Source: Dioscorea cayenensis subsp. rotundata
Taxonomy: Eukaryota; Streptophyta; Magnoliopsida; Dioscoreales; Dioscoreaceae
Assembly (NCBI RefSeq): GCF_009730915.1
Contig: NC_052480.1
Location: 62,001 to 126,000, forward strand
Reading direction: 5' to 3'
DNA: 64,000 nucleotides
Part shown: in pieces, positions 1 to 64,000 of the stretch
Layout: each line of letters begins with the position of its first letter
Numbering within the stretch: position 1 is the first letter of the stretch
The notes under the pieces: generated by a model
The model's input: the letters and a program-made list of their open reading frames with translations, nothing else
Database searches by the model: none
What the model was told of the DNA's origin: nothing
Program-made: the position numbers and the translations under genes

Positions 1-326
1 NNNNNNNNNNNNNNNNNNNNNNNNNNNNNNNNNNNNNNNNNNNNNNNNNNNNNNNNNNNNNNNNNNNNNNNNNNNNNNNNNNNNNNNNNNNNNNNNNNNN
101 NNNNNNNNNNNNNNNNNNNNNNNNNNNNNNNNNNNNNNNNNNNNNNNNNNNNNNNNNNNNNNNNNNNNNNNNNNNNNNNNNNNNNNNNNNNNNNNNNNNN
201 NNNNNNNNNNNNNNNNNNNNNNNNNNNNNNNNNNNNNNNNNNNNNNNNNNNNNNNNNNNNNNNNNNNNNNNNNNNNNNNNNNNNNNNNNNNNNNNNNNNN
301 NNNNNNNNNNNNNNNNNNNNNNNNNN
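1..326. other. Assembly gap (N)
   Basis: All bases are N, so nothing can be said about this stretch. Confidence 1.
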
Positions 327-1592
327 GCTTAAAACAGAGGAACACCCTAAATGAAATCAGACATACTAAAAAGACACCCTTTTCTTTTTATGTGCCATCT
401 AATTATAACCAGACCTGGAATCTAGATTCAGATCCTTACCAACCGGATTCTTTAATGCTCGTATTTGCAACAATAAAAAAGAAAAACCTGCTCCATAACC
501 CCCATATTAGCTGACTGTTCTTCCTGCAAGGCTGTGGGATTTTGAATGATAGGCACAAGCCTTTGACTGGCACCGTTGATCCTCACCAACCGTTCCAAAT
601 TTGTTTTTGATTTGATCATGTGTATAATGAGTGAAATACTTTTGTGACATGCTTGACAACTAAATGATAAAATTAAGATAAAAGTTATATCATGCAGGCA
701 AACAAAAGGCTACGACAAACAAATTTTTAAAAATTGAACTTCCTTATCACACTGCTATAAATAATTATTCATTATTATAATTTTTTACATGAATATTTGA
801 AGACTCAGATATATAGCTATAAAACAATATATAAATTTTCTGAAGTTTTTTTCTATTATATCTAATTTCATTTAAAATTTATCACTTATTATTTTAGCTA
901 GTAACATCAGGAACAAAATGATACGCAATTTCTTTTAATTCGGCCTTCAAATCACATGGTTCAAAAACAATATGCTTGATTATACGTTTATGCTCATGGC
1001 TCTCATCCCTGCATAATTGCATATTTGTCACATGCATGTGTGTGGCCCTTGGTATGTTATGTATAACAATGAAAATAAAATTTTCAAATCATATGATATG
1101 ATCATAGTAAAAACATTATTTTACATGCTAATGTGTAAATTAGGCCTTGGTATTCTGGCATTTATTCATACTTAATTACAAATCTCAAAAATAAAAAACA
1201 AACAAACAAAGGATGGGTTTGGGCGATGCGCTTTTATTAGTCTGATCTAATGAAGTCAAAGGAGGAGGGATCACGGTAGCCATACGAGACTCATCTTGTT
1301 TATTGACAACGGGAAGCTAAGCAGGCGCAGCACAAGTTGAAGTGGTGGATGCAAATATGCTATATTTACTTGTGGCTGGTTTACGAAGCACAGAATATTC
1401 GCGTCATGTCGTGTAAGTTGTAACTCAACTTCCAGGCTCCAGGGGTAAGGGGGGATGGCTCAGTCACATTGATTGACGACTAGAATCAGAAATCGAAAAC
1501 ATCACCAAAAGAAAAAAAAGAAATACAAGAATAAATAAATAAATAAATAAAATAGAGCGAGAAGAAGAAGTTGATGCTGTGCAATGCACTGC
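327..1592. other. Intergenic, AT-rich, no gene seen
   Basis: The stretch is AT-rich with stops in all frames. I see no coding exon, RNA gene or clear mobile element. It presumably holds distal promoter sequence of the dehydratase gene that follows. Confidence 0.6.
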
Positions 1593-1620
1593 GGTAGGTG
1601 AGAGATTGACCCAACCAAAC
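1593..1620. promoter_or_regulatory. AC-element pair (R2R3-MYB sites) upstream of the dehydratase gene
   Basis: GGTAGGT at 1593-1599 is the reverse complement of the AC-I element ACCTACC. CCAACCAAAC at 1611-1620 contains the related ACCAAAC. AC elements are known binding sites of R2R3-MYB activators of phenylpropanoid genes. They lie about 90-110 bases upstream of the TATA box of a phenylalanine-forming enzyme, a fitting position. Binding itself is inferred. Confidence 0.5.
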
Positions 1621-1704
1621 ACCTCCTCCTCCTCCTCTAATTGGGTCCCATTCCTCCACCAATCTGGTTTCATTTTTCAATCAGACAAACTTTCTCTACC
1701 TCTC

Positions 1705-1712
1705 GTATAAAA
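1705..1712 (+). promoter_or_regulatory. TATA box of the arogenate dehydratase gene
   Basis: TATAAAAT lies about 215 bases upstream of the ATG. Transcription would start near 1735-1745, giving a 5' UTR of about 185 bases with GAA and GA runs. Confidence 0.6.
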
Positions 1713-1763
1713 TCCCCACCTTCTTACCCGCTGTCTCTCCTCAGCTTCATCCAAGCTCTGGGT

Positions 1764-1797
1764 GAAGAAGAAGAAGAAGAAGAAGAAGAAGAAGAAA
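1764..1797 (+). repeat. GAA microsatellite in 5' UTR
   Basis: About eleven uninterrupted GAA units lie in the inferred leader of the dehydratase mRNA, followed at 1820-1834 by a short GA run. Confidence 0.85.
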
Positions 1798-1924
1798 GAG
1801 GGAGACATTACCAATACCAGAGAGAGAGAGAGAGCTAGTCTCAAATTTGTCCTTTTATAGGAAACAGAAAATAATACATATAGACAAACAGAGAGACACA
1901 GAGAGGTATATAGAGTAAATTAAG

Positions 1925-3340
1925 ATGGCGGTGTTCCAATCCCTTATTGTCCCGAATCAAACTTTCATTCACCCCAAACCCAAAGTCAGACCCAGCACTA
2001 GTAGCATCCTCGTCCGACGATCCACCGCCATAAGTTCCATCTACCGCCCGGACTTGGGCGGTTCCGTTTTTCCCGGCGCCATTGGTGGCAACCGAGCTGA
2101 CTGGCTCAGCTCCTGCGCAATCCTCTCTAGCAAGATCTTGGCCTCCAATCAAAATGATCATGCTGATAACCCTCCCTCTGGTGGTGCCGACGATGCTTCC
2201 CACCATCTCACCACCGTCAACGGCCACAACTCCTCCACCGCCTCTGCCTCGCTGGATCTGGTCCCAATCGCCAATCTCCCGAAGCCGCTCACCATCGCCG
2301 ATCTCTCCCCTGCTCCAATGCATGGTAACCAGCTACGCGTGGCCTACCAGGGAGTCCCCGGCGCGTATAGCGAAGCGGCCGCTGGAAAGGCCTACCCCTA
2401 GCTGCGAGGCCATCCCCTGCGATCAATCTCGAAGTCGCTTTCCAGGCCGTCGAGCTCTGGATCGCGGATCGGGCTGTGCTTCCCGTGGAGAACTCGCTTG
2501 GTGGAAGCATCCACCGGAACTATGACCTCCTCCTGCGCCACCGCCTTCATATCGTCGGTGAAGTCCAGCTCCCCCGTCCACCACTGCCTCCTGGCCCTCC
2601 CCGGCGTCCGAAAGGAGTACCTGACCCGCGTGATGAGCCACCCCCAGGCCTTGGCCCAGTGCGAGCATACCCTCACCAGCCTCGGCCTCAACGTGGCCCG
2701 CGAGGCCTTCGACGACACTGCCGGAGCCGCTGAGTACGTGGCCACGAACGCGCTACGGGACACGGCGGCGATCGCATCGGCTCGTGCTGCGGAGCTTTAC
2801 GGTTTGCAGGTCCTGGCGGATGGGATTCAGGATGACTCCGGGAACGTGACACGATTCGTGATGCTGGCCCGGGAGCCCATCATCCCACGCACTGACCGGC
2901 CCTTCAAGACGAGTATTGTGTTTGCTCACGACCGCGAGGGCACCTCCGTCCTCTTCAAGGTCCTCTCTGCCTTCGCCTTCAGGAACATAAGCCTGACCAA
3001 GATCGAGAGCAGGCCTCATCGGCTCCGTCCCATCCGGCTCATCGATGATGCCAATGTGGGCACCGCCAAACACTTTGAGTACATGTTCTATGTGGACTTC
3101 GAGGCGTCCATGGCGGAGGTGCGTGCACAGAACGCTCTCGCAGAAATCCAGGAGTTCACTTCATTTCTCCGGGTTTTGGGCAGCTATCCAATGGATATGA
3201 CCCCTTGGATGTCATCATCTTCCTCTTCCTCTTCCTCTTCCACCTCACCTCCATCCTCACCGGCCCTCATAGTCCTATATCTTCCATACCACGCCTACCA
3301 AAGTACCAACCTCCTCCATACCATATCCATGTTGATGTAA
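1925..3340 (+). CDS. ADT: Arogenate/prephenate dehydratase, plastid (frame broken three times)
   Basis: It decarboxylates and dehydrates arogenate (or prephenate) in the last step of phenylalanine synthesis in the plastid. From the ATG at 1925 there is a Ser/Thr-rich transit peptide and linker of about 130 residues. The catalytic domain follows ([40 protein letters not shown] with the catalytic TRF), then the regulatory ACT domain ([24 protein letters not shown]). It is intronless, like several plant ADT genes. The frame is lost at 2395-2398 (CCCC where three C fit), near 2427 (one extra base) and at 2571-2575 (CCCCC where four fit). Together these are +3, so both ends share one frame and about 470 aa are implied. 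After YPMDMTPW at about 3205 comes an odd Ser run and a hydrophobic tail of about 45 residues not usual in the family. The three breaks may be sequencing errors or may make this a pseudogene. Confidence 0.9.
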
Positions 3341-4704
3341 CTAGTGTGTGCGCAGCGTGTGAGTGTTTCCGAATTCCGACTCGATGGCAAAAAGGAGGTG
3401 TTTGAACTTTGAACACCGCATGGCAACAACGAAAATGGGTGCCTGTTATTGTTAAGCCCTTTTATTATCATTATTATTATTATTATTATTATTACTTCTG
3501 TTCTGTACTGTACTGTACTACTCCACGTGTTTTGTTGATTTTACCATTTCCTGGGTTTCCAATCCATTTACTACTCACCAACCAACGCCCAAGGGGCACT
3601 TGTTGTGTTTGGTGGGCAGCGGCTGGTCGTCGACTCTCCCTCTGTTTGATGGGTCAAATCGAAACCTTTTTTACTTTGAAGCTATGATGTCATGTCATCA
3701 TATTATATTCGGACGCGAATCATTTAATTGATTGATTGACTCTCACTCCAGGGCTTTCCCATTCACATTCACCGAAATATTAGCGGACAAGTTAATCAAC
3801 ATCCTGAGTAAACGTTTATGTGGAGTATTAGATTAGTATTATGGAAGATGTTCGTCAAACGTGCATAGTTAGTTATTCAGCCTCGACAAGTGCAAAATCC
3901 AAAACATTTGTTACATTGTGGATTAGGACTGTGTCCGTCCGTTCTAATATGTAGTATTTGTTAAGGCCTTGCTGCTAGCTGGAGTTTCATATGTATTGGT
4001 TTACTAGCTCTATGTGGCATTGACTGATTAATGAACTTGTTAGTATGTGATTATGTTTTTATGGTAAATTGGTAACAGACTAACAGTAGAAGACAAATCA
4101 CCCAGATCAATGATCAAACAGGTTTCCAACTGTGGTAGGTAGATGAGATCATAAAGAATAATAAATATTCGACTCTTCAAGGAGTAATATTCTCTTTGTG
4201 ATTATTGATCCTTGGGATTATATTTAGATTTAGATTACTTAAAAGCGAGTTCAAAGTCAGCAACTAGAGATTCGAGACCCAAAGGCAGCCACGCGTGCGA
4301 AACTGCAGAGACTCCACCTAACTCATTGGAAATGACCAAACCAAATGAGACGTTTCTTCTTTCGAGTCCATTCCCCTTTGTACGTGTGGGCCTAAATTTT
4401 CAGGCAAGTCCTAAAGCGGTGGTAGTTGGTACTTGTTTTGTGTGTTCAGAGTCTGTAGAGAGTTTTTAAAAGTGTGAGAGAATTTGAGATGCTACGGTTG
4501 CTGCAATCTTTTGCAACTGAGTGAGTTTTTGATGATCACATCGTCATCGACATTGTTGACGTGGCCAACAACCTTAACGGGCTTTATCTGTAGAGAGTAG
4601 TAGACATCTCCTGGTGTGTCGAGATCAGCCCAGTTATGCTTTCATATGGCATGGGCTGTGCTGAAAGTAAAGCTTCAGACTTTGGGGCTCTTAATTTGTT
4701 AGTG

Positions 4705-5154
4705 GGCCTAGAGGAATAGAAATCCCTTGGAGTAGCAAATAGAAATTAATTTTCTTCGTATCTCTTTCTATGATTATTTATAATTTACCTATTTGAATGA
4801 TTTACTCCATGGCCTAGAGGAATAGAAATCCCATGGAGTAGCAAATAGAAATTAATTTTCTTCGTATCTCTTTCTATGATTGTTTATAATTTATTTTTAT
4901 TTTATTTTTTTTTTGAATAATAGACGACAAACGCCTTTTTTTATGAATATAAATAGTAGCAAACAGCACTGGAACCCGGATGTACAATATGAGAATAGTA
5001 TAGAAATCCCGGGTGAACAGTGTATGAACAGTATGTGAAACAGTACTGTTGGGGGGAGAGATTTGAACCCATGACCTCCCCTTACACTTTGGTGTCATAC
5101 CATTGGGCTATCCAATGGTTGAAATAATTTACCTATTTGAGTGATTTACTCCAT
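4705..5154. repeat. 106-bp tandem duplication, second copy split by a SINE
   Basis: The block 4705-4810 recurs from 4811 with only a few substitutions (CCCTTGG versus CCCATGG, GATTATTT versus GATTGTTT). The second copy runs to about 4893, is interrupted by the SINE, and resumes at 5124-5154 (ATAATTTACCTATTTGAGTG). The order of events is therefore duplication first, SINE second. Confidence 0.85.
4894..5123 (-). mobile_element. tRNA-derived SINE with target-site duplication
   Basis: Read on the minus strand, the head resembles a tRNA gene. An A box TAGCCCAATGG lies at 5100-5110 and a B box GGTTCAAATCT at 5059-5069, the spacing of a polymerase III internal promoter. The body runs to an A-rich tail at about 4895-4915. 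ATAATTTA flanks the element at 4886-4893 and 5124-5131 as an 8-base target-site duplication. It lacks a folded anticodon arm, so it is not a working tRNA gene. Confidence 0.8.
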
Positions 5155-6649
5155 GTTAAATAAATACGCTATCAACTTGCAATTTTTTTCTTTTTGGAGA
5201 AAAAAAATCATCAACCCAGTTTATACATTATAATAAAATATAAAAAAAAAATGTTGTCAGGCCGATGCCTTTTCTCATTTCATAATCCGATGCTTTTTTC
5301 TCATCTCATAATAACTTAGAAGAGTCTTTTGGGTGATATCAAATCAAATCAGGGTGTCCACTATGGCTATGGAGACCTGCCATATCTGCTCCTCTTGTTG
5401 CATAAAATATCCTTCTCGCCGTATAAATGCATATCTCCCCCACAACTATGATTATCTCAGTACACGTGGGATGCACAAACAATTTATTAAAAAAAAACCA
5501 ATGCCATTCTTTCATGCGCATGCTGCAAATTCCAAGGCTAATTTGGTGACTACTTATTGTTTCTGTAGTCAGTTAGTCGTGAAACGGAATGGAAGCTTTT
5601 TCTTTTTTTCATCTTGTGATAGAATGAAAATCCATTTCAAGTTGTTTGAGAACCATTGAATTAGTTAGGGTAATCAATTAATATGGCATGGGAGTCTAAA
5701 AGCAAGGTGTGGTGGTGTCACGTCCTTAGCAACTAGTGAATAATCTTTGGCTGGATGCTACCATACATCATATGGTGTGCAGATGGATTTTTGTATTAAT
5801 GATTTGGTCAGCCCCTTTATCCCACCATCTTTTTTCTTTTTCTTTGTTTGGTTGCCACAACTATTGTCTGTATTTGAGATATCTACCATATATATCTATA
5901 TATATAAATTTCAAAAATTAAATGTGTATGTATGCATGCATCCCGTGGGCGTGCGGAAGGACAGTTGTCAATGCAGTAATCTGACGCCACAGAACAAACG
6001 TTGACTCAGGGTGGCATTTATGTATAGTATGTCCAAGTCCAGAACAGGAATACGACGAAACAATGCGTGTACTGTGTAACTGCTCACCTTATTCGCACCA
6101 CCGCCTCACGAGCTCTTCATGGAATTGACCCAACACAACCCAACCCAACCCACCATGCCCAGTGGATTCCACTTCCCCAATCCATAAGACTAGTCCTCAT
6201 AATCAATAGGCTAAAGAGAAGGTTAGTGATGAGAAAGAGAATAGAGGTCAATAACTGTGAGTGAATATTACTTCTCACTGTGAAACTGAAGAAAGAAAGG
6301 TTAAGGAAGCCCTTGAAGAGTGCTGTTGTTATAGACATCGAAGAACAGGAACAGAACAGTGAGTCATAGCTACTCCAGATGCTACCCGAGTTGAGTGGAG
6401 AGTGGGGCCCGAAGTTCCTGGCAACCGTTTTGTTTTGGGCTTCTGGGTTCATCTCTGTCACGTGTGACCACATCAAGTGCGCATATATGCATTTATATCC
6501 CCCTCCAGTCCTCCACCACCATTCCCCCAGCCATCCTACTAATAATAACATACCATCCATCTCTCTGCTTCATTCCTAAATTAACTCTCTTCATCTCTCT
6601 GTTTCTTCATCACTAGTCTCATCTTATTCCAGCATTTAGATCTTCCACC

Positions 6650-7114
6650 ATGAAGATGAAGCAGCTGCAGGATAGATTTTACTGCCCCATTCTCTTCCTC
6701 ATAGTTGCCATCCTCCTGGCCATCCACACAGTGAAGGCCTCTCATGCACCAATGGAAGGTACTTGAAAGGCAAACAAGCACTCATTTTCATGCACACACT
6801 TGACTTTTGGCTGATGATATTGATGCTTTGCTTGCAGGAAGCAGAGATGGGGAACTGAAGATGACGGAAGAGTTTCCTTTGTCAAACGCGAGTGATGGAT
6901 ATCTCTTCTTTATAAGACACACCATCTTCATCTTCCTCCTTTGTTAATCATTTATGTCAAATAATTAATTCTCTTGTTTTTGTTTTACAATACCATGCTG
7001 CAGCTGATGGAATTGGAGAACTGTGAGACCACCGGAGATGATGAATGCATGAAGAGGAGGATGATGGACGAGGCCCATCTGGATTACATCTACACACAGC
7101 ACCACAAGCCATAG
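6650..7114 (+). CDS. PSK: Phytosulfokine precursor, 89 aa, three coding exons
   Basis: It encodes the secreted precursor of phytosulfokine, the tyrosine-sulfated pentapeptide growth signal YIYTQ perceived by PSKR receptor kinases. Exon 1 (6650-6758) gives a signal peptide of about 30 residues ([10 protein letters not shown], then a hydrophobic core). Exon 2 (6838-6887) gives the variable part [17 protein letters not shown]. Exon 3 (7004-7114) gives the conserved end: CETTGDDEC, the basic stretch [12 protein letters not shown], then YIYTQ at 7085-7099 and HHKP. The Asp before YIYTQ fits subtilase processing and acidic-residue-guided sulfation. Exon 1 to 2 is GT-AG. The only in-phase donor for exon 2 is AAC|GCGAGT, which implies a GC-AG intron (6888-7003). 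TATA-like sequence lies at 6483-6497. Confidence 0.92.
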
Positions 7115-7972
7115 AAGAATGGATGATCAGCCAACTACCCTATTTCATTATAAAAAGTATGCACCAGTGTTTGGATCGGAGATTCCGAGATGCTTCCCAA
7201 CAAATCTTATCATAGTAATCACCTTATAAACTACATATATATATATATATATATCAATATACATATAGATTTATGTAAGGATGTTCTGGCTAGCTGTCAC
7301 TGGAGCTGGTTTAATTAATTTAAGGTGGTGTGTCTTGTCTTTTTAATTTTTATGAGGTAGCTTCTTGATCTATACGCTCTTGTAACAATGAAAATGTCAG
7401 CGCGCGCGTGCTTGACAGAACACCCCCGTTAACAATGAAAGCCATTGTTCTCGGTTTTCTCCGTCCATTCAGTATTAATTTATTTTTTAATAATATTCTC
7501 GACTTGATGTGTGACTTCATATCTTTCCTCTGCACAGCAAGCAGAGAGAAGACGCCATATGAAGGTCTAGGTGATCAGAATAACTCACCTTCTGATCACA
7601 TCATCTTCTTTGAGAAAGCCTCTTCCTAATTTATCTTCTTATTCATTTAAATGGAAATAATAACAATAATAATAATAATATAATTAGAAAGTCACAAGTA
7701 GGGAATTATGCTGCAAACTACCTATAAGAAAGAAGAGCAGACATAAAGGAAGTAGTTCAAATGATAGTTTAGTTACTTTTGATGGGAATCTAGCATCTGC
7801 CTGTGTCTGTGCTCACCCCCACTACAGTAAATGATCAATCATCAATAAATTAAAGCATACTTTTCCTTTTTTCATCCTGTCTTCAATTTGTCCAAAGGGC
7901 TAAAGTGTCCTAGACAGAAGCTACACTGTTTGGTGTTTCTAATACTGATAACATAATAAATGAATAGCAACA

Positions 7973-8007
<35 letters not shown>

Positions 8008-9235
8008 CCCCCATTGTACGCAGTTGACCTGCATCCAAACTGGTAGGACTGACCTTTCAGAGTTCAGACCTTAACACCAGACAACGCCTACAAGTCATGA
8101 CAGAATGCAGCAAGTTTTGCATGTTAATGTGTTACTTCTTTGTATGCCAATCTTTCTACAAGAGATTTATATGGGCAAATATATATGTACACACATGACA
8201 CCTGCATGCAAGAGCAGGATGGCATTGATGAACAATGTGGCCCACTTCTTTTTCTATATTCTCTACCTTTTTATTTATTTGTTTATTCATTGACAAAAAG
8301 TTTGCCTGCTTTTTTCACAATATGCAAAACCATTTGGATCACGAGAACTATTGGGTCTCACATGTATCCCAATCAAGTAACCATCGTAGGAAATTTCAAG
8401 CAAGAACATAATTCCAGAAATGAGTGATTGTGAAAGAAAACCAACAAGCTGAACTTCATAAGACATCAAATAAGGAAGCCTGATCACTAAGACAAATCAA
8501 GGGACCAAACGCTTATCTTTTCATAAATAAGAGTACTATTTGTTAGCATCCAAAGAAACGACTCACATTCTTTCATGGATCCTTAAGGCATTAACTGATA
8601 GCTTTAGCATGAATGTGTATTTATCTTTTTTTATTTACCGATTTTTCAATGTTTATTATGTTATGGTTCTGCACTACAAAGAATTGCTTAATTTTTGCAT
8701 GGAGAAAAAAAGTCAGATGAACTCAAATCTTCATACAAAAGCGCTAATATATTCATGGTCACCAGCCTGCTTTCAAGAATTTAATTATGAGGAGCAACAC
8801 ACATGATATTCTACTTAACAATACTGAAGATATGAGACATAAATAGGCATAGAATTGACCAAACATGAAATGTGTACAAATAAATACCTGATCGAAGCCA
8901 AGAGAGAAAGAAAGAGTGCTGGAAGCACCAAGGACCAGATTCTTGCATAAGCCGTGCAAAGTTGAAAGCGACCCTGCAAATTCCACAACAACAATTTCTC
9001 AGTTAAATGTTTGCAAGTAGACAAAATTTGCTGATCAAGCTGCACTCCAGAAATAATGTAAGTCATCCAAGATTTTGTTCATTTTCAGTAAAAAACTTAT
9101 TAACATAAACCGTTGTCATATGAATGATATCGCCAATTAAAAATGAATATGTTATAAGAATAATAATAACTGTTCCAGTGATGGCACAAACGCAACCCAA
9201 GAGGATGCTAACTATCATCCTAAACACTAGAAGAC
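7115..9235. other. Intergenic region between PSK and HSF (tail to tail)
   Basis: It contains the PSK 3' UTR with a TA run at about 7232-7253, a short AAT run near 7662-7680 and a CT microsatellite at about 7976-8003. The right part is the inferred 3' UTR of the heat-shock factor. No coding exon is supported. Confidence 0.6.
8888..8973 (-). other. Possible spliced 3' UTR exon of the HSF gene
   Basis: On the minus strand an acceptor TTTGCAG|GG at 8973 and a donor GATCAG|GTATTT at 8888 bracket 86 bases of moderate GC content in an AT-rich surround. It lies 260 bases past the HSF stop. It has no open frame that continues the protein, so if real it is a non-coding exon. This is weak evidence. Confidence 0.25.
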
Positions 9236-12200
9236 TTATGGTTTATCAATTTTATCTGAATCTTCATCTGGCAGATCAATTTGGCTTTCACACTGATAGG
9301 AATAGGAATCTGCACTCAGAAACTCATCAATATGCAATCCTTCATCCAATGTCTGCAAGACGGGATCCCATAACTCAGAATATCCAGCAGCACCTTCCAG
9401 TTCAGGAACATTCTGATCAAGGTCCGCCCACAAATCCAGGCCAGAACTGAATGAGCTCCCTCCAATCTCGAGGCCCGTGCTCCAGGCTTCCATATCTCCC
9501 ATAGTAATATCTGTAGCAGAGGTAGCTGCATCAGGTAAGACTTTCTCTTGAGCAATAAATTCCGGAAATGGCATCGTAGTATCTTCACCTGGAGGAAATA
9601 TGGTTTCTGAAAGGGTTTTTCTCCGGACTGATATCCTCAGGAAACGATACATAGTATTCAGTGACAGCAAAGCTATCATCTGTTTGTAAGCTTACTTCTT
9701 GTGTGCAAGCATCAGAGGCTGGAGGCAATGGAGCCATTTCTAATCCGTCATGCTCTGAAGCTGCAAGAAGTACTTCTTTTTGTGCTTGGATCAAGACCAA
9801 GCTTCTCCACCATGTCTTCCAGAAAATTATCTTCAAGTGGTTTATGCACACCAGCTTGAATGCCCAGCTGCGAAGAAGATCCACCAACATCAACTGAACA
9901 TTGTCCATAATCCACAATTTTCTGTTCAAGGGATTTAACTGGCTCACTGCTGCAAGAGTGCTGCTTAAGGAATTTTCTTTTTGGCCCTGGCAGGTACAAT
10001 CTCTCTTTGTGCTTTTTTTGCTTCCTAATTTGGGCCAAGAATTCAGGATTCTGAAAAAACCCTCGCCAAAAAAATGTTACCATCTGCTTCTGCCTCCTTT
10101 CTGCTGATTGCATGCGCTGATTTAGGGAATCCACCTGTCGGATTGTTGCAAGGTGCTCCTGCTGCAACTGAAAAACCTCCTGCATCAATGATTTCTTTTC
10201 CCCTCTCAGCTTCTTAAGCTCAATTTCCAATCCAGATTGCTTCACTTCGGGTTTCACTTCATTAACTAAAGAATTAATAGGATTAACCATTTCCTGTCCC
10301 TGTGATGATCGGCGCCTGCGAATGTTCTTCAATAAAGGCCTGTTCCCTTGCAAGAAATCTTCATTAGCAAACTCCCATCGATCAGTATCAATCTTGCGAA
10401 AACCCTGATGAGAATAAATAAATAAATAAATAAATAAATAAAATGCAGCTAGATAATACCATAGAGGATTAGTAGCATGCTCCATTGAGTCAAAATATAG
10501 ACCATAAAAAAATTGAAGGTCAGAGATATCAAAAGCATATCCAATAAATACAAAGCAAATGAATAAGGAGAAAGAAGTCACTGCACACCAAAAGCCAACA
10601 CTAGTACACTTGAATTTTTCTCATGATCCTTGTGAGAATATTTAGTATCAATTTGTTACTTTATTTTACATAATTGTCTAAAAATGTTCTGCAAATTCTC
10701 AATAAGCAAAAGCTCCTATGCCTAGATAACATGCCTTTACATGCGTAAGGGCATTAACAGCAATAATAAGCACAGTTCCAACTGAAAAATAGATAGTGAC
10801 TTCATCATACTCGCTAAATAAAAGGTTTACTGAATGTGGAGATACTTGCCTCATCTATGCATTCATGTACCACGAGTGTTACAATAGAGGTAGGCCAAAG
10901 ACTAATGTAAAACAACTTATAACAGAGGTAGGGAGCCAATATATCACAAAATTCTGCACTACGATCTAAATCATTGAAGGTGGGAAAATATCACCACACT
11001 ACATACCTTACCACAAGATACAAGTTCTTGGAAGCACGAATGCATCATGAGGAATTTTTGAAGAAGAAATAGAATTACAAAGTGATATGCATGGTGTCTG
11101 GTGTTCAGTCATTGGTCAAAGAGGAAATCTAATGTCCCGCCTATAATATGAAGTTTCATAAAGAGTTTATCTCACACTGAAAGACCCACATTTTTAGGCC
11201 AGTCACTGATGAAGTAGAAGATGCGAAAGAAATGCATGAAGAGGATAAGAGTAGAAGCAGGTTATTGCAATGAAGGACGTCTGGGGGTGAAAAAAGAGGA
11301 GTGAATCCAAGAAACAAATCTCAAGAAGGAAAAGAAACATAAAGAAGAACGATCTTGGAATTCGATGGAAGATTTTACAATCTGCTTGAAATACGTACTA
11401 TATCTATGAATAAACATTTCACTGAGATATAACTCGAGATGCTTACCAGTAAACTGCCACTTTTACTCCAATAAATCATCTCCACTGCAACATGTTGTTA
11501 CAATCAACATTTTATAACTTGCCATGTACTAAATGATGGAGCTAGATTTCAGCAACTGCTCATGCTTTGAGTCCATGTACTTTATAATTATGTAAGGAAT
11601 TATAATAACCATTAATTGTTATATATATATATATATATATAGAGATATATAATTTTCAGAACAATTTCAGAGTACAAGAGAAACATCAAATAAACTCATA
11701 CAAATCATGGTTGAGTGACAACAGAGAATTCACAATTTTATAACAATCGCATCATATTAAAGTGATGACGACAGAAATAATAACTACAGAATTGTATAAA
11801 GGATACACAGCGGTTCTACAGAATCCTCCTCGGAAGCAATCTACAGAACAAAGATTGATCATTTGAATCAAATAGGCATAATCAGAAATAAAAAAATTAT
11901 AGAGAAAAACAAAAAGGGGGGAAAAAAAAGAGTAAAATACACCGCATATAAATAAGAAACATTGATCAAAGGTTGAAATACGCACATAAGTATTGAGCTG
12001 CCGGATGAAACTGGAGAAATTGTTGTGCTTGAAATGCCGGGGCAGGATAGACATGGAGAACTCTGCAGGGTCCCACACGATGAAGCTCAAACCATTCGGA
12101 CCCCACGAGATCAGCCGATCAAGGACGGGATCATCAACCAGGTCATAGGTCTTGGACAGGAACGGCGGGATGGGAGAACTTTGAAGAGCCTCAAGAGGCC

Positions 12201-12381
12201 GAGGGAGTTCCGGAACTTCTCCGCTGGCCTCACTGGGAAGAGTCGAACACGAAGATGAAGGGCCCGAAGACAAAAGCGGGATCTTCTCCGCCAAGGCATG
12301 AGCTTTTTGGGGAAAATCTAAATTTCCACCCGTAATTTCAATCTTAAGCTCCCTTGATAAAGGAGACGATGGGATTTCCAT
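9236..12381 (-). CDS. HSFA3: Class A heat-shock transcription factor, HSFA3-like, two exons
   Basis: It is a nuclear activator of heat-stress genes that binds nGAAn elements as a trimer. Exon 1 (12381-11986) codes for residues 1-132 and ends inside the DNA-binding domain ([35 protein letters not shown]). Exon 2 (10404-9236) resumes with [15 protein letters not shown], the phase-0 intron position conserved in all plant HSFs. The HR-A/B coiled coil follows ([24 protein letters not shown]), then a basic NLS (PGPKRKFLK) and Trp-containing acidic activation motifs near the C terminus ([18 protein letters not shown]). The family KIDTDRW and tryptophan-type AHA motifs favour HSFA3; A2 is the alternative. 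Runs at 10068-10074 (7 A, 5 fit), 10054-10059 (6 A, 5 fit), 9777-9781 and 9616-9620 (5 T, 4 fit) break the frame. About 519 aa are implied otherwise. Confidence 0.88.
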
Positions 12382-12429
12382 CAATGGAGTAGAGGAGGAG
12401 AAGGCAAAGCTCGATCTAGTACCCTGACA

Positions 12430-12552
12430 TTAGATGGTTTTTTTCCTCTCAATCAAGGATGACGACGACGACGACGAAGAAGAAGAAGAAGAAGAAGAAG
12501 GAAGGGGAGGGGGTTCATTTGAAGGACGAGGAGGGTTGTCTCTGGACACCAT
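12430..12552 (-). CDS. Upstream ORF with poly-Ser in the HSF leader
   Basis: Between the TATA box and the HSF start codon an ATG opens a 40-codon frame: MVSRDNPPRPSNEPP, then a run of about fourteen Ser, then IERKKTI and stop, 48 bases before the main ATG. The Ser run is a TCT/TCG microsatellite. Some HSF genes are known to be controlled by upstream ORFs, but here translation is inference and the ORF may be incidental. Confidence 0.35.
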   Translation of the reverse strand: MVSRDNPPRPSNEPPPLPSSSSSSSSSSSSSSLIERKKTI

Positions 12553-12661
12553 TGGCAACGAATATGGTCGCAAGCTCGAGAAGAAGAGAAAAAAAGGGGG
12601 AGCTTTTTGAAAAAAATCTGAGATGACAGAGATGAAGAACCACGAGGCGAGGCGAGCGAGA

Positions 12662-12669
12662 TATTTATA
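12662..12669 (-). promoter_or_regulatory. TATA box of the HSF gene
   Basis: TATAAATA on the minus strand, about 280 bases upstream of the HSF ATG. Transcription would start near 12630, upstream of the poly-Ser ORF. Confidence 0.55.
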
Positions 12670-13730
12670 CCGGTGGTGCTCCAACCGACTTACTAGTGGT
12701 TGGACAACGATGGTTCATTGAGAAACCAGATCCCGAGGCGTAAAAATGGTGGATTAAACATCTACGTGGTGGTCGGCTGCATCAGGTACAATGATATGAA
12801 CGCAGAACACGAAAATGAGCCAATCAGTTGGGCCTGAATAGTATAAAGCTGTTGGGTCCCTCATTACGAATACGCGGGAACGTGACGAGAGCTAACAGCT
12901 AAGGCGTTGATGGATGGAGTAACCATTAACCAATGAGAAGCAGATATTTCGTGAACTTTTATATTTATTGCGTCGATAATCCCAAGAATCTCTTGGCAGC
13001 GAAGGAAGCTCCTCCGGCACAAGTGGACCTCCGCGGACGAAGGGTGTCGGATACTTGTGCTCGTGCGCCTCTAAATTTATCTGCATTTTTCATAAAATTA
13101 AGTTTTGTTATATAATACAATTCTTTTTTTTTTTTTTTTTAAGTTGAGCAAACTATTCATTTTATGCCTCCGGAAGGCGTGGGACAGCCTGGGATTTTTT
13201 GATACTACTACATTCAATATGTTTTAAATCTTAGAACAATTAAAATTTTCATATAATACATATAATTTTTATATATAGTGAGATCAATATTATTACACTA
13301 AAGATTTTATAATAAATCCACTCATATTTTATTTGATGTTATTTAACTTTATATTTCTCAATATATATCATAAAATGGGCAGTAGATGAATGACAAAGGG
13401 ACATATGGTTGGTATGAATAATTTATTACAAGTACAAATATTAATTATACCAAAAGTGCTGCGATCCAAACATTGTGGCAGCATTCTCATTCAAATCAAA
13501 ACCTCAGGAACTTTAAATGATAATTGTATAAACTCGAACACCAAAAAAAGAAATGTTGGAACGGATGATCCATCACATTCATGCGGAACATTAATGGTAC
13601 ATGGTCAGTCATGCCGGTCTGACATAGTGCTATATGCTGCATCTACAGGGGGCCTCTGTTTGTGTCAAATCAATTAAGGAGATGAGCCAAAGCTTAATAA
13701 GCTATTATTGTCTCAGAAACACTGCAGTAA

Positions 13731-14095
13731 ATTTTTTTAGTAGTCATTAAACTTTTGGTTTATTTTTCACTTTGATCGAATTTCGATTTATGATCACTGG
13801 TCACTTAACTTTAATTTAATTTCAACCGACAATAATTCGAGAAATTTCAACCCCCTAATCGATTCATACTATTGTCTCAAAAATCTAAATCGATTGCTCC
13901 TCACGACATTATTAAGTCTATTGTAGACGTCCACGTCATCGAAAAACAACTACATCATTCATTTGTAGGTCGAAAATCGACGATTTCTAAACCCTAATAA
14001 AATTAAATTAAAATTGAGTGATCAAATTGATACAAATTGAAGTTCAGTGATCAAAGTGAAAATGAACCAAAGTTTAGTGACATACTCAAAAATTT
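13731..14095. mobile_element. Fold-back MITE, copy 1
   Basis: The two ends are imperfect inverted repeats over more than 60 bases. The left end reads TTTTTAGTAGTCATTAAACT then TTTTCACTTTGATC, and the right end, reversed, reads TTTTTGAGTATGTCACTAAA then TTTTCACTTTGATC. There is no coding capacity. A related element lies at 32702-33068. The superfamily is not clear because I could not fix a target-site duplication. Confidence 0.65.
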
Positions 14096-14782
14096 ATCCA
14101 AGACAGTTGCTTGCTTTAACTTTCATTGTGGCCAAGCTGCTTTTAGTTTGGATAATAAATTTATGTCCAAAAAAAGAAAAATAAATGTTTGGATGGATTA
14201 TGACATTTTTTTTATTATTATTTTTCCTGTTCCATACTTTGTTCCTCTCATTAAATATATCTCATGCGTTGGTTTGTTTACTTTTATTTAAAAAAAATAT
14301 ATATTTTTTTATAAGTGCCTTATGAGTTATGACAATGAATGGATGGGTCTGGCATGAGAATGAGATCTACCATCAAGCAATTGAGACGAATTTCTCCAGT
14401 GGTCGCGATGGATCAAACTAATTTCAACCGTCTTTTCCTACAGGGTTCGGGTTAGCCGAAACCAGAACACGTGTTCGACGTTTCTCAGGCGCATCCTTTT
14501 TGTCGAATCAAAACTCACCACGTTTCCGAAATCACGCATAAGCATGAAACTAACGAAAGTTACGCAAAGGGCAAGGAAAGCCAAAAGAGAGAGAGGAAAA
14601 AGGCTCTTTTTATTAAATTTTTTTATTTTTTTAACAAAAAAAAGAAAAAAAGAGAGAAAAGTTCGAGTAAACTAAGAAACAAAACCAGGTGTGTGTCCTT
14701 TGCGTTCATCCCCTTCTCTTCCTCTTTGTTTCGTTTCTCTTCTTCAGCGTATCTCCTCCACCCTACAATACCACTCGGGGGG

Positions 14783-14786
<4 letters not shown>

Positions 14787-14829
<43 letters not shown>
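14787..14829 (+). repeat. ATT microsatellite
   Basis: About fourteen ATT units lie 175 bases before the next start codon. Confidence 0.9.
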
Positions 14830-14830
<1 letters not shown>

Positions 14831-15003
14831 TTTTTCACATTTTAGCCTGCAAATTTTCAATATTTGAAACTAGCCCCCACCCCACCGCCCGGTTGAAACC
14901 AAAAGGGGGAAATCAGTGGCAGTTTGGATGGCGGGTGGCTGAGGCAAACCGAGCTCGCGTTAGCTACAAAGGCTCTTGCTCTCTCTCTCTCCCTGGCTCG
15001 CTA

Positions 15004-15752
15004 ATGGCGTCCAAAGCCCAAGCCGCTTTGGCCAAGATCATCGCCATCATATCCACCGTCGTCACTCCTTCTCAACTAGACTCTGGCGCGGATCCCGATG
15101 CCCCACTTCCCAGCCGCAACCGAGGACTGGGTTTTGATCTTAACCTCAGGCTCCGCTCATGCCCCGAAGACGATGACGACGACGACGACGACGACTTTCC
15201 GATCCGCCAAAGATGGCGGTGGTTATGGTGTTACGTGCGACGACTCAGCGCCGGCGGAGTCTGCTGTCGTTTCGAGCTCTGAGAAGAAGGGTTCGATCTC
15301 ACTCAACGAGTCCGAAGCTGGAGATGCTTTGACGGTGGAGAAGAGCTCGCAGGGCGAATGCGACCCCGATGAGGCGGAGGGTGAGACTCGTAAAGCAATG
15401 GAGGGAAGAGCCAAGGAATATTCCGAGATTACGAATATTTCCTGCGGAGCCGGAGGAGCAACCGTACCGAAGGGAGGAAGGCTATCTCGACCTGCTTCTG
15501 GAGGCTGTTCGACATGTCTCGGCCGGGGTTCATACTGATGAGCCGGATGAGAAGGAGACCGAAACCAGCAAGAGCTCAAAGCGTAGAGGGCCGTGCTGCA
15601 CGGCGCTGGAGCTTTACGAGGATTGCGGCCCCGTTGTGCGATCGAAGCGGGGGAGGAATCAAGTACTGCCGTCGAGGTATCGAGACTCGATCCTGGAGCC
15701 ATGGCGGAAGATGCCCACCATCACTCGGTGTGGCAGGGCGGCCAAACCATGA
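15004..15752 (+). CDS. Conserved plant protein of unknown function (RSKRGRNQVLPSRYRDS motif)
   Basis: The ATG at 15004 follows a CT-rich leader. The product, about 248 aa, starts MASKAQAALAKIIAIISTVV. An Asp run from a GAC microsatellite (15165-15195) leads to an acidic Ser-rich middle, then the block GYLDLLLEAVRHVSA and a basic motif RSKRGRNQVLPSRYRDS near the end. That motif recalls a family of small plant proteins of unknown role, but I cannot name it. The basic motif would fit nuclear location. The frame is broken at 15196-15198 (TTT where two fit) and at 15472-15474 (GGG where two fit). The conserved blocks read through once each run is one base shorter. It may continue past a splice site near the end, since the last ten residues look less conserved. 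Confidence 0.6.
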
Positions 15753-17320
15753 ACCGGTGAACCTCTGCGGTAAGGTTACCTTTCCTTCTAGGTTGCCTTT
15801 AAACGCTTGGCCAACAATTTGGTTCTTTCTAATTCTGTGTAGCGCGCATAAATTATTAAAAATAATAATAATTTACCGTTTGCTTAGTTTGTCCGTCCTT
15901 TTTCTTTGCACTATATATATATATATATATATAATATTTAGAAATATATTAGATAGGAATAGGATGGAAGAAATTAAGATCAGCGTGCAGGAGAGAATAG
16001 ACGGCTTGGCTTGGCTTGGCTTGGCTTGGCTTCTTAAATGTTTTGAGGGGAATTGGTTTGCTACTCATCGTCATAATTAACCTCATGTAATTGATGTGTT
16101 CTGACCAGATTGAGAAATTAGTTTTTATGTAGCAATTAGTTTGGATATTTGATGATTAATTGTTCATTTGTTCTTAGCTTTTCATATTTGAACTTCACTG
16201 TTAGTTAGCTTAATACTTGAATGTTTTTTATTATTATTATTATGTGTATGGATGGATTCCTTTACGAGTGGAGTTGGGGGCAGCTGGCCTCTAATTTATA
16301 ATTGAGCAGATAATGAACTCAGATTTTGAGTTTGGCCAGCCTGATGTACTGTTGAGTTTGACTGCTGTCTAACTTTGAGTTGCTAGCAATCAGTTCTTAT
16401 TACATGCCTCCTGCTATTATATATATATATATATATATATATTAATATATATAAGAGATGTTTATTAATTTCACTCTAGTTAGGTACTTAGATTAGGTGG
16501 GATAAGCGAGAAATTCTCCAGCTGCAGCGTCACTTGCTTTTTGTTGCAGTTGTCGTACCTGGTCATCCTTAATGATAATCTACTGTATTATGTGAGTCCT
16601 CGGGGGAATACAAATTTGGAGACCAGCTTAACCTGAAGAGCAACTGAATCATATATGGAACATCAAATCCAAATGCAATGGTTGGGCCAAGTAGTCAGCT
16701 CCTTGAATTTGGGTTTGCAAAGCTTTTTGCTGCTCAAGTTACTCATTATATGTTTGCTTTTGGATGCACATGACATGCATCTAGCAGCCATGATCTGGTG
16801 CGGTAGTACATGCTTGGTCGTGTAAGTAAAGTTTTTCTTTGACTCAGACTAGTATCGGATAATTTGGATGCTTCTTTGGAATGTAGACCAGACCACCATG
16901 CATATATATACCCGTGAATAATACCAACTTATCATAATAATAGTCAATCGGCGTGCTTCTAATTTGGAACTTCATTCTTGTGTTGTTATTCACAGAAATA
17001 TTGGTTGCGGTCAATTCGTCCCTGAATTTAAAAAATAAAAAAAATAAAAAATTATGCATATTGAGAGAGAAGGTCCAAGACATCAAAGTGTTATTTATAA
17101 TGAGAAGATTACAATGCTGTGTGGTATTTGGATAAGGTCCATCGCATGCGCTGGCTCTTTCCATTTGAACTCTAAATAGCCGGACATAAGACAACCCAGC
17201 AAACCACATCATGCAAGAAGACTCTTATCCTTGGATTTTGCTTCTTCTGGTTCTCTTGTCCCTTGTTTGAAAACCATATCGGACAATATATATATCTACT
17301 GAACTTTAATTGCACAAATG

Positions 17321-17357
<37 letters not shown>

Positions 17358-20335
17358 CCCTAGTGTAGTTATGATAACAATTTTCATATATATATATACG
17401 TCTGACTCTGCAATATGAGAATATTGAAAGGAATTAAAGACCCTGTGTTTAATTCCTATCTGAAATAAATTTAAGTTCCACATACATTTGTGCAGATTCA
17501 ATCATACATGTATATATAAACACAGTCAGGTCAGGAAGTTCCCCCAGCTCATTTTTCATCTTCAAGATGAGTGGTTAGTATCTATGCATTTGAAAATAAC
17601 ATACAATCCAATGAAGTCGGTGGTTGAGAAGTCTATATAACTGATTAGCTAGTGATAGAAACCACACTCTCCAAATGGATTGAATTCCTCATTTGTAATG
17701 CCGTAAGTTATAATTCTCAATCCGAAAAGAGGAACAAGGAAAACGAGCAACAGTCATGAAAGATATGCTGATATTCTAAGTAAATCTCTTAATCACTGTA
17801 GGATGTGACTAGATTAGACGACTCAATAGCGAGTGTTCAGCATATACCTACTATTATACTAATTTGGAGACACCTGCTTCACGTAATATATACTGAGACT
17901 CTGGACCACAGCAAACAAGCCACGAGGACATTGATACAGGCCCATCTCTATGCATAACAGGCTTAACAGCACATGCATAAGTTTTATCAAATCAATTGTT
18001 TCAGAGAGAGAGAGACAGACAGACAGACACAAACACAGACACAGAGAGAGAGAGAGAGAAAAGGAGACTTTTATTTTTTATTTTTTTATTGCATATACAC
18101 TCTCATGTGCATTTGGAAAAAAGTAGCATATGATTTAAACTTTAAAGTCCTATTAGCGTGCAGTATCATTTTATTTCCCAGAATATTCTCCACCAGAGAG
18201 TATCACCAATAAAGAACATACAACTCTCTCCATGACACCAAATAACACAATCTCATTCACCAATTTTCCTTGCAGAGAAGTTCTTCAGATTTTAGTACAG
18301 TGTCATGTTCTAGACATCTAGCTTGTCTAAAGAGATCACGGCATGGGTCGAACAAGATGAAGTTGTACCTTGATGACTTAAAAAGCAGGCTTTTATAACC
18401 TTTAGTAAAAAAACTATATAACAAAAAGTCAAAATTCATATGCTGGAAAGAAGAGGAAAAAAAAAGAAAGATGGTTACTGGTTAGTGGATCCTAAATCCG
18501 TTAATTGTATTTATATGTATGCCGACATAGCCATGGATTGTTTTAAAAACTATCCATATGAATCACGAATGGATGCATATTAATTTGGTGGCCGAATACT
18601 AACCAACCAACCAACCAACCAACCAACCAGGAGTATTTCTGAGAGAGGGATGGGTGCATGGTTATCCATTATCAAAACTGTAGCACAAAGTGTGTATTAT
18701 AATAGCTTATGAGAGATCCTGTCAGGATTCAAAAAGTCAAAACAACTCATTAAAACGACAATGGTTGACTTTTGATCCTAGTGGCAAATGTCGTTCCCAC
18801 CAGCCGAAATTTATCTTCTCTTCTCTTTTTTTAGGCGGTCAACACAATTAAGTTAGTAATAAATGTTTGTGCCTATGGATGACTAAAAAGAGAAAGTCAT
18901 AAAAGAGCCTTATTAAGGATGGCCCCCTTAAAGATTATACATCAATGTTTGGTAGTATATGGACGAATGAAGATAGAGAACCGATTCAAAAAATAATGTG
19001 ATGGTGGATTTGGCATAAACCATTAGAACTTAGTAGTCAATCTGACTCTTTAATTCTTGGTATTCAAGTCAACTATATAGCTAGGGTTACCTTGCAACTT
19101 GTCTTTTTAAGTGCTAGCTGGAGAATAACTCTATAACATTATCCATTTGATTCGCCAAGCTATCAAATAAAGAAAAAGGAATTATTAATTCAAGAAAGGG
19201 AAACATGATTAAGTAAAATAACCAATTAGCAACATAAGAGTAACACTTTGTTTATTGGAGCTACAATAGTATTGGAAAGAGGCATTCTGTGTATCATATT
19301 AAGTTTTTTTTATTAAAATAGATAAATTAATCATAATTTTTAAAAAAAGCAAATAACAAAGAAAAACAATTAGAGTTTTCTCACTAGCTGCAGGGAGACA
19401 CTCGAAACATCGTATTATGTTTAATAAATACAAACTACGTACCATCATTTGCACAGTGGCAAAAGTGCCTTAACAGCGATATTTATAAGTAGATGGGCCA
19501 TGCATCAGATTACCTCATGCATGACATCCATTCTGATGATTTCTAGCGGAGAGGCGATGCACAGACTCCCAACAGTTACAACCTACAACCAAACTTCTGA
19601 AAGTCAAACCATCAAACTTCCTTTCGGTAAACAATTAATAAATATTGCCTGATCCCACATGATCATCCACTGCGAAATTTACATTATAAATTAGTATAAA
19701 TTATTCCTACAAAGGAAAGCATCTAGAAGTAATTAATCACTCTGCATGCCTAGACTTAACTATCTGATAAACAGTCCCCTCAAAAAAATAAGTACACAGA
19801 GATAGAGAGAGAGAGGTTCTTCTTCAGTGGTGGAAAACAAGAGGCAAGCCTTAATTGGCCAGAAAGGAGTTAGTGCGATCTCAGCAGACTTTTCTACTTT
19901 TTTTTTTATCTCACATTTCCCTTTTAAAGCCTGGTTCCAGGCCATGCATCGATCGTCTAAACCTCACAGTCACAGCCATTCTTGATTTTTGCTTTCCTAT
20001 GCTTTTTTTGTTTTTATATTCTTTGAGAGAGACAACCATATATCCTTGACATATTCGCAGACAAGCAGTCCACAACGCAGCGCAAGGATTCTATGATTTC
20101 TATCTCAATTATCCTTTATATTATAAAGAGCATAAACCAACAATCAGTAGGTTTTGTGTTTTTCATCTCTGTTCATCCCAATAAAATAAAATCAAAAGCA
20201 CACACAAAATACTATAGATTTTTGTTCCGGACGTTTCATTCAAATATGCCGGCTGACCTTTTTCCTTCATACCCTCTTTGATAAACAAAGTTGTTGTCTT
20301 TAATTTTGTTAAGAGTATACGTGAAATCCTGCAGG
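15753..20335. other. Long intergenic region, no gene seen
   Basis: It contains TA microsatellites (15913-15933, 16419-16443, 17323-17353), a TTGGC pentamer array at 16004-16031, GA and GACA runs at 18004-18060 and an AACC array at about 18600-18629. No exon, RNA gene or clear mobile element is supported. The right end is the promoter of the S-domain gene. Confidence 0.55.
16004..16031 (+). repeat. TTGGC pentanucleotide array
   Basis: About five to six TTGGC units in tandem. Confidence 0.85.
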
Positions 20336-21832
20336 ATGAGTGCGAAGATAAAGCTTCCCAAACTTCTTAATCTTCTACTACTCTACATAATACATACAAC
20401 TTCATGGACTGCTGCAGCAGCTGCAACCTCATCCTTCTCACAACTCCAGTTAATCAATAGAGGCTTCAGTGCAACCCCAAGCCAGTCTCCATTCCAACCA
20501 ATTCTAAATGAGCCCAGCGGTGTTTTCTCTCTGGGTTTCCTCAAAGTAGGCTCCAGCCAGCTTGACCTTGCAGTCATCCACCTTCCATCCCGGCAGCCAG
20601 TATGGCGTGCTATTCCGGCTAGTCCGGGAAGCTGGGACAACTCCGTCACCTTCTCCTTTAATGGCAGTTTGGTACTGTCGGATTCCGGAAAGGGAGTGCT
20701 CTGGTCAACTGGTTCTGTGGATGGTGACACACTTGTCCTCCTCAATTCCTCCAACCTCCAAATCCAGAAGGCCGGAGAGCCAGCAGCATCAGTCCTCTGG
20801 CAAAGTTTTGACTTTCCATCGGACACCATCATGCAAGGCCAGAATTTCACCTCCAAAGCTGCTCTGTTTTCAAATAACCAAAAGTTCTCCATGAGCCTTG
20901 GCTTTGACTACCTAGCCCTTTACATGGAGTTCCCTGGAGTGGCCGCGCCTATGTATTGGAAGCGCACAGCACTCCAGGCCAAGGCGCGGATCATCCAAGG
21001 GAAGGGACCGATCTATGCGAGGGTCGACCCCACTGGCTTCCTGGGCTTGTACCAGACCGAAGCGGTTCCTGTGGACGTGATCTCCTTTGATACATTCAAC
21101 AGAGGAATACCTGACCTCCGGCGCCTGACGCTGGAGTCAGACGGCAACCTCAAAGCATATTACTGGAATGGTTCATCTTGGGTTTTGGATTTTAAAGCCA
21201 TCCCCGACTCCGAGGCTTGTCAACTCCTCAGTGCTTGCGGCGCATACGGGCTATGCCGTTTAGAGGAGCCCATGTGTGCGTGCCTGGATAATACTACGGC
21301 AATTTGTCCCCCCGCAGACTCAGGCAATCTTTGCAGCAGCGGCAGTATCAGTAGTGTGGGAGGAGATGACTACACGGTTTTCAGAACGAAAGGCGTCGAA
21401 TTGCCGAACAAGGAGTTGGCAGGCTATCAAAAAATGGGATCTTTGGAAGATTGCGAGCAGTCCTGTGAGAGGAACTGCAGCTGCTGGGGTGCAGTGTATA
21501 ACAACGTCTCCGGCTTTTGCTATTCAATTGATTATCCGATCCAGACACTGGTGGAGGCTGGGAATGTGCAGAAGACGGGGTATTTCAAGGTGAGGACGAG
21601 AGCCAGCAGCAAGAGCAAGAGCAAGAGCAAGGCAGGGATGGTAGTGCTACTTACTGTTGGGGTTTTGGTCTTCTTGGCAGCCGCTGGTTTTGGGGCTTAC
21701 AGGGTGTGGAACCAAATTAGGAGGAGAAGCCAGGATGGGCTGGATGAGTCTACAGTGGAGTGGCCCTATAAGGATCTCAAGTCCGGCTCCTCCTTTCGCT
21801 CCATCGAACTGTCTGAATCTTTCAGGAAGTGA
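20336..21832 (+). CDS. S-domain/PAN membrane protein without kinase (At5g03700-like)
   Basis: The single-exon protein has 498 aa. I chose the ATG at 20336 because it opens the signal peptide (LNLLLLYIIHTTSW); the frame upstream has no ATG. In order there are a bulb-type (G-type) lectin domain at about 40-180 (VLWQSFDFPSDTI), an S-locus-glycoprotein-like region, a short Cys-rich EGF-like piece (CGAYGLCRLEEPMCAC) and a PAN/apple domain at about 365-430 (CEQSCERNCSCWGAVYNN). A Ser-Lys-Ser-Lys linker leads to a membrane segment (MVVLLTVGVLVFLAAAGFG) and a tail of about 35 residues. There is no kinase domain, so it can bind at the cell surface but not signal by itself. It resembles the Arabidopsis PAN-domain lectin protein At5g03700 in layout. 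The reading frame is intact. Confidence 0.85.
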   Translation: MSAKIKLPKLLNLLLLYIIHTTSWTAAAAATSSFSQLQLINRGFSATPSQSPFQPILNEPSGVFSLGFLKVGSSQLDLAVIHLPSRQPVWRAIPASPGSWDNSVTFSFNGSLVLSDSGKGVLWSTGSVDGDTLVLLNSSNLQIQKAGEPAASVLWQSFDFPSDTIMQGQNFTSKAALFSNNQKFSMSLGFDYLALYMEFPGVAAPMYWKRTALQAKARIIQGKGPIYARVDPTGFLGLYQTEAVPVDVISFDTFNRGIPDLRRLTLESDGNLKAYYWNGSSWVLDFKAIPDSEACQLLSACGAYGLCRLEEPMCACLDNTTAICPPADSGNLCSSGSISSVGGDDYTVFRTKGVELPNKELAGYQKMGSLEDCEQSCERNCSCWGAVYNNVSGFCYSIDYPIQTLVEAGNVQKTGYFKVRTRASSKSKSKSKAGMVVLLTVGVLVFLAAAGFGAYRVWNQIRRRSQDGLDESTVEWPYKDLKSGSSFRSIELSESFRK

Positions 21833-22394
21833 TAAGGGGAAAGTAGACATCAACAAGCTTTCAACCGGAGCCAATCCATGCCACGAATACATGTGATCGA
21901 TCAGGTCTCGCCATTATGATGAGATATGGCAGCTGCTGAGAATTTGCTGAGAATTTGTGTTCATGTACTCCAGAAATCTAATTCTTCTATATCAAAACAG
22001 TTACTTCCTTCATAGTTCATCCCTTTCACTATGTGTTCCAATCCTACTATTCAGTTCAGTCGCCATGAATTAAAAAAGCACAATTTTTTTTTTTTTTTGG
22101 GAGATCCAATACAGGAGAAACATGTGAACAATACCATTGTAATCAATCATAAATTCCTTTTTAATGCAATTGGGTTCTTAATTAGAAGAGAAAAAGGGCA
22201 CAATAGAATGTATAATTCCTTCTTCTTTCATTTCCATAGAAAGCATCCGATCTACTAATCTACATATACACGAATCACTAACACCACATTCAATAGAATT
22301 ACACAGATGAAAGTTATCCAAAAGAGGGAATTCGTGACTAAAAATGTTTGAAAAAAGAAAGGTTTCTTTTTTTTATTTCTTTTTTGCCTTTGCG
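21833..22394. other. Intergenic, convergent 3' ends
   Basis: It holds the 3' UTRs of the S-domain gene and of the minus-strand membrane-protein gene. Nothing else is seen. Confidence 0.6.
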
Positions 22395-22814
22395 TCAGAG
22401 GAGGGTGATCAGAATGAAGAGAAGCAGAGCAGCGATGAAGGAGTACTTAAGAGCAGCGAGCAAGATGGCTACTGAGATAAAGAAGAGCTGCCAGAGGACC
22501 TGGACGCTGGCCCAAGCGAGCACACCCGTCAATCCGACGGCCAGGATGTTATCGGGATCCGGGTCTAGGAGGTCCCTCCACCTGAGCTTGAATCCAGGTC
22601 GGCGTTCCCCCTTGTTTAGATCTTCTCCTCCGCCATCGCCTCGCCCATTCCGCCCATTCCCATCAGCGAATGCCATCACTCGCACTTTCAGATGACTTCT
22701 AGGGTGTCCGTTTCGGATGGAAAGGCGGCATCGTAGATTGCGATGATATGTGGCGGAAAGCCTTGCTGAAGCTGAAGCGAGAGGAGGCTGAACGGCGGGG
22801 AGAGCGGCAGCCAT
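22395..22814 (-). CDS. Small plastid-targeted membrane protein
   Basis: This is an intact 139-aa single-exon gene. The N-terminal 45 residues are rich in Ala, Ser and Arg and lack acidic residues (MAAALPAVQPPLASASARLS), as in a chloroplast transit peptide. A Gly/Arg-rich acidic linker follows, then FKLRWRDLLDPDPDNI and two close hydrophobic segments at about 93-115 and 117-139 that run to the C terminus. I cannot assign a function. The layout suggests an integral protein of the plastid envelope or thylakoid. It is divergent from the phosphatase gene, with start codons 310 bases apart. Confidence 0.7.
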   Translation of the reverse strand: MAAALPAVQPPLASASARLSATYHRNLRCRLSIRNGHPRSHLKVRVMAFADGNGRNGRGDGGGEDLNKGERRPGFKLRWRDLLDPDPDNILAVGLTGVLAWASVQVLWQLFFISVAILLAALKYSFIAALLLFILITLL

Positions 22815-23124
22815 TCACAGCCTTCTTCGAGGATAGCATCAGGCCAAGAAACGATTTGGCGTTTTTACAGGATCGTCAAAACGACACTAGTACTCAGTTT
22901 TGTTTGATCTCGAGGCATTCTGAACGGTGATATTGACGAAACGATAGAGGATAGTATGAGTAATCTCTCGACACGTGGCATCGTCTTGCCGTGAAGTTGT
23001 TAATACTCTTAAGCCATACACACACATTATACAAAGGAAAATATCGAGATATATATATATATATATATATGGATCGTATGATTCTGCTGGCTCTCTCATC
23101 ATGTTCAATTGATTGCGTTGCAAA
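22815..23124. promoter_or_regulatory. Shared divergent promoter
   Basis: Only 310 bases separate the two start codons of the minus-strand plastid membrane protein and the plus-strand phosphatase. A TA run lies at 23048-23070. Both products look plastid-targeted, which would fit joint control; this is inference. Confidence 0.5.
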
Positions 23125-26100
23125 ATGCTCTCTGTGGCTGCGCCGCCAGTTGCCGGCGGGTCCCTTCATATCAACAGGAAAAGGTCAGGACCCCAGCCGC
23201 CAGTGTGGGCGAGCTTGCAGGAGATCGAGAGACTGAGGATCGATAAGGACGTGAGACAGAAACCCAGACGAATGGTGCCAGAGATTCCGGCAATTCGAGT
23301 GGCCAAAAGGGTGGTTCTTGTGAGGCACGGGCAAAGCACTTGGAACGAGGAGGGACGGATTCAGGGAAGCTCTGATTTCGCTGTTCTGACGCCCAAGGGT
23401 GAGTCCCAGGCTGAGACTTCTCGTCAGATGCTCCTCGGAGACTCGTTTGATGTTTGCTTCACCAGGTCCCCTCTTCTCTTCTCTTCCGATGCTATATTGC
23501 GTGCAAGTTGATTTTTTGTTAATTGTATTTTGGTGGGGGGTGTATAAAAGGAGCGTTCTTTGAACTGTGTTTGAGCTAGGATTTTAAGAACAAAGTTAAA
23601 ACTGAGTGGAAACGATGCCATTCTGTGATTTTAGCTTTGTTATTGATGAAAAATGGGCTTTTGAATGCTTTGCCAGTCCCCTTGCACGGTCGAAGAGAAC
23701 GGCAGAGATCATTTGGGGCTCTCGGATGGAGGAGATGATTCCGGAGCATGATCTTCGGGAGATTGATCTTTACTCTTTCCAAGTTAGTACTGAATCTGGT
23801 TTACTAAAAAGCAAACAGTAATTTACTTGTGAAAAATTAAGAACTCAGTTCTGCGCGCGCTGATGTGGGTACTCTTGCTGTTTCTTATCTATGGAGCTCA
23901 GGGCCTTCTAAAGCACGAGGGAAGGCAAAGTTTGGTGATGCCTATCGCCAATGGCAGATTAATGCTGCTAACTTCACCATTGATGGCCATTATCCTGTGA
24001 GAGAGTTATGGGACCGTGCAAAAGAGCTGCTGGAACAAAAATTTTAGCACATGAAGGCAATTCAGTTCTTGTTGTTGCTCACAATGCAGTTAACCAAGCT
24101 CTTGTTGCTGCTGCCATAGGTTTGCCCTGTTCATTTCTCTTGTATATGTTTTCCATGGTCAATGATCACATGTTGCGGTGGACACAAGCCTTTGTAAGAC
24201 TCTTGCATCTCAATCCAGGATTGGGCACCGAGTACTTCAGGATTCTGCTTCAAAGTAATTGTGGAGTTAGTGTTGTAGACTTCAACCCACAACCAAGAGG
24301 CAACCCTCATGTTTCTCTCAATCGTTTAAATCAGGTATACATACACCTTACTGTGACTTATTAATCTCTATCTTCCTAAATTCCAAATTATGTTTAATGA
24401 TTCATCTTGTAAAGTAGAAAACTGTGTGGATAAGTTGTTTGCCATGAATGGTTGTGTATTTTATCAAATCCTTGTTACTTTTTAGTTATGTATTTGTTGC
24501 TAAAAGCTTTTTATCAGATGCCCCTGAATTATCCATTAGTTCAGTGAAAATTGCTCAGAATTTTTACCAGTTGGTGATGCTGTTTCCAGACTCCAAATCC
24601 CCCTATTGCCGCTGGAGGTTCTGGAGGAAGAAAAACCAGTAAACGTATTGTTTTGGTTTGCCATGGAGCCACACAGAGCAACAATGAGGTATGGCTTAGA
24701 AGAGGAAATTGGAATATGTAATTTTTTCCCTTCTGAAAAACATTAACTATGGGCCCTTTTAAAATTTGCTGGTTCCTTGACACTGGCAATTCAAGAAGAT
24801 GCGGGTCTCAATTGAAACAGATAGTTTGTTGTTTTAAGAATTTATTGATTTCTGTTGAGTGTGGTGAAGATGTACCTGATCAAGTATGTTTCTGCACTAA
24901 GATTTCTCCATGCATATGTGAAGGAGCTGTTATCAGACAGCAGATGAGCATCTCTATTTGCCCAATATAGTACTTCTTATAGAATTCTAAGGTTATAAGT
25001 CAGCATGCTCGATTTGCTTTGATTGTAGTTTCCTCTTCCATTATTTGTTTCTATTTATGAATTAATCACATTATGTTGCAACAAATAAATGTTCACCAGT
25101 TTCTCTGCCAGGTGGCTCTCAAATAGCCTAGTATTTGCTTTCGATGATCAAAATCATACTGGGAAGTTTTCAAATTTGTTACTTGTACTAAAGAAGTGAT
25201 TGTGCTCTTTCTTTCAGGTTACTTTTCCAAATATGGGATATGAACCCATGAACATGCTTGGCGTCATACAGGTAGCTACTTTCTGTTCTTTCAGTCCAGG
25301 TAGATTATTGGTATTGAACTTATTCATTTAATTACCCTTTTCTGCCCAAAAAAACAACAGTCTCAGAAAAACTGCTGAGTTACTTCTTGACATGAAGATA
25401 GCTTGTATACTCACCAGTTCACAAATTGCTTCAGTAGACACAGCCGTGGCCATATCTGAGGTCAGTTGTTCTTTAAGAATGTTTTTATTTCAAATATTTT
25501 TTTGCAGGAGATATATCTTGCTCTTGGCAAATTTTTGTTGTTGCCCATTTTGCTTCATTTATTCCAACCAGACAGGCTTAATTGCAGGTCCAAGAAGCAG
25601 CTGATTGCTTAGGCGCCGACTGCATTCCTCGTTATGTAGAGATGAAGAAATTGCAAGACCTCGAAGTCGAACCAACTCTGCAGCAACCATGCACAGTATT
25701 AATATCTTTATATTTTGGGTCTTCTTGGAAAATAGATAAAATTTGGCTTTTTCTTTGTTATATATAGGCTATATAGCAAAGGAGCAGCAAGGCTGCCATT
25801 ATCGCAAGTAATGTATTTGAGTTACATTTGTGCAGCCAGATTCTTGGGATAGTCTCAATAAAGCTACCGTTACAAAGTTGTGGAATCAATCAAAGAAAGC
25901 TTGGGGAGCCCTGCTGGAGGAATTATGTGCTGATTCAGAACCTGAAAGAAATGTAGTGGCTGTCGGTAACTCAACACTTCATGTCGCACTTATATGCCAT
26001 TGTTTGAATTTAACTACAGAATGGTTGGGAGCTTTCCATCTTGATTCTGGGAGCATCACTGTTATAGACTTCCCGGATGGGCCAGCCAGGCAAGCAGTCA

Positions 26101-26183
26101 TTCGATGCATTAACTACACTGCACATCTGGGGAGGTGGTCTATACCCATTACGAGATCCATGGCAAGTGATGAAGAATTTTAG
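23125..26183 (+). CDS. 2-carboxy-D-arabinitol-1-phosphatase-like, plastid (histidine phosphatase family)
   Basis: By family it dephosphorylates the Rubisco night inhibitor carboxyarabinitol 1-phosphate or related sugar phosphates in the plastid. Exons I can place are 23125-23465, 23677-23778 or so (donor CAA|GTTAGT), 23902-24119, 24219-24334, 24590-24688, 25218-25271, 25361-25460, 25588-25695 and 25836-26183; a short exon may lie between the last two. Exon 1 has a transit peptide and the catalytic VVLVRHGQSTWNEEGRIQG. Later come SPLARSKRTAEIIW, LVVAHNAVNQALV and GVSVVDFNPQPRGNPHVSLN. A second, degenerate phosphatase-like half begins RIVLVCHGATQSNNE, with Cys in place of Arg, and ends GSITVIDFPDG. 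Such a two-half layout is usual for this plant family. The frame is broken at 23922-23923 (AA, three fit), 24037-24041 (five A, six fit) and 25367-25371 (five A, four fit). Confidence 0.85.
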
Positions 26184-27626
26184 CTGTTGCTGCTAGTTCA
26201 CTTTTGTTGCTCACTTTGTTGCTTGTTTAGTCATACTACAATCTTTTTAACTGAAGTGCTGGAAAGGAAATTAATATGCTGGGTTGTATCATACTTAATT
26301 CATAACGTGAAGTGTATATATTTGTTTGAAAGTTTTGTATCTTTCGCTGCTTGGGTTGATTTTTAGTATCTTTCCCACCGCCTCAAAAAGAAATTCTTTG
26401 ACGGTTGGATGGTAGTTGCCCACTTTGCAAGCAAAAAGTCTTCAGTAATAACTCTCGCCATCTAGTGAAGCAAATCCTTGTCGCAGCTGTTAAACATTAC
26501 AGAAAAGGACATGGCTGGGGTGAAGTGAAAATGGTATTGCTGGTGAGATGAGATTGTTAACAGTTTCTATAGAATTAATTAATCCATATTTGTGCCAATG
26601 ATGTGGCTGAGGAATTAAGCAAGAAGGCAGAAGGTAACACCGCTACCTGTGGAGGATGGGCAGCAGAGGGCACTTTTGGATACAGAATTAATTATAATTA
26701 TAATTTATAAGTAGTTACTTGTACACCAAAGACAAGTTCTGAGAGTTTTCTTGTACATAAGAATGATCAAGTCCGTCTTTTGTGAAAATTTACTTGCAAC
26801 CTAAGCAAAATGGTGCATATTAACCGTCAAATAAGCAAGGCCATAGTCAGTACCCATCAATTCTGATTCTTCTCTATCTAACCTGACTTTTGAGTAATCT
26901 ATTAATCTGAATTAGTTGTTTATTGTGATCAATCTGTCTTTGTTGTTCTTTTTTCATGATATGAACTTTGCCTGCATTCTGGATTGTCACTGATCTCAGA
27001 AGCTTACAATCTAAGATATAGTGTCAGTAATAGTGGTCCCTTAACTAATGTGATAGATGGGATAATGAGCACAAGCTCTCCCTCTATCTGTAATTCTGTA
27101 TGCTATATGCATGCGGCCTCTTCTTTTCTATTTTCTACAAAAACCTTTTCTTGGTTGTGATGGAGACACTGTCTGCCTTCCATGTACATTGAAATATATT
27201 GAGTCCGTCTGAGGATACGCCAATTGTGAAACATATATATATACAAGCAAGCACAAAGGAATCACTTATATTTCTGTCGCACGTATATTCATCTCATTCT
27301 TGTCAAGACTCAAGAGTGCTGTGTGGGGATATATGCACCAATTTCCATATCCGTAGGTACTAACAGACACGCATTTAAAAAGCAGAGCATTGTCCATTGT
27401 GCGGAAAGACCCGACCAGACAAGGCAAAGTTTATATTCTCTTGTTAGTTGTTACATAGTTGCATTCCCCTAAAGACTTCAATTTGAGGGATTGCCAAAGT
27501 TGATCCTGCCATGCTTCCCAATCAAGACATCCTCTTTGCTTTTAGTTTTACAGATAGAAAGATGAAGAGATAGATTAGCTACATCACTCAACATTCTTTC
27601 TATCTGTTTTTCTTTCTTTCACAAAG
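26184..27626. other. Intergenic, no gene seen
   Basis: It carries the 3' UTR of the phosphatase gene and the promoter of the DUF868 gene, with a short TA run near 27233-27242. No other feature is supported. Confidence 0.6.
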
Positions 27627-28519
27627 ATGAGGAACTTGGCTTCATGTCTCAGCGAACATGCTGTCAGGATCTCAGATTCTTCATGTTCTGGCGCTGGCAA
27701 CAACAAAAACATCTCCTTGGCCATATTTGACCGTAATTCCTTCCAGAACTCGGTCACATGTCTCTATAAAACGAGGCTAATTTCCACTGCCAAGGAGCTC
27801 TTCTTCAAACTCACTTGGTCCAAGACCAACACCGGACCATCTCTCTCCGTCTCCATTGATGACAACACCCAAGTCTTGAGGGAAATGGAAGGGAAGCAAT
27901 CATATAAACATGGAGGCTTGGTGATCTCCATACACTGGGATTTCTCTTCAGCCAGATATACATGCTACGCCCCTGACCCAGTGGACAACAACTTCTACGT
28001 CATAGTCATGGCTGACTCTGAGTTTGCTCTGTTGCTCGGAGATTTGAGCACAGACTACGTCAAGATGTTTGAAAACACTTGTAGTAGAGGTATCCCAATA
28101 GCCCAATATTCTCTGGTTTGCCGGAAAGAACAAGTCTTCACTCATGGTGTTTATAGGACAAAAATCTCGGTTTTGCAGACAATGGGAAGGTTCATGAGAT
28201 CATGATAAAGTGCAAAGGGGACTCATGGGACGTGAAGAACTCGGGGTTGTCAGTGTGGGTGGACAAGAAGAAGGTGGTGCATGAACAGAGATTGTACTGG
28301 AACTTCAGAGGCAATCAGGTTATGTTCGTTGATGGTTTGCCTGTGGATTTCATGTGGGATTTCCATGATTGGTGGTTTGGAGGTCCTTCTGGATGTGCTG
28401 TCTTTGTGTTTAGGACCAGGAGTCCACTGGAGAGCAGGCCATGGCTCGAAGAGGATGAGTTGCAAAAGGAACAGAGCTTCTCCGGGTTCTCTCTTTTGAT
28501 CCAAGCCTTAAAAAGTCCA

Positions 28520-28522
<3 letters not shown>
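27627..28522 (+). CDS. DUF868 family protein
   Basis: Plant DUF868 proteins are about 300 aa, intronless and without a settled role. From the ATG at 27627 the product shows the family blocks: a start with Cys and Ser residues, SVTCLYKTRLISTAKELFF, LTWSKTNTGPSLSVSIDD, then VHEIMIKCKGDSWDVKNSG, WNFRGNQVMFVDGLPVDF and MWDFHDWWFG, ending with the Ser/Pro/Trp-containing tail SRPWLEEDELQKEQSFSGFS. About 298 aa are implied. The frame slips by one base at the TTTT run 28171-28174; a five-T run would give DNGKVHEI in the family frame. The domain is otherwise complete, so I treat this as a likely consensus error in a real gene. Confidence 0.85.
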
Positions 28523-28568
<46 letters not shown>

Positions 28569-30534
28569 CTTCAGGTTTCAGATTTCAGATTTCTTTCTAA
28601 CTGCTTTACTGACTTGTTCCAATGGTTTCTTGCCTTCTTTCTGTTTGGATGGTGTTGTTACTTGTTAGTGAGACATGTTTGAGCGAGTAGAGTATTTAGT
28701 TTGTTGATTTGAGCTGCACATGTTTGATTTGTAAATTGTGCTTATCCCATGTATGCTTCCTGTTTTATTTGTTTGCTTATTTTGAATTTTCACTTATTTT
28801 GGAAGGCGTGCATGCAGCCAACATGCTATTGTCTTGTCCCTGTTCAATAGAACTCTTCCTTCTTATTCATGTATTATGATTGATGGTTAATTTCCCACCC
28901 AAAATAAAAAATAAAAAATAAAATAAAATCTCTCCTCTCTGTTTCGTCTTTTAAAGCTTGCAGGGTATTTCACTCTATCAGCACACACGCACACACAAAC
29001 ACGCACGCGCACATAACATGTCTGATTGGGCAACTCCAACAGATGAGAGATCTTGAAGAGCCGTCTGTATTTGTTTATTCATAAGTCAGTACAATGTGGT
29101 GGGAAATATTAATGGAGGAAAAAGGAAGTAAGTTATAATTGCACTTTCAAGTGGCAGTTAATGGAAAAGAAAAACTACCACCGTTTTATCAGTTTTCTGA
29201 ATATCTTATTAGTCTTCTGAATTCATTGCTCATTTAAGCGTGGTTCCTTCCTCCTTGAATTTTCATCTCTCAACTCCTAAAATTTCAGTTTGTCATCATC
29301 CATACGAAAGGAATAATATAAGACAGCACAACCAACATCCTTTAAGCGGAGTGAAAGGGCGGACCCAAATGGGCACTTCAGTGGGCCACTTTTGCCACAT
29401 GGCCCACATCCACTTTAACTACATAGGCTGGGCTTCTAATGGGCCATTACCGCTCCTATGATGAAAAAGCCCAGATTCAGAGAGTCCAATTAAGTGAATA
29501 TGCACAAATATATCCTCTTATATTTAATTGTTATAATCGTATTTTCAACTACAACATGCTTCCACCGTTATCAATCATAATAAAAATCTATCACATGTTT
29601 ATCTCTTAAATTTATACAATTTGAAACCAAAGAGACTCAAGTTAGAAAAGTTCGCTTTTATAATTAAATGACACCTAAATTATTTTGGTTCAATTACCCC
29701 GGACTTAAGTGATACAGTAACTCCTAACCTTAAATCAAACTAATAGGATATTTATCTTTGTTGGCCACAATGACCCCTTTGATTAATGATCCACTCCTAA
29801 GTCATTTTCTAGGTGACAATTATATTTTTATATTTTTGTTTCTTAATGGAATCCATATACTGCCTCCGTACATTTTTATCTGTCGTGAATAACCGAATCT
29901 CACATACCAATAAATTTAGTTATTTCACAAACTTTTATAAAAAATTTGTTCTCATTCCAAAAATTACCCATAATTTATATCTTCACATTTAACTCTCATA
30001 TTTAATTCCAAGAAAAAAATTGAATAAAGTGTTAGGGTAATTTTGAAGAAAAAAATAATAATTAATGCTTCTTGATATTAGAAAATGACGGATAAAAAAA
30101 GACATGATTTCTGACGAGATAAAAAAGGAGCGGAGTGAATATATCACTCGTGAGTATAAAAAGCATCCTCCTAGTTTATTTGTCGATCTGTAGTTTATAT
30201 GCTTTAGTCTATCTTCCGTTTTGTACCACTTTTTATTTTTTTGTCAAAGTTATAATTTACATATTTTATATGTAAAAACACCTTTAATTTAATGTAATCC
30301 ATATTAATAAAGCATATTACTCGTAGATAAAAAAAATCTAATATATAAGGGAGATCGTTCTCTTTCATGTTTTTTAAATTATATTTTGATTTTTTAAATT
30401 TCTTACCTCTATGTTAAATTATGGTTTTGCATATCTCCATTAACTCCATTATTTTAAAAATTACGTGATTTATTTACTTTATATATAACGCAAAATAATT
30501 CAATATTTTTTTTATTTTTAATGGGGTGTAAGTG

Positions 30535-30585
<51 letters not shown>

Positions 30586-31084
30586 GTTCATTTAAACTAA
30601 TTAACACTCATAAAAAATTTAATTAAAATTAATTAATAATTTTAAATTTATATAAAAATGAACTAAATTTTCAAAATTACCCTTATTAAAAAAATCCATA
30701 AAAATTTAATTTCTCTCTCTATGTTAATTATGTCTTTTATTCCTTTGTCAAAATGGTGTTTTATGTTTTTAAAAAAATTATTGTAAAATAAAGGATTACG
30801 TTAGAAATAAATGATAAATTTAGAAGAAAAAAAATATTGAATGCTATATAGATTTTCTAAATAGATATATAAAAATAACTAAAAAACTTTGAAAAAATAT
30901 GTAAATAGGACTGGAGGGAGAACGATTATATCTTAAAATAATTGGGCTACCATTATCTAATAAGCTTTTTATGACATTTGTTTTTTTTATTAAAGAAAAT
31001 GGTGCAAGAAACTTGTATGTCTTTTTTTTCCTAATATTTTTTTTTTATCTGTAACTATAAACCATAAGATCAGAATAAGATGAA

Positions 31085-31220
31085 TGCAAATTGGCTTTCA
31101 ATCTCTGTTTTATTTACTATATTTTGTTCCCTTTATTTTTGGTGAGAGAATTTCCCACTTTCTATTGTCGTTTTTCTTTTTAATAAATCAGTGATTTATT
31201 TATTTTTTTAAAAAAAATTG
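31085..31220 (+). mobile_element. LINE 3' end, 5'-truncated
   Basis: The sequence TTTTTGGTGAGAGAATTTCCC, a T-rich stretch, then TTTAATAAATCAGTGATTT matches the 3' UTR order of the LINE copy at 54335-54682 (TTTGGTGAGAGATGACTATT, then AATAAATTTGTGGTTT). Only about 135 bases are present. Confidence 0.45.
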
Positions 31221-32701
31221 GTTTTCAATAATAGTTGTCTTTTCTTAATGATTAAGAAAATAAACAAAGACCACAGGGGGAAGAATGCTAAGATTAGGCA
31301 CATCTTATCTTAATGCTATGCCAGCCATAACATTAATCACTTCCTTGTTTATGCTTAATTTCAAGGTCAATGCCCTATCATGCCAACCATCGATCTCAGT
31401 CGTTGGTGGGTGCGCCCACTTGGTTGGAGTCGTTATTCTTGGTTTCATTATTTTTATATATAGTTGCAAGGATTTTTAGTTTATTTATTCAATAAATTTA
31501 ATTTATAAAAATATATAAATCAAAATTTTATGAAATAATTACAATATGCAAAAATACGATGAAAAAAATATGAATACAAAATCTAATATAGAAAAAGAAC
31601 AACTATTTATATATATAAAAAAAAAAGTTACCGGTAATTTTCTATGAATAGTCAAAAACAAAATGTTCATTTAAAATGATACAAATAAATCAATTTTTGT
31701 AAAAAATTATTTTTAATAAAACATCTCTGTGTCTTGTCATATAACAGTATAACACTCTCTTGTAGGGCGGCACTAGTTGCATGTGTCAAAATAATAATAA
31801 TAATCATAAATTTAATAAAATTAAAAGTATTCCATGTATTGATTAGTTAGGGTCCATCCTATGCAAATTATTCCATGTATTGTTTGACTTTTATTTTTAT
31901 AACCATAAATAATTAGCCGGTTGTTTATGTTGGTAGACTTAAATTATTGCTTTGCAGGCAATCCACACTAAATATCGACATTTATTTTTTAAATTAATTT
32001 TTCAAAGGTTTTTTTTTAAATAATGGTTAATTTTTTCTCCTTATATATATATATATATTAAATTATATATTAAATTAAAATAAATAACAATCATCTAAAC
32101 TTAGAAAGAGCACATCTTGTTTAAAGTGGTCAAAATTATAATTTACATACCTGCATACGTATCAAAATAAAAAATAATAATTTGATATATATAGAGTGAT
32201 AAGAGTGAATAAATTACAACTTTCTTCCAATTTGGTAATTTTTATTGAAAAACACAAAGGGACTATTCTTTTAGAAGGGTAGCCTTTTGTTAATGGTTGG
32301 CCTGATCCTCCTAAGGACTTAGGATTTAAAAGCCTTAAAATATATTTGAACCATAATTACATGTTGATTGTTAGGTAATTATAATTGACGCTTAGTTTTA
32401 TCCTATCTTGATTCAATGCACTCAATGATTCAGAGTGTGCAAGGATCATGGAGAACTAGTCTGTGGGAAAAAAAGATTGTTAGGACGACCCCAATTTGTT
32501 TAGTCAATTTAATTAGATGCTTTTCATTTTGTAGATCTTAACTTTATAAGTAGATTTTTTTAAAAAAATTATTTTATACTATTTTTTTCTTAAATTTTTG
32601 TACTATTATGTGTGTGGTTTATCTAATTTGGTGAATGAAAAAAAAATCTACTTAAACCAATCATATTCCATATAATTAATTTTTTTAGTCTCTAAAGGGG
32701 T

Positions 32702-33068
32702 AAAATTTTTTTAGTATGTCACTAAAATTTAGAGTCGTTTTCACTTTAATCATCAACTTCGATTTCAGTCGATTTGATCGATCAGCTTTAATTTGATTTG
32801 ATAGGTAATAACTCGAGATTTCGTACGCAAATAAATGATGTAGTTCTTTTCAGATGACATAGCAACTCCAAAAGACTTAATAATGTGTATATAGTGAGAG
32901 CTAGTCGGGATTTTCAAACAACTAGTGTAATTAGGAGTTGAAATCTTTGAGTTATCGTCCGGTGAAATCAAATTAAAGTTGATGACTAAATGATATAAAT
33001 CGAAGTTCGATGATCAAAAGTGAAAATAAGCGAAAAGTTTTTGTTAATGGAAGAGCAACATCAAAATA
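32702..33068. mobile_element. Fold-back MITE, copy 2
   Basis: The left end, TTTTTTAGTATGTCACTAAA followed by TTTTCACTTTAATCATCAAC, nearly matches the ends of the element at 13731-14095, and its right end is the inverted form (GATGATCAAAAGTGAAAATA). A few bases are inserted near the right tip. It is non-coding. Confidence 0.6.
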
Positions 33069-33491
33069 TTCATTTATTCTAATATTTTTGTTGGTGTTAA
33101 TTCTATTTTTTCTTATATGAAGCTATTATATCATGTTAAAAATAAAATGTGAAACGTTAGTTGACTGCGCGCAATGAGAAACAAGAGAGGGATATATATA
33201 TATTTCTTTAACCCACAAATCATTTCATAAACAAGGTATGTGATAAGTACTTCCAATGCATCAATTTCACTTGAAACAAACTAAAAACAAAGGAAAGAAC
33301 ATATATCAATGAAACACTTGATAATAAACCTCAATGCTGAAACCATTTATTAACCGAAACGTACATATTGAGAGGAAGAAAAAAAAAATGAAGCAGAAAA
33401 TATATATTAAGAAGTACACATGCATAATATGGATGTGTTGGGTCAAGCAAGCCATTGAAGGTGCTGCACTTACCATGGTGGAACAAATTAA

Positions 33492-34388
33492 TTAGTGTGA
33501 CTTCTCGCGAACTTTCTTAGTCCATGCGAAGTCTTCTATCTTGTTATTCACCATATTGAGATGCAAGTCTTTTATAATCACAGTCCCAGTGTTTTTTCGA
33601 CGGCGGCGACGGCGGTTGCTAGAACCCTCATCATCAGAGAAGGATCCGGACTCCTTCAAGTGAACATGACGACCACTAGGAGATAGTGTCAATTTCTTCA
33701 GCAGGTCTGATAACTCCACTCGCGCACCAAGTTTCCCCCTCCTGTTGGGTGCTGGTGCTTCTTCATCCTCTTCTTCTTCTTCTTCTTCAGCATCTTCCTC
33801 ATCATCATCAGTATCACTATATGTGCATTTCTTGCATCTGCATGTCTTGGAGTGACGAAGAGACCTTGATGATCTCTCATCTTCATATTCATCTCCATCT
33901 CCATCTTCATCTTCTTCTTCATCTTCCTCATCATCACTGTATATGCATTTCCTACATCTGCAATTCTTGGAGTGAGAATGAGACTTTGATGATCTCTTAT
34001 CTTCATATTCATACTCCTCTTCTTCTTCCTCATCTTCCTCGTCATCACCATCGCTGTAAGTGCATTTTTGGCATTTGCATGACTTAGAGTGACGATGAAA
34101 CCTTGATGATCTCTCATCTTGATCATTTTCATCTTCATCTTCATCTTCGTCTTGGTAATCATCATAAGATTTGGATCGACGGTGGTTATTACGTCTGGGG
34201 AGGTCCTCACCGTAGCTCAGTTGTTTAATTGTAGCAGAACTCCTGCCTAGCCGACGTGGCCTTTGTTCTCCATAGTCGCACTCGGACTCCTCCTCTTCTT
34301 CACCTTCACCTTCGTCACTCTCATACGTCTCCTCTTCTTCATCGCTCACCTCTTCTTCTCTGTACCGGGGTTGTAAAATCTTCGGCAT
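33492..34388 (-). CDS. Gene E: acidic protein with three CxCxxC repeats, unknown function
   Basis: This is an intact 298-aa single-exon gene that I do not recognise. Residues 1-90 are very acidic with RS-like patches. Residues 92-210 are three repeats of about 40 aa, each [EK]RSS, a His/Ser/Lys stretch, a CxCxxC (CKCQKC 104-109, CRCRKC 143-148, CRCKKC 183-188), YSD, then a long Asp/Glu run. A basic stretch RRRRRRKN at about 259-266 looks like an NLS. The C terminus has KDLHLNMVNNKIEDFAW. That tail and LLKKLTLSPSG before it match gene F at 44219-44914 (GRLALSRNG, KDMHVHMSHNRIRNFAW), so E and F are paralogs. The CxCxxC units could bind metal, and the acidic runs could bind basic proteins or nucleosomes; both are inference. 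Confidence 0.75.
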   Translation of the reverse strand: MPKILQPRYREEEVSDEEEETYESDEGEGEEEEESECDYGEQRPRRLGRSSATIKQLSYGEDLPRRNNHRRSKSYDDYQDEDEDEDENDQDERSSRFHRHSKSCKCQKCTYSDGDDEEDEEEEEEYEYEDKRSSKSHSHSKNCRCRKCIYSDDEEDEEEDEDGDGDEYEDERSSRSLRHSKTCRCKKCTYSDTDDDEEDAEEEEEEEDEEAPAPNRRGKLGARVELSDLLKKLTLSPSGRHVHLKESGSFSDDEGSSNRRRRRRKNTGTVIIKDLHLNMVNNKIEDFAWTKKVREKSH

Positions 34389-34496
34389 GCGATCTGAACC
34401 AACTCACTGATCTCTGTGTATGTGTAGCGTCTCGATGCGGCGCTAGGGTTTAGGAAAGAGGGGGAGGATAAGAGAAAGAGAAGAAAAGAAAGAGAG

Positions 34497-34510
34497 AGAT
34501 ATATATAAGA
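34497..34510 (-). promoter_or_regulatory. TATA box of gene E
   Basis: TCTTATATATATCT on the minus strand, about 110-120 bases upstream of the gene E ATG, followed by a CT-rich leader and a telobox-like AAACCCTA at about 34444-34452 (minus strand). Confidence 0.5.
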
Positions 34511-34921
34511 AATTGAATGATAGGTTGCCTGCCACTCATTCTCTCTTTTTATTTATATATTCTTTCTTTTTTGGAATAACAACGTCTTATAGAGTAACTT
34601 GTGTTTCACGCCATGCCATACTATTGGTTAAGGATTACAATCATCATTGATTCTGAGATAATCTCTAGTAATCAGCCCATAATTAAATCATCAAACCGCG
34701 TGACAGCTGTCGCTTTCCGGTTGCTCCTCCTCAGCCCCTTTGTTGTTGAACATTGCCTCCCTTCTTTTTGACCATTTCCCTCTTTCTATTGACCATTGAC
34801 CGGTACAGTATGTCTGTGTGTGCAACGCCATTGAAGAATGAATGGCAGATATAGTCAGGGTTTTGTGAATGACATTTGGTGTGTTTGGTTTAAAGGGGTG
34901 GAATAAGAGTCATTACTTATA

Positions 34922-35182
34922 GGGCTTGTTTGGATAAGCTTATAAAAAAAGTGCTTTTTTTTGCTTTGGTAGAAGCACTTTTGGGAAAAGTACTTTTCAG
35001 TAAGTTAAGTGCTTATAAAAAAAGATGGTCTTTTGTAGCTTATAAAATAAGCTGTTTTTGGGCTTATTTTACAGCTTCAGCTTAACCAAAAAAGCTGATC
35101 CAAACACCAATAAATCATCATAAGCACTTAACTTATGAAATAAGTGCTTTTGGATCATCTATAAGCTAATCCAAACAAGCCC
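34922..35182. mobile_element. MITE, PIF/Harbinger (Tourist)-like
   Basis: The 261-base element has inverted ends GGGCTTGTTTGGAT at 34922 and its complement at 35169-35182, with further symmetry inside (AAGCACTT, AAGTGCTT). The trinucleotide ATA flanks both sides. The TIR start resembles that of the Harbinger-like element at 59189 (GGGCGTGTTTGGTT). It is non-coding. Confidence 0.65.
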
Positions 35183-35366
35183 ATATTGTATAAATCCTTG
35201 TTTGGGTGTGGAGTAATGAAAGTGAGAAAGGTATGATGAAAGTGTGAGGAAATTATGGAGTAGGAGTCACATGCACTTGAATTTTGAAAGGATTCTTAAT
35301 TCCTTGACAATGAAATGACAATACTACCCTTACTTGAACCCATTTTTTTTTTATATTAACCAAATT

Positions 35367-35398
35367 GTAATTAGTGATTTATATTAGTTAATTAATTG
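35367..35398 (+). repeat. Left direct repeat flanking the LINE (candidate target-site duplication)
   Basis: These 32 bases match 41664-41695 at 28 positions, and the last 14 (TAGTTAATTAATTG) are identical. The position just before the first LINE codon and past its 3' UTR fits an ageing target-site duplication. AT-richness makes chance similarity possible. Confidence 0.5.
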
Positions 35399-35401
35399 CT
35401 T

Positions 35402-37679
35402 ATGCCTCGTTCTGACGCTAAGAAGGCCAGAGTTCGATCTAAACACTACTCCCCGGGAAACTCTTCTGAGCTCAAGCCTCTCCTTCACGTTCCTATCAAA
35501 CCACGCCCTGCTTCTCTCCGTGTGTCCTTGCCTATTACTGAAGCTATTCTTAAATCAAAGGAAGACCTCAAAAAAATGATTATCATCAGAGTTCTTTCAG
35601 GCAATGCAAGCGTCCGATCTCTCCATGACTCGCTTCCACACTGCTTGAATCCTGATTTTTGTGATCATATAACTCCATTTAACAATGATTTTGTCCTCAC
35701 TATGACAACGGCTAGGGATGCTGCCATGGCTGTGAAGAGAAGCCCACTTTCATTGAACTCCAACCTTGGTCCTTGCCGTATCAGTCTTTCTCACTAGACT
35801 GCTGAGTTTGGCTCTCATGCGATCGCCGCCGGCAACTATAATTGGATTAGAATCTCCAATCTCCCACTTCATTGCTGGAATTGGGATTCTATAGTGGACG
35901 TTCTTCGACCGATCGGGGACTTGATCTTTGTTCAAAAAGAAAGAACATATCACTCTTGAGCACCTTCGTACTTTGGTTAGGCTCAAACCTTCGATCAATT
36001 TTCCGCTGGAAATCACTGTGGATGTCGGCGTTAGAAGCTTCATCGTTAAAGCGGAAGATGATGGAGTCCACGTCCCTTCGTTCCAAGGTGGTGCAAGGTC
36101 CGTGGCTCATCTCGCCCGCGAGAACCCCTCGGCTCCGCCTTCCATAGCGCTCATTATATTCCTAAAACTGATAAGGGCAAAGCCCCCATTGTTCCCGTCG
36201 ATGCTTCTACCGGCGAGACTGTTGAGCGTAGCTCCGGTCTCGGCCATTCGACGAGAACCACGACCATCGGACTTCGGGGAGATGCTACCTCCTCCTTCCA
36301 GATGAGCGGTCGATCGCGGAAATTCCTTGGCCCTGAGGGACTGAGAATTCAGTGGCCCCGATGGCGGAATTTCCGTGTCTCACTGTCCCTCGTGAGAGTT
36401 CCGAGGTTGGAGACAAATTGTTGGCATGCAGTGGCGACGTTGTGGCTGGACTCTCCTCAGCCGTTTCTCTGCCTCGTGATAAGGATTACGCTATCATCTT
36501 TGGCACCATGCATCGTCCCTTCTGCATCGAGATAATAACTCCCTGGATTCCTGCAAAATCTCAGATGCTCTGTCATTGCCTCGTGATAACACCGCTGTTG
36601 TTGATTCCTCCCCTCGTGATCAACACTCTAACACTTTTACTATCACTTGCACTGATAATATGCACCGAGATAAACACTCCTCATCATCCACCTTAGCACT
36701 TGATCAGGTGCATCGTGATAAGAATTCGGCAATTATTCCAAATCCCTCTTATCTCAAGGATGATCTGCATCGAGATAAGCACACTCCTGATCCTCCTTCT
36801 GATGTTAATTTAATGCCTCAAGATAAGCATCATCCTGATTTATTTATTTCAACTCATGACAAGGTTCTCTTGCCTCGTGATGATCAACCTCCATCATCAA
36901 ATTCTGAAATTGATCACCCTCCCTTAGATACACCACTTGCACCTACTAATCAGGGGATCTTGCCTTCACATCTCAAACCTCTCCCCCCGACAATCTCAAT
37001 TCCAGATGGATACAGCTGGATTTTCATTCATGGAGGATGGACCTTGATCCCTAGTATTAACTCTGGAAAATTCTACTCTCTTGATCCTTCACCCCAGAAC
37101 ACTCCTTTAGATGATCACTCGGATGAAGAACTCCTAGACTGGGGTGAAGAGGAGGATTTCCTAGAGAACGAATAGGCAGATGACAATCCCTATTTTGAGG
37201 AAGATAGTCTCAATCTTTTTGAACATGATCCACCTCCCGCAATTGAAGGAGATGTCCAGATGAACGATGCTATTCCGGACTCATCTACAGTACACACCGC
37301 GGTGCCTGAAGAAACAAGTTCTTTGGAAAGTATTCCTAAACAACTTCCCCCTGATATTAAACAAATTAGAAGAAGCGATAGGCCTAAAAAACCATCTGGA
37401 CGATGGAATGAAGAAGCTGGATTTGTTCCTCTCCCTCCACGCTCCTCCAAGAAAAAAATACCTGAGGATCCTAGAGAAGGTACGCCTAATCCCTCTAATT
37501 CTGTATTTTCTTCTTGGATTGATGCTCAATTACTTAAATACAGTTATTCTTGTGGCATTAAATTCCTAGGATCACCTACTCATAAATCTAAATGCCTAGA
37601 TAAAATTCGCTCTCTCGAAGCAGAAAGAGCTTCCAATGCTCCTCAATCCCATGGATCTCCCTCGAGATCTAATTATTAG
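35402..37679 (+). pseudogene. LINE ORF1 (DUF4283-type nucleic-acid-binding protein)
   Basis: The start MPRSDAKKARVRSKHYSP is basic. The region about 35530-36110 (RVLSGNASVRSLHDSLPH, WIRISNLPLHCWNWDSI, EHITLEHLRTLVRLKPS) has the look of the DUF4283 RNA-binding domain of plant LINE ORF1. A long Asp/His/Pro-rich linker with repeated HRDKH or PRDN motifs follows. The end KQIRRSDRPKKPSGRWNE is the usual basic conclusion. At least three or four frame changes or stops interrupt it. Confidence 0.75.
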
Positions 37680-37695
37680 ACCATATTTGTTTCTC

Positions 37696-40600
37696 ATGAA
37701 AATTTTAAGTTGGAATGTTAGAGGTCTTGGCAGACCCTCTAAATGCCACCTTGTCAAAGATGTTATTTTGAATTCCCATGTTGACATTATTTGCCTTCAA
37801 GAATCTAAACTTCAAGAGCTCCATCGTTCTTACTGGAGATTAATTGGAGGTAAACGATTTGATTCTTTCGAATTTTTACCGGCTCAAGGTACCGCAGGAG
37901 GCATTATCCTCGCTTGGGATAGTTCTCAATTCCTTGGTACTTTAATTCATCTGGGATCCTTTTCCATCTCCATTAAATTTTTAAATCGATTTAACAATTC
38001 TATTTGGGCTTGCACTAGTGTATACGGCCCAAATACTCGTTCCATTAGACTTGATTTTTGGAACGAACTTAGACATTTAAGAAACCTCATCTCCATCCCT
38101 TGGGTTATCTGTGGAGACTTCAACACTGTAGTTTTCCTTCGAAGACAAAAATAATGGTTTATTTAATCCAAGAGATATTTCTACATCTCAAAACCTTCTA
38201 AGTGAACTTGACCTAATTGATCCCCCTATTAGTGGGAGAAGATTTACTTGGACCAACGGTCAATCTAATCCAATTTGGGTTCGCCTTGACCGTTTCCTTT
38301 ATTCCCACAACTGGATCTCTTTATTTCCCAGATCCACTCAATTTGTCCTCCCCAGATTTGGCTCGGACCATTCTCCCATTTGCCTTGATTTTGGAGATCA
38401 TTCTTCGCGACCCCGATCTTTTAAGTTTGAGAAATTTTTGATGCAGATGACCCCCCAACTTGTCTCCCTTATACAAGATTGGTGGGACCAGATTCTAATC
38501 ATGTTGGTCGTGGTGCCTTCATTTTTCTCCAAAAAAAACTTGCTTACCTGAAATCCAAACTTTGCTTTTGGTCCAAGAACACCTTTGGAGCATCCAAACT
38601 TTTCAAATCCAGTCTCCTCTCTGAACTTAATGCCATTGATGTCATTGGTGAAAGTAGACCCCTCACTGAGGACGAATCCTCTCGTCTCTCCCAAATCCGA
38701 TCTGAGCTCTACGCCATCCTAAACCAGGAGGAAATCTATTGGAAGCAACGTTCTAGAATTACTTGGCTTAAAGAAGGGGATTCTAATACTAAATTTTTTC
38801 ATCATGTTGCAAATGGCAGGAGAAATCTAAACCTTATATCTCGCATCTTTCATAATGATCATTGGATTGCTGGCAATGAGCAAATTGGTAGGATCTTCAC
38901 TGATCATTACCATTCTCTCTTTGGCTCTCCCTATCCAAACAGATTCCTCCTCGACTGGCAATTCCTTTTTGACTATAAAGAAAGAGTTGATCTTTCCCAT
39001 CTTGATTCACCTTTCACTCTTGTTGAAATTAAACAAAGTTTGTTTTTCGATCTCAACCCCGACAAAGCTCCCCGGCGGATGGATTCCCTATCCTCTTTTT
39101 CCAAAAACACTTTGGACCACCCTTCAGGATTCTATTGTTAAATTATGCGAAGACTTTTTTGAGGGCTCTATCAACCTTGAGCGCATTAACTGGATCAATA
39201 TTGCTCTTATCGCAAAAAATAACGTGCCAGGAAATGTTGCTGATTTTAGACCCATCAGTCTTATCAACTCTACCTGTAAAATTATTTCTAAGATTCTTGC
39301 TAATCGGCTTAGCACAGTTATCAGTAACCTAGTGGACGATTCTCAATCAGGCTTTATTAAAGGAAGATGTATCGCGGAAAACATTGTTGGAGCCCAAGAA
39401 GCTATCTTTAATTTACAGAAACGGAAAATCCTTGGATATGCCTTCAAAGTGGATTTTGCTAAAGCCTTTGACTCCCTCGACTGGAACTTTCTACTCGATA
39501 TTCTTGCGGTTAGAGGACTTGGGCCTAAATGGATCTCTTGGATTCATACTATCCTTAGCACTGCCAAGATTCAGTTCCTCATTAATGGTACCACTCAAGG
39601 TTATGTCAGATGCAAAAGAGGTTTGAGGCAAGGTGATCCACTTTCCCCTTTACTATTTGCCCTCGCTGCTGATGCCCTGAGCGCAATGTTCTTTCATGCA
39701 CTACGATCTAAAGTGCTTGTGGGTGTACCCTTTGAATCAATCGGTTAACTTTTTGCCACTTCGATCAGCTGATGACCTCTTAATCTTCTCTGCTTTGGAG
39801 GTCAAGAAGATCTTCTTATCATTAAATTAATTCTTTATCTTTTTGAGGGTTCTTCTGGCTTATCCATAAATTACTCAAAAAGTTGCTTGTACTCTACAAA
39901 CTACGGATTCCAACCACACCACTCTTCTGCCAGAATCCTAAACTGCTCCAGAAATTGTCTACCAATTACTTATTTAGGGATTCCTCTTTCTGGTCGAAGA
40001 CCAAGGCGTATTGACTGGGCAAAACTCACTGGCATGGTCCGCTCCAGACTCACTTCTTGGAAAGCAAATTACTTATCTCTGGGTGGACGGCTAACCCTTG
40101 TGAACTCTGTTCTTTCCACCATTCCAGTTTACTGGATGTCTGTCTTTAAACTCCCTATTTGGGTGATCAAAGATATTGATCAAATCCGAAGAGATTTCCT
40201 CTGGAAAGGCCCTGATCTTGGCCCTAAAGGAATCAGGCTGATCGCCTGGAATAGGATCAATAGACCACGCGACATGGGAGGCTGGGGAATTCTCAACCTT
40301 CAGGAATTTAATAAAGCTTTACTTGGGAAGTGGTGGTGGAAATTATCTTGCAACCCTAACTGTGGGTGGGCTAAAATCATTCAATCTAACTACTACTTCA
40401 ACGTTGCAAACGGCTTGTTATACCACACTCCTCCTAGAAATAAATCTTTTTTTTGGGCCGGTGTGACCTCCACTTTATTACCCTTCCACTCTTGCCTAAA
40501 CAAAACTATCAGAAGTGGTTCTACCACATCCCTTTGGTTTGATCGTTGGCACGTTGGGCTTGTTCTTAAAGATATCCGCCAACTCTCTTCTCGCGAATGT

Positions 40601-41380
40601 ACTTTTCCCGGGATAACCATTAGGCAATTTTCTCAACATCTAAATAATCCTGAGATGCTATTTCCTTCAGTCTCACGCGACATGTTATCTCCTCTTCTGG
40701 AAATTATCCCTGATTGCTCCCCTAATCAGGACGACACTCCTACCTGGGCTCTAGAAAAATGGAATTTTCACGGTCAAATCTTTTTACAATTTTTCTTATT
40801 GATGGTGGCTCATGTACTGCTCACCTCTCTCTTCGGAAAAATTCGTTGTCCTAGAAAAAAATTACCCTCTTTTGTTGGCTTCTTGGGGAAGACAAAAATT
40901 CTTACTCTCACAAATCTTTCCAAGAAAGGATGCAATACTCTAAATTCCTCAGATACCTGTGTCCTTTGTCATAATGCCTCTGAAAGCCTGAATCACCTCT
41001 TTCTCAACTGTGATTATTCTAAGCGTATTTGGGCATTTTATTCCCAGGCTTTAGATTTAAATTCTTCACCTCAATCAATTACTCTACTGTGGAACACTTG
41101 GCTACCAACTCTCACCTCTGAGCACCGTATCCTCTGGGACCTTATCTCCCGTGCAATCTTGTGGAACATTTGGATTGAACGAAATACGCGTATTTTTCAC
41201 TTGAATGCGTTACAGCCTTACAACATTATGTTTAAAAGTGCTAATATGCTTCTCTCTTGGTTCTCAACAGCTGCTGATAGCCACCACCAATCTCTCAATG
41301 AAGCTTCTCAGAAGATCAAGCGCTCACTCAACTTCCTCAGCGCTAGAGGCCCAAATCCTGTTGGAGACCCCGACCCCTAA
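37696..41380 (+). pseudogene. LINE ORF2: endonuclease, reverse transcriptase, zinc-knuckle domain
   Basis: The APE-type endonuclease comes first (ILSWNVRGLG, CLQESKL, WVICGDFNTV). The linker follows, then the reverse transcriptase (ADFRPISLINSTCKIISKIL, FKVDFAKAFDSLDWNF, GLRQGDPLSPLLFALAADAL, ADDLLIF near 39770). The zf-RVT domain (CVLCHNASESLNHLFLNC) and LWNIWIERNTRIFHLNA lie near the end. The ATG at 37696 follows the ORF1 stop by 17 bases. The frame is broken near 38150, 38440, 39100 and 39750, the last at the FADD active-site box, so the enzyme is dead as read. Confidence 0.85.
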
Positions 41381-41565
41381 TCGTCGCTCGGGGAGTAGTT
41401 GCTCATGATGTCTTTCTAGGAAGGCCTGAGATGCCAGACGGTGTCTTCCGCCTACTTAGATTTATCTCCTCGTCTCTTTACTTCATTTTGTTGTATCTCG
41501 TTTCTCCCTCACCCGGTGAGCGGAGTTTCCTACTTTGTAATCTGCCTTTTCCTATTTAATAAATC

Positions 41566-41578
41566 GTGGTTTATCCAC
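41566..41578 (+). other. Conserved 3'-terminal LINE hairpin
   Basis: GTGGTTTATCCAC can pair as a 4-bp stem with a TTTAT loop, just after AATAAA. The same sequence or close variants end other LINE copies here (46839-46851 minus, 54646-54658 plus). It may be the site recognised by the element's own reverse transcriptase; this is inference. Confidence 0.55.
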
Positions 41579-41663
41579 ACTTATTTCAAAACAATAAATT
41601 TTTAGTTAAAAAAATAATTATTATGGTTCATAATATATTTATTAAAAAAATATATTTAAATTA

Positions 41664-41695
41664 ATAATTAGTTATTTATTATAGTTAATTAATTG
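41664..41695 (+). repeat. Right direct repeat flanking the LINE
   Basis: Partner of 35367-35398, with 28 of 32 bases the same. Confidence 0.5.
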
Positions 41696-42884
41696 TTAAT
41701 TAATGATATTAATAAAAAAAAATTGAGATTTGGTTACCTATTTAAGTTAAATATTTATTTATAATAATTAATTTACTTTAATACTTAAATATTTTAAAAA
41801 ATATAATTGTCACAACTCTCATTACTATATATATTATAATATTTATATAAAAAGCATAATAGTTATTTTATCATGCTTTCTCTTTTTTACCTTTCTCATC
41901 CTTAATAAACTACCTCTACAATCTTTTCAATTAAACATAGTTTTCATTCCTATTACTTTTTCAATTCTCCTCATTATCATTAATTTTTCACTTCTTTCCA
42001 TTCTATTCTTTACAACCAAGAGTCCCCTAAATATTAGTCATCAATGGGTGTTCCCATGGTGAGGATGTTTCCACATAAAATCAGAAGGCACCCGAATAAA
42101 GTAAGAAGTTGCTTGTCAAAGGTTTTTAAGCAACGACAGTTTCTGATCCATTTGTTCTTTAAAAAATGACTAAGAGGAAATTATATAAAAAGACTTCTGG
42201 ACTTGATAATGCGCCACTAGCTAGCTACGACATCATAATTTCCTAGGCTTTTAAAAAAGACCATATACAAGTAGACTTAGTCAGGCATTAACATATTCTA
42301 TCAATCAGTCTTTGTTTATACATATATATATATATATATTTCCCCCTAACAAAGGATTCTCGAGGATTGTAAAATAAAAACCTTTTTCATTAATTTCTCC
42401 CACTTGACCTAATAATGCCATTGAAAATTATGATGCTTATCACAGTCTCCCATTTCTAAAAAAAAACTTTTTTTAATAAAAATCAAAAAATAATGTCTGA
42501 TCACAAAAAATTATTTTACTCACATAAAAATTATCAAAAGAACAAATACATATAGTGATGTATGAGTGAACCAATAAACAATAAATAAACAGTATTATAT
42601 TATTTTATAATATTTACAAAGTAATATAATAGTTGATTTAGGAATTCGATCTAAGTCTGTCAATTCATTGTTGAAGGTTGTTAAAATATTATTTTTTAAT
42701 TAATTTTAATATATTTATGATTTATTTATTTTTATAAAAAAACAATAAATAAAGACCATTCATCACACATGCACGCGTATGTATATTATAAAGACTTTGA
42801 AAGTTTGTTCGCACTCATCGCTTAGTATGATGCAGTAGTTGAACAGTCAAGATCCATTTCATGAATCCCCCAGTCCCCAGATGC
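41696..42884. other. AT-rich intergenic region, promoter side of gene A
   Basis: No gene is seen. A TA run lies at 42321-42340. AGTCAA at 42845-42850 (W-box TTGACT on the minus strand) lies 40 bases before the TATA box of gene A. Confidence 0.5.
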
Positions 42885-42892
42885 CTATATAT
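42885..42892 (+). promoter_or_regulatory. TATA box of gene A
   Basis: CTATATAT in the context GCCTATATAT, which recurs in front of gene B at 52331-52340. It lies about 115 bases upstream of the ATG. Confidence 0.6.
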
Positions 42893-43003
42893 GAGCTCCT
42901 CTGTGACTCTGTCTGCTTATGAAAAGCATTCAACAGCCCCCCAACTCTTGTTTTCACTGTTTTTCTCTCTCCGGTTATCACTTCTAAACTAATCCTTGTC
43001 AAG

Positions 43004-43699
43004 ATGGTACGTAGCTAGCTAGTTAGTTCTTGATCTCTCTTTCTATGTGCAGGAGTTGATCAATTTATAGAATATATGTATATTCACTGCCAAAAGTACT
43101 ACTGATCAATATTTATGTTGTTATGATTGCAGAGGTGCGCACCATCATGCCGTCCCTTCCGGCCCTGCTGCGTTCCAGGTTGCCCCTACTCAGGGGATGT
43201 CCAAGTAGGAGTGGACAACCAAGCAGGCAGAGACTTTGAAATGGACATCACCGACAATGATATCATTGGAGGACGTGGCAGAGCTCGCTTGGGTGCAGGC
43301 AACGATGCCGGCCGTGACAACCGCGCCAGTATATACGAGAACCGCATCCTCAATGCCAACGTGAATGCCGATATTGGCGTAGGCAACAGAGCAGGCCGAG
43401 ACAACGTCATGGAGGTCTACAGGAATACTGTGAGGGGTGGGCGTGACGGTGCCAACGTCCGTGTGGGGGCGGGCAACGATGCATGTGGGGATAACAGAAT
43501 GCGTGTCTTCTGCAACAACGTCGAGGACGCTGAGGACGATGTGGATATTGGCACCGGGAACTCTGCAGGCAGGGATAACTTCATGGAAGTCTACAACAAC
43601 GATGTCCGTGGTGCGCGCGGCGGTGTGCGCATTGGCGTTGGGAACCAGGCCGGCAGGGACAACAGGGGCCGAGTGTCCGGGAACATAGTCAGGCGTTGA
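43004..43699 (+). CDS. Gene A: Cys-rich head plus six 28-aa GVGNxAGRDN repeats, unknown function
   Basis: I do not recognise this family. Exon 1 is just the ATG at 43004-43006 (ATG|GTACGT), and exon 2 is 43133-43699 after TTATGATTGCAG. This gives 189 aa; gene B at 52439 has the same structure and exact length. Residues 1-20 hold C3, C7, C13, C14 and C18 (MRCAPSCRPFRPCCVPGCPY). Then come six repeats whose G-x-G/D-N cores start at 27, 55, 83, 113, 141 and 169, with consensus GVGNxAGRDNxMEVYxN, and a cap RVSGNIVRR. There is no signal peptide or membrane segment. Regular Gly/Asn positions and alternating hydrophobic residues suggest a beta-solenoid. The GxGNxA signature recalls bacterial curlin repeats (GxGNxAxxxQ), but homology is not shown. 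The frame is intact with no damaged repeat, so it is probably expressed. Confidence 0.8.
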
Positions 43700-43777
43700 A
43701 TTATAAATATACCTATACAAATATGTTTGCATGCAGCTTATCTTCTACTTCATTTCGGGTAATCACTTTTATGTATC

Positions 43778-43813
<36 letters not shown>

Positions 43814-44218
43814 GTGGTCCTTTTCTTCCCCTGCTCTGCAATACAGACAAGAGTTTGCATTTGGGAGGAAGGAAAGTTGCATGCTCTGTTTTTCCTCCTG
43901 AGTCCTGGTTAATTGTCTTAATTATGATTCAATGAAACAGTGTGTTGTTGGGTTATCCATTCGGGCATTCTAATTACGAGTTTTTCTTCTTCTTCTAATT
44001 CTCTCTTTGTTTTATTTATTTATATATTTGGAAGACTAATACTAGATATGCGCTGAAACGTACCTTTTTGCATCAAACCGAAAAAGATTTATGAATCTAA
44101 AAAGTTAAAAGTTTTTATTATTTTCAAGGATACACATTTGAGAAAGAGAGAGAGAGAGAGAGGGCGCGCAGTTAATTACAAGACCTTCAGTTTGCCTGAG
44201 ATCTATGTACGCAGCTAA
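43700..44218. other. Intergenic between convergent genes A and F
   Basis: It holds the 3' UTR of gene A with a GTT microsatellite (about 43778-43813) that also occurs, shorter, after gene B (53230-53245), and the motif ATTATGATTCAATGAAA comparable to the AATAAA region after B. A GA run lies at 44144-44162. Confidence 0.6.
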
Positions 44219-44914
44219 TTAATGCCGACCCTTGCTGATTTTCTCCTTCTTGTTCCAAGCAAAGTTCCTAATCCTGTTATGAGACATATGGACATGCATG
44301 TCCTTTACGATCATAATCTTGCGGTTATTATCGCAGCTGCAGGAACTGTTTTTCTCCTGCCGATCACCATTACGAGATAATGCTAGTCGCCCGAACATCC
44401 GAGCTGCCTCCTCTCTCTCTTCATCATACTTCCTCCTTGCAGAAGTCTTTCTAGAACAACCATTACACTTTTGTCTCTGTTTTGAACAATACTCCTCCTC
44501 TTCATCATCATCATCATCATCTTCTTCTTCTTCCTCCTCCTCCTCCTCCTCTTCATCCTCATCATCATCTTCCTCATCACCTTCATCACTCTCATACTTG
44601 TTCTTGTGATATTGATGGCTCCGAGATCTTGGGTACTTGTTGTTCCCTTTCACGTAGAGATCATTATCAGACTCATCTTCAGTCTCAGAGTCCTCATCGT
44701 CACTCTCATCATAGCATCTCCTTCTGCCTTTGTTTTGCTGAGGTCTCACAAAGCAGTCTGCAGCTTCAGCTTCACTTTCACTGCTCTCAGTCTCTGAGGC
44801 CTCCTTTCTCCTTCCTCCATACTGCCTGGAGTATCCTCCATGGTGCCCAGAGTATCCTTGATGGTGCCTGGAATAGCTATAGCCACTTACAACCTGGTGG
44901 TATGAGGCGAACAT
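44219..44914 (-). CDS. Gene F: acidic CxC protein, paralog of gene E
   Basis: An intact 231-aa single-exon gene. Residues 10-34 are Tyr/Ser/Gly/His-rich with YSxHHGGY-type repeats. Residues 40-140 are acidic, with one Glu/Asp run of about 30. A CSKQRQKCNGC stretch and CSC follow, then GRLALSRNG and the C-terminal KDMHVHMSHNRIRNFAW. The last 60 residues match gene E. The low-complexity parts differ, so only the tail seems under strong constraint. Low-complexity Tyr/Gly plus acidic composition suggests a nuclear or condensate-forming protein; this is inference. It is tail to tail with gene A. Confidence 0.72.
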   Translation of the reverse strand: MFASYHQVVSGYSYSRHHQGYSGHHGGYSRQYGGRRKEASETESSESEAEAADCFVRPQQNKGRRRCYDESDDEDSETEDESDNDLYVKGNNKYPRSRSHQYHKNKYESDEGDEEDDDEDEEEEEEEEEEEDDDDDDEEEEYCSKQRQKCNGCSRKTSARRKYDEEREEAARMFGRLALSRNGDRQEKNSSCSCDNNRKIMIVKDMHVHMSHNRIRNFAWNKKEKISKGRH

Positions 44915-46237
44915 CGGCGTGTTAGTCAGGAGGTGTTTCCAAACTGAAGCAATGCCTACCCCTTAATTAGCGCAAGAACTCATGTATGCAAGGCTTTTTA
45001 TAAAAATCAGAGCACAGCTAAATTATCCTCTATGATTAAAAAAAGAAAAAAACTCACAAATTCAAAAATCATTTTTAGAATTTGTCTTAATTCTTTATCA
45101 TGATCTTCTGAATTGATATATCAAGAATCCCTTTTCTTTGCCACAATGTATCTTTTGACTTTGATTATTCTATGCTTGTCAATGTGGCAAGCATAGATAT
45201 AGCCAAGTTATGATTAACAATATCTCAAGAATGGAATCCAATCTCTTCTTGCCCACTTTTTCTGCAGTATTTTCCTTTACTCCACTTTTTTTAGAGTTTT
45301 TGCTAAGAACAATTTCATCCTCGCCATCCAAGTTGGCTGCTGCATCAAAATGTCGTATTAAGAATTTCAATTAGTGGATATGTGAAATAAAGTTAGAAAA
45401 GAATTCAGCATATGCTTTCTTTTTTGGGAGTGGGAGAATTAAGTTCTTGAAACAGAGAATAACAGGAAACTGTCTCAATAGAAGACAAGCTTATTGCCAA
45501 TGAAAATATTCTGATTAGGATGGCACATTTATTTATTTATAATAATTATTATTATTATAAAGTGGAGAAAAAACAAAGTAATAGCTGCCAAGAGGGGCAG
45601 AAAAAAATTACAAAAAAATTCACTAGTTATGGAGCAAACATAACTAAAGAGGAAAAAATACTAAAAGTAAAACACAAGGCATAAAGTGCCCCTTAAACAA
45701 CACATTTATTTTTCAAATAAATGACAACATGAATGAAAAATAGTTTTCAATGACACATAATCTTTTCTTAATTGATATCAAATTTTCTATAGTCCAAATC
45801 ATTTTTAAAGTTCTTCAATTAAGTTGTAACTTGTCCAAAAGTTAATTGTCATTTTTGTTAACATAATTAATATTCTAAATGATTTATTTCCTTCCAAAAT
45901 TTTACATATTCTCTTATAACTTAAACAACTCATTAAATAACCGCTAGGAAAATTAACTCAAAATTAAGCAAAAAAAAATAAAGATTTTTTTTTTAAAAAA
46001 AATTTACATTTTAAAGGGCTATTTGATTGAGGTAATACCCTCGGAATGTAAACTAAATAATTTTATATTACTCAATTTAGTTATATAAAACTACAATATT
46101 ATAATCTTATAATATAATAATGTGGCCAATGTATACAGAAAGTGTGAAAATGTGGCAATCTCACGATTCCAATGGAATGTAATTTTTTTCTTGTCATATC
46201 CTTCAAATTCAATAAAATCTCAAAAATATATATTTTT
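44915..46237. other. AT-rich intergenic, possible exon remnant
   Basis: The promoter of gene F is on the left. On the minus strand 45179-45342 reads as an open stretch (NLDGEDEIVLSKNSKKSG, then KVGKKRLDSILEIL and a hydrophobic end) after an acceptor-like TGATGCAG. It could be a captured exon fragment, but I cannot assign it. Nothing else is seen. Confidence 0.3.
44994..45001 (-). promoter_or_regulatory. TATA box of gene F
   Basis: TATAAAAA on the minus strand, about 80 bases upstream of the ATG. Confidence 0.55.
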
Positions 46238-46430
46238 GAAAAGGTGGATAAAGCACTTCGAAATAATAAAATGAACAAGAACAAGGACCCACACGTCTTA
46301 ACAACAAAGACACAACAAGGCACAAAAACAACCCCAAAGACCCGAACAAATCACAAGAAGTGGCACAACACAAAACAGACGACCAACAAAAGAAAGAAAA
46401 AACCACACACTGACAAAAATATAAACTTTT
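46238..46430 (-). mobile_element. LINE 3' end, 5'-truncated
   Basis: On the minus strand the stretch ends GTGCTTTATCCACCTTTTC, a variant of the LINE terminal hairpin. It shares GTGCCACTTCTTGTG and neighbouring sequence with the 3' UTR of the larger copy at 46832-47998. Confidence 0.65.
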
Positions 46431-46831
46431 AAAAATTCAAAAATAAGTTAAAATTTTATTTATTTTAAAAAGGAAATTTAGACTTAATTAATATTAATAA
46501 AAATTAACTATATTAAATTAAAATTTATTTTTTTATAATATTAAATTTTAATATTTACTTCAAAATATTATTAATTTCGATATATTTAGTACTTATTAAT
46601 TAGATAAAGAGTATTATATTAAAAATAAAAAAATTTGTATTAAAAAAATTTCCATTTATTTAAAACGCTATATATTATATTACATTCCAGCTACATTATT
46701 GTCTTGTTAGCCAAAACAAAAAAATTACACATATTATTTTTAGTGGTAATATAACGCATAAACCAAAGCGACACTTAAAGGGATTTTGCCGATAAAAGAT
46801 GAATTATTCATTGCTTTAATACCTTTTTGAT

Positions 46832-47998
46832 TGAAAAGGTGGATAAACCACTCAATTAGAAAGAAACATAAAGCGAAGTACAAAAAAAGCAGACACCCAC
46901 AGCGTCACACAAACAAACCGCGAGGACAAAAGCGAGCTCGAGACAAACCACAAGAAGTGGCACAAGAAACCAAAAGGGACAGAACCAAAAGAGAAAAACA
47001 GGACAACACAACAAAAAACAGGCCGCCACAGCGAGGCACGGAGAGAGCAACTAGCTAGCCCGTGGATTGCATCTGCGCCTCCTCGGAAGGAATATCTCCT
47101 CCATCCTCGTTGGGGGAAGACCCCTCTATCCACCTCCACTTGAGGGTCCGAAAGCAAAAGTCTAGACTGCGCCGGATGGCATCACAAGACTCCACCAACT
47201 TCTCTCTAGGTCCCTCCGCCACTGTAGAGAACCACGCCCAGATAACATACGATCAATTTTAATCATAAGAGCATGTGCAGACAAGCAAGTAGCATTAAAA
47301 ATGCAATCATTTCTAGCAATCCAAATATTCCACACAACAGCCTTGACCACAAGATCTCCCATATCCCTACATGCAGGTCTAACTGAATATCTCCAAGAAC
47401 CCCAGATCAAACTCAAAGAACTGGGAGGTTCCGGGAGTCGCAAAATCTCCACATAATGACTCCACACCTGCTTTGTAAAATCACAATGCAGGAAGAGATG
47501 ATCAACCGTTTCCAAGCCAGCATGACATAAAACGCAAGTAGCCGTAGGGAGTTTGTTGCATCTACGCTTTTCTAAATTCTCAAGGGTGAGAATACGATCA
47601 TTCCACGCTAGCCAGTTGAAGACAGTAATCTTTTTGGGACAGAGATTACGCCAGAAGAATCTCGCAACCGGACACTGAACCCCCCCATCAATCAGGAAAT
47701 AATAAAAGGATTTCACAGTAAATGTTCCATTTCCTGTGAGTCTCCACCATTTTCTGTCCCCCACCCAACCAACAGACCCCCTAATACGCGTGCTAATTGC
47801 CTGAATATCAAGATCAGCCGAGAAGGGAGCAGTATCAAAGAAGCTCGAGAGCTCACTTATAGTACCATTGAGTTGTCTGCCGGCTCTTAGAGGTTGTGTT
47901 TTGCATGGAGTTAATTCTGAAACGGAGACCCTGTTTTGGAAAGATCGGTGGGTTAATGGCAAGGCACCTATGTACACATTAGGTGGATATAACACATT
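46832..47998 (-). mobile_element. LINE L1 fragment: zf-RVT end plus 3' UTR
   Basis: An open frame at 47995-47162 (minus) ends ORF2 of an L1 LINE: RKWWRLTGNGTFTVKSFYYF, CVLCHAGLETVDHLFLHC, VVWNIWIARNDCIFNATC. A 3' UTR of about 310 bases ends with GTGGTTTATCCAC at 46851-46839. It is another subfamily of the same lineage as the 35399 element, since protein motifs match but the 3' UTR differs. The copy is cut off at its 5' end. Confidence 0.85.
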
Positions 47999-50237
47999 TT
48001 AGGATAAGTTTTAAGATAAAAGCGAATAAATGGAAAAAAATTTCAGGTTATTGCTATTATTACAATTATTAATAGATAAACTATATAAAAAGATATTAAA
48101 AAACAAATACAAGTATATATAAGAAGCAGAAATAGGCAAAAACTAGTGATTAAATGAGGTTTTTATTAAATTCTATGTGGCATTTTTATTAAATTCAAGA
48201 TTCATGAGTCTTGACTCTTTAATCAGGTCCGTGGTTGGAGAAGTATTTCCATCTATTTCAAAATTAACAACACAAGAAATTGAGGCTGGTTTTATTGTAG
48301 TCATACAATATTTTGTTTGAGTCTCTTTGAATCATAGTTAATATAGAGAATCAAATGAAAAAAATAATTTTAAATTTTTAATTAGAATTCAGAAAAAAGA
48401 GTTGAGATAATTAATAATTTTTTTTTTTGAATAAATTGGATAAATCACGAATTTATTAGCAAATAAAAAAAACAAACAAACAAGACGTGCGAACAGACAA
48501 GAAATTAATAAATATTTTATAATTTCTTTCTAAATAGATATTCTGAAAAAATAACTCTAGTGATGAGCTCATTGGTAAGACAGCAACATCATTCTAGGTT
48601 GAGCTTTCAAAATGAGTATATATATATATATTTTTTAAAAAAAATTACAGTTGAGATTTGAGATGAAGTGATTAAAATGCACGACCAACACATTCTGAAA
48701 TGATTTTATATAAATTCTAAATTCTTCTCAAAAACTCACATGATGCACTAAAATCTTAAACAAAATTTAGGTAAATTAAGCATGAACAAACTTGGAATAT
48801 TTATATACATATATTTTAACACAATTTCACTTCTACTAGGACTTCTTGTTTTAGGGATTGTCTTCGTTAAACCTGTTATCAATACATTATTGTGAACAAG
48901 TTAAGTATCCGATTTAGAATAGTTTGAATTGTTATAAATCAAATATCAGATATAGAATAGTTTGAATTGTCAAATTAAAATCTAAAAAAATAATAATTAT
49001 TTTGTTCTTGCGAATGATCAACTTTAATAGTCCAGGACAAAAAATTTATAGCTTAACGAGCAACATTGGTTCCGCTACAAAAAAATATTGGTGTGAGGAT
49101 TTAAAAGGCTTGAGTTTAAATTCTGCTGGATGCCTGGATATAATAAAAGTAATAGATTTTTTATTATAGATGTTGATTTGCAACCTGAATCCCATGTCAT
49201 TAAACGTTATGATTACTTCCTTTGTAAAAAACAGAAAGCAAAAAAAAAAATTCTGGGCTATATTTATGTACAGGACCTATAGTTGTTGTGGGTTGTCAAA
49301 ATTTTTTGATTTATTTTTTAATTTGTCAAAACTCTATTTTTATTACATTTTGCATTACAATACTATATAAATGCCTTTAAGTAATAGTTCAAAGCTGAGA
49401 AAAAAATTCCTATTTTTTTTTTCTATTTAGTTGATTGGTGATATGGTTAGTCATATACCTTAATTATAAATATGAATAAACCTGTCAAACAAGGGCCTAG
49501 CGAAATAAAAATGCATGTGATCGTGAGTGAAGAGGTAGAGAGTTGAATCCCTTTATAAAATATTGTAACAGTATTGATACTGTAAAAATATTGTATATCA
49601 CTGTTTATTCACTATTTATTAGATTTTTTGTATGAGTCATATTTTCACATTTCCAGGATTATATAGTAGTGGAGATTTACTATCATAGGGTTATACTTTC
49701 TGATATATTATTTTGAATACAGGTGGTAAGTCATTATTGCCCCATTTATTAGCTAACTATATATAGTAAATTTGTAGGGATCATTAACTAGTATGTGTTT
49801 GTTTTTTTGACAACTCCTGAGAGGCGACACTTGTCATTTTTATCAAAAGTATATATATATATATATATAACTACAACATTGAACCCTCAATCTCTTAATT
49901 TGTGAAAAAATAAAATAATAATTTTTTTATAGTGTTGTCCTTTGTTTTGCTTGGGGTGTTTGTATTGGTTTGCTTTGTTTTTATTTGTACTTTTTTTTCA
50001 GTTCTTTAATAAAACTGTGGTTTATCCAATTTTGATAAAATAAAAGAAAAATTAGTGGGGATGATTTTTTATTTTATTTTCAAACTGATGAAATATCTGA
50101 AAATTAAAAAAACTGAATTTTCATTGGAACTCCTCTCATATAATATTGAAAATTTACAACAGTGACTCATATGCATTGTTTAAAATATATAATTTCAACA
50201 ATTTAACATCAGAAGAAATTCTGGTGCGGAGAGGAGC
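47999..50237. other. AT-rich intergenic with LINE tails and a possible SINE
   Basis: A minus-strand LINE tail lies at about 48425-48510 (TTTATTCAAAAAA-type end and GGATAAATCACGAATTTATT). A plus-strand tail lies at 49930-50042 (AATAAAACTGTGGTTTATCC). A weak SINE-like stretch at 49485-49740 has GAGTTGAATCCC as a possible B box and a body similar to the SINE at 4894 (repeated ACTGTTTA). No gene is supported. Confidence 0.4.
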
Positions 50238-51286
50238 CTATCTGATGACACGGTTCCCACTGACCCTGCCACCAACTTTTCCACCAGCGGAATTCCTTAT
50301 TCCCATCACCACTTTGGATGGGTCTTCACAGATGACAATGTTATCATAAACAAGAGTGCCACTCTGTTTATCCCCAGATGAGGATGACCGCTTCTCTCTA
50401 TTTTGAATGGCATCATCAGTAAGATATTCACGTCCATCTCTAAGTGGGTGTTGTCTGCCAATATGATCATTTCTAGGCCAATACTGATCTTGTCCATGGT
50501 ACTGATCACCATGGGTATGAGGGGGCACAGGGTAAAACTCCTGATCACGGTTGTAGGGGTAGGGGCAGTTGTGGTCAAACATCCAGTTGCTCCTTGAATC
50601 TCTTCTTGCCATATGATCCCAGCCATGTTGATCAGGTTGATGGAAATTCTGTTGAGGTGGGACGATACCATCATTATTATTATTATAATTATGTGGATTT
50701 TGATCCTGTCTTCTTGAAGCTGAAGTATCTGGTCCCGTGACATTTGGAAATTTGTCAATACCAGCTGGTGGCGGTGGTAAAGCTCGTTTAAAATCAGGCT
50801 GGTGCACTTCAGTTTGGACTATGTTTGGCTGTGTTAATCAGAGGGAAATTAAGCATGTCTGTGTTACCTATTCACGGAATAATTGTAAATTCCATTCACT
50901 AGCTCTTGATGAGATATATATATATATATATATATATATACCTGACCCTTATCCTGGGCTTGTGATTCTTCGTGCACCGCTGCCTCTAAAGGAGATGTAG
51001 CTACTGCCGTTGACGACGCGTTGGTCTGTAGCTGCTCCTTGGGTGGTGTTGCTTGGGATTCTGCATCATTTTTCTTTGGAATAACTGGGTCTGGAGAACT
51101 AGTCTCGCTCCTGCGCTCTGCTTCCTTTGATTGCTTGCCTCCCTGAAGTTCCATTATGAATTTTCGATAGCGTTTAAACATATACGAGACGAGTTGAGAA
51201 ACTGATTATTCAGAGTGCAACCAAGAATAAAGATATATATATATATATATATAGTTAAAGATATATACATAAAAGGAGTTTACCAT
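50238..51286 (-). CDS. Gene D: Gln/Asn/His-rich protein with myristoylation-like start and GVGN-type cap
   Basis: Three exons: ATG alone (51286-51284, ATG|GTAAAC), 51142-50942 (67 codons exactly) and 50828-50238, giving 264 aa. I chose this start over the in-frame MFKRYRKF because it repeats the ATG|intron structure of genes A and B, uses a good acceptor (ACTTCAG|GGA) and gives MGGKQSK, which fits the N-myristoylation pattern MGxxxS. Exon 2 is a charged, disordered region. Exon 3 is rich in Gln, Asn, His, Pro and Tyr (NPHNYNNNNDG, PPQQNFHQPDQHG), prion-like in composition. The end has GTLVYDNIV and MGIRNSAGGKVGGRVSGNRV, which matches the last repeat and cap of A and B (MGVGNQAGRDNKARVSGNIV). 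The function is unknown; membrane tethering is inferred. Confidence 0.7.
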
Positions 51287-52438
51287 CGAAAAAGGTTAGA
51301 GTGAAACTCTCCGATTCCTTTTAAGTATAAAGGAGACGAGGATCACAAAAGCTAGTGAGGAACAATAGTATAAAAGAAAGTGAGAACTCAATTGGACAAG
51401 TGCAAAGGCTTCAAGTTGTGGGGAACTTATGCAAAAGATCTCATGGATTGAATTTGATGAAATGCATCTTATCTACCCATATTTATTATATTATGTTTCT
51501 GCAGGTCTAATAGTCGTTGGTCATTTTTAATTAGTTTCTATTGCTGTTGAAGATAAACAAAAGAAATAGGTTGTATACAATGAGAATCAGAATTGGTCCG
51601 TGTCGAATAATTATAAAAAGACCAAAAGAAGCTCAGCTGCTTAGGATTCTTGGCCATGCTTTATTAGTAAACTCACTGGTCTTTAAATAATCCCAAGGTC
51701 GATCTTATTATAGCTAAGATATAGTTGGTTCACATGCCTTTGTCATCATTTCATTAAATATCGTTATCTTGTTTTTATTCACACAGATTATTTCATTCAC
51801 TCGAGGTAAACTTTTTTTTTTTTTTTTGGATTAAATGAATGAGTTTTGACTTGATACGGTTAAATGAGGATTGATGATCTATACTTGGTAAATCAATTTG
51901 TAATTTGCCAGTACTAATAATAAATTCACCATAAGCAGCACCCGTAGTGAAAATTCATGTGCTTAATCTGGTTACAATGTACCAAGATTGGAAGGTAAAA
52001 GTAACAGCTAAATATCATGGTTGGCAAGTAGTAAGTCAGAGAGTCAAGGCATGGTGTCGCACTTGCTAGGCGATGATGACGATGATAAATGGCTATAAAA
52101 CTGTTTAACATGTACAATAAACTATGCTAGTACAGCCAAAAAGTCAATGATATTGAGCCCATTGAAATTTCGACCATGGGCCCAACGAATTGGAATATAT
52201 ATTTTTGTAAAAATATTTTAAACAATGACTTGACTTGATGACCTTCTCTCTCTACCTGTTCACAATTAAGCACCAGCCATCCATCTATTCATCATGAAGG
52301 TAGCTGCTCGGTTTCATGAATTCAGGGGGTGCCTATATATATAAGCTTCATCCTTTCTTCCTCTTCTAAAGCAATCCACAGCTAAATTAACTCATCTTAT
52401 TGATCCATACCTCATCATATCATCATTAACCAAGATAT
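51287..52438. promoter_or_regulatory. Divergent promoter region of genes D and B
   Basis: The 1152 bases between the two ATGs hold a D-side leader and TA runs, a B-side TATA box in GCCTATATATATAAGC (52331-52346), and AAAAGTCAATGA at about 52138-52149, which contains the W-box core TTGACT on the minus strand. Much of this region is repeated at 55350-56210. Confidence 0.6.
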
Positions 52439-53138
52439 ATGGTACCTCCGATTCTCTGTTACATATATATATATATATATGGTTAATTAGTTGCAGATAC
52501 ATATATGTATATATATATATATATCAGCTGGTAATTGATTCTAATTAACATGCATGGTGTTATGATTGCAGGAGTGCGACCGGTCATGCCGTCCCCACCG
52601 GCCCTGCGGCGTCAGGGGCTGCCCTTACATGGGAGACGTCCAGGTCGGGGTTGACAACCGCGCATGCGGAGACTTGGGAATAGATGTCACCGACAATGAC
52701 ATCATAAGGGGTAGTGGTAGAGTTCGCATGGGTGTAGGTAACGACACCGGCCGTGACAACTATGCCCGTATCTACGAGAACCGAGTCTTGGACGCCGACG
52801 TGAACGTCGATATGGGCGTAGGCAACACCGCCGGCTGCGACAGCCGCATGGAGGTGTATAGGAATACCGTGACGGGTGGTCGCCGGGGTACCAACGTGCG
52901 TGTTGGAGCAGCCAACGATGCACGTCGGGACAACGACATGCGAGTCTTCTGCAACAACGTGGAGGGCGCTGAAGACGATGTGGATATTGGCGTCGGGAAC
53001 ACGGCGGGCAGGGACAACTTCATGGATGTCGACAACAACGATATCCGTGGCGCGCGGGGAGGAGTTCGCATGGGCGTGGGGAACCAGGCCGGCAGGGACA
53101 ACAAGGCCCGAGTGTCCGGGAACATAGTCAGGCGTTAG
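52439..53138 (+). CDS. Gene B: second intact GVGNxAGRDN repeat protein
   Basis: Exon 1 is the ATG at 52439-52441 (ATG|GTACCT), and exon 2 is 52572-53138 after TTATGATTGCAG, giving 189 aa as in gene A. The head MECDRSCRPHRPCGVRGCPY keeps C3, C7, C13 and C18 but has Gly at 14. All six 28-aa repeats are present (for example GVGNTAGRDNFMDV and GVGNQAGRDNKARV), and the cap RVSGNIVRR is identical. Differences from A are mainly in the variable positions of repeats, with no gaps, which points to purifying selection on the scaffold. It is head to head with gene D. The exon is GC-rich while its flanks are AT-rich. Confidence 0.8.
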
Positions 53139-53402
53139 AATTATCTATCCGTGCTTGTGCTTGCATCTTTATCGTTTTCTTCATTTAGCTCGATCGTGTG
53201 TTTTGCTTTCTTGAATAATCTTTGTGTATTTGTTGTTGTTGTTGTGTCGTTTTTTTCTTTACATCCTGTTTTTTAGGCTGTTGCTTGCCTTCATTATGAT
53301 CCAATAAAAAAGAGTGTCTTATATTCCCATTGTTATTTATTTATTAATTATTAACTTAAGACGTTTTATGGATAATATGTACAAAAACTAAAATAGGATG
53401 GG

Positions 53403-53434
<32 letters not shown>

Positions 53435-54169
53435 TATTATTATTATAATAATAAAGAGTGCCTCATTGTTCTCACATGTTAATTAATTCATCATATCGAC
53501 CTCACTGAGCAACCCTTCCTCTCTTTCGCCCCTGTTTGGTAACTAATGACCAATCTGATTCCACCTAAGTGTGGCTTCATTAGTTCTTTGTATCATATAA
53601 TTAGCTTGCCCATTTGTTAGGGTTTGCTAATCTGCAATGCCTAGGTATGGATTTGACGGCAATAACATTCTCCAAACTTAGACCTTGCACTGGTAGAAGT
53701 CCTAGGTAATCACTTTCCCTGATCCTAGGCTAGATAATTCTCACATAAAGTGCAGGTTGACCTTTTACTTCTAAAGGTTCCTTTTACACTCGAGGAACTA
53801 AAAGCTATGATTTTTTTTGATTTTTTTAGTTTGGTGCTGAGAAAGCTCCAAGTGAGATATTTACCTTATTTTCTTTTTTTTTTTCCTACACTACAACATT
53901 AATACAAGGCTCGAGCCTAGATGAAAAAGGCTCAGGGTCACTACATGGTTGGGAACACAAGGAACTCAAGTGAAATGATCCAATATCACTCCAAGGTGTG
54001 AGATTCTTTATGAGTGGCATGCATATCTCCTTATAGTACTGTAGCACTATCCATGACTGTGGGCAATCGATAGTAATTTTTGGAGTTGTATTTGTCACCT
54101 TGTCAATCTCAACCACTGTTGCCTACGTTTGATGTGTCTTGTCGTCGCGGAATTGGGTGTGGAGAAATA
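53139..54169. other. Intergenic between the duplicated units
   Basis: The gene B 3' UTR with AATAAA at about 53303, an AAT/ATT palindromic run at 53406-53454 that could fold, and otherwise nothing I can support. Confidence 0.5.
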
Positions 54170-54334
54170 GCCTTATTCCCATGTTCTGCATCCTTTGTTT
54201 GCTAGCCTCCCTAAAATTTATTTAAAAATTGAGAATAAAGAGTACATATACAAGACAAGTTAAGAAACTCATTATTAAAGTAAGTGTTGATACTGTAAAT
54301 TTTGAGGTATATTTCAATACAACTCTTTTAATCC

Positions 54335-54682
54335 ATTGTTTGATCGAGAACCTCTCAATGAAGCAACTCGGAAAATCAAACGCTCACTCAACTCGCTCGA
54401 ATAGAGAATCCACCCTCGGTTGGCGATCATGACATCGACAATCGCTATGGAGTAGAGTGATCATGTTGTTTGTCTTAGTAGGCTCGAGATGTCGGGGACG
54501 ACATCTCTCGTCTTCTAAAGCTCCCATACACTGTCTGTCTTTTTACTGTATTCGTCTTCTTTGTACTTCCTCACCTTTGGTGAGAGATGACTATTTCCCC
54601 GTTCCTATGTTTCTCTTTGTACTGTTGTTTTTCTTTAATAAATTTGTGGTTTATCCACATTTTATCAAAAAAAAAAAAAAAC
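54335..54682 (+). mobile_element. LINE 3' fragment, same subfamily as the 35399 element
   Basis: CTCTCAATGAAGCAACTCGG and AATCAAACGCTCACTCAACT match the end of ORF2 of the large LINE (CTCAATGAAGCTTCTCAGAA, AAGCGCTCACTCAACTTCCT). The 3' UTR ends AATAAATTTGTGGTTTATCC, then CACATTTTATC and a run of about 15 A. The clean A tail suggests a fairly recent insertion. Confidence 0.8.
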
Positions 54683-54975
54683 ATGGGAGGACTACTACTT
54701 TATTAAAAAAAACAGCACAAAAAGATGGATAAACTACTACTTTATTAAAAAAAACAGCACAAAAAGATGGATAAAACAATACGTAATGTATTATAATATT
54801 TTTTTTGAAAAAGATGGATAAACTACTACTTTTATTAAAAAAACAAGACACCAAAAATAACCAACAAAAAAAAACAAAACAAATAATTCTCACCAACAGT
54901 GAAGAGCTCAAAAAAGAAAAATACAATTAAATAAGGAGGACAGCAAGTAAACAAAGAGGACAACCGGGAAAGCAA
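54683..54975 (-). mobile_element. Stacked LINE 3' tails in opposite orientation
   Basis: The unit AAAAAGATGGATAAACTACT plus ACTTTATTAAAAAAAACAGC occurs three times (about 54690, 54720, 54800), each a truncated minus-strand LINE end, with a longer 3' UTR piece in the last copy (CCAAAAATAACCAACAAAAA). Confidence 0.55.
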
Positions 54976-56209
54976 AAAGTATTATAATAATTTCACACTT
55001 TCTCTTTCCATGTATTCCTTCTCATCGCTGTGATTCCGCCTATGTTCTCATGTTTTTTTGAGAGCTTTGCTCATAGTTTTGAGAGGCTGCTAACAACTTC
55101 TTTTTTTCGGAAACACTAGAATCAAAAATAGGAAATGGAAGAGTTTGTTATTACTAATTTTTTTAAACCAGTATTTGTGCAAATAAAAATTGGAAACAAT
55201 ACCTAAAACCTTTTGTGATATCCATTGAACATATAATATAAAACAGTACAAGCATTTATATTGTATCTCAATTATTTTTATTGTATTGTGCTTCTTATGT
55301 TGTACTTGTTTACAAATGAAATGGAGGGCGCACCAAAGAGCAAACATATATATATATAGTTAATGATACATAAAAGAGTTTACAATCCGAAAAGGTGAGA
55401 CTGAAACTCTCTAATTCCCCTTAGATTAATTATTCTTGTATTCGAGTAGTGGCTGTAGCATTCTTGAAAGGAGAGAAGGATCACAGGAGCTAATGAGAAA
55501 TAACAGCATAAAAAGAGAGTTTAATTAGACAAGTGCAGATGCTTCAGGTTGTGGGGAATTAATGAAGCAGATCTCATGGATATTGAAATTGATGAAATGC
55601 ATCTTGATTATCTACTATACCCATATTTATTTTAATGTTGTAGCAAGTCTAAAATAGTAGTTGGTCATTTTTAATTAACAACAGAAATAGGTTTGTGTAC
55701 AATAAGAATCATAATTGGCCTGTGTTGAATCAATGGCATTACCTTCTGCTTAGGTTGCTTTCCTTAATCAATTTCTTCATGAGTCTGAATGATTCAAATA
55801 ATTATAAAAAGACCAAAAGAAGCTCAATTTCCTCACTGGTCTTTAAATAATCTAAATTAATTTATAGCTAACGCAGAGTTTGTTCAGACGTCTTTGTCAT
55901 CATTTCATTTAATATCCTCATGTAATTTGTATTCACACTAACTTTGACTAGATATGGTAAATGAATTTATAATTTGCCAGTACGTACTGATCATAAATTC
56001 ACCATAAATTACATCCATATATAGTTGAAATTCATATACTTAATCTACGTGCCATGATTGGAAGGTAAAAGTGACCATTAAAAATCTTTGTTGGCAAGTA
56101 GTGACTCAGAGAAAATAAAAGGAAATGACACTTGCCAAGTGATGACGATGATGCATACTTGTAAAACTGTTCTACATACACCAGCCAAAAAGTCAATGAC
56201 ACCGAGCCC
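54976..56209. other. Second-unit intergenic sequence
   Basis: From about 55345 it is the duplicated D/B divergent promoter region. 54976-55344 is AT-rich with nothing I can name. Confidence 0.5.
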
Positions 56210-56369
56210 ATTGGATATCGGCGTTGGGAACTCGGCGGGCAGGGACAACTTCATGGATATCTATAACAATGATATCCGTGGTGCTCGTGGCGGCGTGCGC
56301 ATGGGCGTGGGGAACCAGGCCGGTAGGGACAACAAGGGCCGAGTGTCCGGGAACATAGTCAGGCGTTGA
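56210..56369 (+). pseudogene. Gene C: GVGN repeat pseudogene made by internal deletion
   Basis: The last 1.8 repeats and the cap of the A/B family are present (DIGVGNSAGRDNFMDI, GVGNQAGRDNKGRVSGN, stop at 56367-56369). Just left of them is the far-upstream sequence of gene B (AAAAAGTCAATGACACCGAG, then CCCATTGGATATCGGCG). TATA box, ATG, intron and four repeats are therefore deleted, about 815 bases by comparison with gene B, with the short match TTG(G)A at the joint. What remains is in frame. Confidence 0.8.
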
Positions 56370-56568
56370 ATTATCTATATATATATATATATATATACTT
56401 GCAGTAAGTAATTATCTTTTTTTCCTTCATTTCGTGTACGTGCTTTGCTTTGTTGAGTCATCTTTATGTATTTGTAATTTGTTGATGTGTAGCCCCTTAA
56501 ATTCTTTAACTTAATTCTGTTCTGTCCAGGCGGCTGCTGCTGCTTCTTGCTTCTGCGTCTTGCTTCTT

Positions 56569-56603
56569 GAATAAGGTGGATAAAAACCACAATTTATTAA
56601 AAA
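56569..56603 (-). mobile_element. 35-bp LINE 3'-end insertion
   Basis: GAATAAGGTGGATAAAAACC and ACAATTTATTAAAA are the complement of the LINE terminus. CTTGCTTCTT occurs at both sides (56559-56568 and 56610-56619), as a target-site duplication would. The insert lies in the former 3' UTR of gene C and is absent after genes A and B. Confidence 0.6.
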
Positions 56604-56665
56604 CTGCTTCTTGCTTCTTCCTCCACATTGTCTTCATTGCTATTCAATAAAAAATGAGTGCCATA

Positions 56666-56703
<38 letters not shown>

Positions 56704-57260
56704 AATATCATCTACGGACGTTCCTCCACAGTGTGAGTACAGTACCAAATTAATTGCTATAGTGAGACATAATGAAAGGTTAGTTGGATTAATTAATTTT
56801 GGTTTGGGTTATAGTTTCGTTAGTGTTGATCTAGTAGAAAAATAGTATTGGACGGTTCAGATTTGTTTAGTTACTGTGCAGAAATTGATTGAACGATCAT
56901 TGGATTGAAATCCAACGGTTGAGAGCAACGTTCTATCCTCTTCTTCATCTATATATTCCCCATTAGTCTTTTTTTTAATTTTAATTTTAATTTTAATTTT
57001 TTTAAATAAATATGGATAAATGAGGGATTATTTAAAAAAAACAGCACATAACAAAAGATATTCAATGAACACAAACTAACACAAACATGAAAACAACAAT
57101 AAAAGAGAGGACAAATTACCATCCACTCTGGGTAGAAGAAACACTTAATATTTTTTATTGATAATAAGTCAAAAAAAAAAAACTAGGTGATAATAATAAT
57201 AATAATACCAAAAACGTTCGATATATATATATAATCTAATTTAATAATGTTATTTAATAT
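56604..57260. other. Gene C 3' flank, TA repeat and LINE tail
   Basis: AATAAAAAATGAGTG at about 56645 matches the polyadenylation region of gene B. A TA microsatellite fills 56669-56699. A minus-strand LINE tail with ATGGATAAATGAGGGATTAT lies at about 57005-57175. No gene is seen. Confidence 0.5.
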
Positions 57261-58260
57261 NNNNNNNNNNNNNNNNNNNNNNNNNNNNNNNNNNNNNNNN
57301 NNNNNNNNNNNNNNNNNNNNNNNNNNNNNNNNNNNNNNNNNNNNNNNNNNNNNNNNNNNNNNNNNNNNNNNNNNNNNNNNNNNNNNNNNNNNNNNNNNNN
57401 NNNNNNNNNNNNNNNNNNNNNNNNNNNNNNNNNNNNNNNNNNNNNNNNNNNNNNNNNNNNNNNNNNNNNNNNNNNNNNNNNNNNNNNNNNNNNNNNNNNN
57501 NNNNNNNNNNNNNNNNNNNNNNNNNNNNNNNNNNNNNNNNNNNNNNNNNNNNNNNNNNNNNNNNNNNNNNNNNNNNNNNNNNNNNNNNNNNNNNNNNNNN
57601 NNNNNNNNNNNNNNNNNNNNNNNNNNNNNNNNNNNNNNNNNNNNNNNNNNNNNNNNNNNNNNNNNNNNNNNNNNNNNNNNNNNNNNNNNNNNNNNNNNNN
57701 NNNNNNNNNNNNNNNNNNNNNNNNNNNNNNNNNNNNNNNNNNNNNNNNNNNNNNNNNNNNNNNNNNNNNNNNNNNNNNNNNNNNNNNNNNNNNNNNNNNN
57801 NNNNNNNNNNNNNNNNNNNNNNNNNNNNNNNNNNNNNNNNNNNNNNNNNNNNNNNNNNNNNNNNNNNNNNNNNNNNNNNNNNNNNNNNNNNNNNNNNNNN
57901 NNNNNNNNNNNNNNNNNNNNNNNNNNNNNNNNNNNNNNNNNNNNNNNNNNNNNNNNNNNNNNNNNNNNNNNNNNNNNNNNNNNNNNNNNNNNNNNNNNNN
58001 NNNNNNNNNNNNNNNNNNNNNNNNNNNNNNNNNNNNNNNNNNNNNNNNNNNNNNNNNNNNNNNNNNNNNNNNNNNNNNNNNNNNNNNNNNNNNNNNNNNN
58101 NNNNNNNNNNNNNNNNNNNNNNNNNNNNNNNNNNNNNNNNNNNNNNNNNNNNNNNNNNNNNNNNNNNNNNNNNNNNNNNNNNNNNNNNNNNNNNNNNNNN
58201 NNNNNNNNNNNNNNNNNNNNNNNNNNNNNNNNNNNNNNNNNNNNNNNNNNNNNNNNNNNN
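57261..58260. other. Assembly gap of exactly 1000 N
   Basis: The round size suggests a gap of unknown true length. The cluster may continue inside it. Confidence 1.
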
Positions 58261-58383
58261 AATATTAAACAAACTGCGATCATAAGCAATAATTTATGAC
58301 AAAAATATATACTATGAGAGTTTTATAATAAAAGAGATGAAAGAAGATTCCTGATTCTTGATATTTGAATAATAAAATTTGAT

Positions 58384-58414
<31 letters not shown>

Positions 58415-58612
58415 GTCATGTTAGGTTGTAATATGATACTTTTTTATTTATACAATTCTAAAAATACATATAAAATAATTGTTATTTAATTTTTAAAATG
58501 ATTTTAAAAGTATAGGAATACCAATAACGTTTAAATGAATAATCGTTTCGAAAAATTTAAGTTATATATATTTATAAATTTATTCCACATGTTAACATAA
58601 TAACCTTGGTTT
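58261..58612. other. AT-rich, TA microsatellite, no gene
   Basis: A TA repeat occupies 58384-58411. Nothing else is supported. Confidence 0.6.
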
Positions 58613-59185
58613 TTTTTTATGTTTTTTTTTTAAAAAGTGAATAATTTATATTCATTGAAAATAAAAAGAGTATAAAAGAGTTATAAAAAATCAAAACAAT
58701 ACAGGAGAAAAAAGAGAACAACAAAAACAGTCTACTAAAAGTGGAAACTAGCAACAACAGAAACCACTAAAAGGAAGGGAAGTCACCGAAATAAGACCAG
58801 TGCACCCAGGGAGAAAGAGCTAAAACTTCCTAACTAATATTTCTTCTATGTGTGATCACCTGAATCAGTATGGTTATCAAGGAACTCCAAGCTGCATTTT
58901 GCTATTGCAACTGAGTCTTCTAGCCTTGCCTTTTTGGCTTTCAAGGGTTGCATTGAACCATGACAAAAACATATAAATAATTTTCATGATAATAGTAGAG
59001 CACGAAGAACATTTATTATGAAAGATGTGTGTTTCTTTTTAGCCATATATTCCAAGTTATAGCCCTAATGAGTAAGTCACCTACCTCCCTTAGAGAAAGA
59101 GAGAGGTAAGACCTCCATTAACACACAACTTATGCAAGGTGCCCAATGGATTTTTGGAAGCCTGAAAGTCTGGGTAAAGAAATAC
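58613..59185 (-). mobile_element. LINE fragment (zf-RVT end), antisense
   Basis: The minus strand at about 59065-58940 reads TWNIWLKRNTHLS and a following degenerate stretch, matching the conserved end of L1 ORF2 (LWNIWIERNTRIF in the 35399 element). A 3' UTR and A-rich terminus run to about 58613. It is decayed by several stops. Confidence 0.55.
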
Positions 59186-59875
59186 TAAGGGCGTGTTTGG
59201 TTGGCTTCTTTTTGAGGTCGAAGTAACTCAAAGTCATCACTCGACTTTTGACTTCCACGTGTTTGTTTCGCTGTAGTGATGAGGGAAGTGGCGATGTGAC
59301 ACTTTCGATTCACCCCCACTTCACCCATTCGACTTCTGAGAAAAAAACTAGGAAGTCACACTTCGGCATTTTTTTTTCTATTGCTCGTTGAAGTCTTCGC
59401 TTCCGCCCTGGCAACCCACGTGACCTCGCTATTATCACCGCATTTCCCTTCTTCGATTTTTCGCTAGGGGTTTCCCATGCCTTCTCTCCTTCTCGTCCCA
59501 TACTCTTTCACTCGCCTTCTCTTGTATTCCTTCTCGTCTCTCCCGAGGAGGTCACTGCTTTCTTCATCGCTTGTTCTCTTCTCTTTGCGAGTTAGGAAGA
59601 TAGCATCCTCTTCGCCGCTCCTGCTCCCTCGCTCTTGTTGTTGTTAGAGGTTTTTTCGTTATTTTTTTGGGTTAAGGTTTCCATCATGCATGGTTTTCGA
59701 ATCGATTCTTATAATCCATGTGTAGGGTCTGTTCTTCATGCTGATGTCTTCTTTATTTATTTTATATATATATATTTACTTTTTTGGGTTGTGACTTTCC
59801 CTGCACTCGGTTTTGTTGCCTGACCTTGGTTTGTTTTATTTTTTTGTTTTTACTTCAAAGTTTTTGGTAAATAAA

Positions 59876-60268
59876 TGGATTTACAGTCATTTATCTTTTG
59901 GGTTTTGTTATTTTGTTATAGATCTATTATAAATGAAGAGATTTACAGTCATTTATCTTTTGGTTTTTGTTTTTTTGTTATATATCTGTTATACATGAAG
60001 GGATTTACAGTTGTTTATCTTTTGGTACTTTTTTTTTGTTATAGATCTGTGATAAATGAAGGGATTTATAGTTATTTATCTTTTGGTTTTTTGTTGTTTT
60101 GTTATAGATCTGTGATAAATGAAGGGTTTTACAGTCATTTATCATTGCTTTTTTGGATGTTTTGTTATAGATTTGTGATAAATAAACTGATTTACTGTCA
60201 TTTATCTTTTGTTGCTGATGTTTTATTATATATATGTGGTAATTAAAGGGATTATAGTCATTTATCTT
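59876..60268 (+). repeat. Tandem repeat, about 62-bp unit, six copies
   Basis: GATTTACAGTCATTTATCTT begins each unit, followed by a T/G-rich stretch, then GTTATAGATCTGTGATAAAT. Units start near 59878, 59940, 60002, 60063, 60126, 60188 and 60250. The unit length is near a multiple of three, so it gives a long but meaningless open frame. Confidence 0.85.
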
Positions 60269-60807
60269 CTATTTATTTATGGTCTCTTGTAGCATCAATT
60301 ATTTTTTTTTTTCCTTTTTTTATTATGGGATAGTGATTTCTGTTCTTATTTCCTTGTTTACTATGCTTAAGCAAACATGTTCTTCTCACATGATCTACTT
60401 TGGCATGTTCTTCTTTCCTATATGATGACCATGATATGGATTTTTTGTGTTCCTTTTGTGCTCAAAATCCTTTTGTACATGGTTTTTTTTCCTTCTGTTC
60501 AATGGATGTAATCTGCTGTTTTTATTGGTTTATTTGCTTTTGATATGTGACAAGCTTTATGGTTGGGATGGGTTCTAAATTCTGCATTTCCTTTTTCTAG
60601 TTGATTTTCATATTGTTCAAATTTATGTTTTTTTATCCCTGTAGTTTTGCATATCATTTATGCTACTTCTATACAAACATGAACACATTTCATACCATGT
60701 TTGCCATAAAAATTTGTTAGGATTTGCATTCTGGTTATGTATGCCAATTTTAATCTTACCGAGCATTATCTGTGATTAATAACTGCTGCTTTCATGTTTC
60801 TTGCTTA

Positions 60808-60972
60808 TTGTGTATACATATGTGCTTATCTTACATATCAATTAGAATTGTGTATACATATCGGCTTATCTTACATATCAGTTAGAATTCTGTATACATA
60901 TATGCTTATCTTACATATCAGTTACAATTCTGTATACATATTTGCTTATCTTACATATTTGTTAGAATTGGG
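60808..60972 (+). repeat. Tandem repeat, about 42-bp unit, four copies
   Basis: The unit TGTATACATATNNGCTTATC plus TTACATATCAGTTAGAATT is repeated four times with a few substitutions. Confidence 0.85.
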
Positions 60973-61327
60973 TTTACCCTTTCTCCTAGGCATTTATAGG
61001 TTATACATCACCTTCAGAATTCTGTATTTCTCAACCGTTTTTTGGATTCCATTCATCATGTGTATTTGTTATGTTTGCATGTTTGTTTTTTTTTTTTATA
61101 TACAAATTCCTCTCTAGGTCTGGCAACAATCTCCAGCGTCAATTGTGTGCATGTGAAATGATTGTTGCCATCTATTAACCATGTGAATTTGTGTGTGCAT
61201 GTTTTTTTATACACATGGCTCTCTAGTTCTGGTACTTAGTTTCATATTGATAGTTTACTGTTATGTCATGAAAGTTTAGTAGATCACATAAGAAAAGTGG
61301 ATCATAATTTTCTCATAAAATGTGTAG

Positions 61328-62195
61328 ATGGATAGTTGGGCATTAGATGAGCGTGCGAGGCCCCTTGTGGCACTTTTGCAACAATGGATCATAATTTTCA
61401 CATAAGAAAAGTGGATCATAATTTTCTCATAAAATGTGGAAAATCATTATAGGACATTGAAAGTACGATATATTGAAATTAAGAAAGTCAGAGATTTAAG
61501 CAGGGTAGGTTGGGATGATGATAACAAAATGATCACGTTGGACCCAATTGTCGCATACACATACAATGAGCTTGTGTTATGATCCTTTCTTGCTTTTCTA
61601 TTTGTTTGATTTTGTCTATCAAATAACTTATGTTGGTTGTGCAATTCTTGTCAAAAGCAGGCCCATCCCGCTACGAAGCCCTTTGTCAACAAACCAATCG
61701 AGAGTTACGAAGGTTTGAAAATTATCTGCGGGGATGACAATGCAATAGGGTCATATACGGCGTCGTTTTATTCATATTTTGGAGATAAATATGGATCAGA
61801 GGACAATGAAATTGAGAATAACAAATCACCAAATGAACATGCAAACAGTGAGGGGGACGGGGATGGTAACTCTACCCCTTGTGTGCCTAGCTGCCCTAGC
61901 CCTTCCACCTCTTCTGCATTTTGAGCACAGCGGGCCGAAAGAGCGAAAGACAATTCCATGATGGGAGAACTTGTGAATGTCATTGGGGAAATGGCTGCTG
62001 CAATTAGGTGCCCCACCCACTAGTCTGAGACTTTGTATGCCAAGGTAATGAAGGTTAAGGGCTTTAGTGAAAAAACCCTCTAGGAGGTGTTCGATCACTT
62101 GCAGGAGAAAGAAAATGATGCCTGTAGGTTCATGGTGAAAAGAATTGATATGCGACAGGCTTGGGTTGAGAAGTTTCTAACCCGGAATGATTGAT
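61328..62195 (+). pseudogene. Harbinger ORF1-like Myb/SANT protein remnant
   Basis: Three stretches match the layout of the plant Myb/SANT-like family found in Harbinger ORF1 and in L10-interacting MYB proteins. They are 61328-61402 (MDSWALDERARPLVALLQQW), 61436-61569 (NHYRTLKVRYIEIKKVRDLS, VGWDDDNKMITLDPIVAYTY) and 61661-62195 (HPATKPFVNKPIESYEGLKI, GDDNAIGSY, a Ser/Pro-rich linker, then VMKVKGFSEKTL, FDHLQEKENDACRFMVKR, WVEKFLTRND). In-frame stops before and inside the last part show decay. In related proteins the first part is a DNA-binding trihelix. It could also be a degraded host gene of that family. Confidence 0.6.
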
Positions 62196-64000
62196 GCAAA
62201 TGCAAGTTAGAATTCTGGTTGGGGAGGGGAATTGTCTGCTCTATGCATTATCTTCATCCATGACTATATTTTATTTCCTGCACCATGCATTACTTGCATT
62301 GCATGCATGATGATGAAAAACCATGAGTGCCCACTTTTGTTGCCTTTGCTGCACATTTTGACTTTGGGCCTCGTTTATCTTGCATGTTTCTCATATCTGT
62401 TGTGTCATTATTATCAACTATGGACTCTGCACTTATATGCAGCTTTATGTTGATGTTCATGTTTATTAGGTACCCTACCTCATATGGATGCGGTTTTGTT
62501 TTTTGATATTATGCTGACCTTTTCATTAGATACCATGGCTCATGTGGATGTGGTTATATATATGTTGTTATGCTGACCTTTTCATTTGCTGTTGTTTTCA
62601 ATCTTTTATTTACATTTGCTGTGGAAAGCTTTATTTACTATAGTGTTTTGTTGTTTCTACTATATAGCTGATCTATTTTTCTTGTTCCTTTTAATTTTTT
62701 TTTGTATAACTCCATGTTGCAATTGAATGGTATCTATGTGTTATTTGAGCTAATTTGCAGCCCCTGTTCTAATATTGTGTGTATACTTCTTGCAAGATTT
62801 TGTTGTTATGGCGATGATGATGGCAATGTTTGTCTGTTGCACTGAGGCAAGGGTTCCCTTATTGGCTATGGTTATTGTTGTGTGTGAACATAGTCAAGCC
62901 TCTGGATGCTTTGGCGGGGCAATCCATTACAACCATAGGCATCCAGCTAACGTAAGATGGTTAGGAGAATGTTAATTGTTTGCCCGTAACCAAGGATGAG
63001 TATGGCGGGGCAGTGGGCATGCAATGCCTCCACTACAGCCTACTCATTCCCAGTTAAGAGCAAGCTATGCATTGATGAGCATTGATTTGTGTTTGGTTTT
63101 ATTTTGTTTCCCCTTATTCTTGTTTTGTTTTCGGTATTCTATAGGTGATGTTGGTGTTCACACATATATGTTGAAACCTTGAATGCCAATGAAGTTCCAT
63201 ATGCAGTTATTTGCCGCCTAAGCCATATTGAATGCCAATGAAAGACCCAACTACTGCCATCATTTCGGTGTTTCAGTGGATCAAGGCTATTCAAGCATCT
63301 TGTATGGCAATTGGATTTTGGAGTCCACTTGTCGGGAGTAGTTGATTATTTGCTGGAGGTGGAGCTGAATATGCCGCTCATGCCTTCTTGTTCTTCTTGT
63401 TAGTAATTTTTTTCTTGTTCATGCAATTATCCACACTTGGGCTGCCCTTGTATTCTAAAATAGTGTAATCATGTAAAAAGAATGGGTATCCTTGTATTTT
63501 GAAATAGTTAAAATCATAATACAATAATTGGGATTTGTTCATCTTATGAAATATAATAACTGTGTCACGCTGCCTTTGGGATTTGTATGAATGTGCAGTT
63601 CTTTATAGTTGTATTTCAATTGTGATGTTGTAGTCCTTCTAATTAGCCACTGTATTGCATTGTGCTGCTCATTACAAGCAGGAAAAAGTAGACAAATGAG
63701 GTTTGGTTTCCATGGTTTGAATTATATATATTACTTGAAAGTACTTTCTTTGTAAGCATTGCAAGTGGAACAAATAATTATTATTGCATTTTAGTTATCT
63801 CAATAAATCAGCTTGAAAGAGTATGGCATATAAATATTTTGAATATGGCAATAAATCAACACTTCAAGGTTAACTTATGGGTTTTGCATTGATAATTGCT
63901 ATATTCATTTTGCAATTTAAAGAATAATTAAAATTGCTATAAATTAAAATTAAAAGTAGTAATCCATAAAAATAAAATTAATAAGATTAAATAACCGATT
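62196..64000. other. Right end of window, no gene seen
   Basis: The DNA is AT-rich with short repeats such as GCTGACCTTTTCATT at about 62514 and 62573. The stretch 62803-62990 has an open frame without recognisable motifs. I saw no transposase motifs and no inverted partner of the 59189 end. Confidence 0.45.

Follow-up and report, generated by a model that had tools for sequence, protein, structure and literature searches.

In the window, a 64,000-nucleotide stretch of the Dioscorea cayenensis subsp. rotundata genome, two apparently working and previously undescribed plant genes, A and B, encode tandem-repeat proteins under purifying selection. We propose, with about even confidence, that A, B, a broken third copy (C) and the C-terminal tail of a neighboring gene (D) belong to one family, that the repeat proteins form solenoid rods, that D tethers B at the membrane, and that two acidic neighbors, E and F, are separate from them. 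We read A, B and D as a single solenoid family, probably confined to one lineage, that includes a head-to-head partner.

Genes A and B

The following features make up the two repeat genes.

43004..43006, plus strand: predicted first coding exon of A, consisting of the ATG only, with a GT donor next to it (ATG/GTACGT; acceptor TTGCAG/AGG)
43133..43699, plus strand: exon 2 of A, Cys-rich N-terminus and six 28-30-aa GVGN repeats, including the stop
52439..52441, plus strand: predicted first coding exon of B, the ATG alone (ATG/GTACCT; acceptor TTGCAG/GAG)
52572..53138, plus strand: exon 2 of B, Cys-rich N-terminus and six repeats, a predicted beta-solenoid (AlphaFold model)

Both A (43004-43699, one intron) and B (52439-53138) lie on the plus strand, and each product has 189 residues. 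The two intact repeat proteins described in the sequence-only reading are thus upheld, with 75% identity across 188 aligned residues and regular repeat spacing: there are six repeats of 28-30 aa per protein, and in A the repeat starts are spaced by 28, 28, 30, 28, and 28 residues. Gly5, Asn8, Asp13, and Asn21 do not vary in any of the 14 repeat rows taken from A, B, and C, both asparagines therefore being kept in 14/14, and Gln is conserved nowhere in the repeat. Cysteines occur at positions 3, 7, 13, 14, and 18 of A and at positions 3, 7, 13, and 18 of B. Because an in-frame stop sits directly upstream of exon 2, the Cys-rich N-terminus of A requires the ATG-only exon. Comparison of A with B shows that both encode proteins and evolve under purifying selection (dN/dS = 0.27 at dS = 0.56), with a codon-position pattern as well.

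An AlphaFold model of B, which rests on two sequences, is an all-beta solenoid (pLDDT 78, pTM 0.76). The predicted fold of both proteins is a six-coil beta-solenoid, that is, a stiff ladder-like rod in which the invariant Gly, Asn, and Asp would line up in stacks along the coil. A Foldseek search with this model, run against the PDB and the viral library, had no match at E <= 0.001 in either; in the latter, a phage "curlin associated" model ranks sixth (0.075).

The divergent partner D and its decayed copy

Gene D and the duplicated segment comprise the following features.

50238..50828, minus strand: D exon 3, a low-complexity stretch and a C-terminal tail probably homologous to the final one and a half repeats of A/B
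50942..51142, minus strand: D exon 2, starting GGKQSKE (proposed gene model)
51284..51286, minus strand: D first coding exon, the ATG alone (ATG/GTAAAC), a layout as in A and B (proposed gene model)
51287..52438, no strand: D-B intergenic region, about 1.15 kb from start codon to start codon
54151..54276, minus strand: D', a remnant of D exon 2 and intron 1, matching 51083-51210
55346..56213, no strand: degraded duplicate of the D-B intergenic region, ahead of C (four-block match)
56211..56369, plus strand: C, the 3' remnant of a third copy, with the last two repeats and the stop (sequence match to B)

D and B are divergent, head to head, and the start of D, ATG plus GGKQSKE, reads like what we take to be a putative N-myristoylation start. 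The tail of D aligns with the exact C-terminus of A and B. Identity is 54% in a 24-aa alignment with B and 34% across 59 columns with A, at E values from 0.11 to 0.4. When 1138 ORFs were searched with the repeat profile, D was the best match outside A, B, and C (10.6 bits, E 0.031), against 7.5 bits for the next unrelated ORF, and in a shuffle test, where the D tail scored 10.1 bits, none of 2000 shuffles did as well. Weak as it is, this match makes it probable that the tail and the A/B repeats are related. Accordingly, the cap that had been called the same as that of A and B is similar and not identical. The label "prion-like" was overgenerous, because the Q/N enrichment of D is only moderate (15.5% overall and at most 28% in any 60 residues).

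The pair exists in a second, decayed form. C (56211-56366) has 90% identity to the end of B over 52 aa, and its upstream edge joins directly to sequence resembling the D-B intergenic region. The segment 51241-52164 is repeated as four blocks at 55346-56213, with identities of 69, 97 (over 33 bases), 78, and 70%. D' has 73% identity to 51083-51210 (E 4e-19, relaxed scoring), and a start-side copy of the D remnant lies next to C at 55346-55730. Both the deletion pseudogene C and the D remnant beside it (54151-54276 and 55346-55730), as proposed earlier, are borne out. These alignments support the view that D'-C is a decayed duplicate of the divergent D-B pair, copied as a unit.

It is possible, and less probable than the family reading, that A and B are an orphan solenoid family serving a separate structural, storage, or stress function and that the resemblance and position of D are coincidental or a relic. 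Tandem duplication alone can explain the linkage, the D match is weak (E 0.031), and there are no relatives for a comparison of co-occurrence. On the other hand, the D tail aligns to the exact C-terminus, better than any of the shuffles, the ATG-only exon is common to D in the proposed model, and D was duplicated along with the repeat gene.

The acidic neighbors E and F

The acidic genes and the element next to them are as follows.

33492..34388, minus strand: E, acidic, 298 aa, with roughly three imperfect tandem units, each near 39 aa in length and bearing a CxC motif
35402..41577, plus strand: LINE retrotransposon between E and A (ends approximate, outer ends judged by eye)
44219..44914, minus strand: F, 231 aa, an acidic E paralog placed tail to tail with A

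As had been read from the sequence, E and F are acidic CxC paralogs, with net charges of -40 and -21, three CxC motifs and one, and a common C-terminal tail (12/23 identical by hand count). The repeat profile matched neither, with 723/2000 shuffles of E and 323/2000 of F scoring equally well. A short hydrophobic/Asn pattern had been claimed for E, F, D, A, and B alike; as stated, it occurs five times in A, six times in B, once each in E and F, and never in D, and the claim was not confirmed. The single matches in the E and F tails have shuffle P values of 0.011 and 0.019, for a pattern picked post hoc.

The divergent two-gene module of the sequence-only reading stands for D-B, duplicated as D'-C, and was not confirmed for E-A, whose start codons are 8.6 kb apart with the LINE (reverse transcriptase PF00078 at 38855-39745; zf-RVT PF13966 at 40034-41377) in between. 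The region upstream of E had no clear similarity to the D-B region, and those upstream of A and B were similar at the intron end only, besides AT-rich matches. This comparison revealed no common promoter for E-A and D-B.

We consider it unlikely that all five genes (A, B, D, E, and F) act as a single assembling system, as was suggested earlier. All the genes lie within 23 kb, the E tail, like B, is without relatives, and the loose strand-turn pattern recurs in the E/F tails and the repeats; against this, the profile misses E and F, the D-B promoter region has no copy at E-A, and the structure model of the E/F tail is poor (pLDDT 52.9) and too weak for use. Assembly of the products is plausible for D with B, because the D tail and the A/B repeats are probably related, and is not supported for E and F, for which no profile similarity and no common module were found. 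We read E and F as separate neighbors, whose connection to A, B, and D is at most putative.

Searches for relatives

The protein database was queried with B, the PAN control, and residues 215-298 of E only. Against 5.8 billion proteins, B had no match at E <= 0.001, and the E tail had no detectable relatives; such a null excludes only relatives with exact 5-residue words in common. The control gene of the window gave 408 matches, the best named among the 120 listed being from Dioscorea zingiberensis (76%), and the database therefore covers plants. Another gene of the window has a near-identical record (P0001), and none such was found for B at E <= 0.001. Since B and the E tail are without detectable relatives, a shared phylogenetic range cannot be used as support; the result is compatible with a narrow range common to both or with two unrelated families that evolve fast.

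The view that these genes are unrecognized was supported. Nothing exceeded a curated cut-off for A, B, D, E, or F in Pfam (E up to 1 and 10), NCBIfam, or PHROGs. With E allowed up to 10, a setting at which the HMMER filters drop most matches above 0.1, Pfam assigned no family to A, B, or D exon 3. The NCBIfam matches of A and B reached 13.3 and 11 bits against a cut-off of 200. PDB sequences yielded nothing below E 0.3 and no match to the A/B profile or the repeat profile. Several sub-threshold candidates were dismissed: Cys_knot for E (0.73), Nop14 for F (0.49), HhH-GPD for the F tail (0.13), BimD for A (0.088), a RusA model (0.44) and DegS (0.52) for B; three PHROGs for F (best 0.002), lying on its acidic run, were likewise set aside. 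A bacterial or viral origin of A and B was rejected, none of the 52 and 187 pattern matches in bacterial and viral contigs being confirmed at E <= 1e-3. In the literature, judged by titles and abstract openings, the repeat motif strings gave only unrelated matches to single short strings, and the A/B/D family is undescribed in the titles and opening lines of the abstracts among those listed on solenoids, plant amyloid, Dioscorea orphan genes, and amyloid signaling.

Comparison with known systems

The SufB/SufD beta-helix may have its fold class in common with the B model (Foldseek E only 0.014, 7% identity), and A and B gave no Pfam match to that sequence family. As for pectate lyases and other right-handed beta-helix enzymes, no enzyme family was matched, and the A/B coils are short and regular, at 28 aa.

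Like CsgA and FapC, A and B consist of imperfect tandem repeats with conserved Asn and, as predicted here, may have a beta-solenoid core. They differ in that no curlin or Fap profile was matched (Pfam; NCBIfam far below cut-off) and in that they are plant proteins with no recognized secretion signal. CsgB and FapB are described as nucleators, partner genes with related repeats, FapB having three repeats against the one of D (PMC12822426). HET-s/NWD2 and RHIM, comparably, are neighboring genes of which one has repeats and the other a related motif (PMC7889193, PMC4518210); there, the HET-s domain is unfolded when soluble (PMC4518210), whereas B is modeled as a folded monomer. D carries one A/B-related tail, by a weak match, and neither it nor A or B has an NLR or cell-death domain (Pfam) or matches an amyloid-signaling motif profile; the whole of D has no Pfam match at E <= 1 and no receptor or effector domain. 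PMC7889193 leaves open whether amyloid signaling extends to plants, and in PMC12261475 plants appear only in a reference.

We give little credence to a functional-amyloid or amyloid-signaling pair in which the B repeats polymerize by templating and the single D motif is the seed or nucleator, in the way that CsgB/FapB serve CsgA/FapC or the motif of the adjacent-gene receptor serves HET-S. A, B, and D have no Pfam match, the A/B and repeat profiles have no PDB sequence match, the repeats are rich in charges (R, D) and modeled as a folded monomer, the Foldseek probabilities are 0.06 for FapC and 0.05 for CsgA (rmsd 8.4), and the nucleator FapB has three repeats, as FapC does, not one. Gly/Asn turns are, besides, common in solenoids generally. 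Similarly improbable is a plant solenoid-templating pair, in which membrane-tethered, flexible D would present one solenoid coil that nucleates or caps end-to-end polymers of A/B; such a pair would parallel the nucleator/subunit or receptor/effector amyloid pairs and would have arisen in a single monocot lineage when the tail of D itself was amplified. That the ORFs are accidental, in decaying or non-coding sequence, is very unlikely and was already disfavored: C is broken, B lacks database relatives, and antisense ORFs of similar length exist, but the dN/dS and codon-position pattern between A and B and the kept splice layout and Cys-rich start argue against it.

Proposed mechanism and implications

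Returning to the family reading, A and B would be rigid cytosolic rods, no secretion signal being recognized by eye, and their Cys-rich N-terminus could be lipidated or metal-binding. D would be a flexible and possibly myristoylated tether; its single coil may stack against the free end of the B rod and so fix B at a membrane, and the two would be co-expressed from one intergenic region. A and B may descend from a D-like tail via amplification of a two-repeat unit, because their same-parity repeats resemble each other more. Against this reading stand the weak D match (E 0.031; 0.11-0.4), with the next unrelated ORF at 7.5 vs 10.6 bits; the merely proposed status of the D gene model; the long antisense ORFs, of similar length, that overlap A and B; a solenoid model from two sequences, with no Foldseek match at E <= 0.001; and no database protein matching B at that threshold, despite the P0001 record.

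If the gene models hold, this would be a plant beta-solenoid repeat family with no relative detected in a plant-covering database, and a readable case of repeat-protein origin, in which a neighboring gene keeps about one unit, the same odd first exon, and a common intergenic region. If D does not bind B, this would be one further orphan tandem family; if it does, the pair would offer a compact case in which solenoid docking in plants can be tested.

The Repeat Genes A and B and the Remnant C

The genes and gene remnants of the cluster are as follows:

33492-34388, minus strand: E, acidic CxC protein of 298 aa
43004-43699, plus strand: A, GVGN repeat protein of 189 aa
44219-44914, minus strand: F, acidic CxC protein of 231 aa
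51284-51286, 51142-50942 and 50828-50238, minus strand: modelled exons of D, the head-to-head neighbour of B
52439-53138, plus strand: B, GVGN repeat protein of 189 aa
54151-54276: remnant of D exon 2
56211-56369: C, remnant of a third repeat gene, reduced to its final two repeats and stop codon

Judged from their substitution pattern, A and B are genuine coding genes. Their proteins are 75% identical, the codon differences number 29, 23, and 60 at first, second, and third positions, and dN/dS is 0.27 (bootstrap 0.17-0.43, 500 resamplings) with dS 0.56; the C fragment compared with B has a matching pattern (3, 1, 11), and A and B also resemble each other in their 3' flanks (68% across 102 columns). 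In both gene models, the start codon alone forms the first coding exon (ATG/GT); the intron behind it measures 126 or 130 bases, and a single second exon of 567 bases completes the coding sequence. Each protein carries six repeats at a spacing of 28-30 residues. All 14 repeat rows, those of C included, share Gly5, Asn8, Asp13, and Asn21 and have a hydrophobic residue at positions 4, 18, and 23. Cysteines 3, 7, 13, and 18 are conserved at the N-terminus, with Cys14 additionally in A, and structure modelling predicts a beta-solenoid fold for the family. On the antisense strand, A and B are overlapped by open frames 180 and 186 aa long; automatic annotation could have missed or misread the two genes, possibly because these frames stay open.

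The D-B Pair and Its Decayed Duplicate

D and B are divergent, with their start codons approximately 1.15 kb apart. A second copy of the segment 51241-52164 lies ahead of C at 55346-56213. It consists of four blocks, whose identities are 69%, 97% (across just 33 bases), 78%, and 70%. On its upstream side C joins this intergenic copy directly, and therefore the front of the C gene was lost by deletion; LINE-like fragments lie between the copy and the D exon-2 remnant. Because both the intergenic region and D exon 2 recur, D and B were duplicated as a pair whose copy decayed at both ends, which bears out the duplicated divergent pair proposed in the sequence-only reading.

The locus is rich in LINE elements:

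35402-41577 (approximate ends): LINE retrotransposon with reverse transcriptase and zf-RVT domains, between E and A
47165-47998, minus strand: LINE-like zf-RVT ORF
49970-50051, 54349-54393 and 54602-54680: LINE-like fragments, similar to one another or to the LINE at 35402-41577

An assembly gap, roughly 1 kb of consecutive N at about 57255-58267, follows shortly after C, and more copies of the cluster could lie within or past it. Elsewhere, 13749-14095 and 32704-33040 are inverted copies approximately 19 kb apart (73% over 361 columns), perhaps a small transposon family, and 59834-60268 contains imperfect tandem copies (spacing about 124 bases, 81% alike) and an open frame 123 aa long.

The spliced D model encodes 264 aa, its predicted first exon again being ATG only, and unspliced alternative starts are possible. 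Its N-terminus, Met-Gly-Gly-Lys-Gln-Ser-Lys, presumably fits the rules for N-myristoylation. The Q/N content is moderate (15.5%, at most 28% per 60 residues). A profile built from the 14 repeat rows of A, B, and C matches the final 22 residues of D at 10.1 bits, the top shuffle among 2000 reaching 2.7. Among the 1138 ORFs of the window, D is the top match outside A, B, and C (10.6 bits, E 0.031), the runner-up scoring 7.5 bits (E 0.29). A broader D-A alignment of 59 columns, with 34% identity, extends to both C-termini (E 0.11-0.17). These comparisons make it probable that the D tail is homologous to the A/B repeats.

The Acidic Paralogs E and F

The acidic proteins E and F are paralogous, their tail is conserved, and E contains about three tandem units, each of about 39 aa. 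The earlier proposal that A, B, D, E, and F form one system is not supported: the repeat profile gives -5.0 bits for E and -2.5 bits for F, with 723 and 323 of 2000 shuffles equal or better, and the regions upstream of E and of F have no clear likeness to D-B. The short pattern said to be common to all occurs once each in E and F (shuffle P 0.011 and 0.019, for a pattern chosen post hoc and occurrences that are not independent) and is absent from D. The E tail drew 20 candidates from the protein database, none at E <= 1, and its structure model is unusable (pLDDT 52.9). The linkage of E and F to A and B may be chance. Residues 18-23 of A, Cys-Pro-Tyr-Ser-Gly-Asp, at the end of the N-terminus (within 43133-43699), loosely resemble the very short E-unit end Cys-Thr-Tyr-Ser-Asp (33492-34388). 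Upstream of A and B, the intron end gives a match with E 6e-7 and the other matches fall in AT-rich stretches; a TATA-like block, similar by eye, precedes both starts.

Search for Relatives

The family has no credible match in Pfam, NCBIfam, PHROGs, or PDB sequences, and no match to A/B was confirmed in bacterial and archaeal genomes or viral contigs. Against 5.8 billion proteins, B drew 249 word-sharing candidates, none at E <= 0.001; distant relatives could escape this search because it relies on exact shared words. The database does cover plants, since of 7992 candidates scored with the control query, the PAN-domain lectin gene at 20333-21829, 408 proteins reached E <= 0.001, and among the 120 of these listed, those with an organism given are from flowering plants. 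The top named match among those listed is from Dioscorea zingiberensis (76%); one record is a 100% match by the table but, read directly, differs by at least one residue. These matches place the window in a flowering plant, probably a yam or near kin of the yams (Dioscoreales). A fair reading of these searches is that the A/B family is probably lineage-restricted. Ordinary plant genes also lie in the window:

2402-3337: prephenate dehydratase domain gene
11752-12426: HSF DNA-binding domain gene
27579-28202: DUF868 gene

Possible Origin and Role

Same-parity repeats are closer in DNA than others (58.7 vs 51.8% in A, 57.8 vs 51.1% in B, as raw means), a difference that would fit an array enlarged two repeats at a time. 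The D tail corresponds to about one such unit, and A/B may therefore derive from a D-like gene, through threefold amplification of its tail.

The family is real and apparently undescribed, and D is its probable partner gene. A and B would form a rigid rod, as predicted, which the single coil of D may cap or tether at a membrane; the tethering, lipidation, D-rod contact, and purpose we infer, the relation of D being probable. The layout resembles Curli/Fap and HET-s, in which, according to published accounts, a repeat protein is paired with a partner carrying a like motif (PMC12822426, PMC7889193, PMC4518210); sequence tests did not place the family in either system. A solenoid templating pair in a plant, for which D and B are at most a candidate with hypothetical polymerisation, would be novel, because the authors of PMC7377382 report that, among full-length seed storage proteins of plants, pea vicilin was the first for which amyloid properties were demonstrated in vivo.
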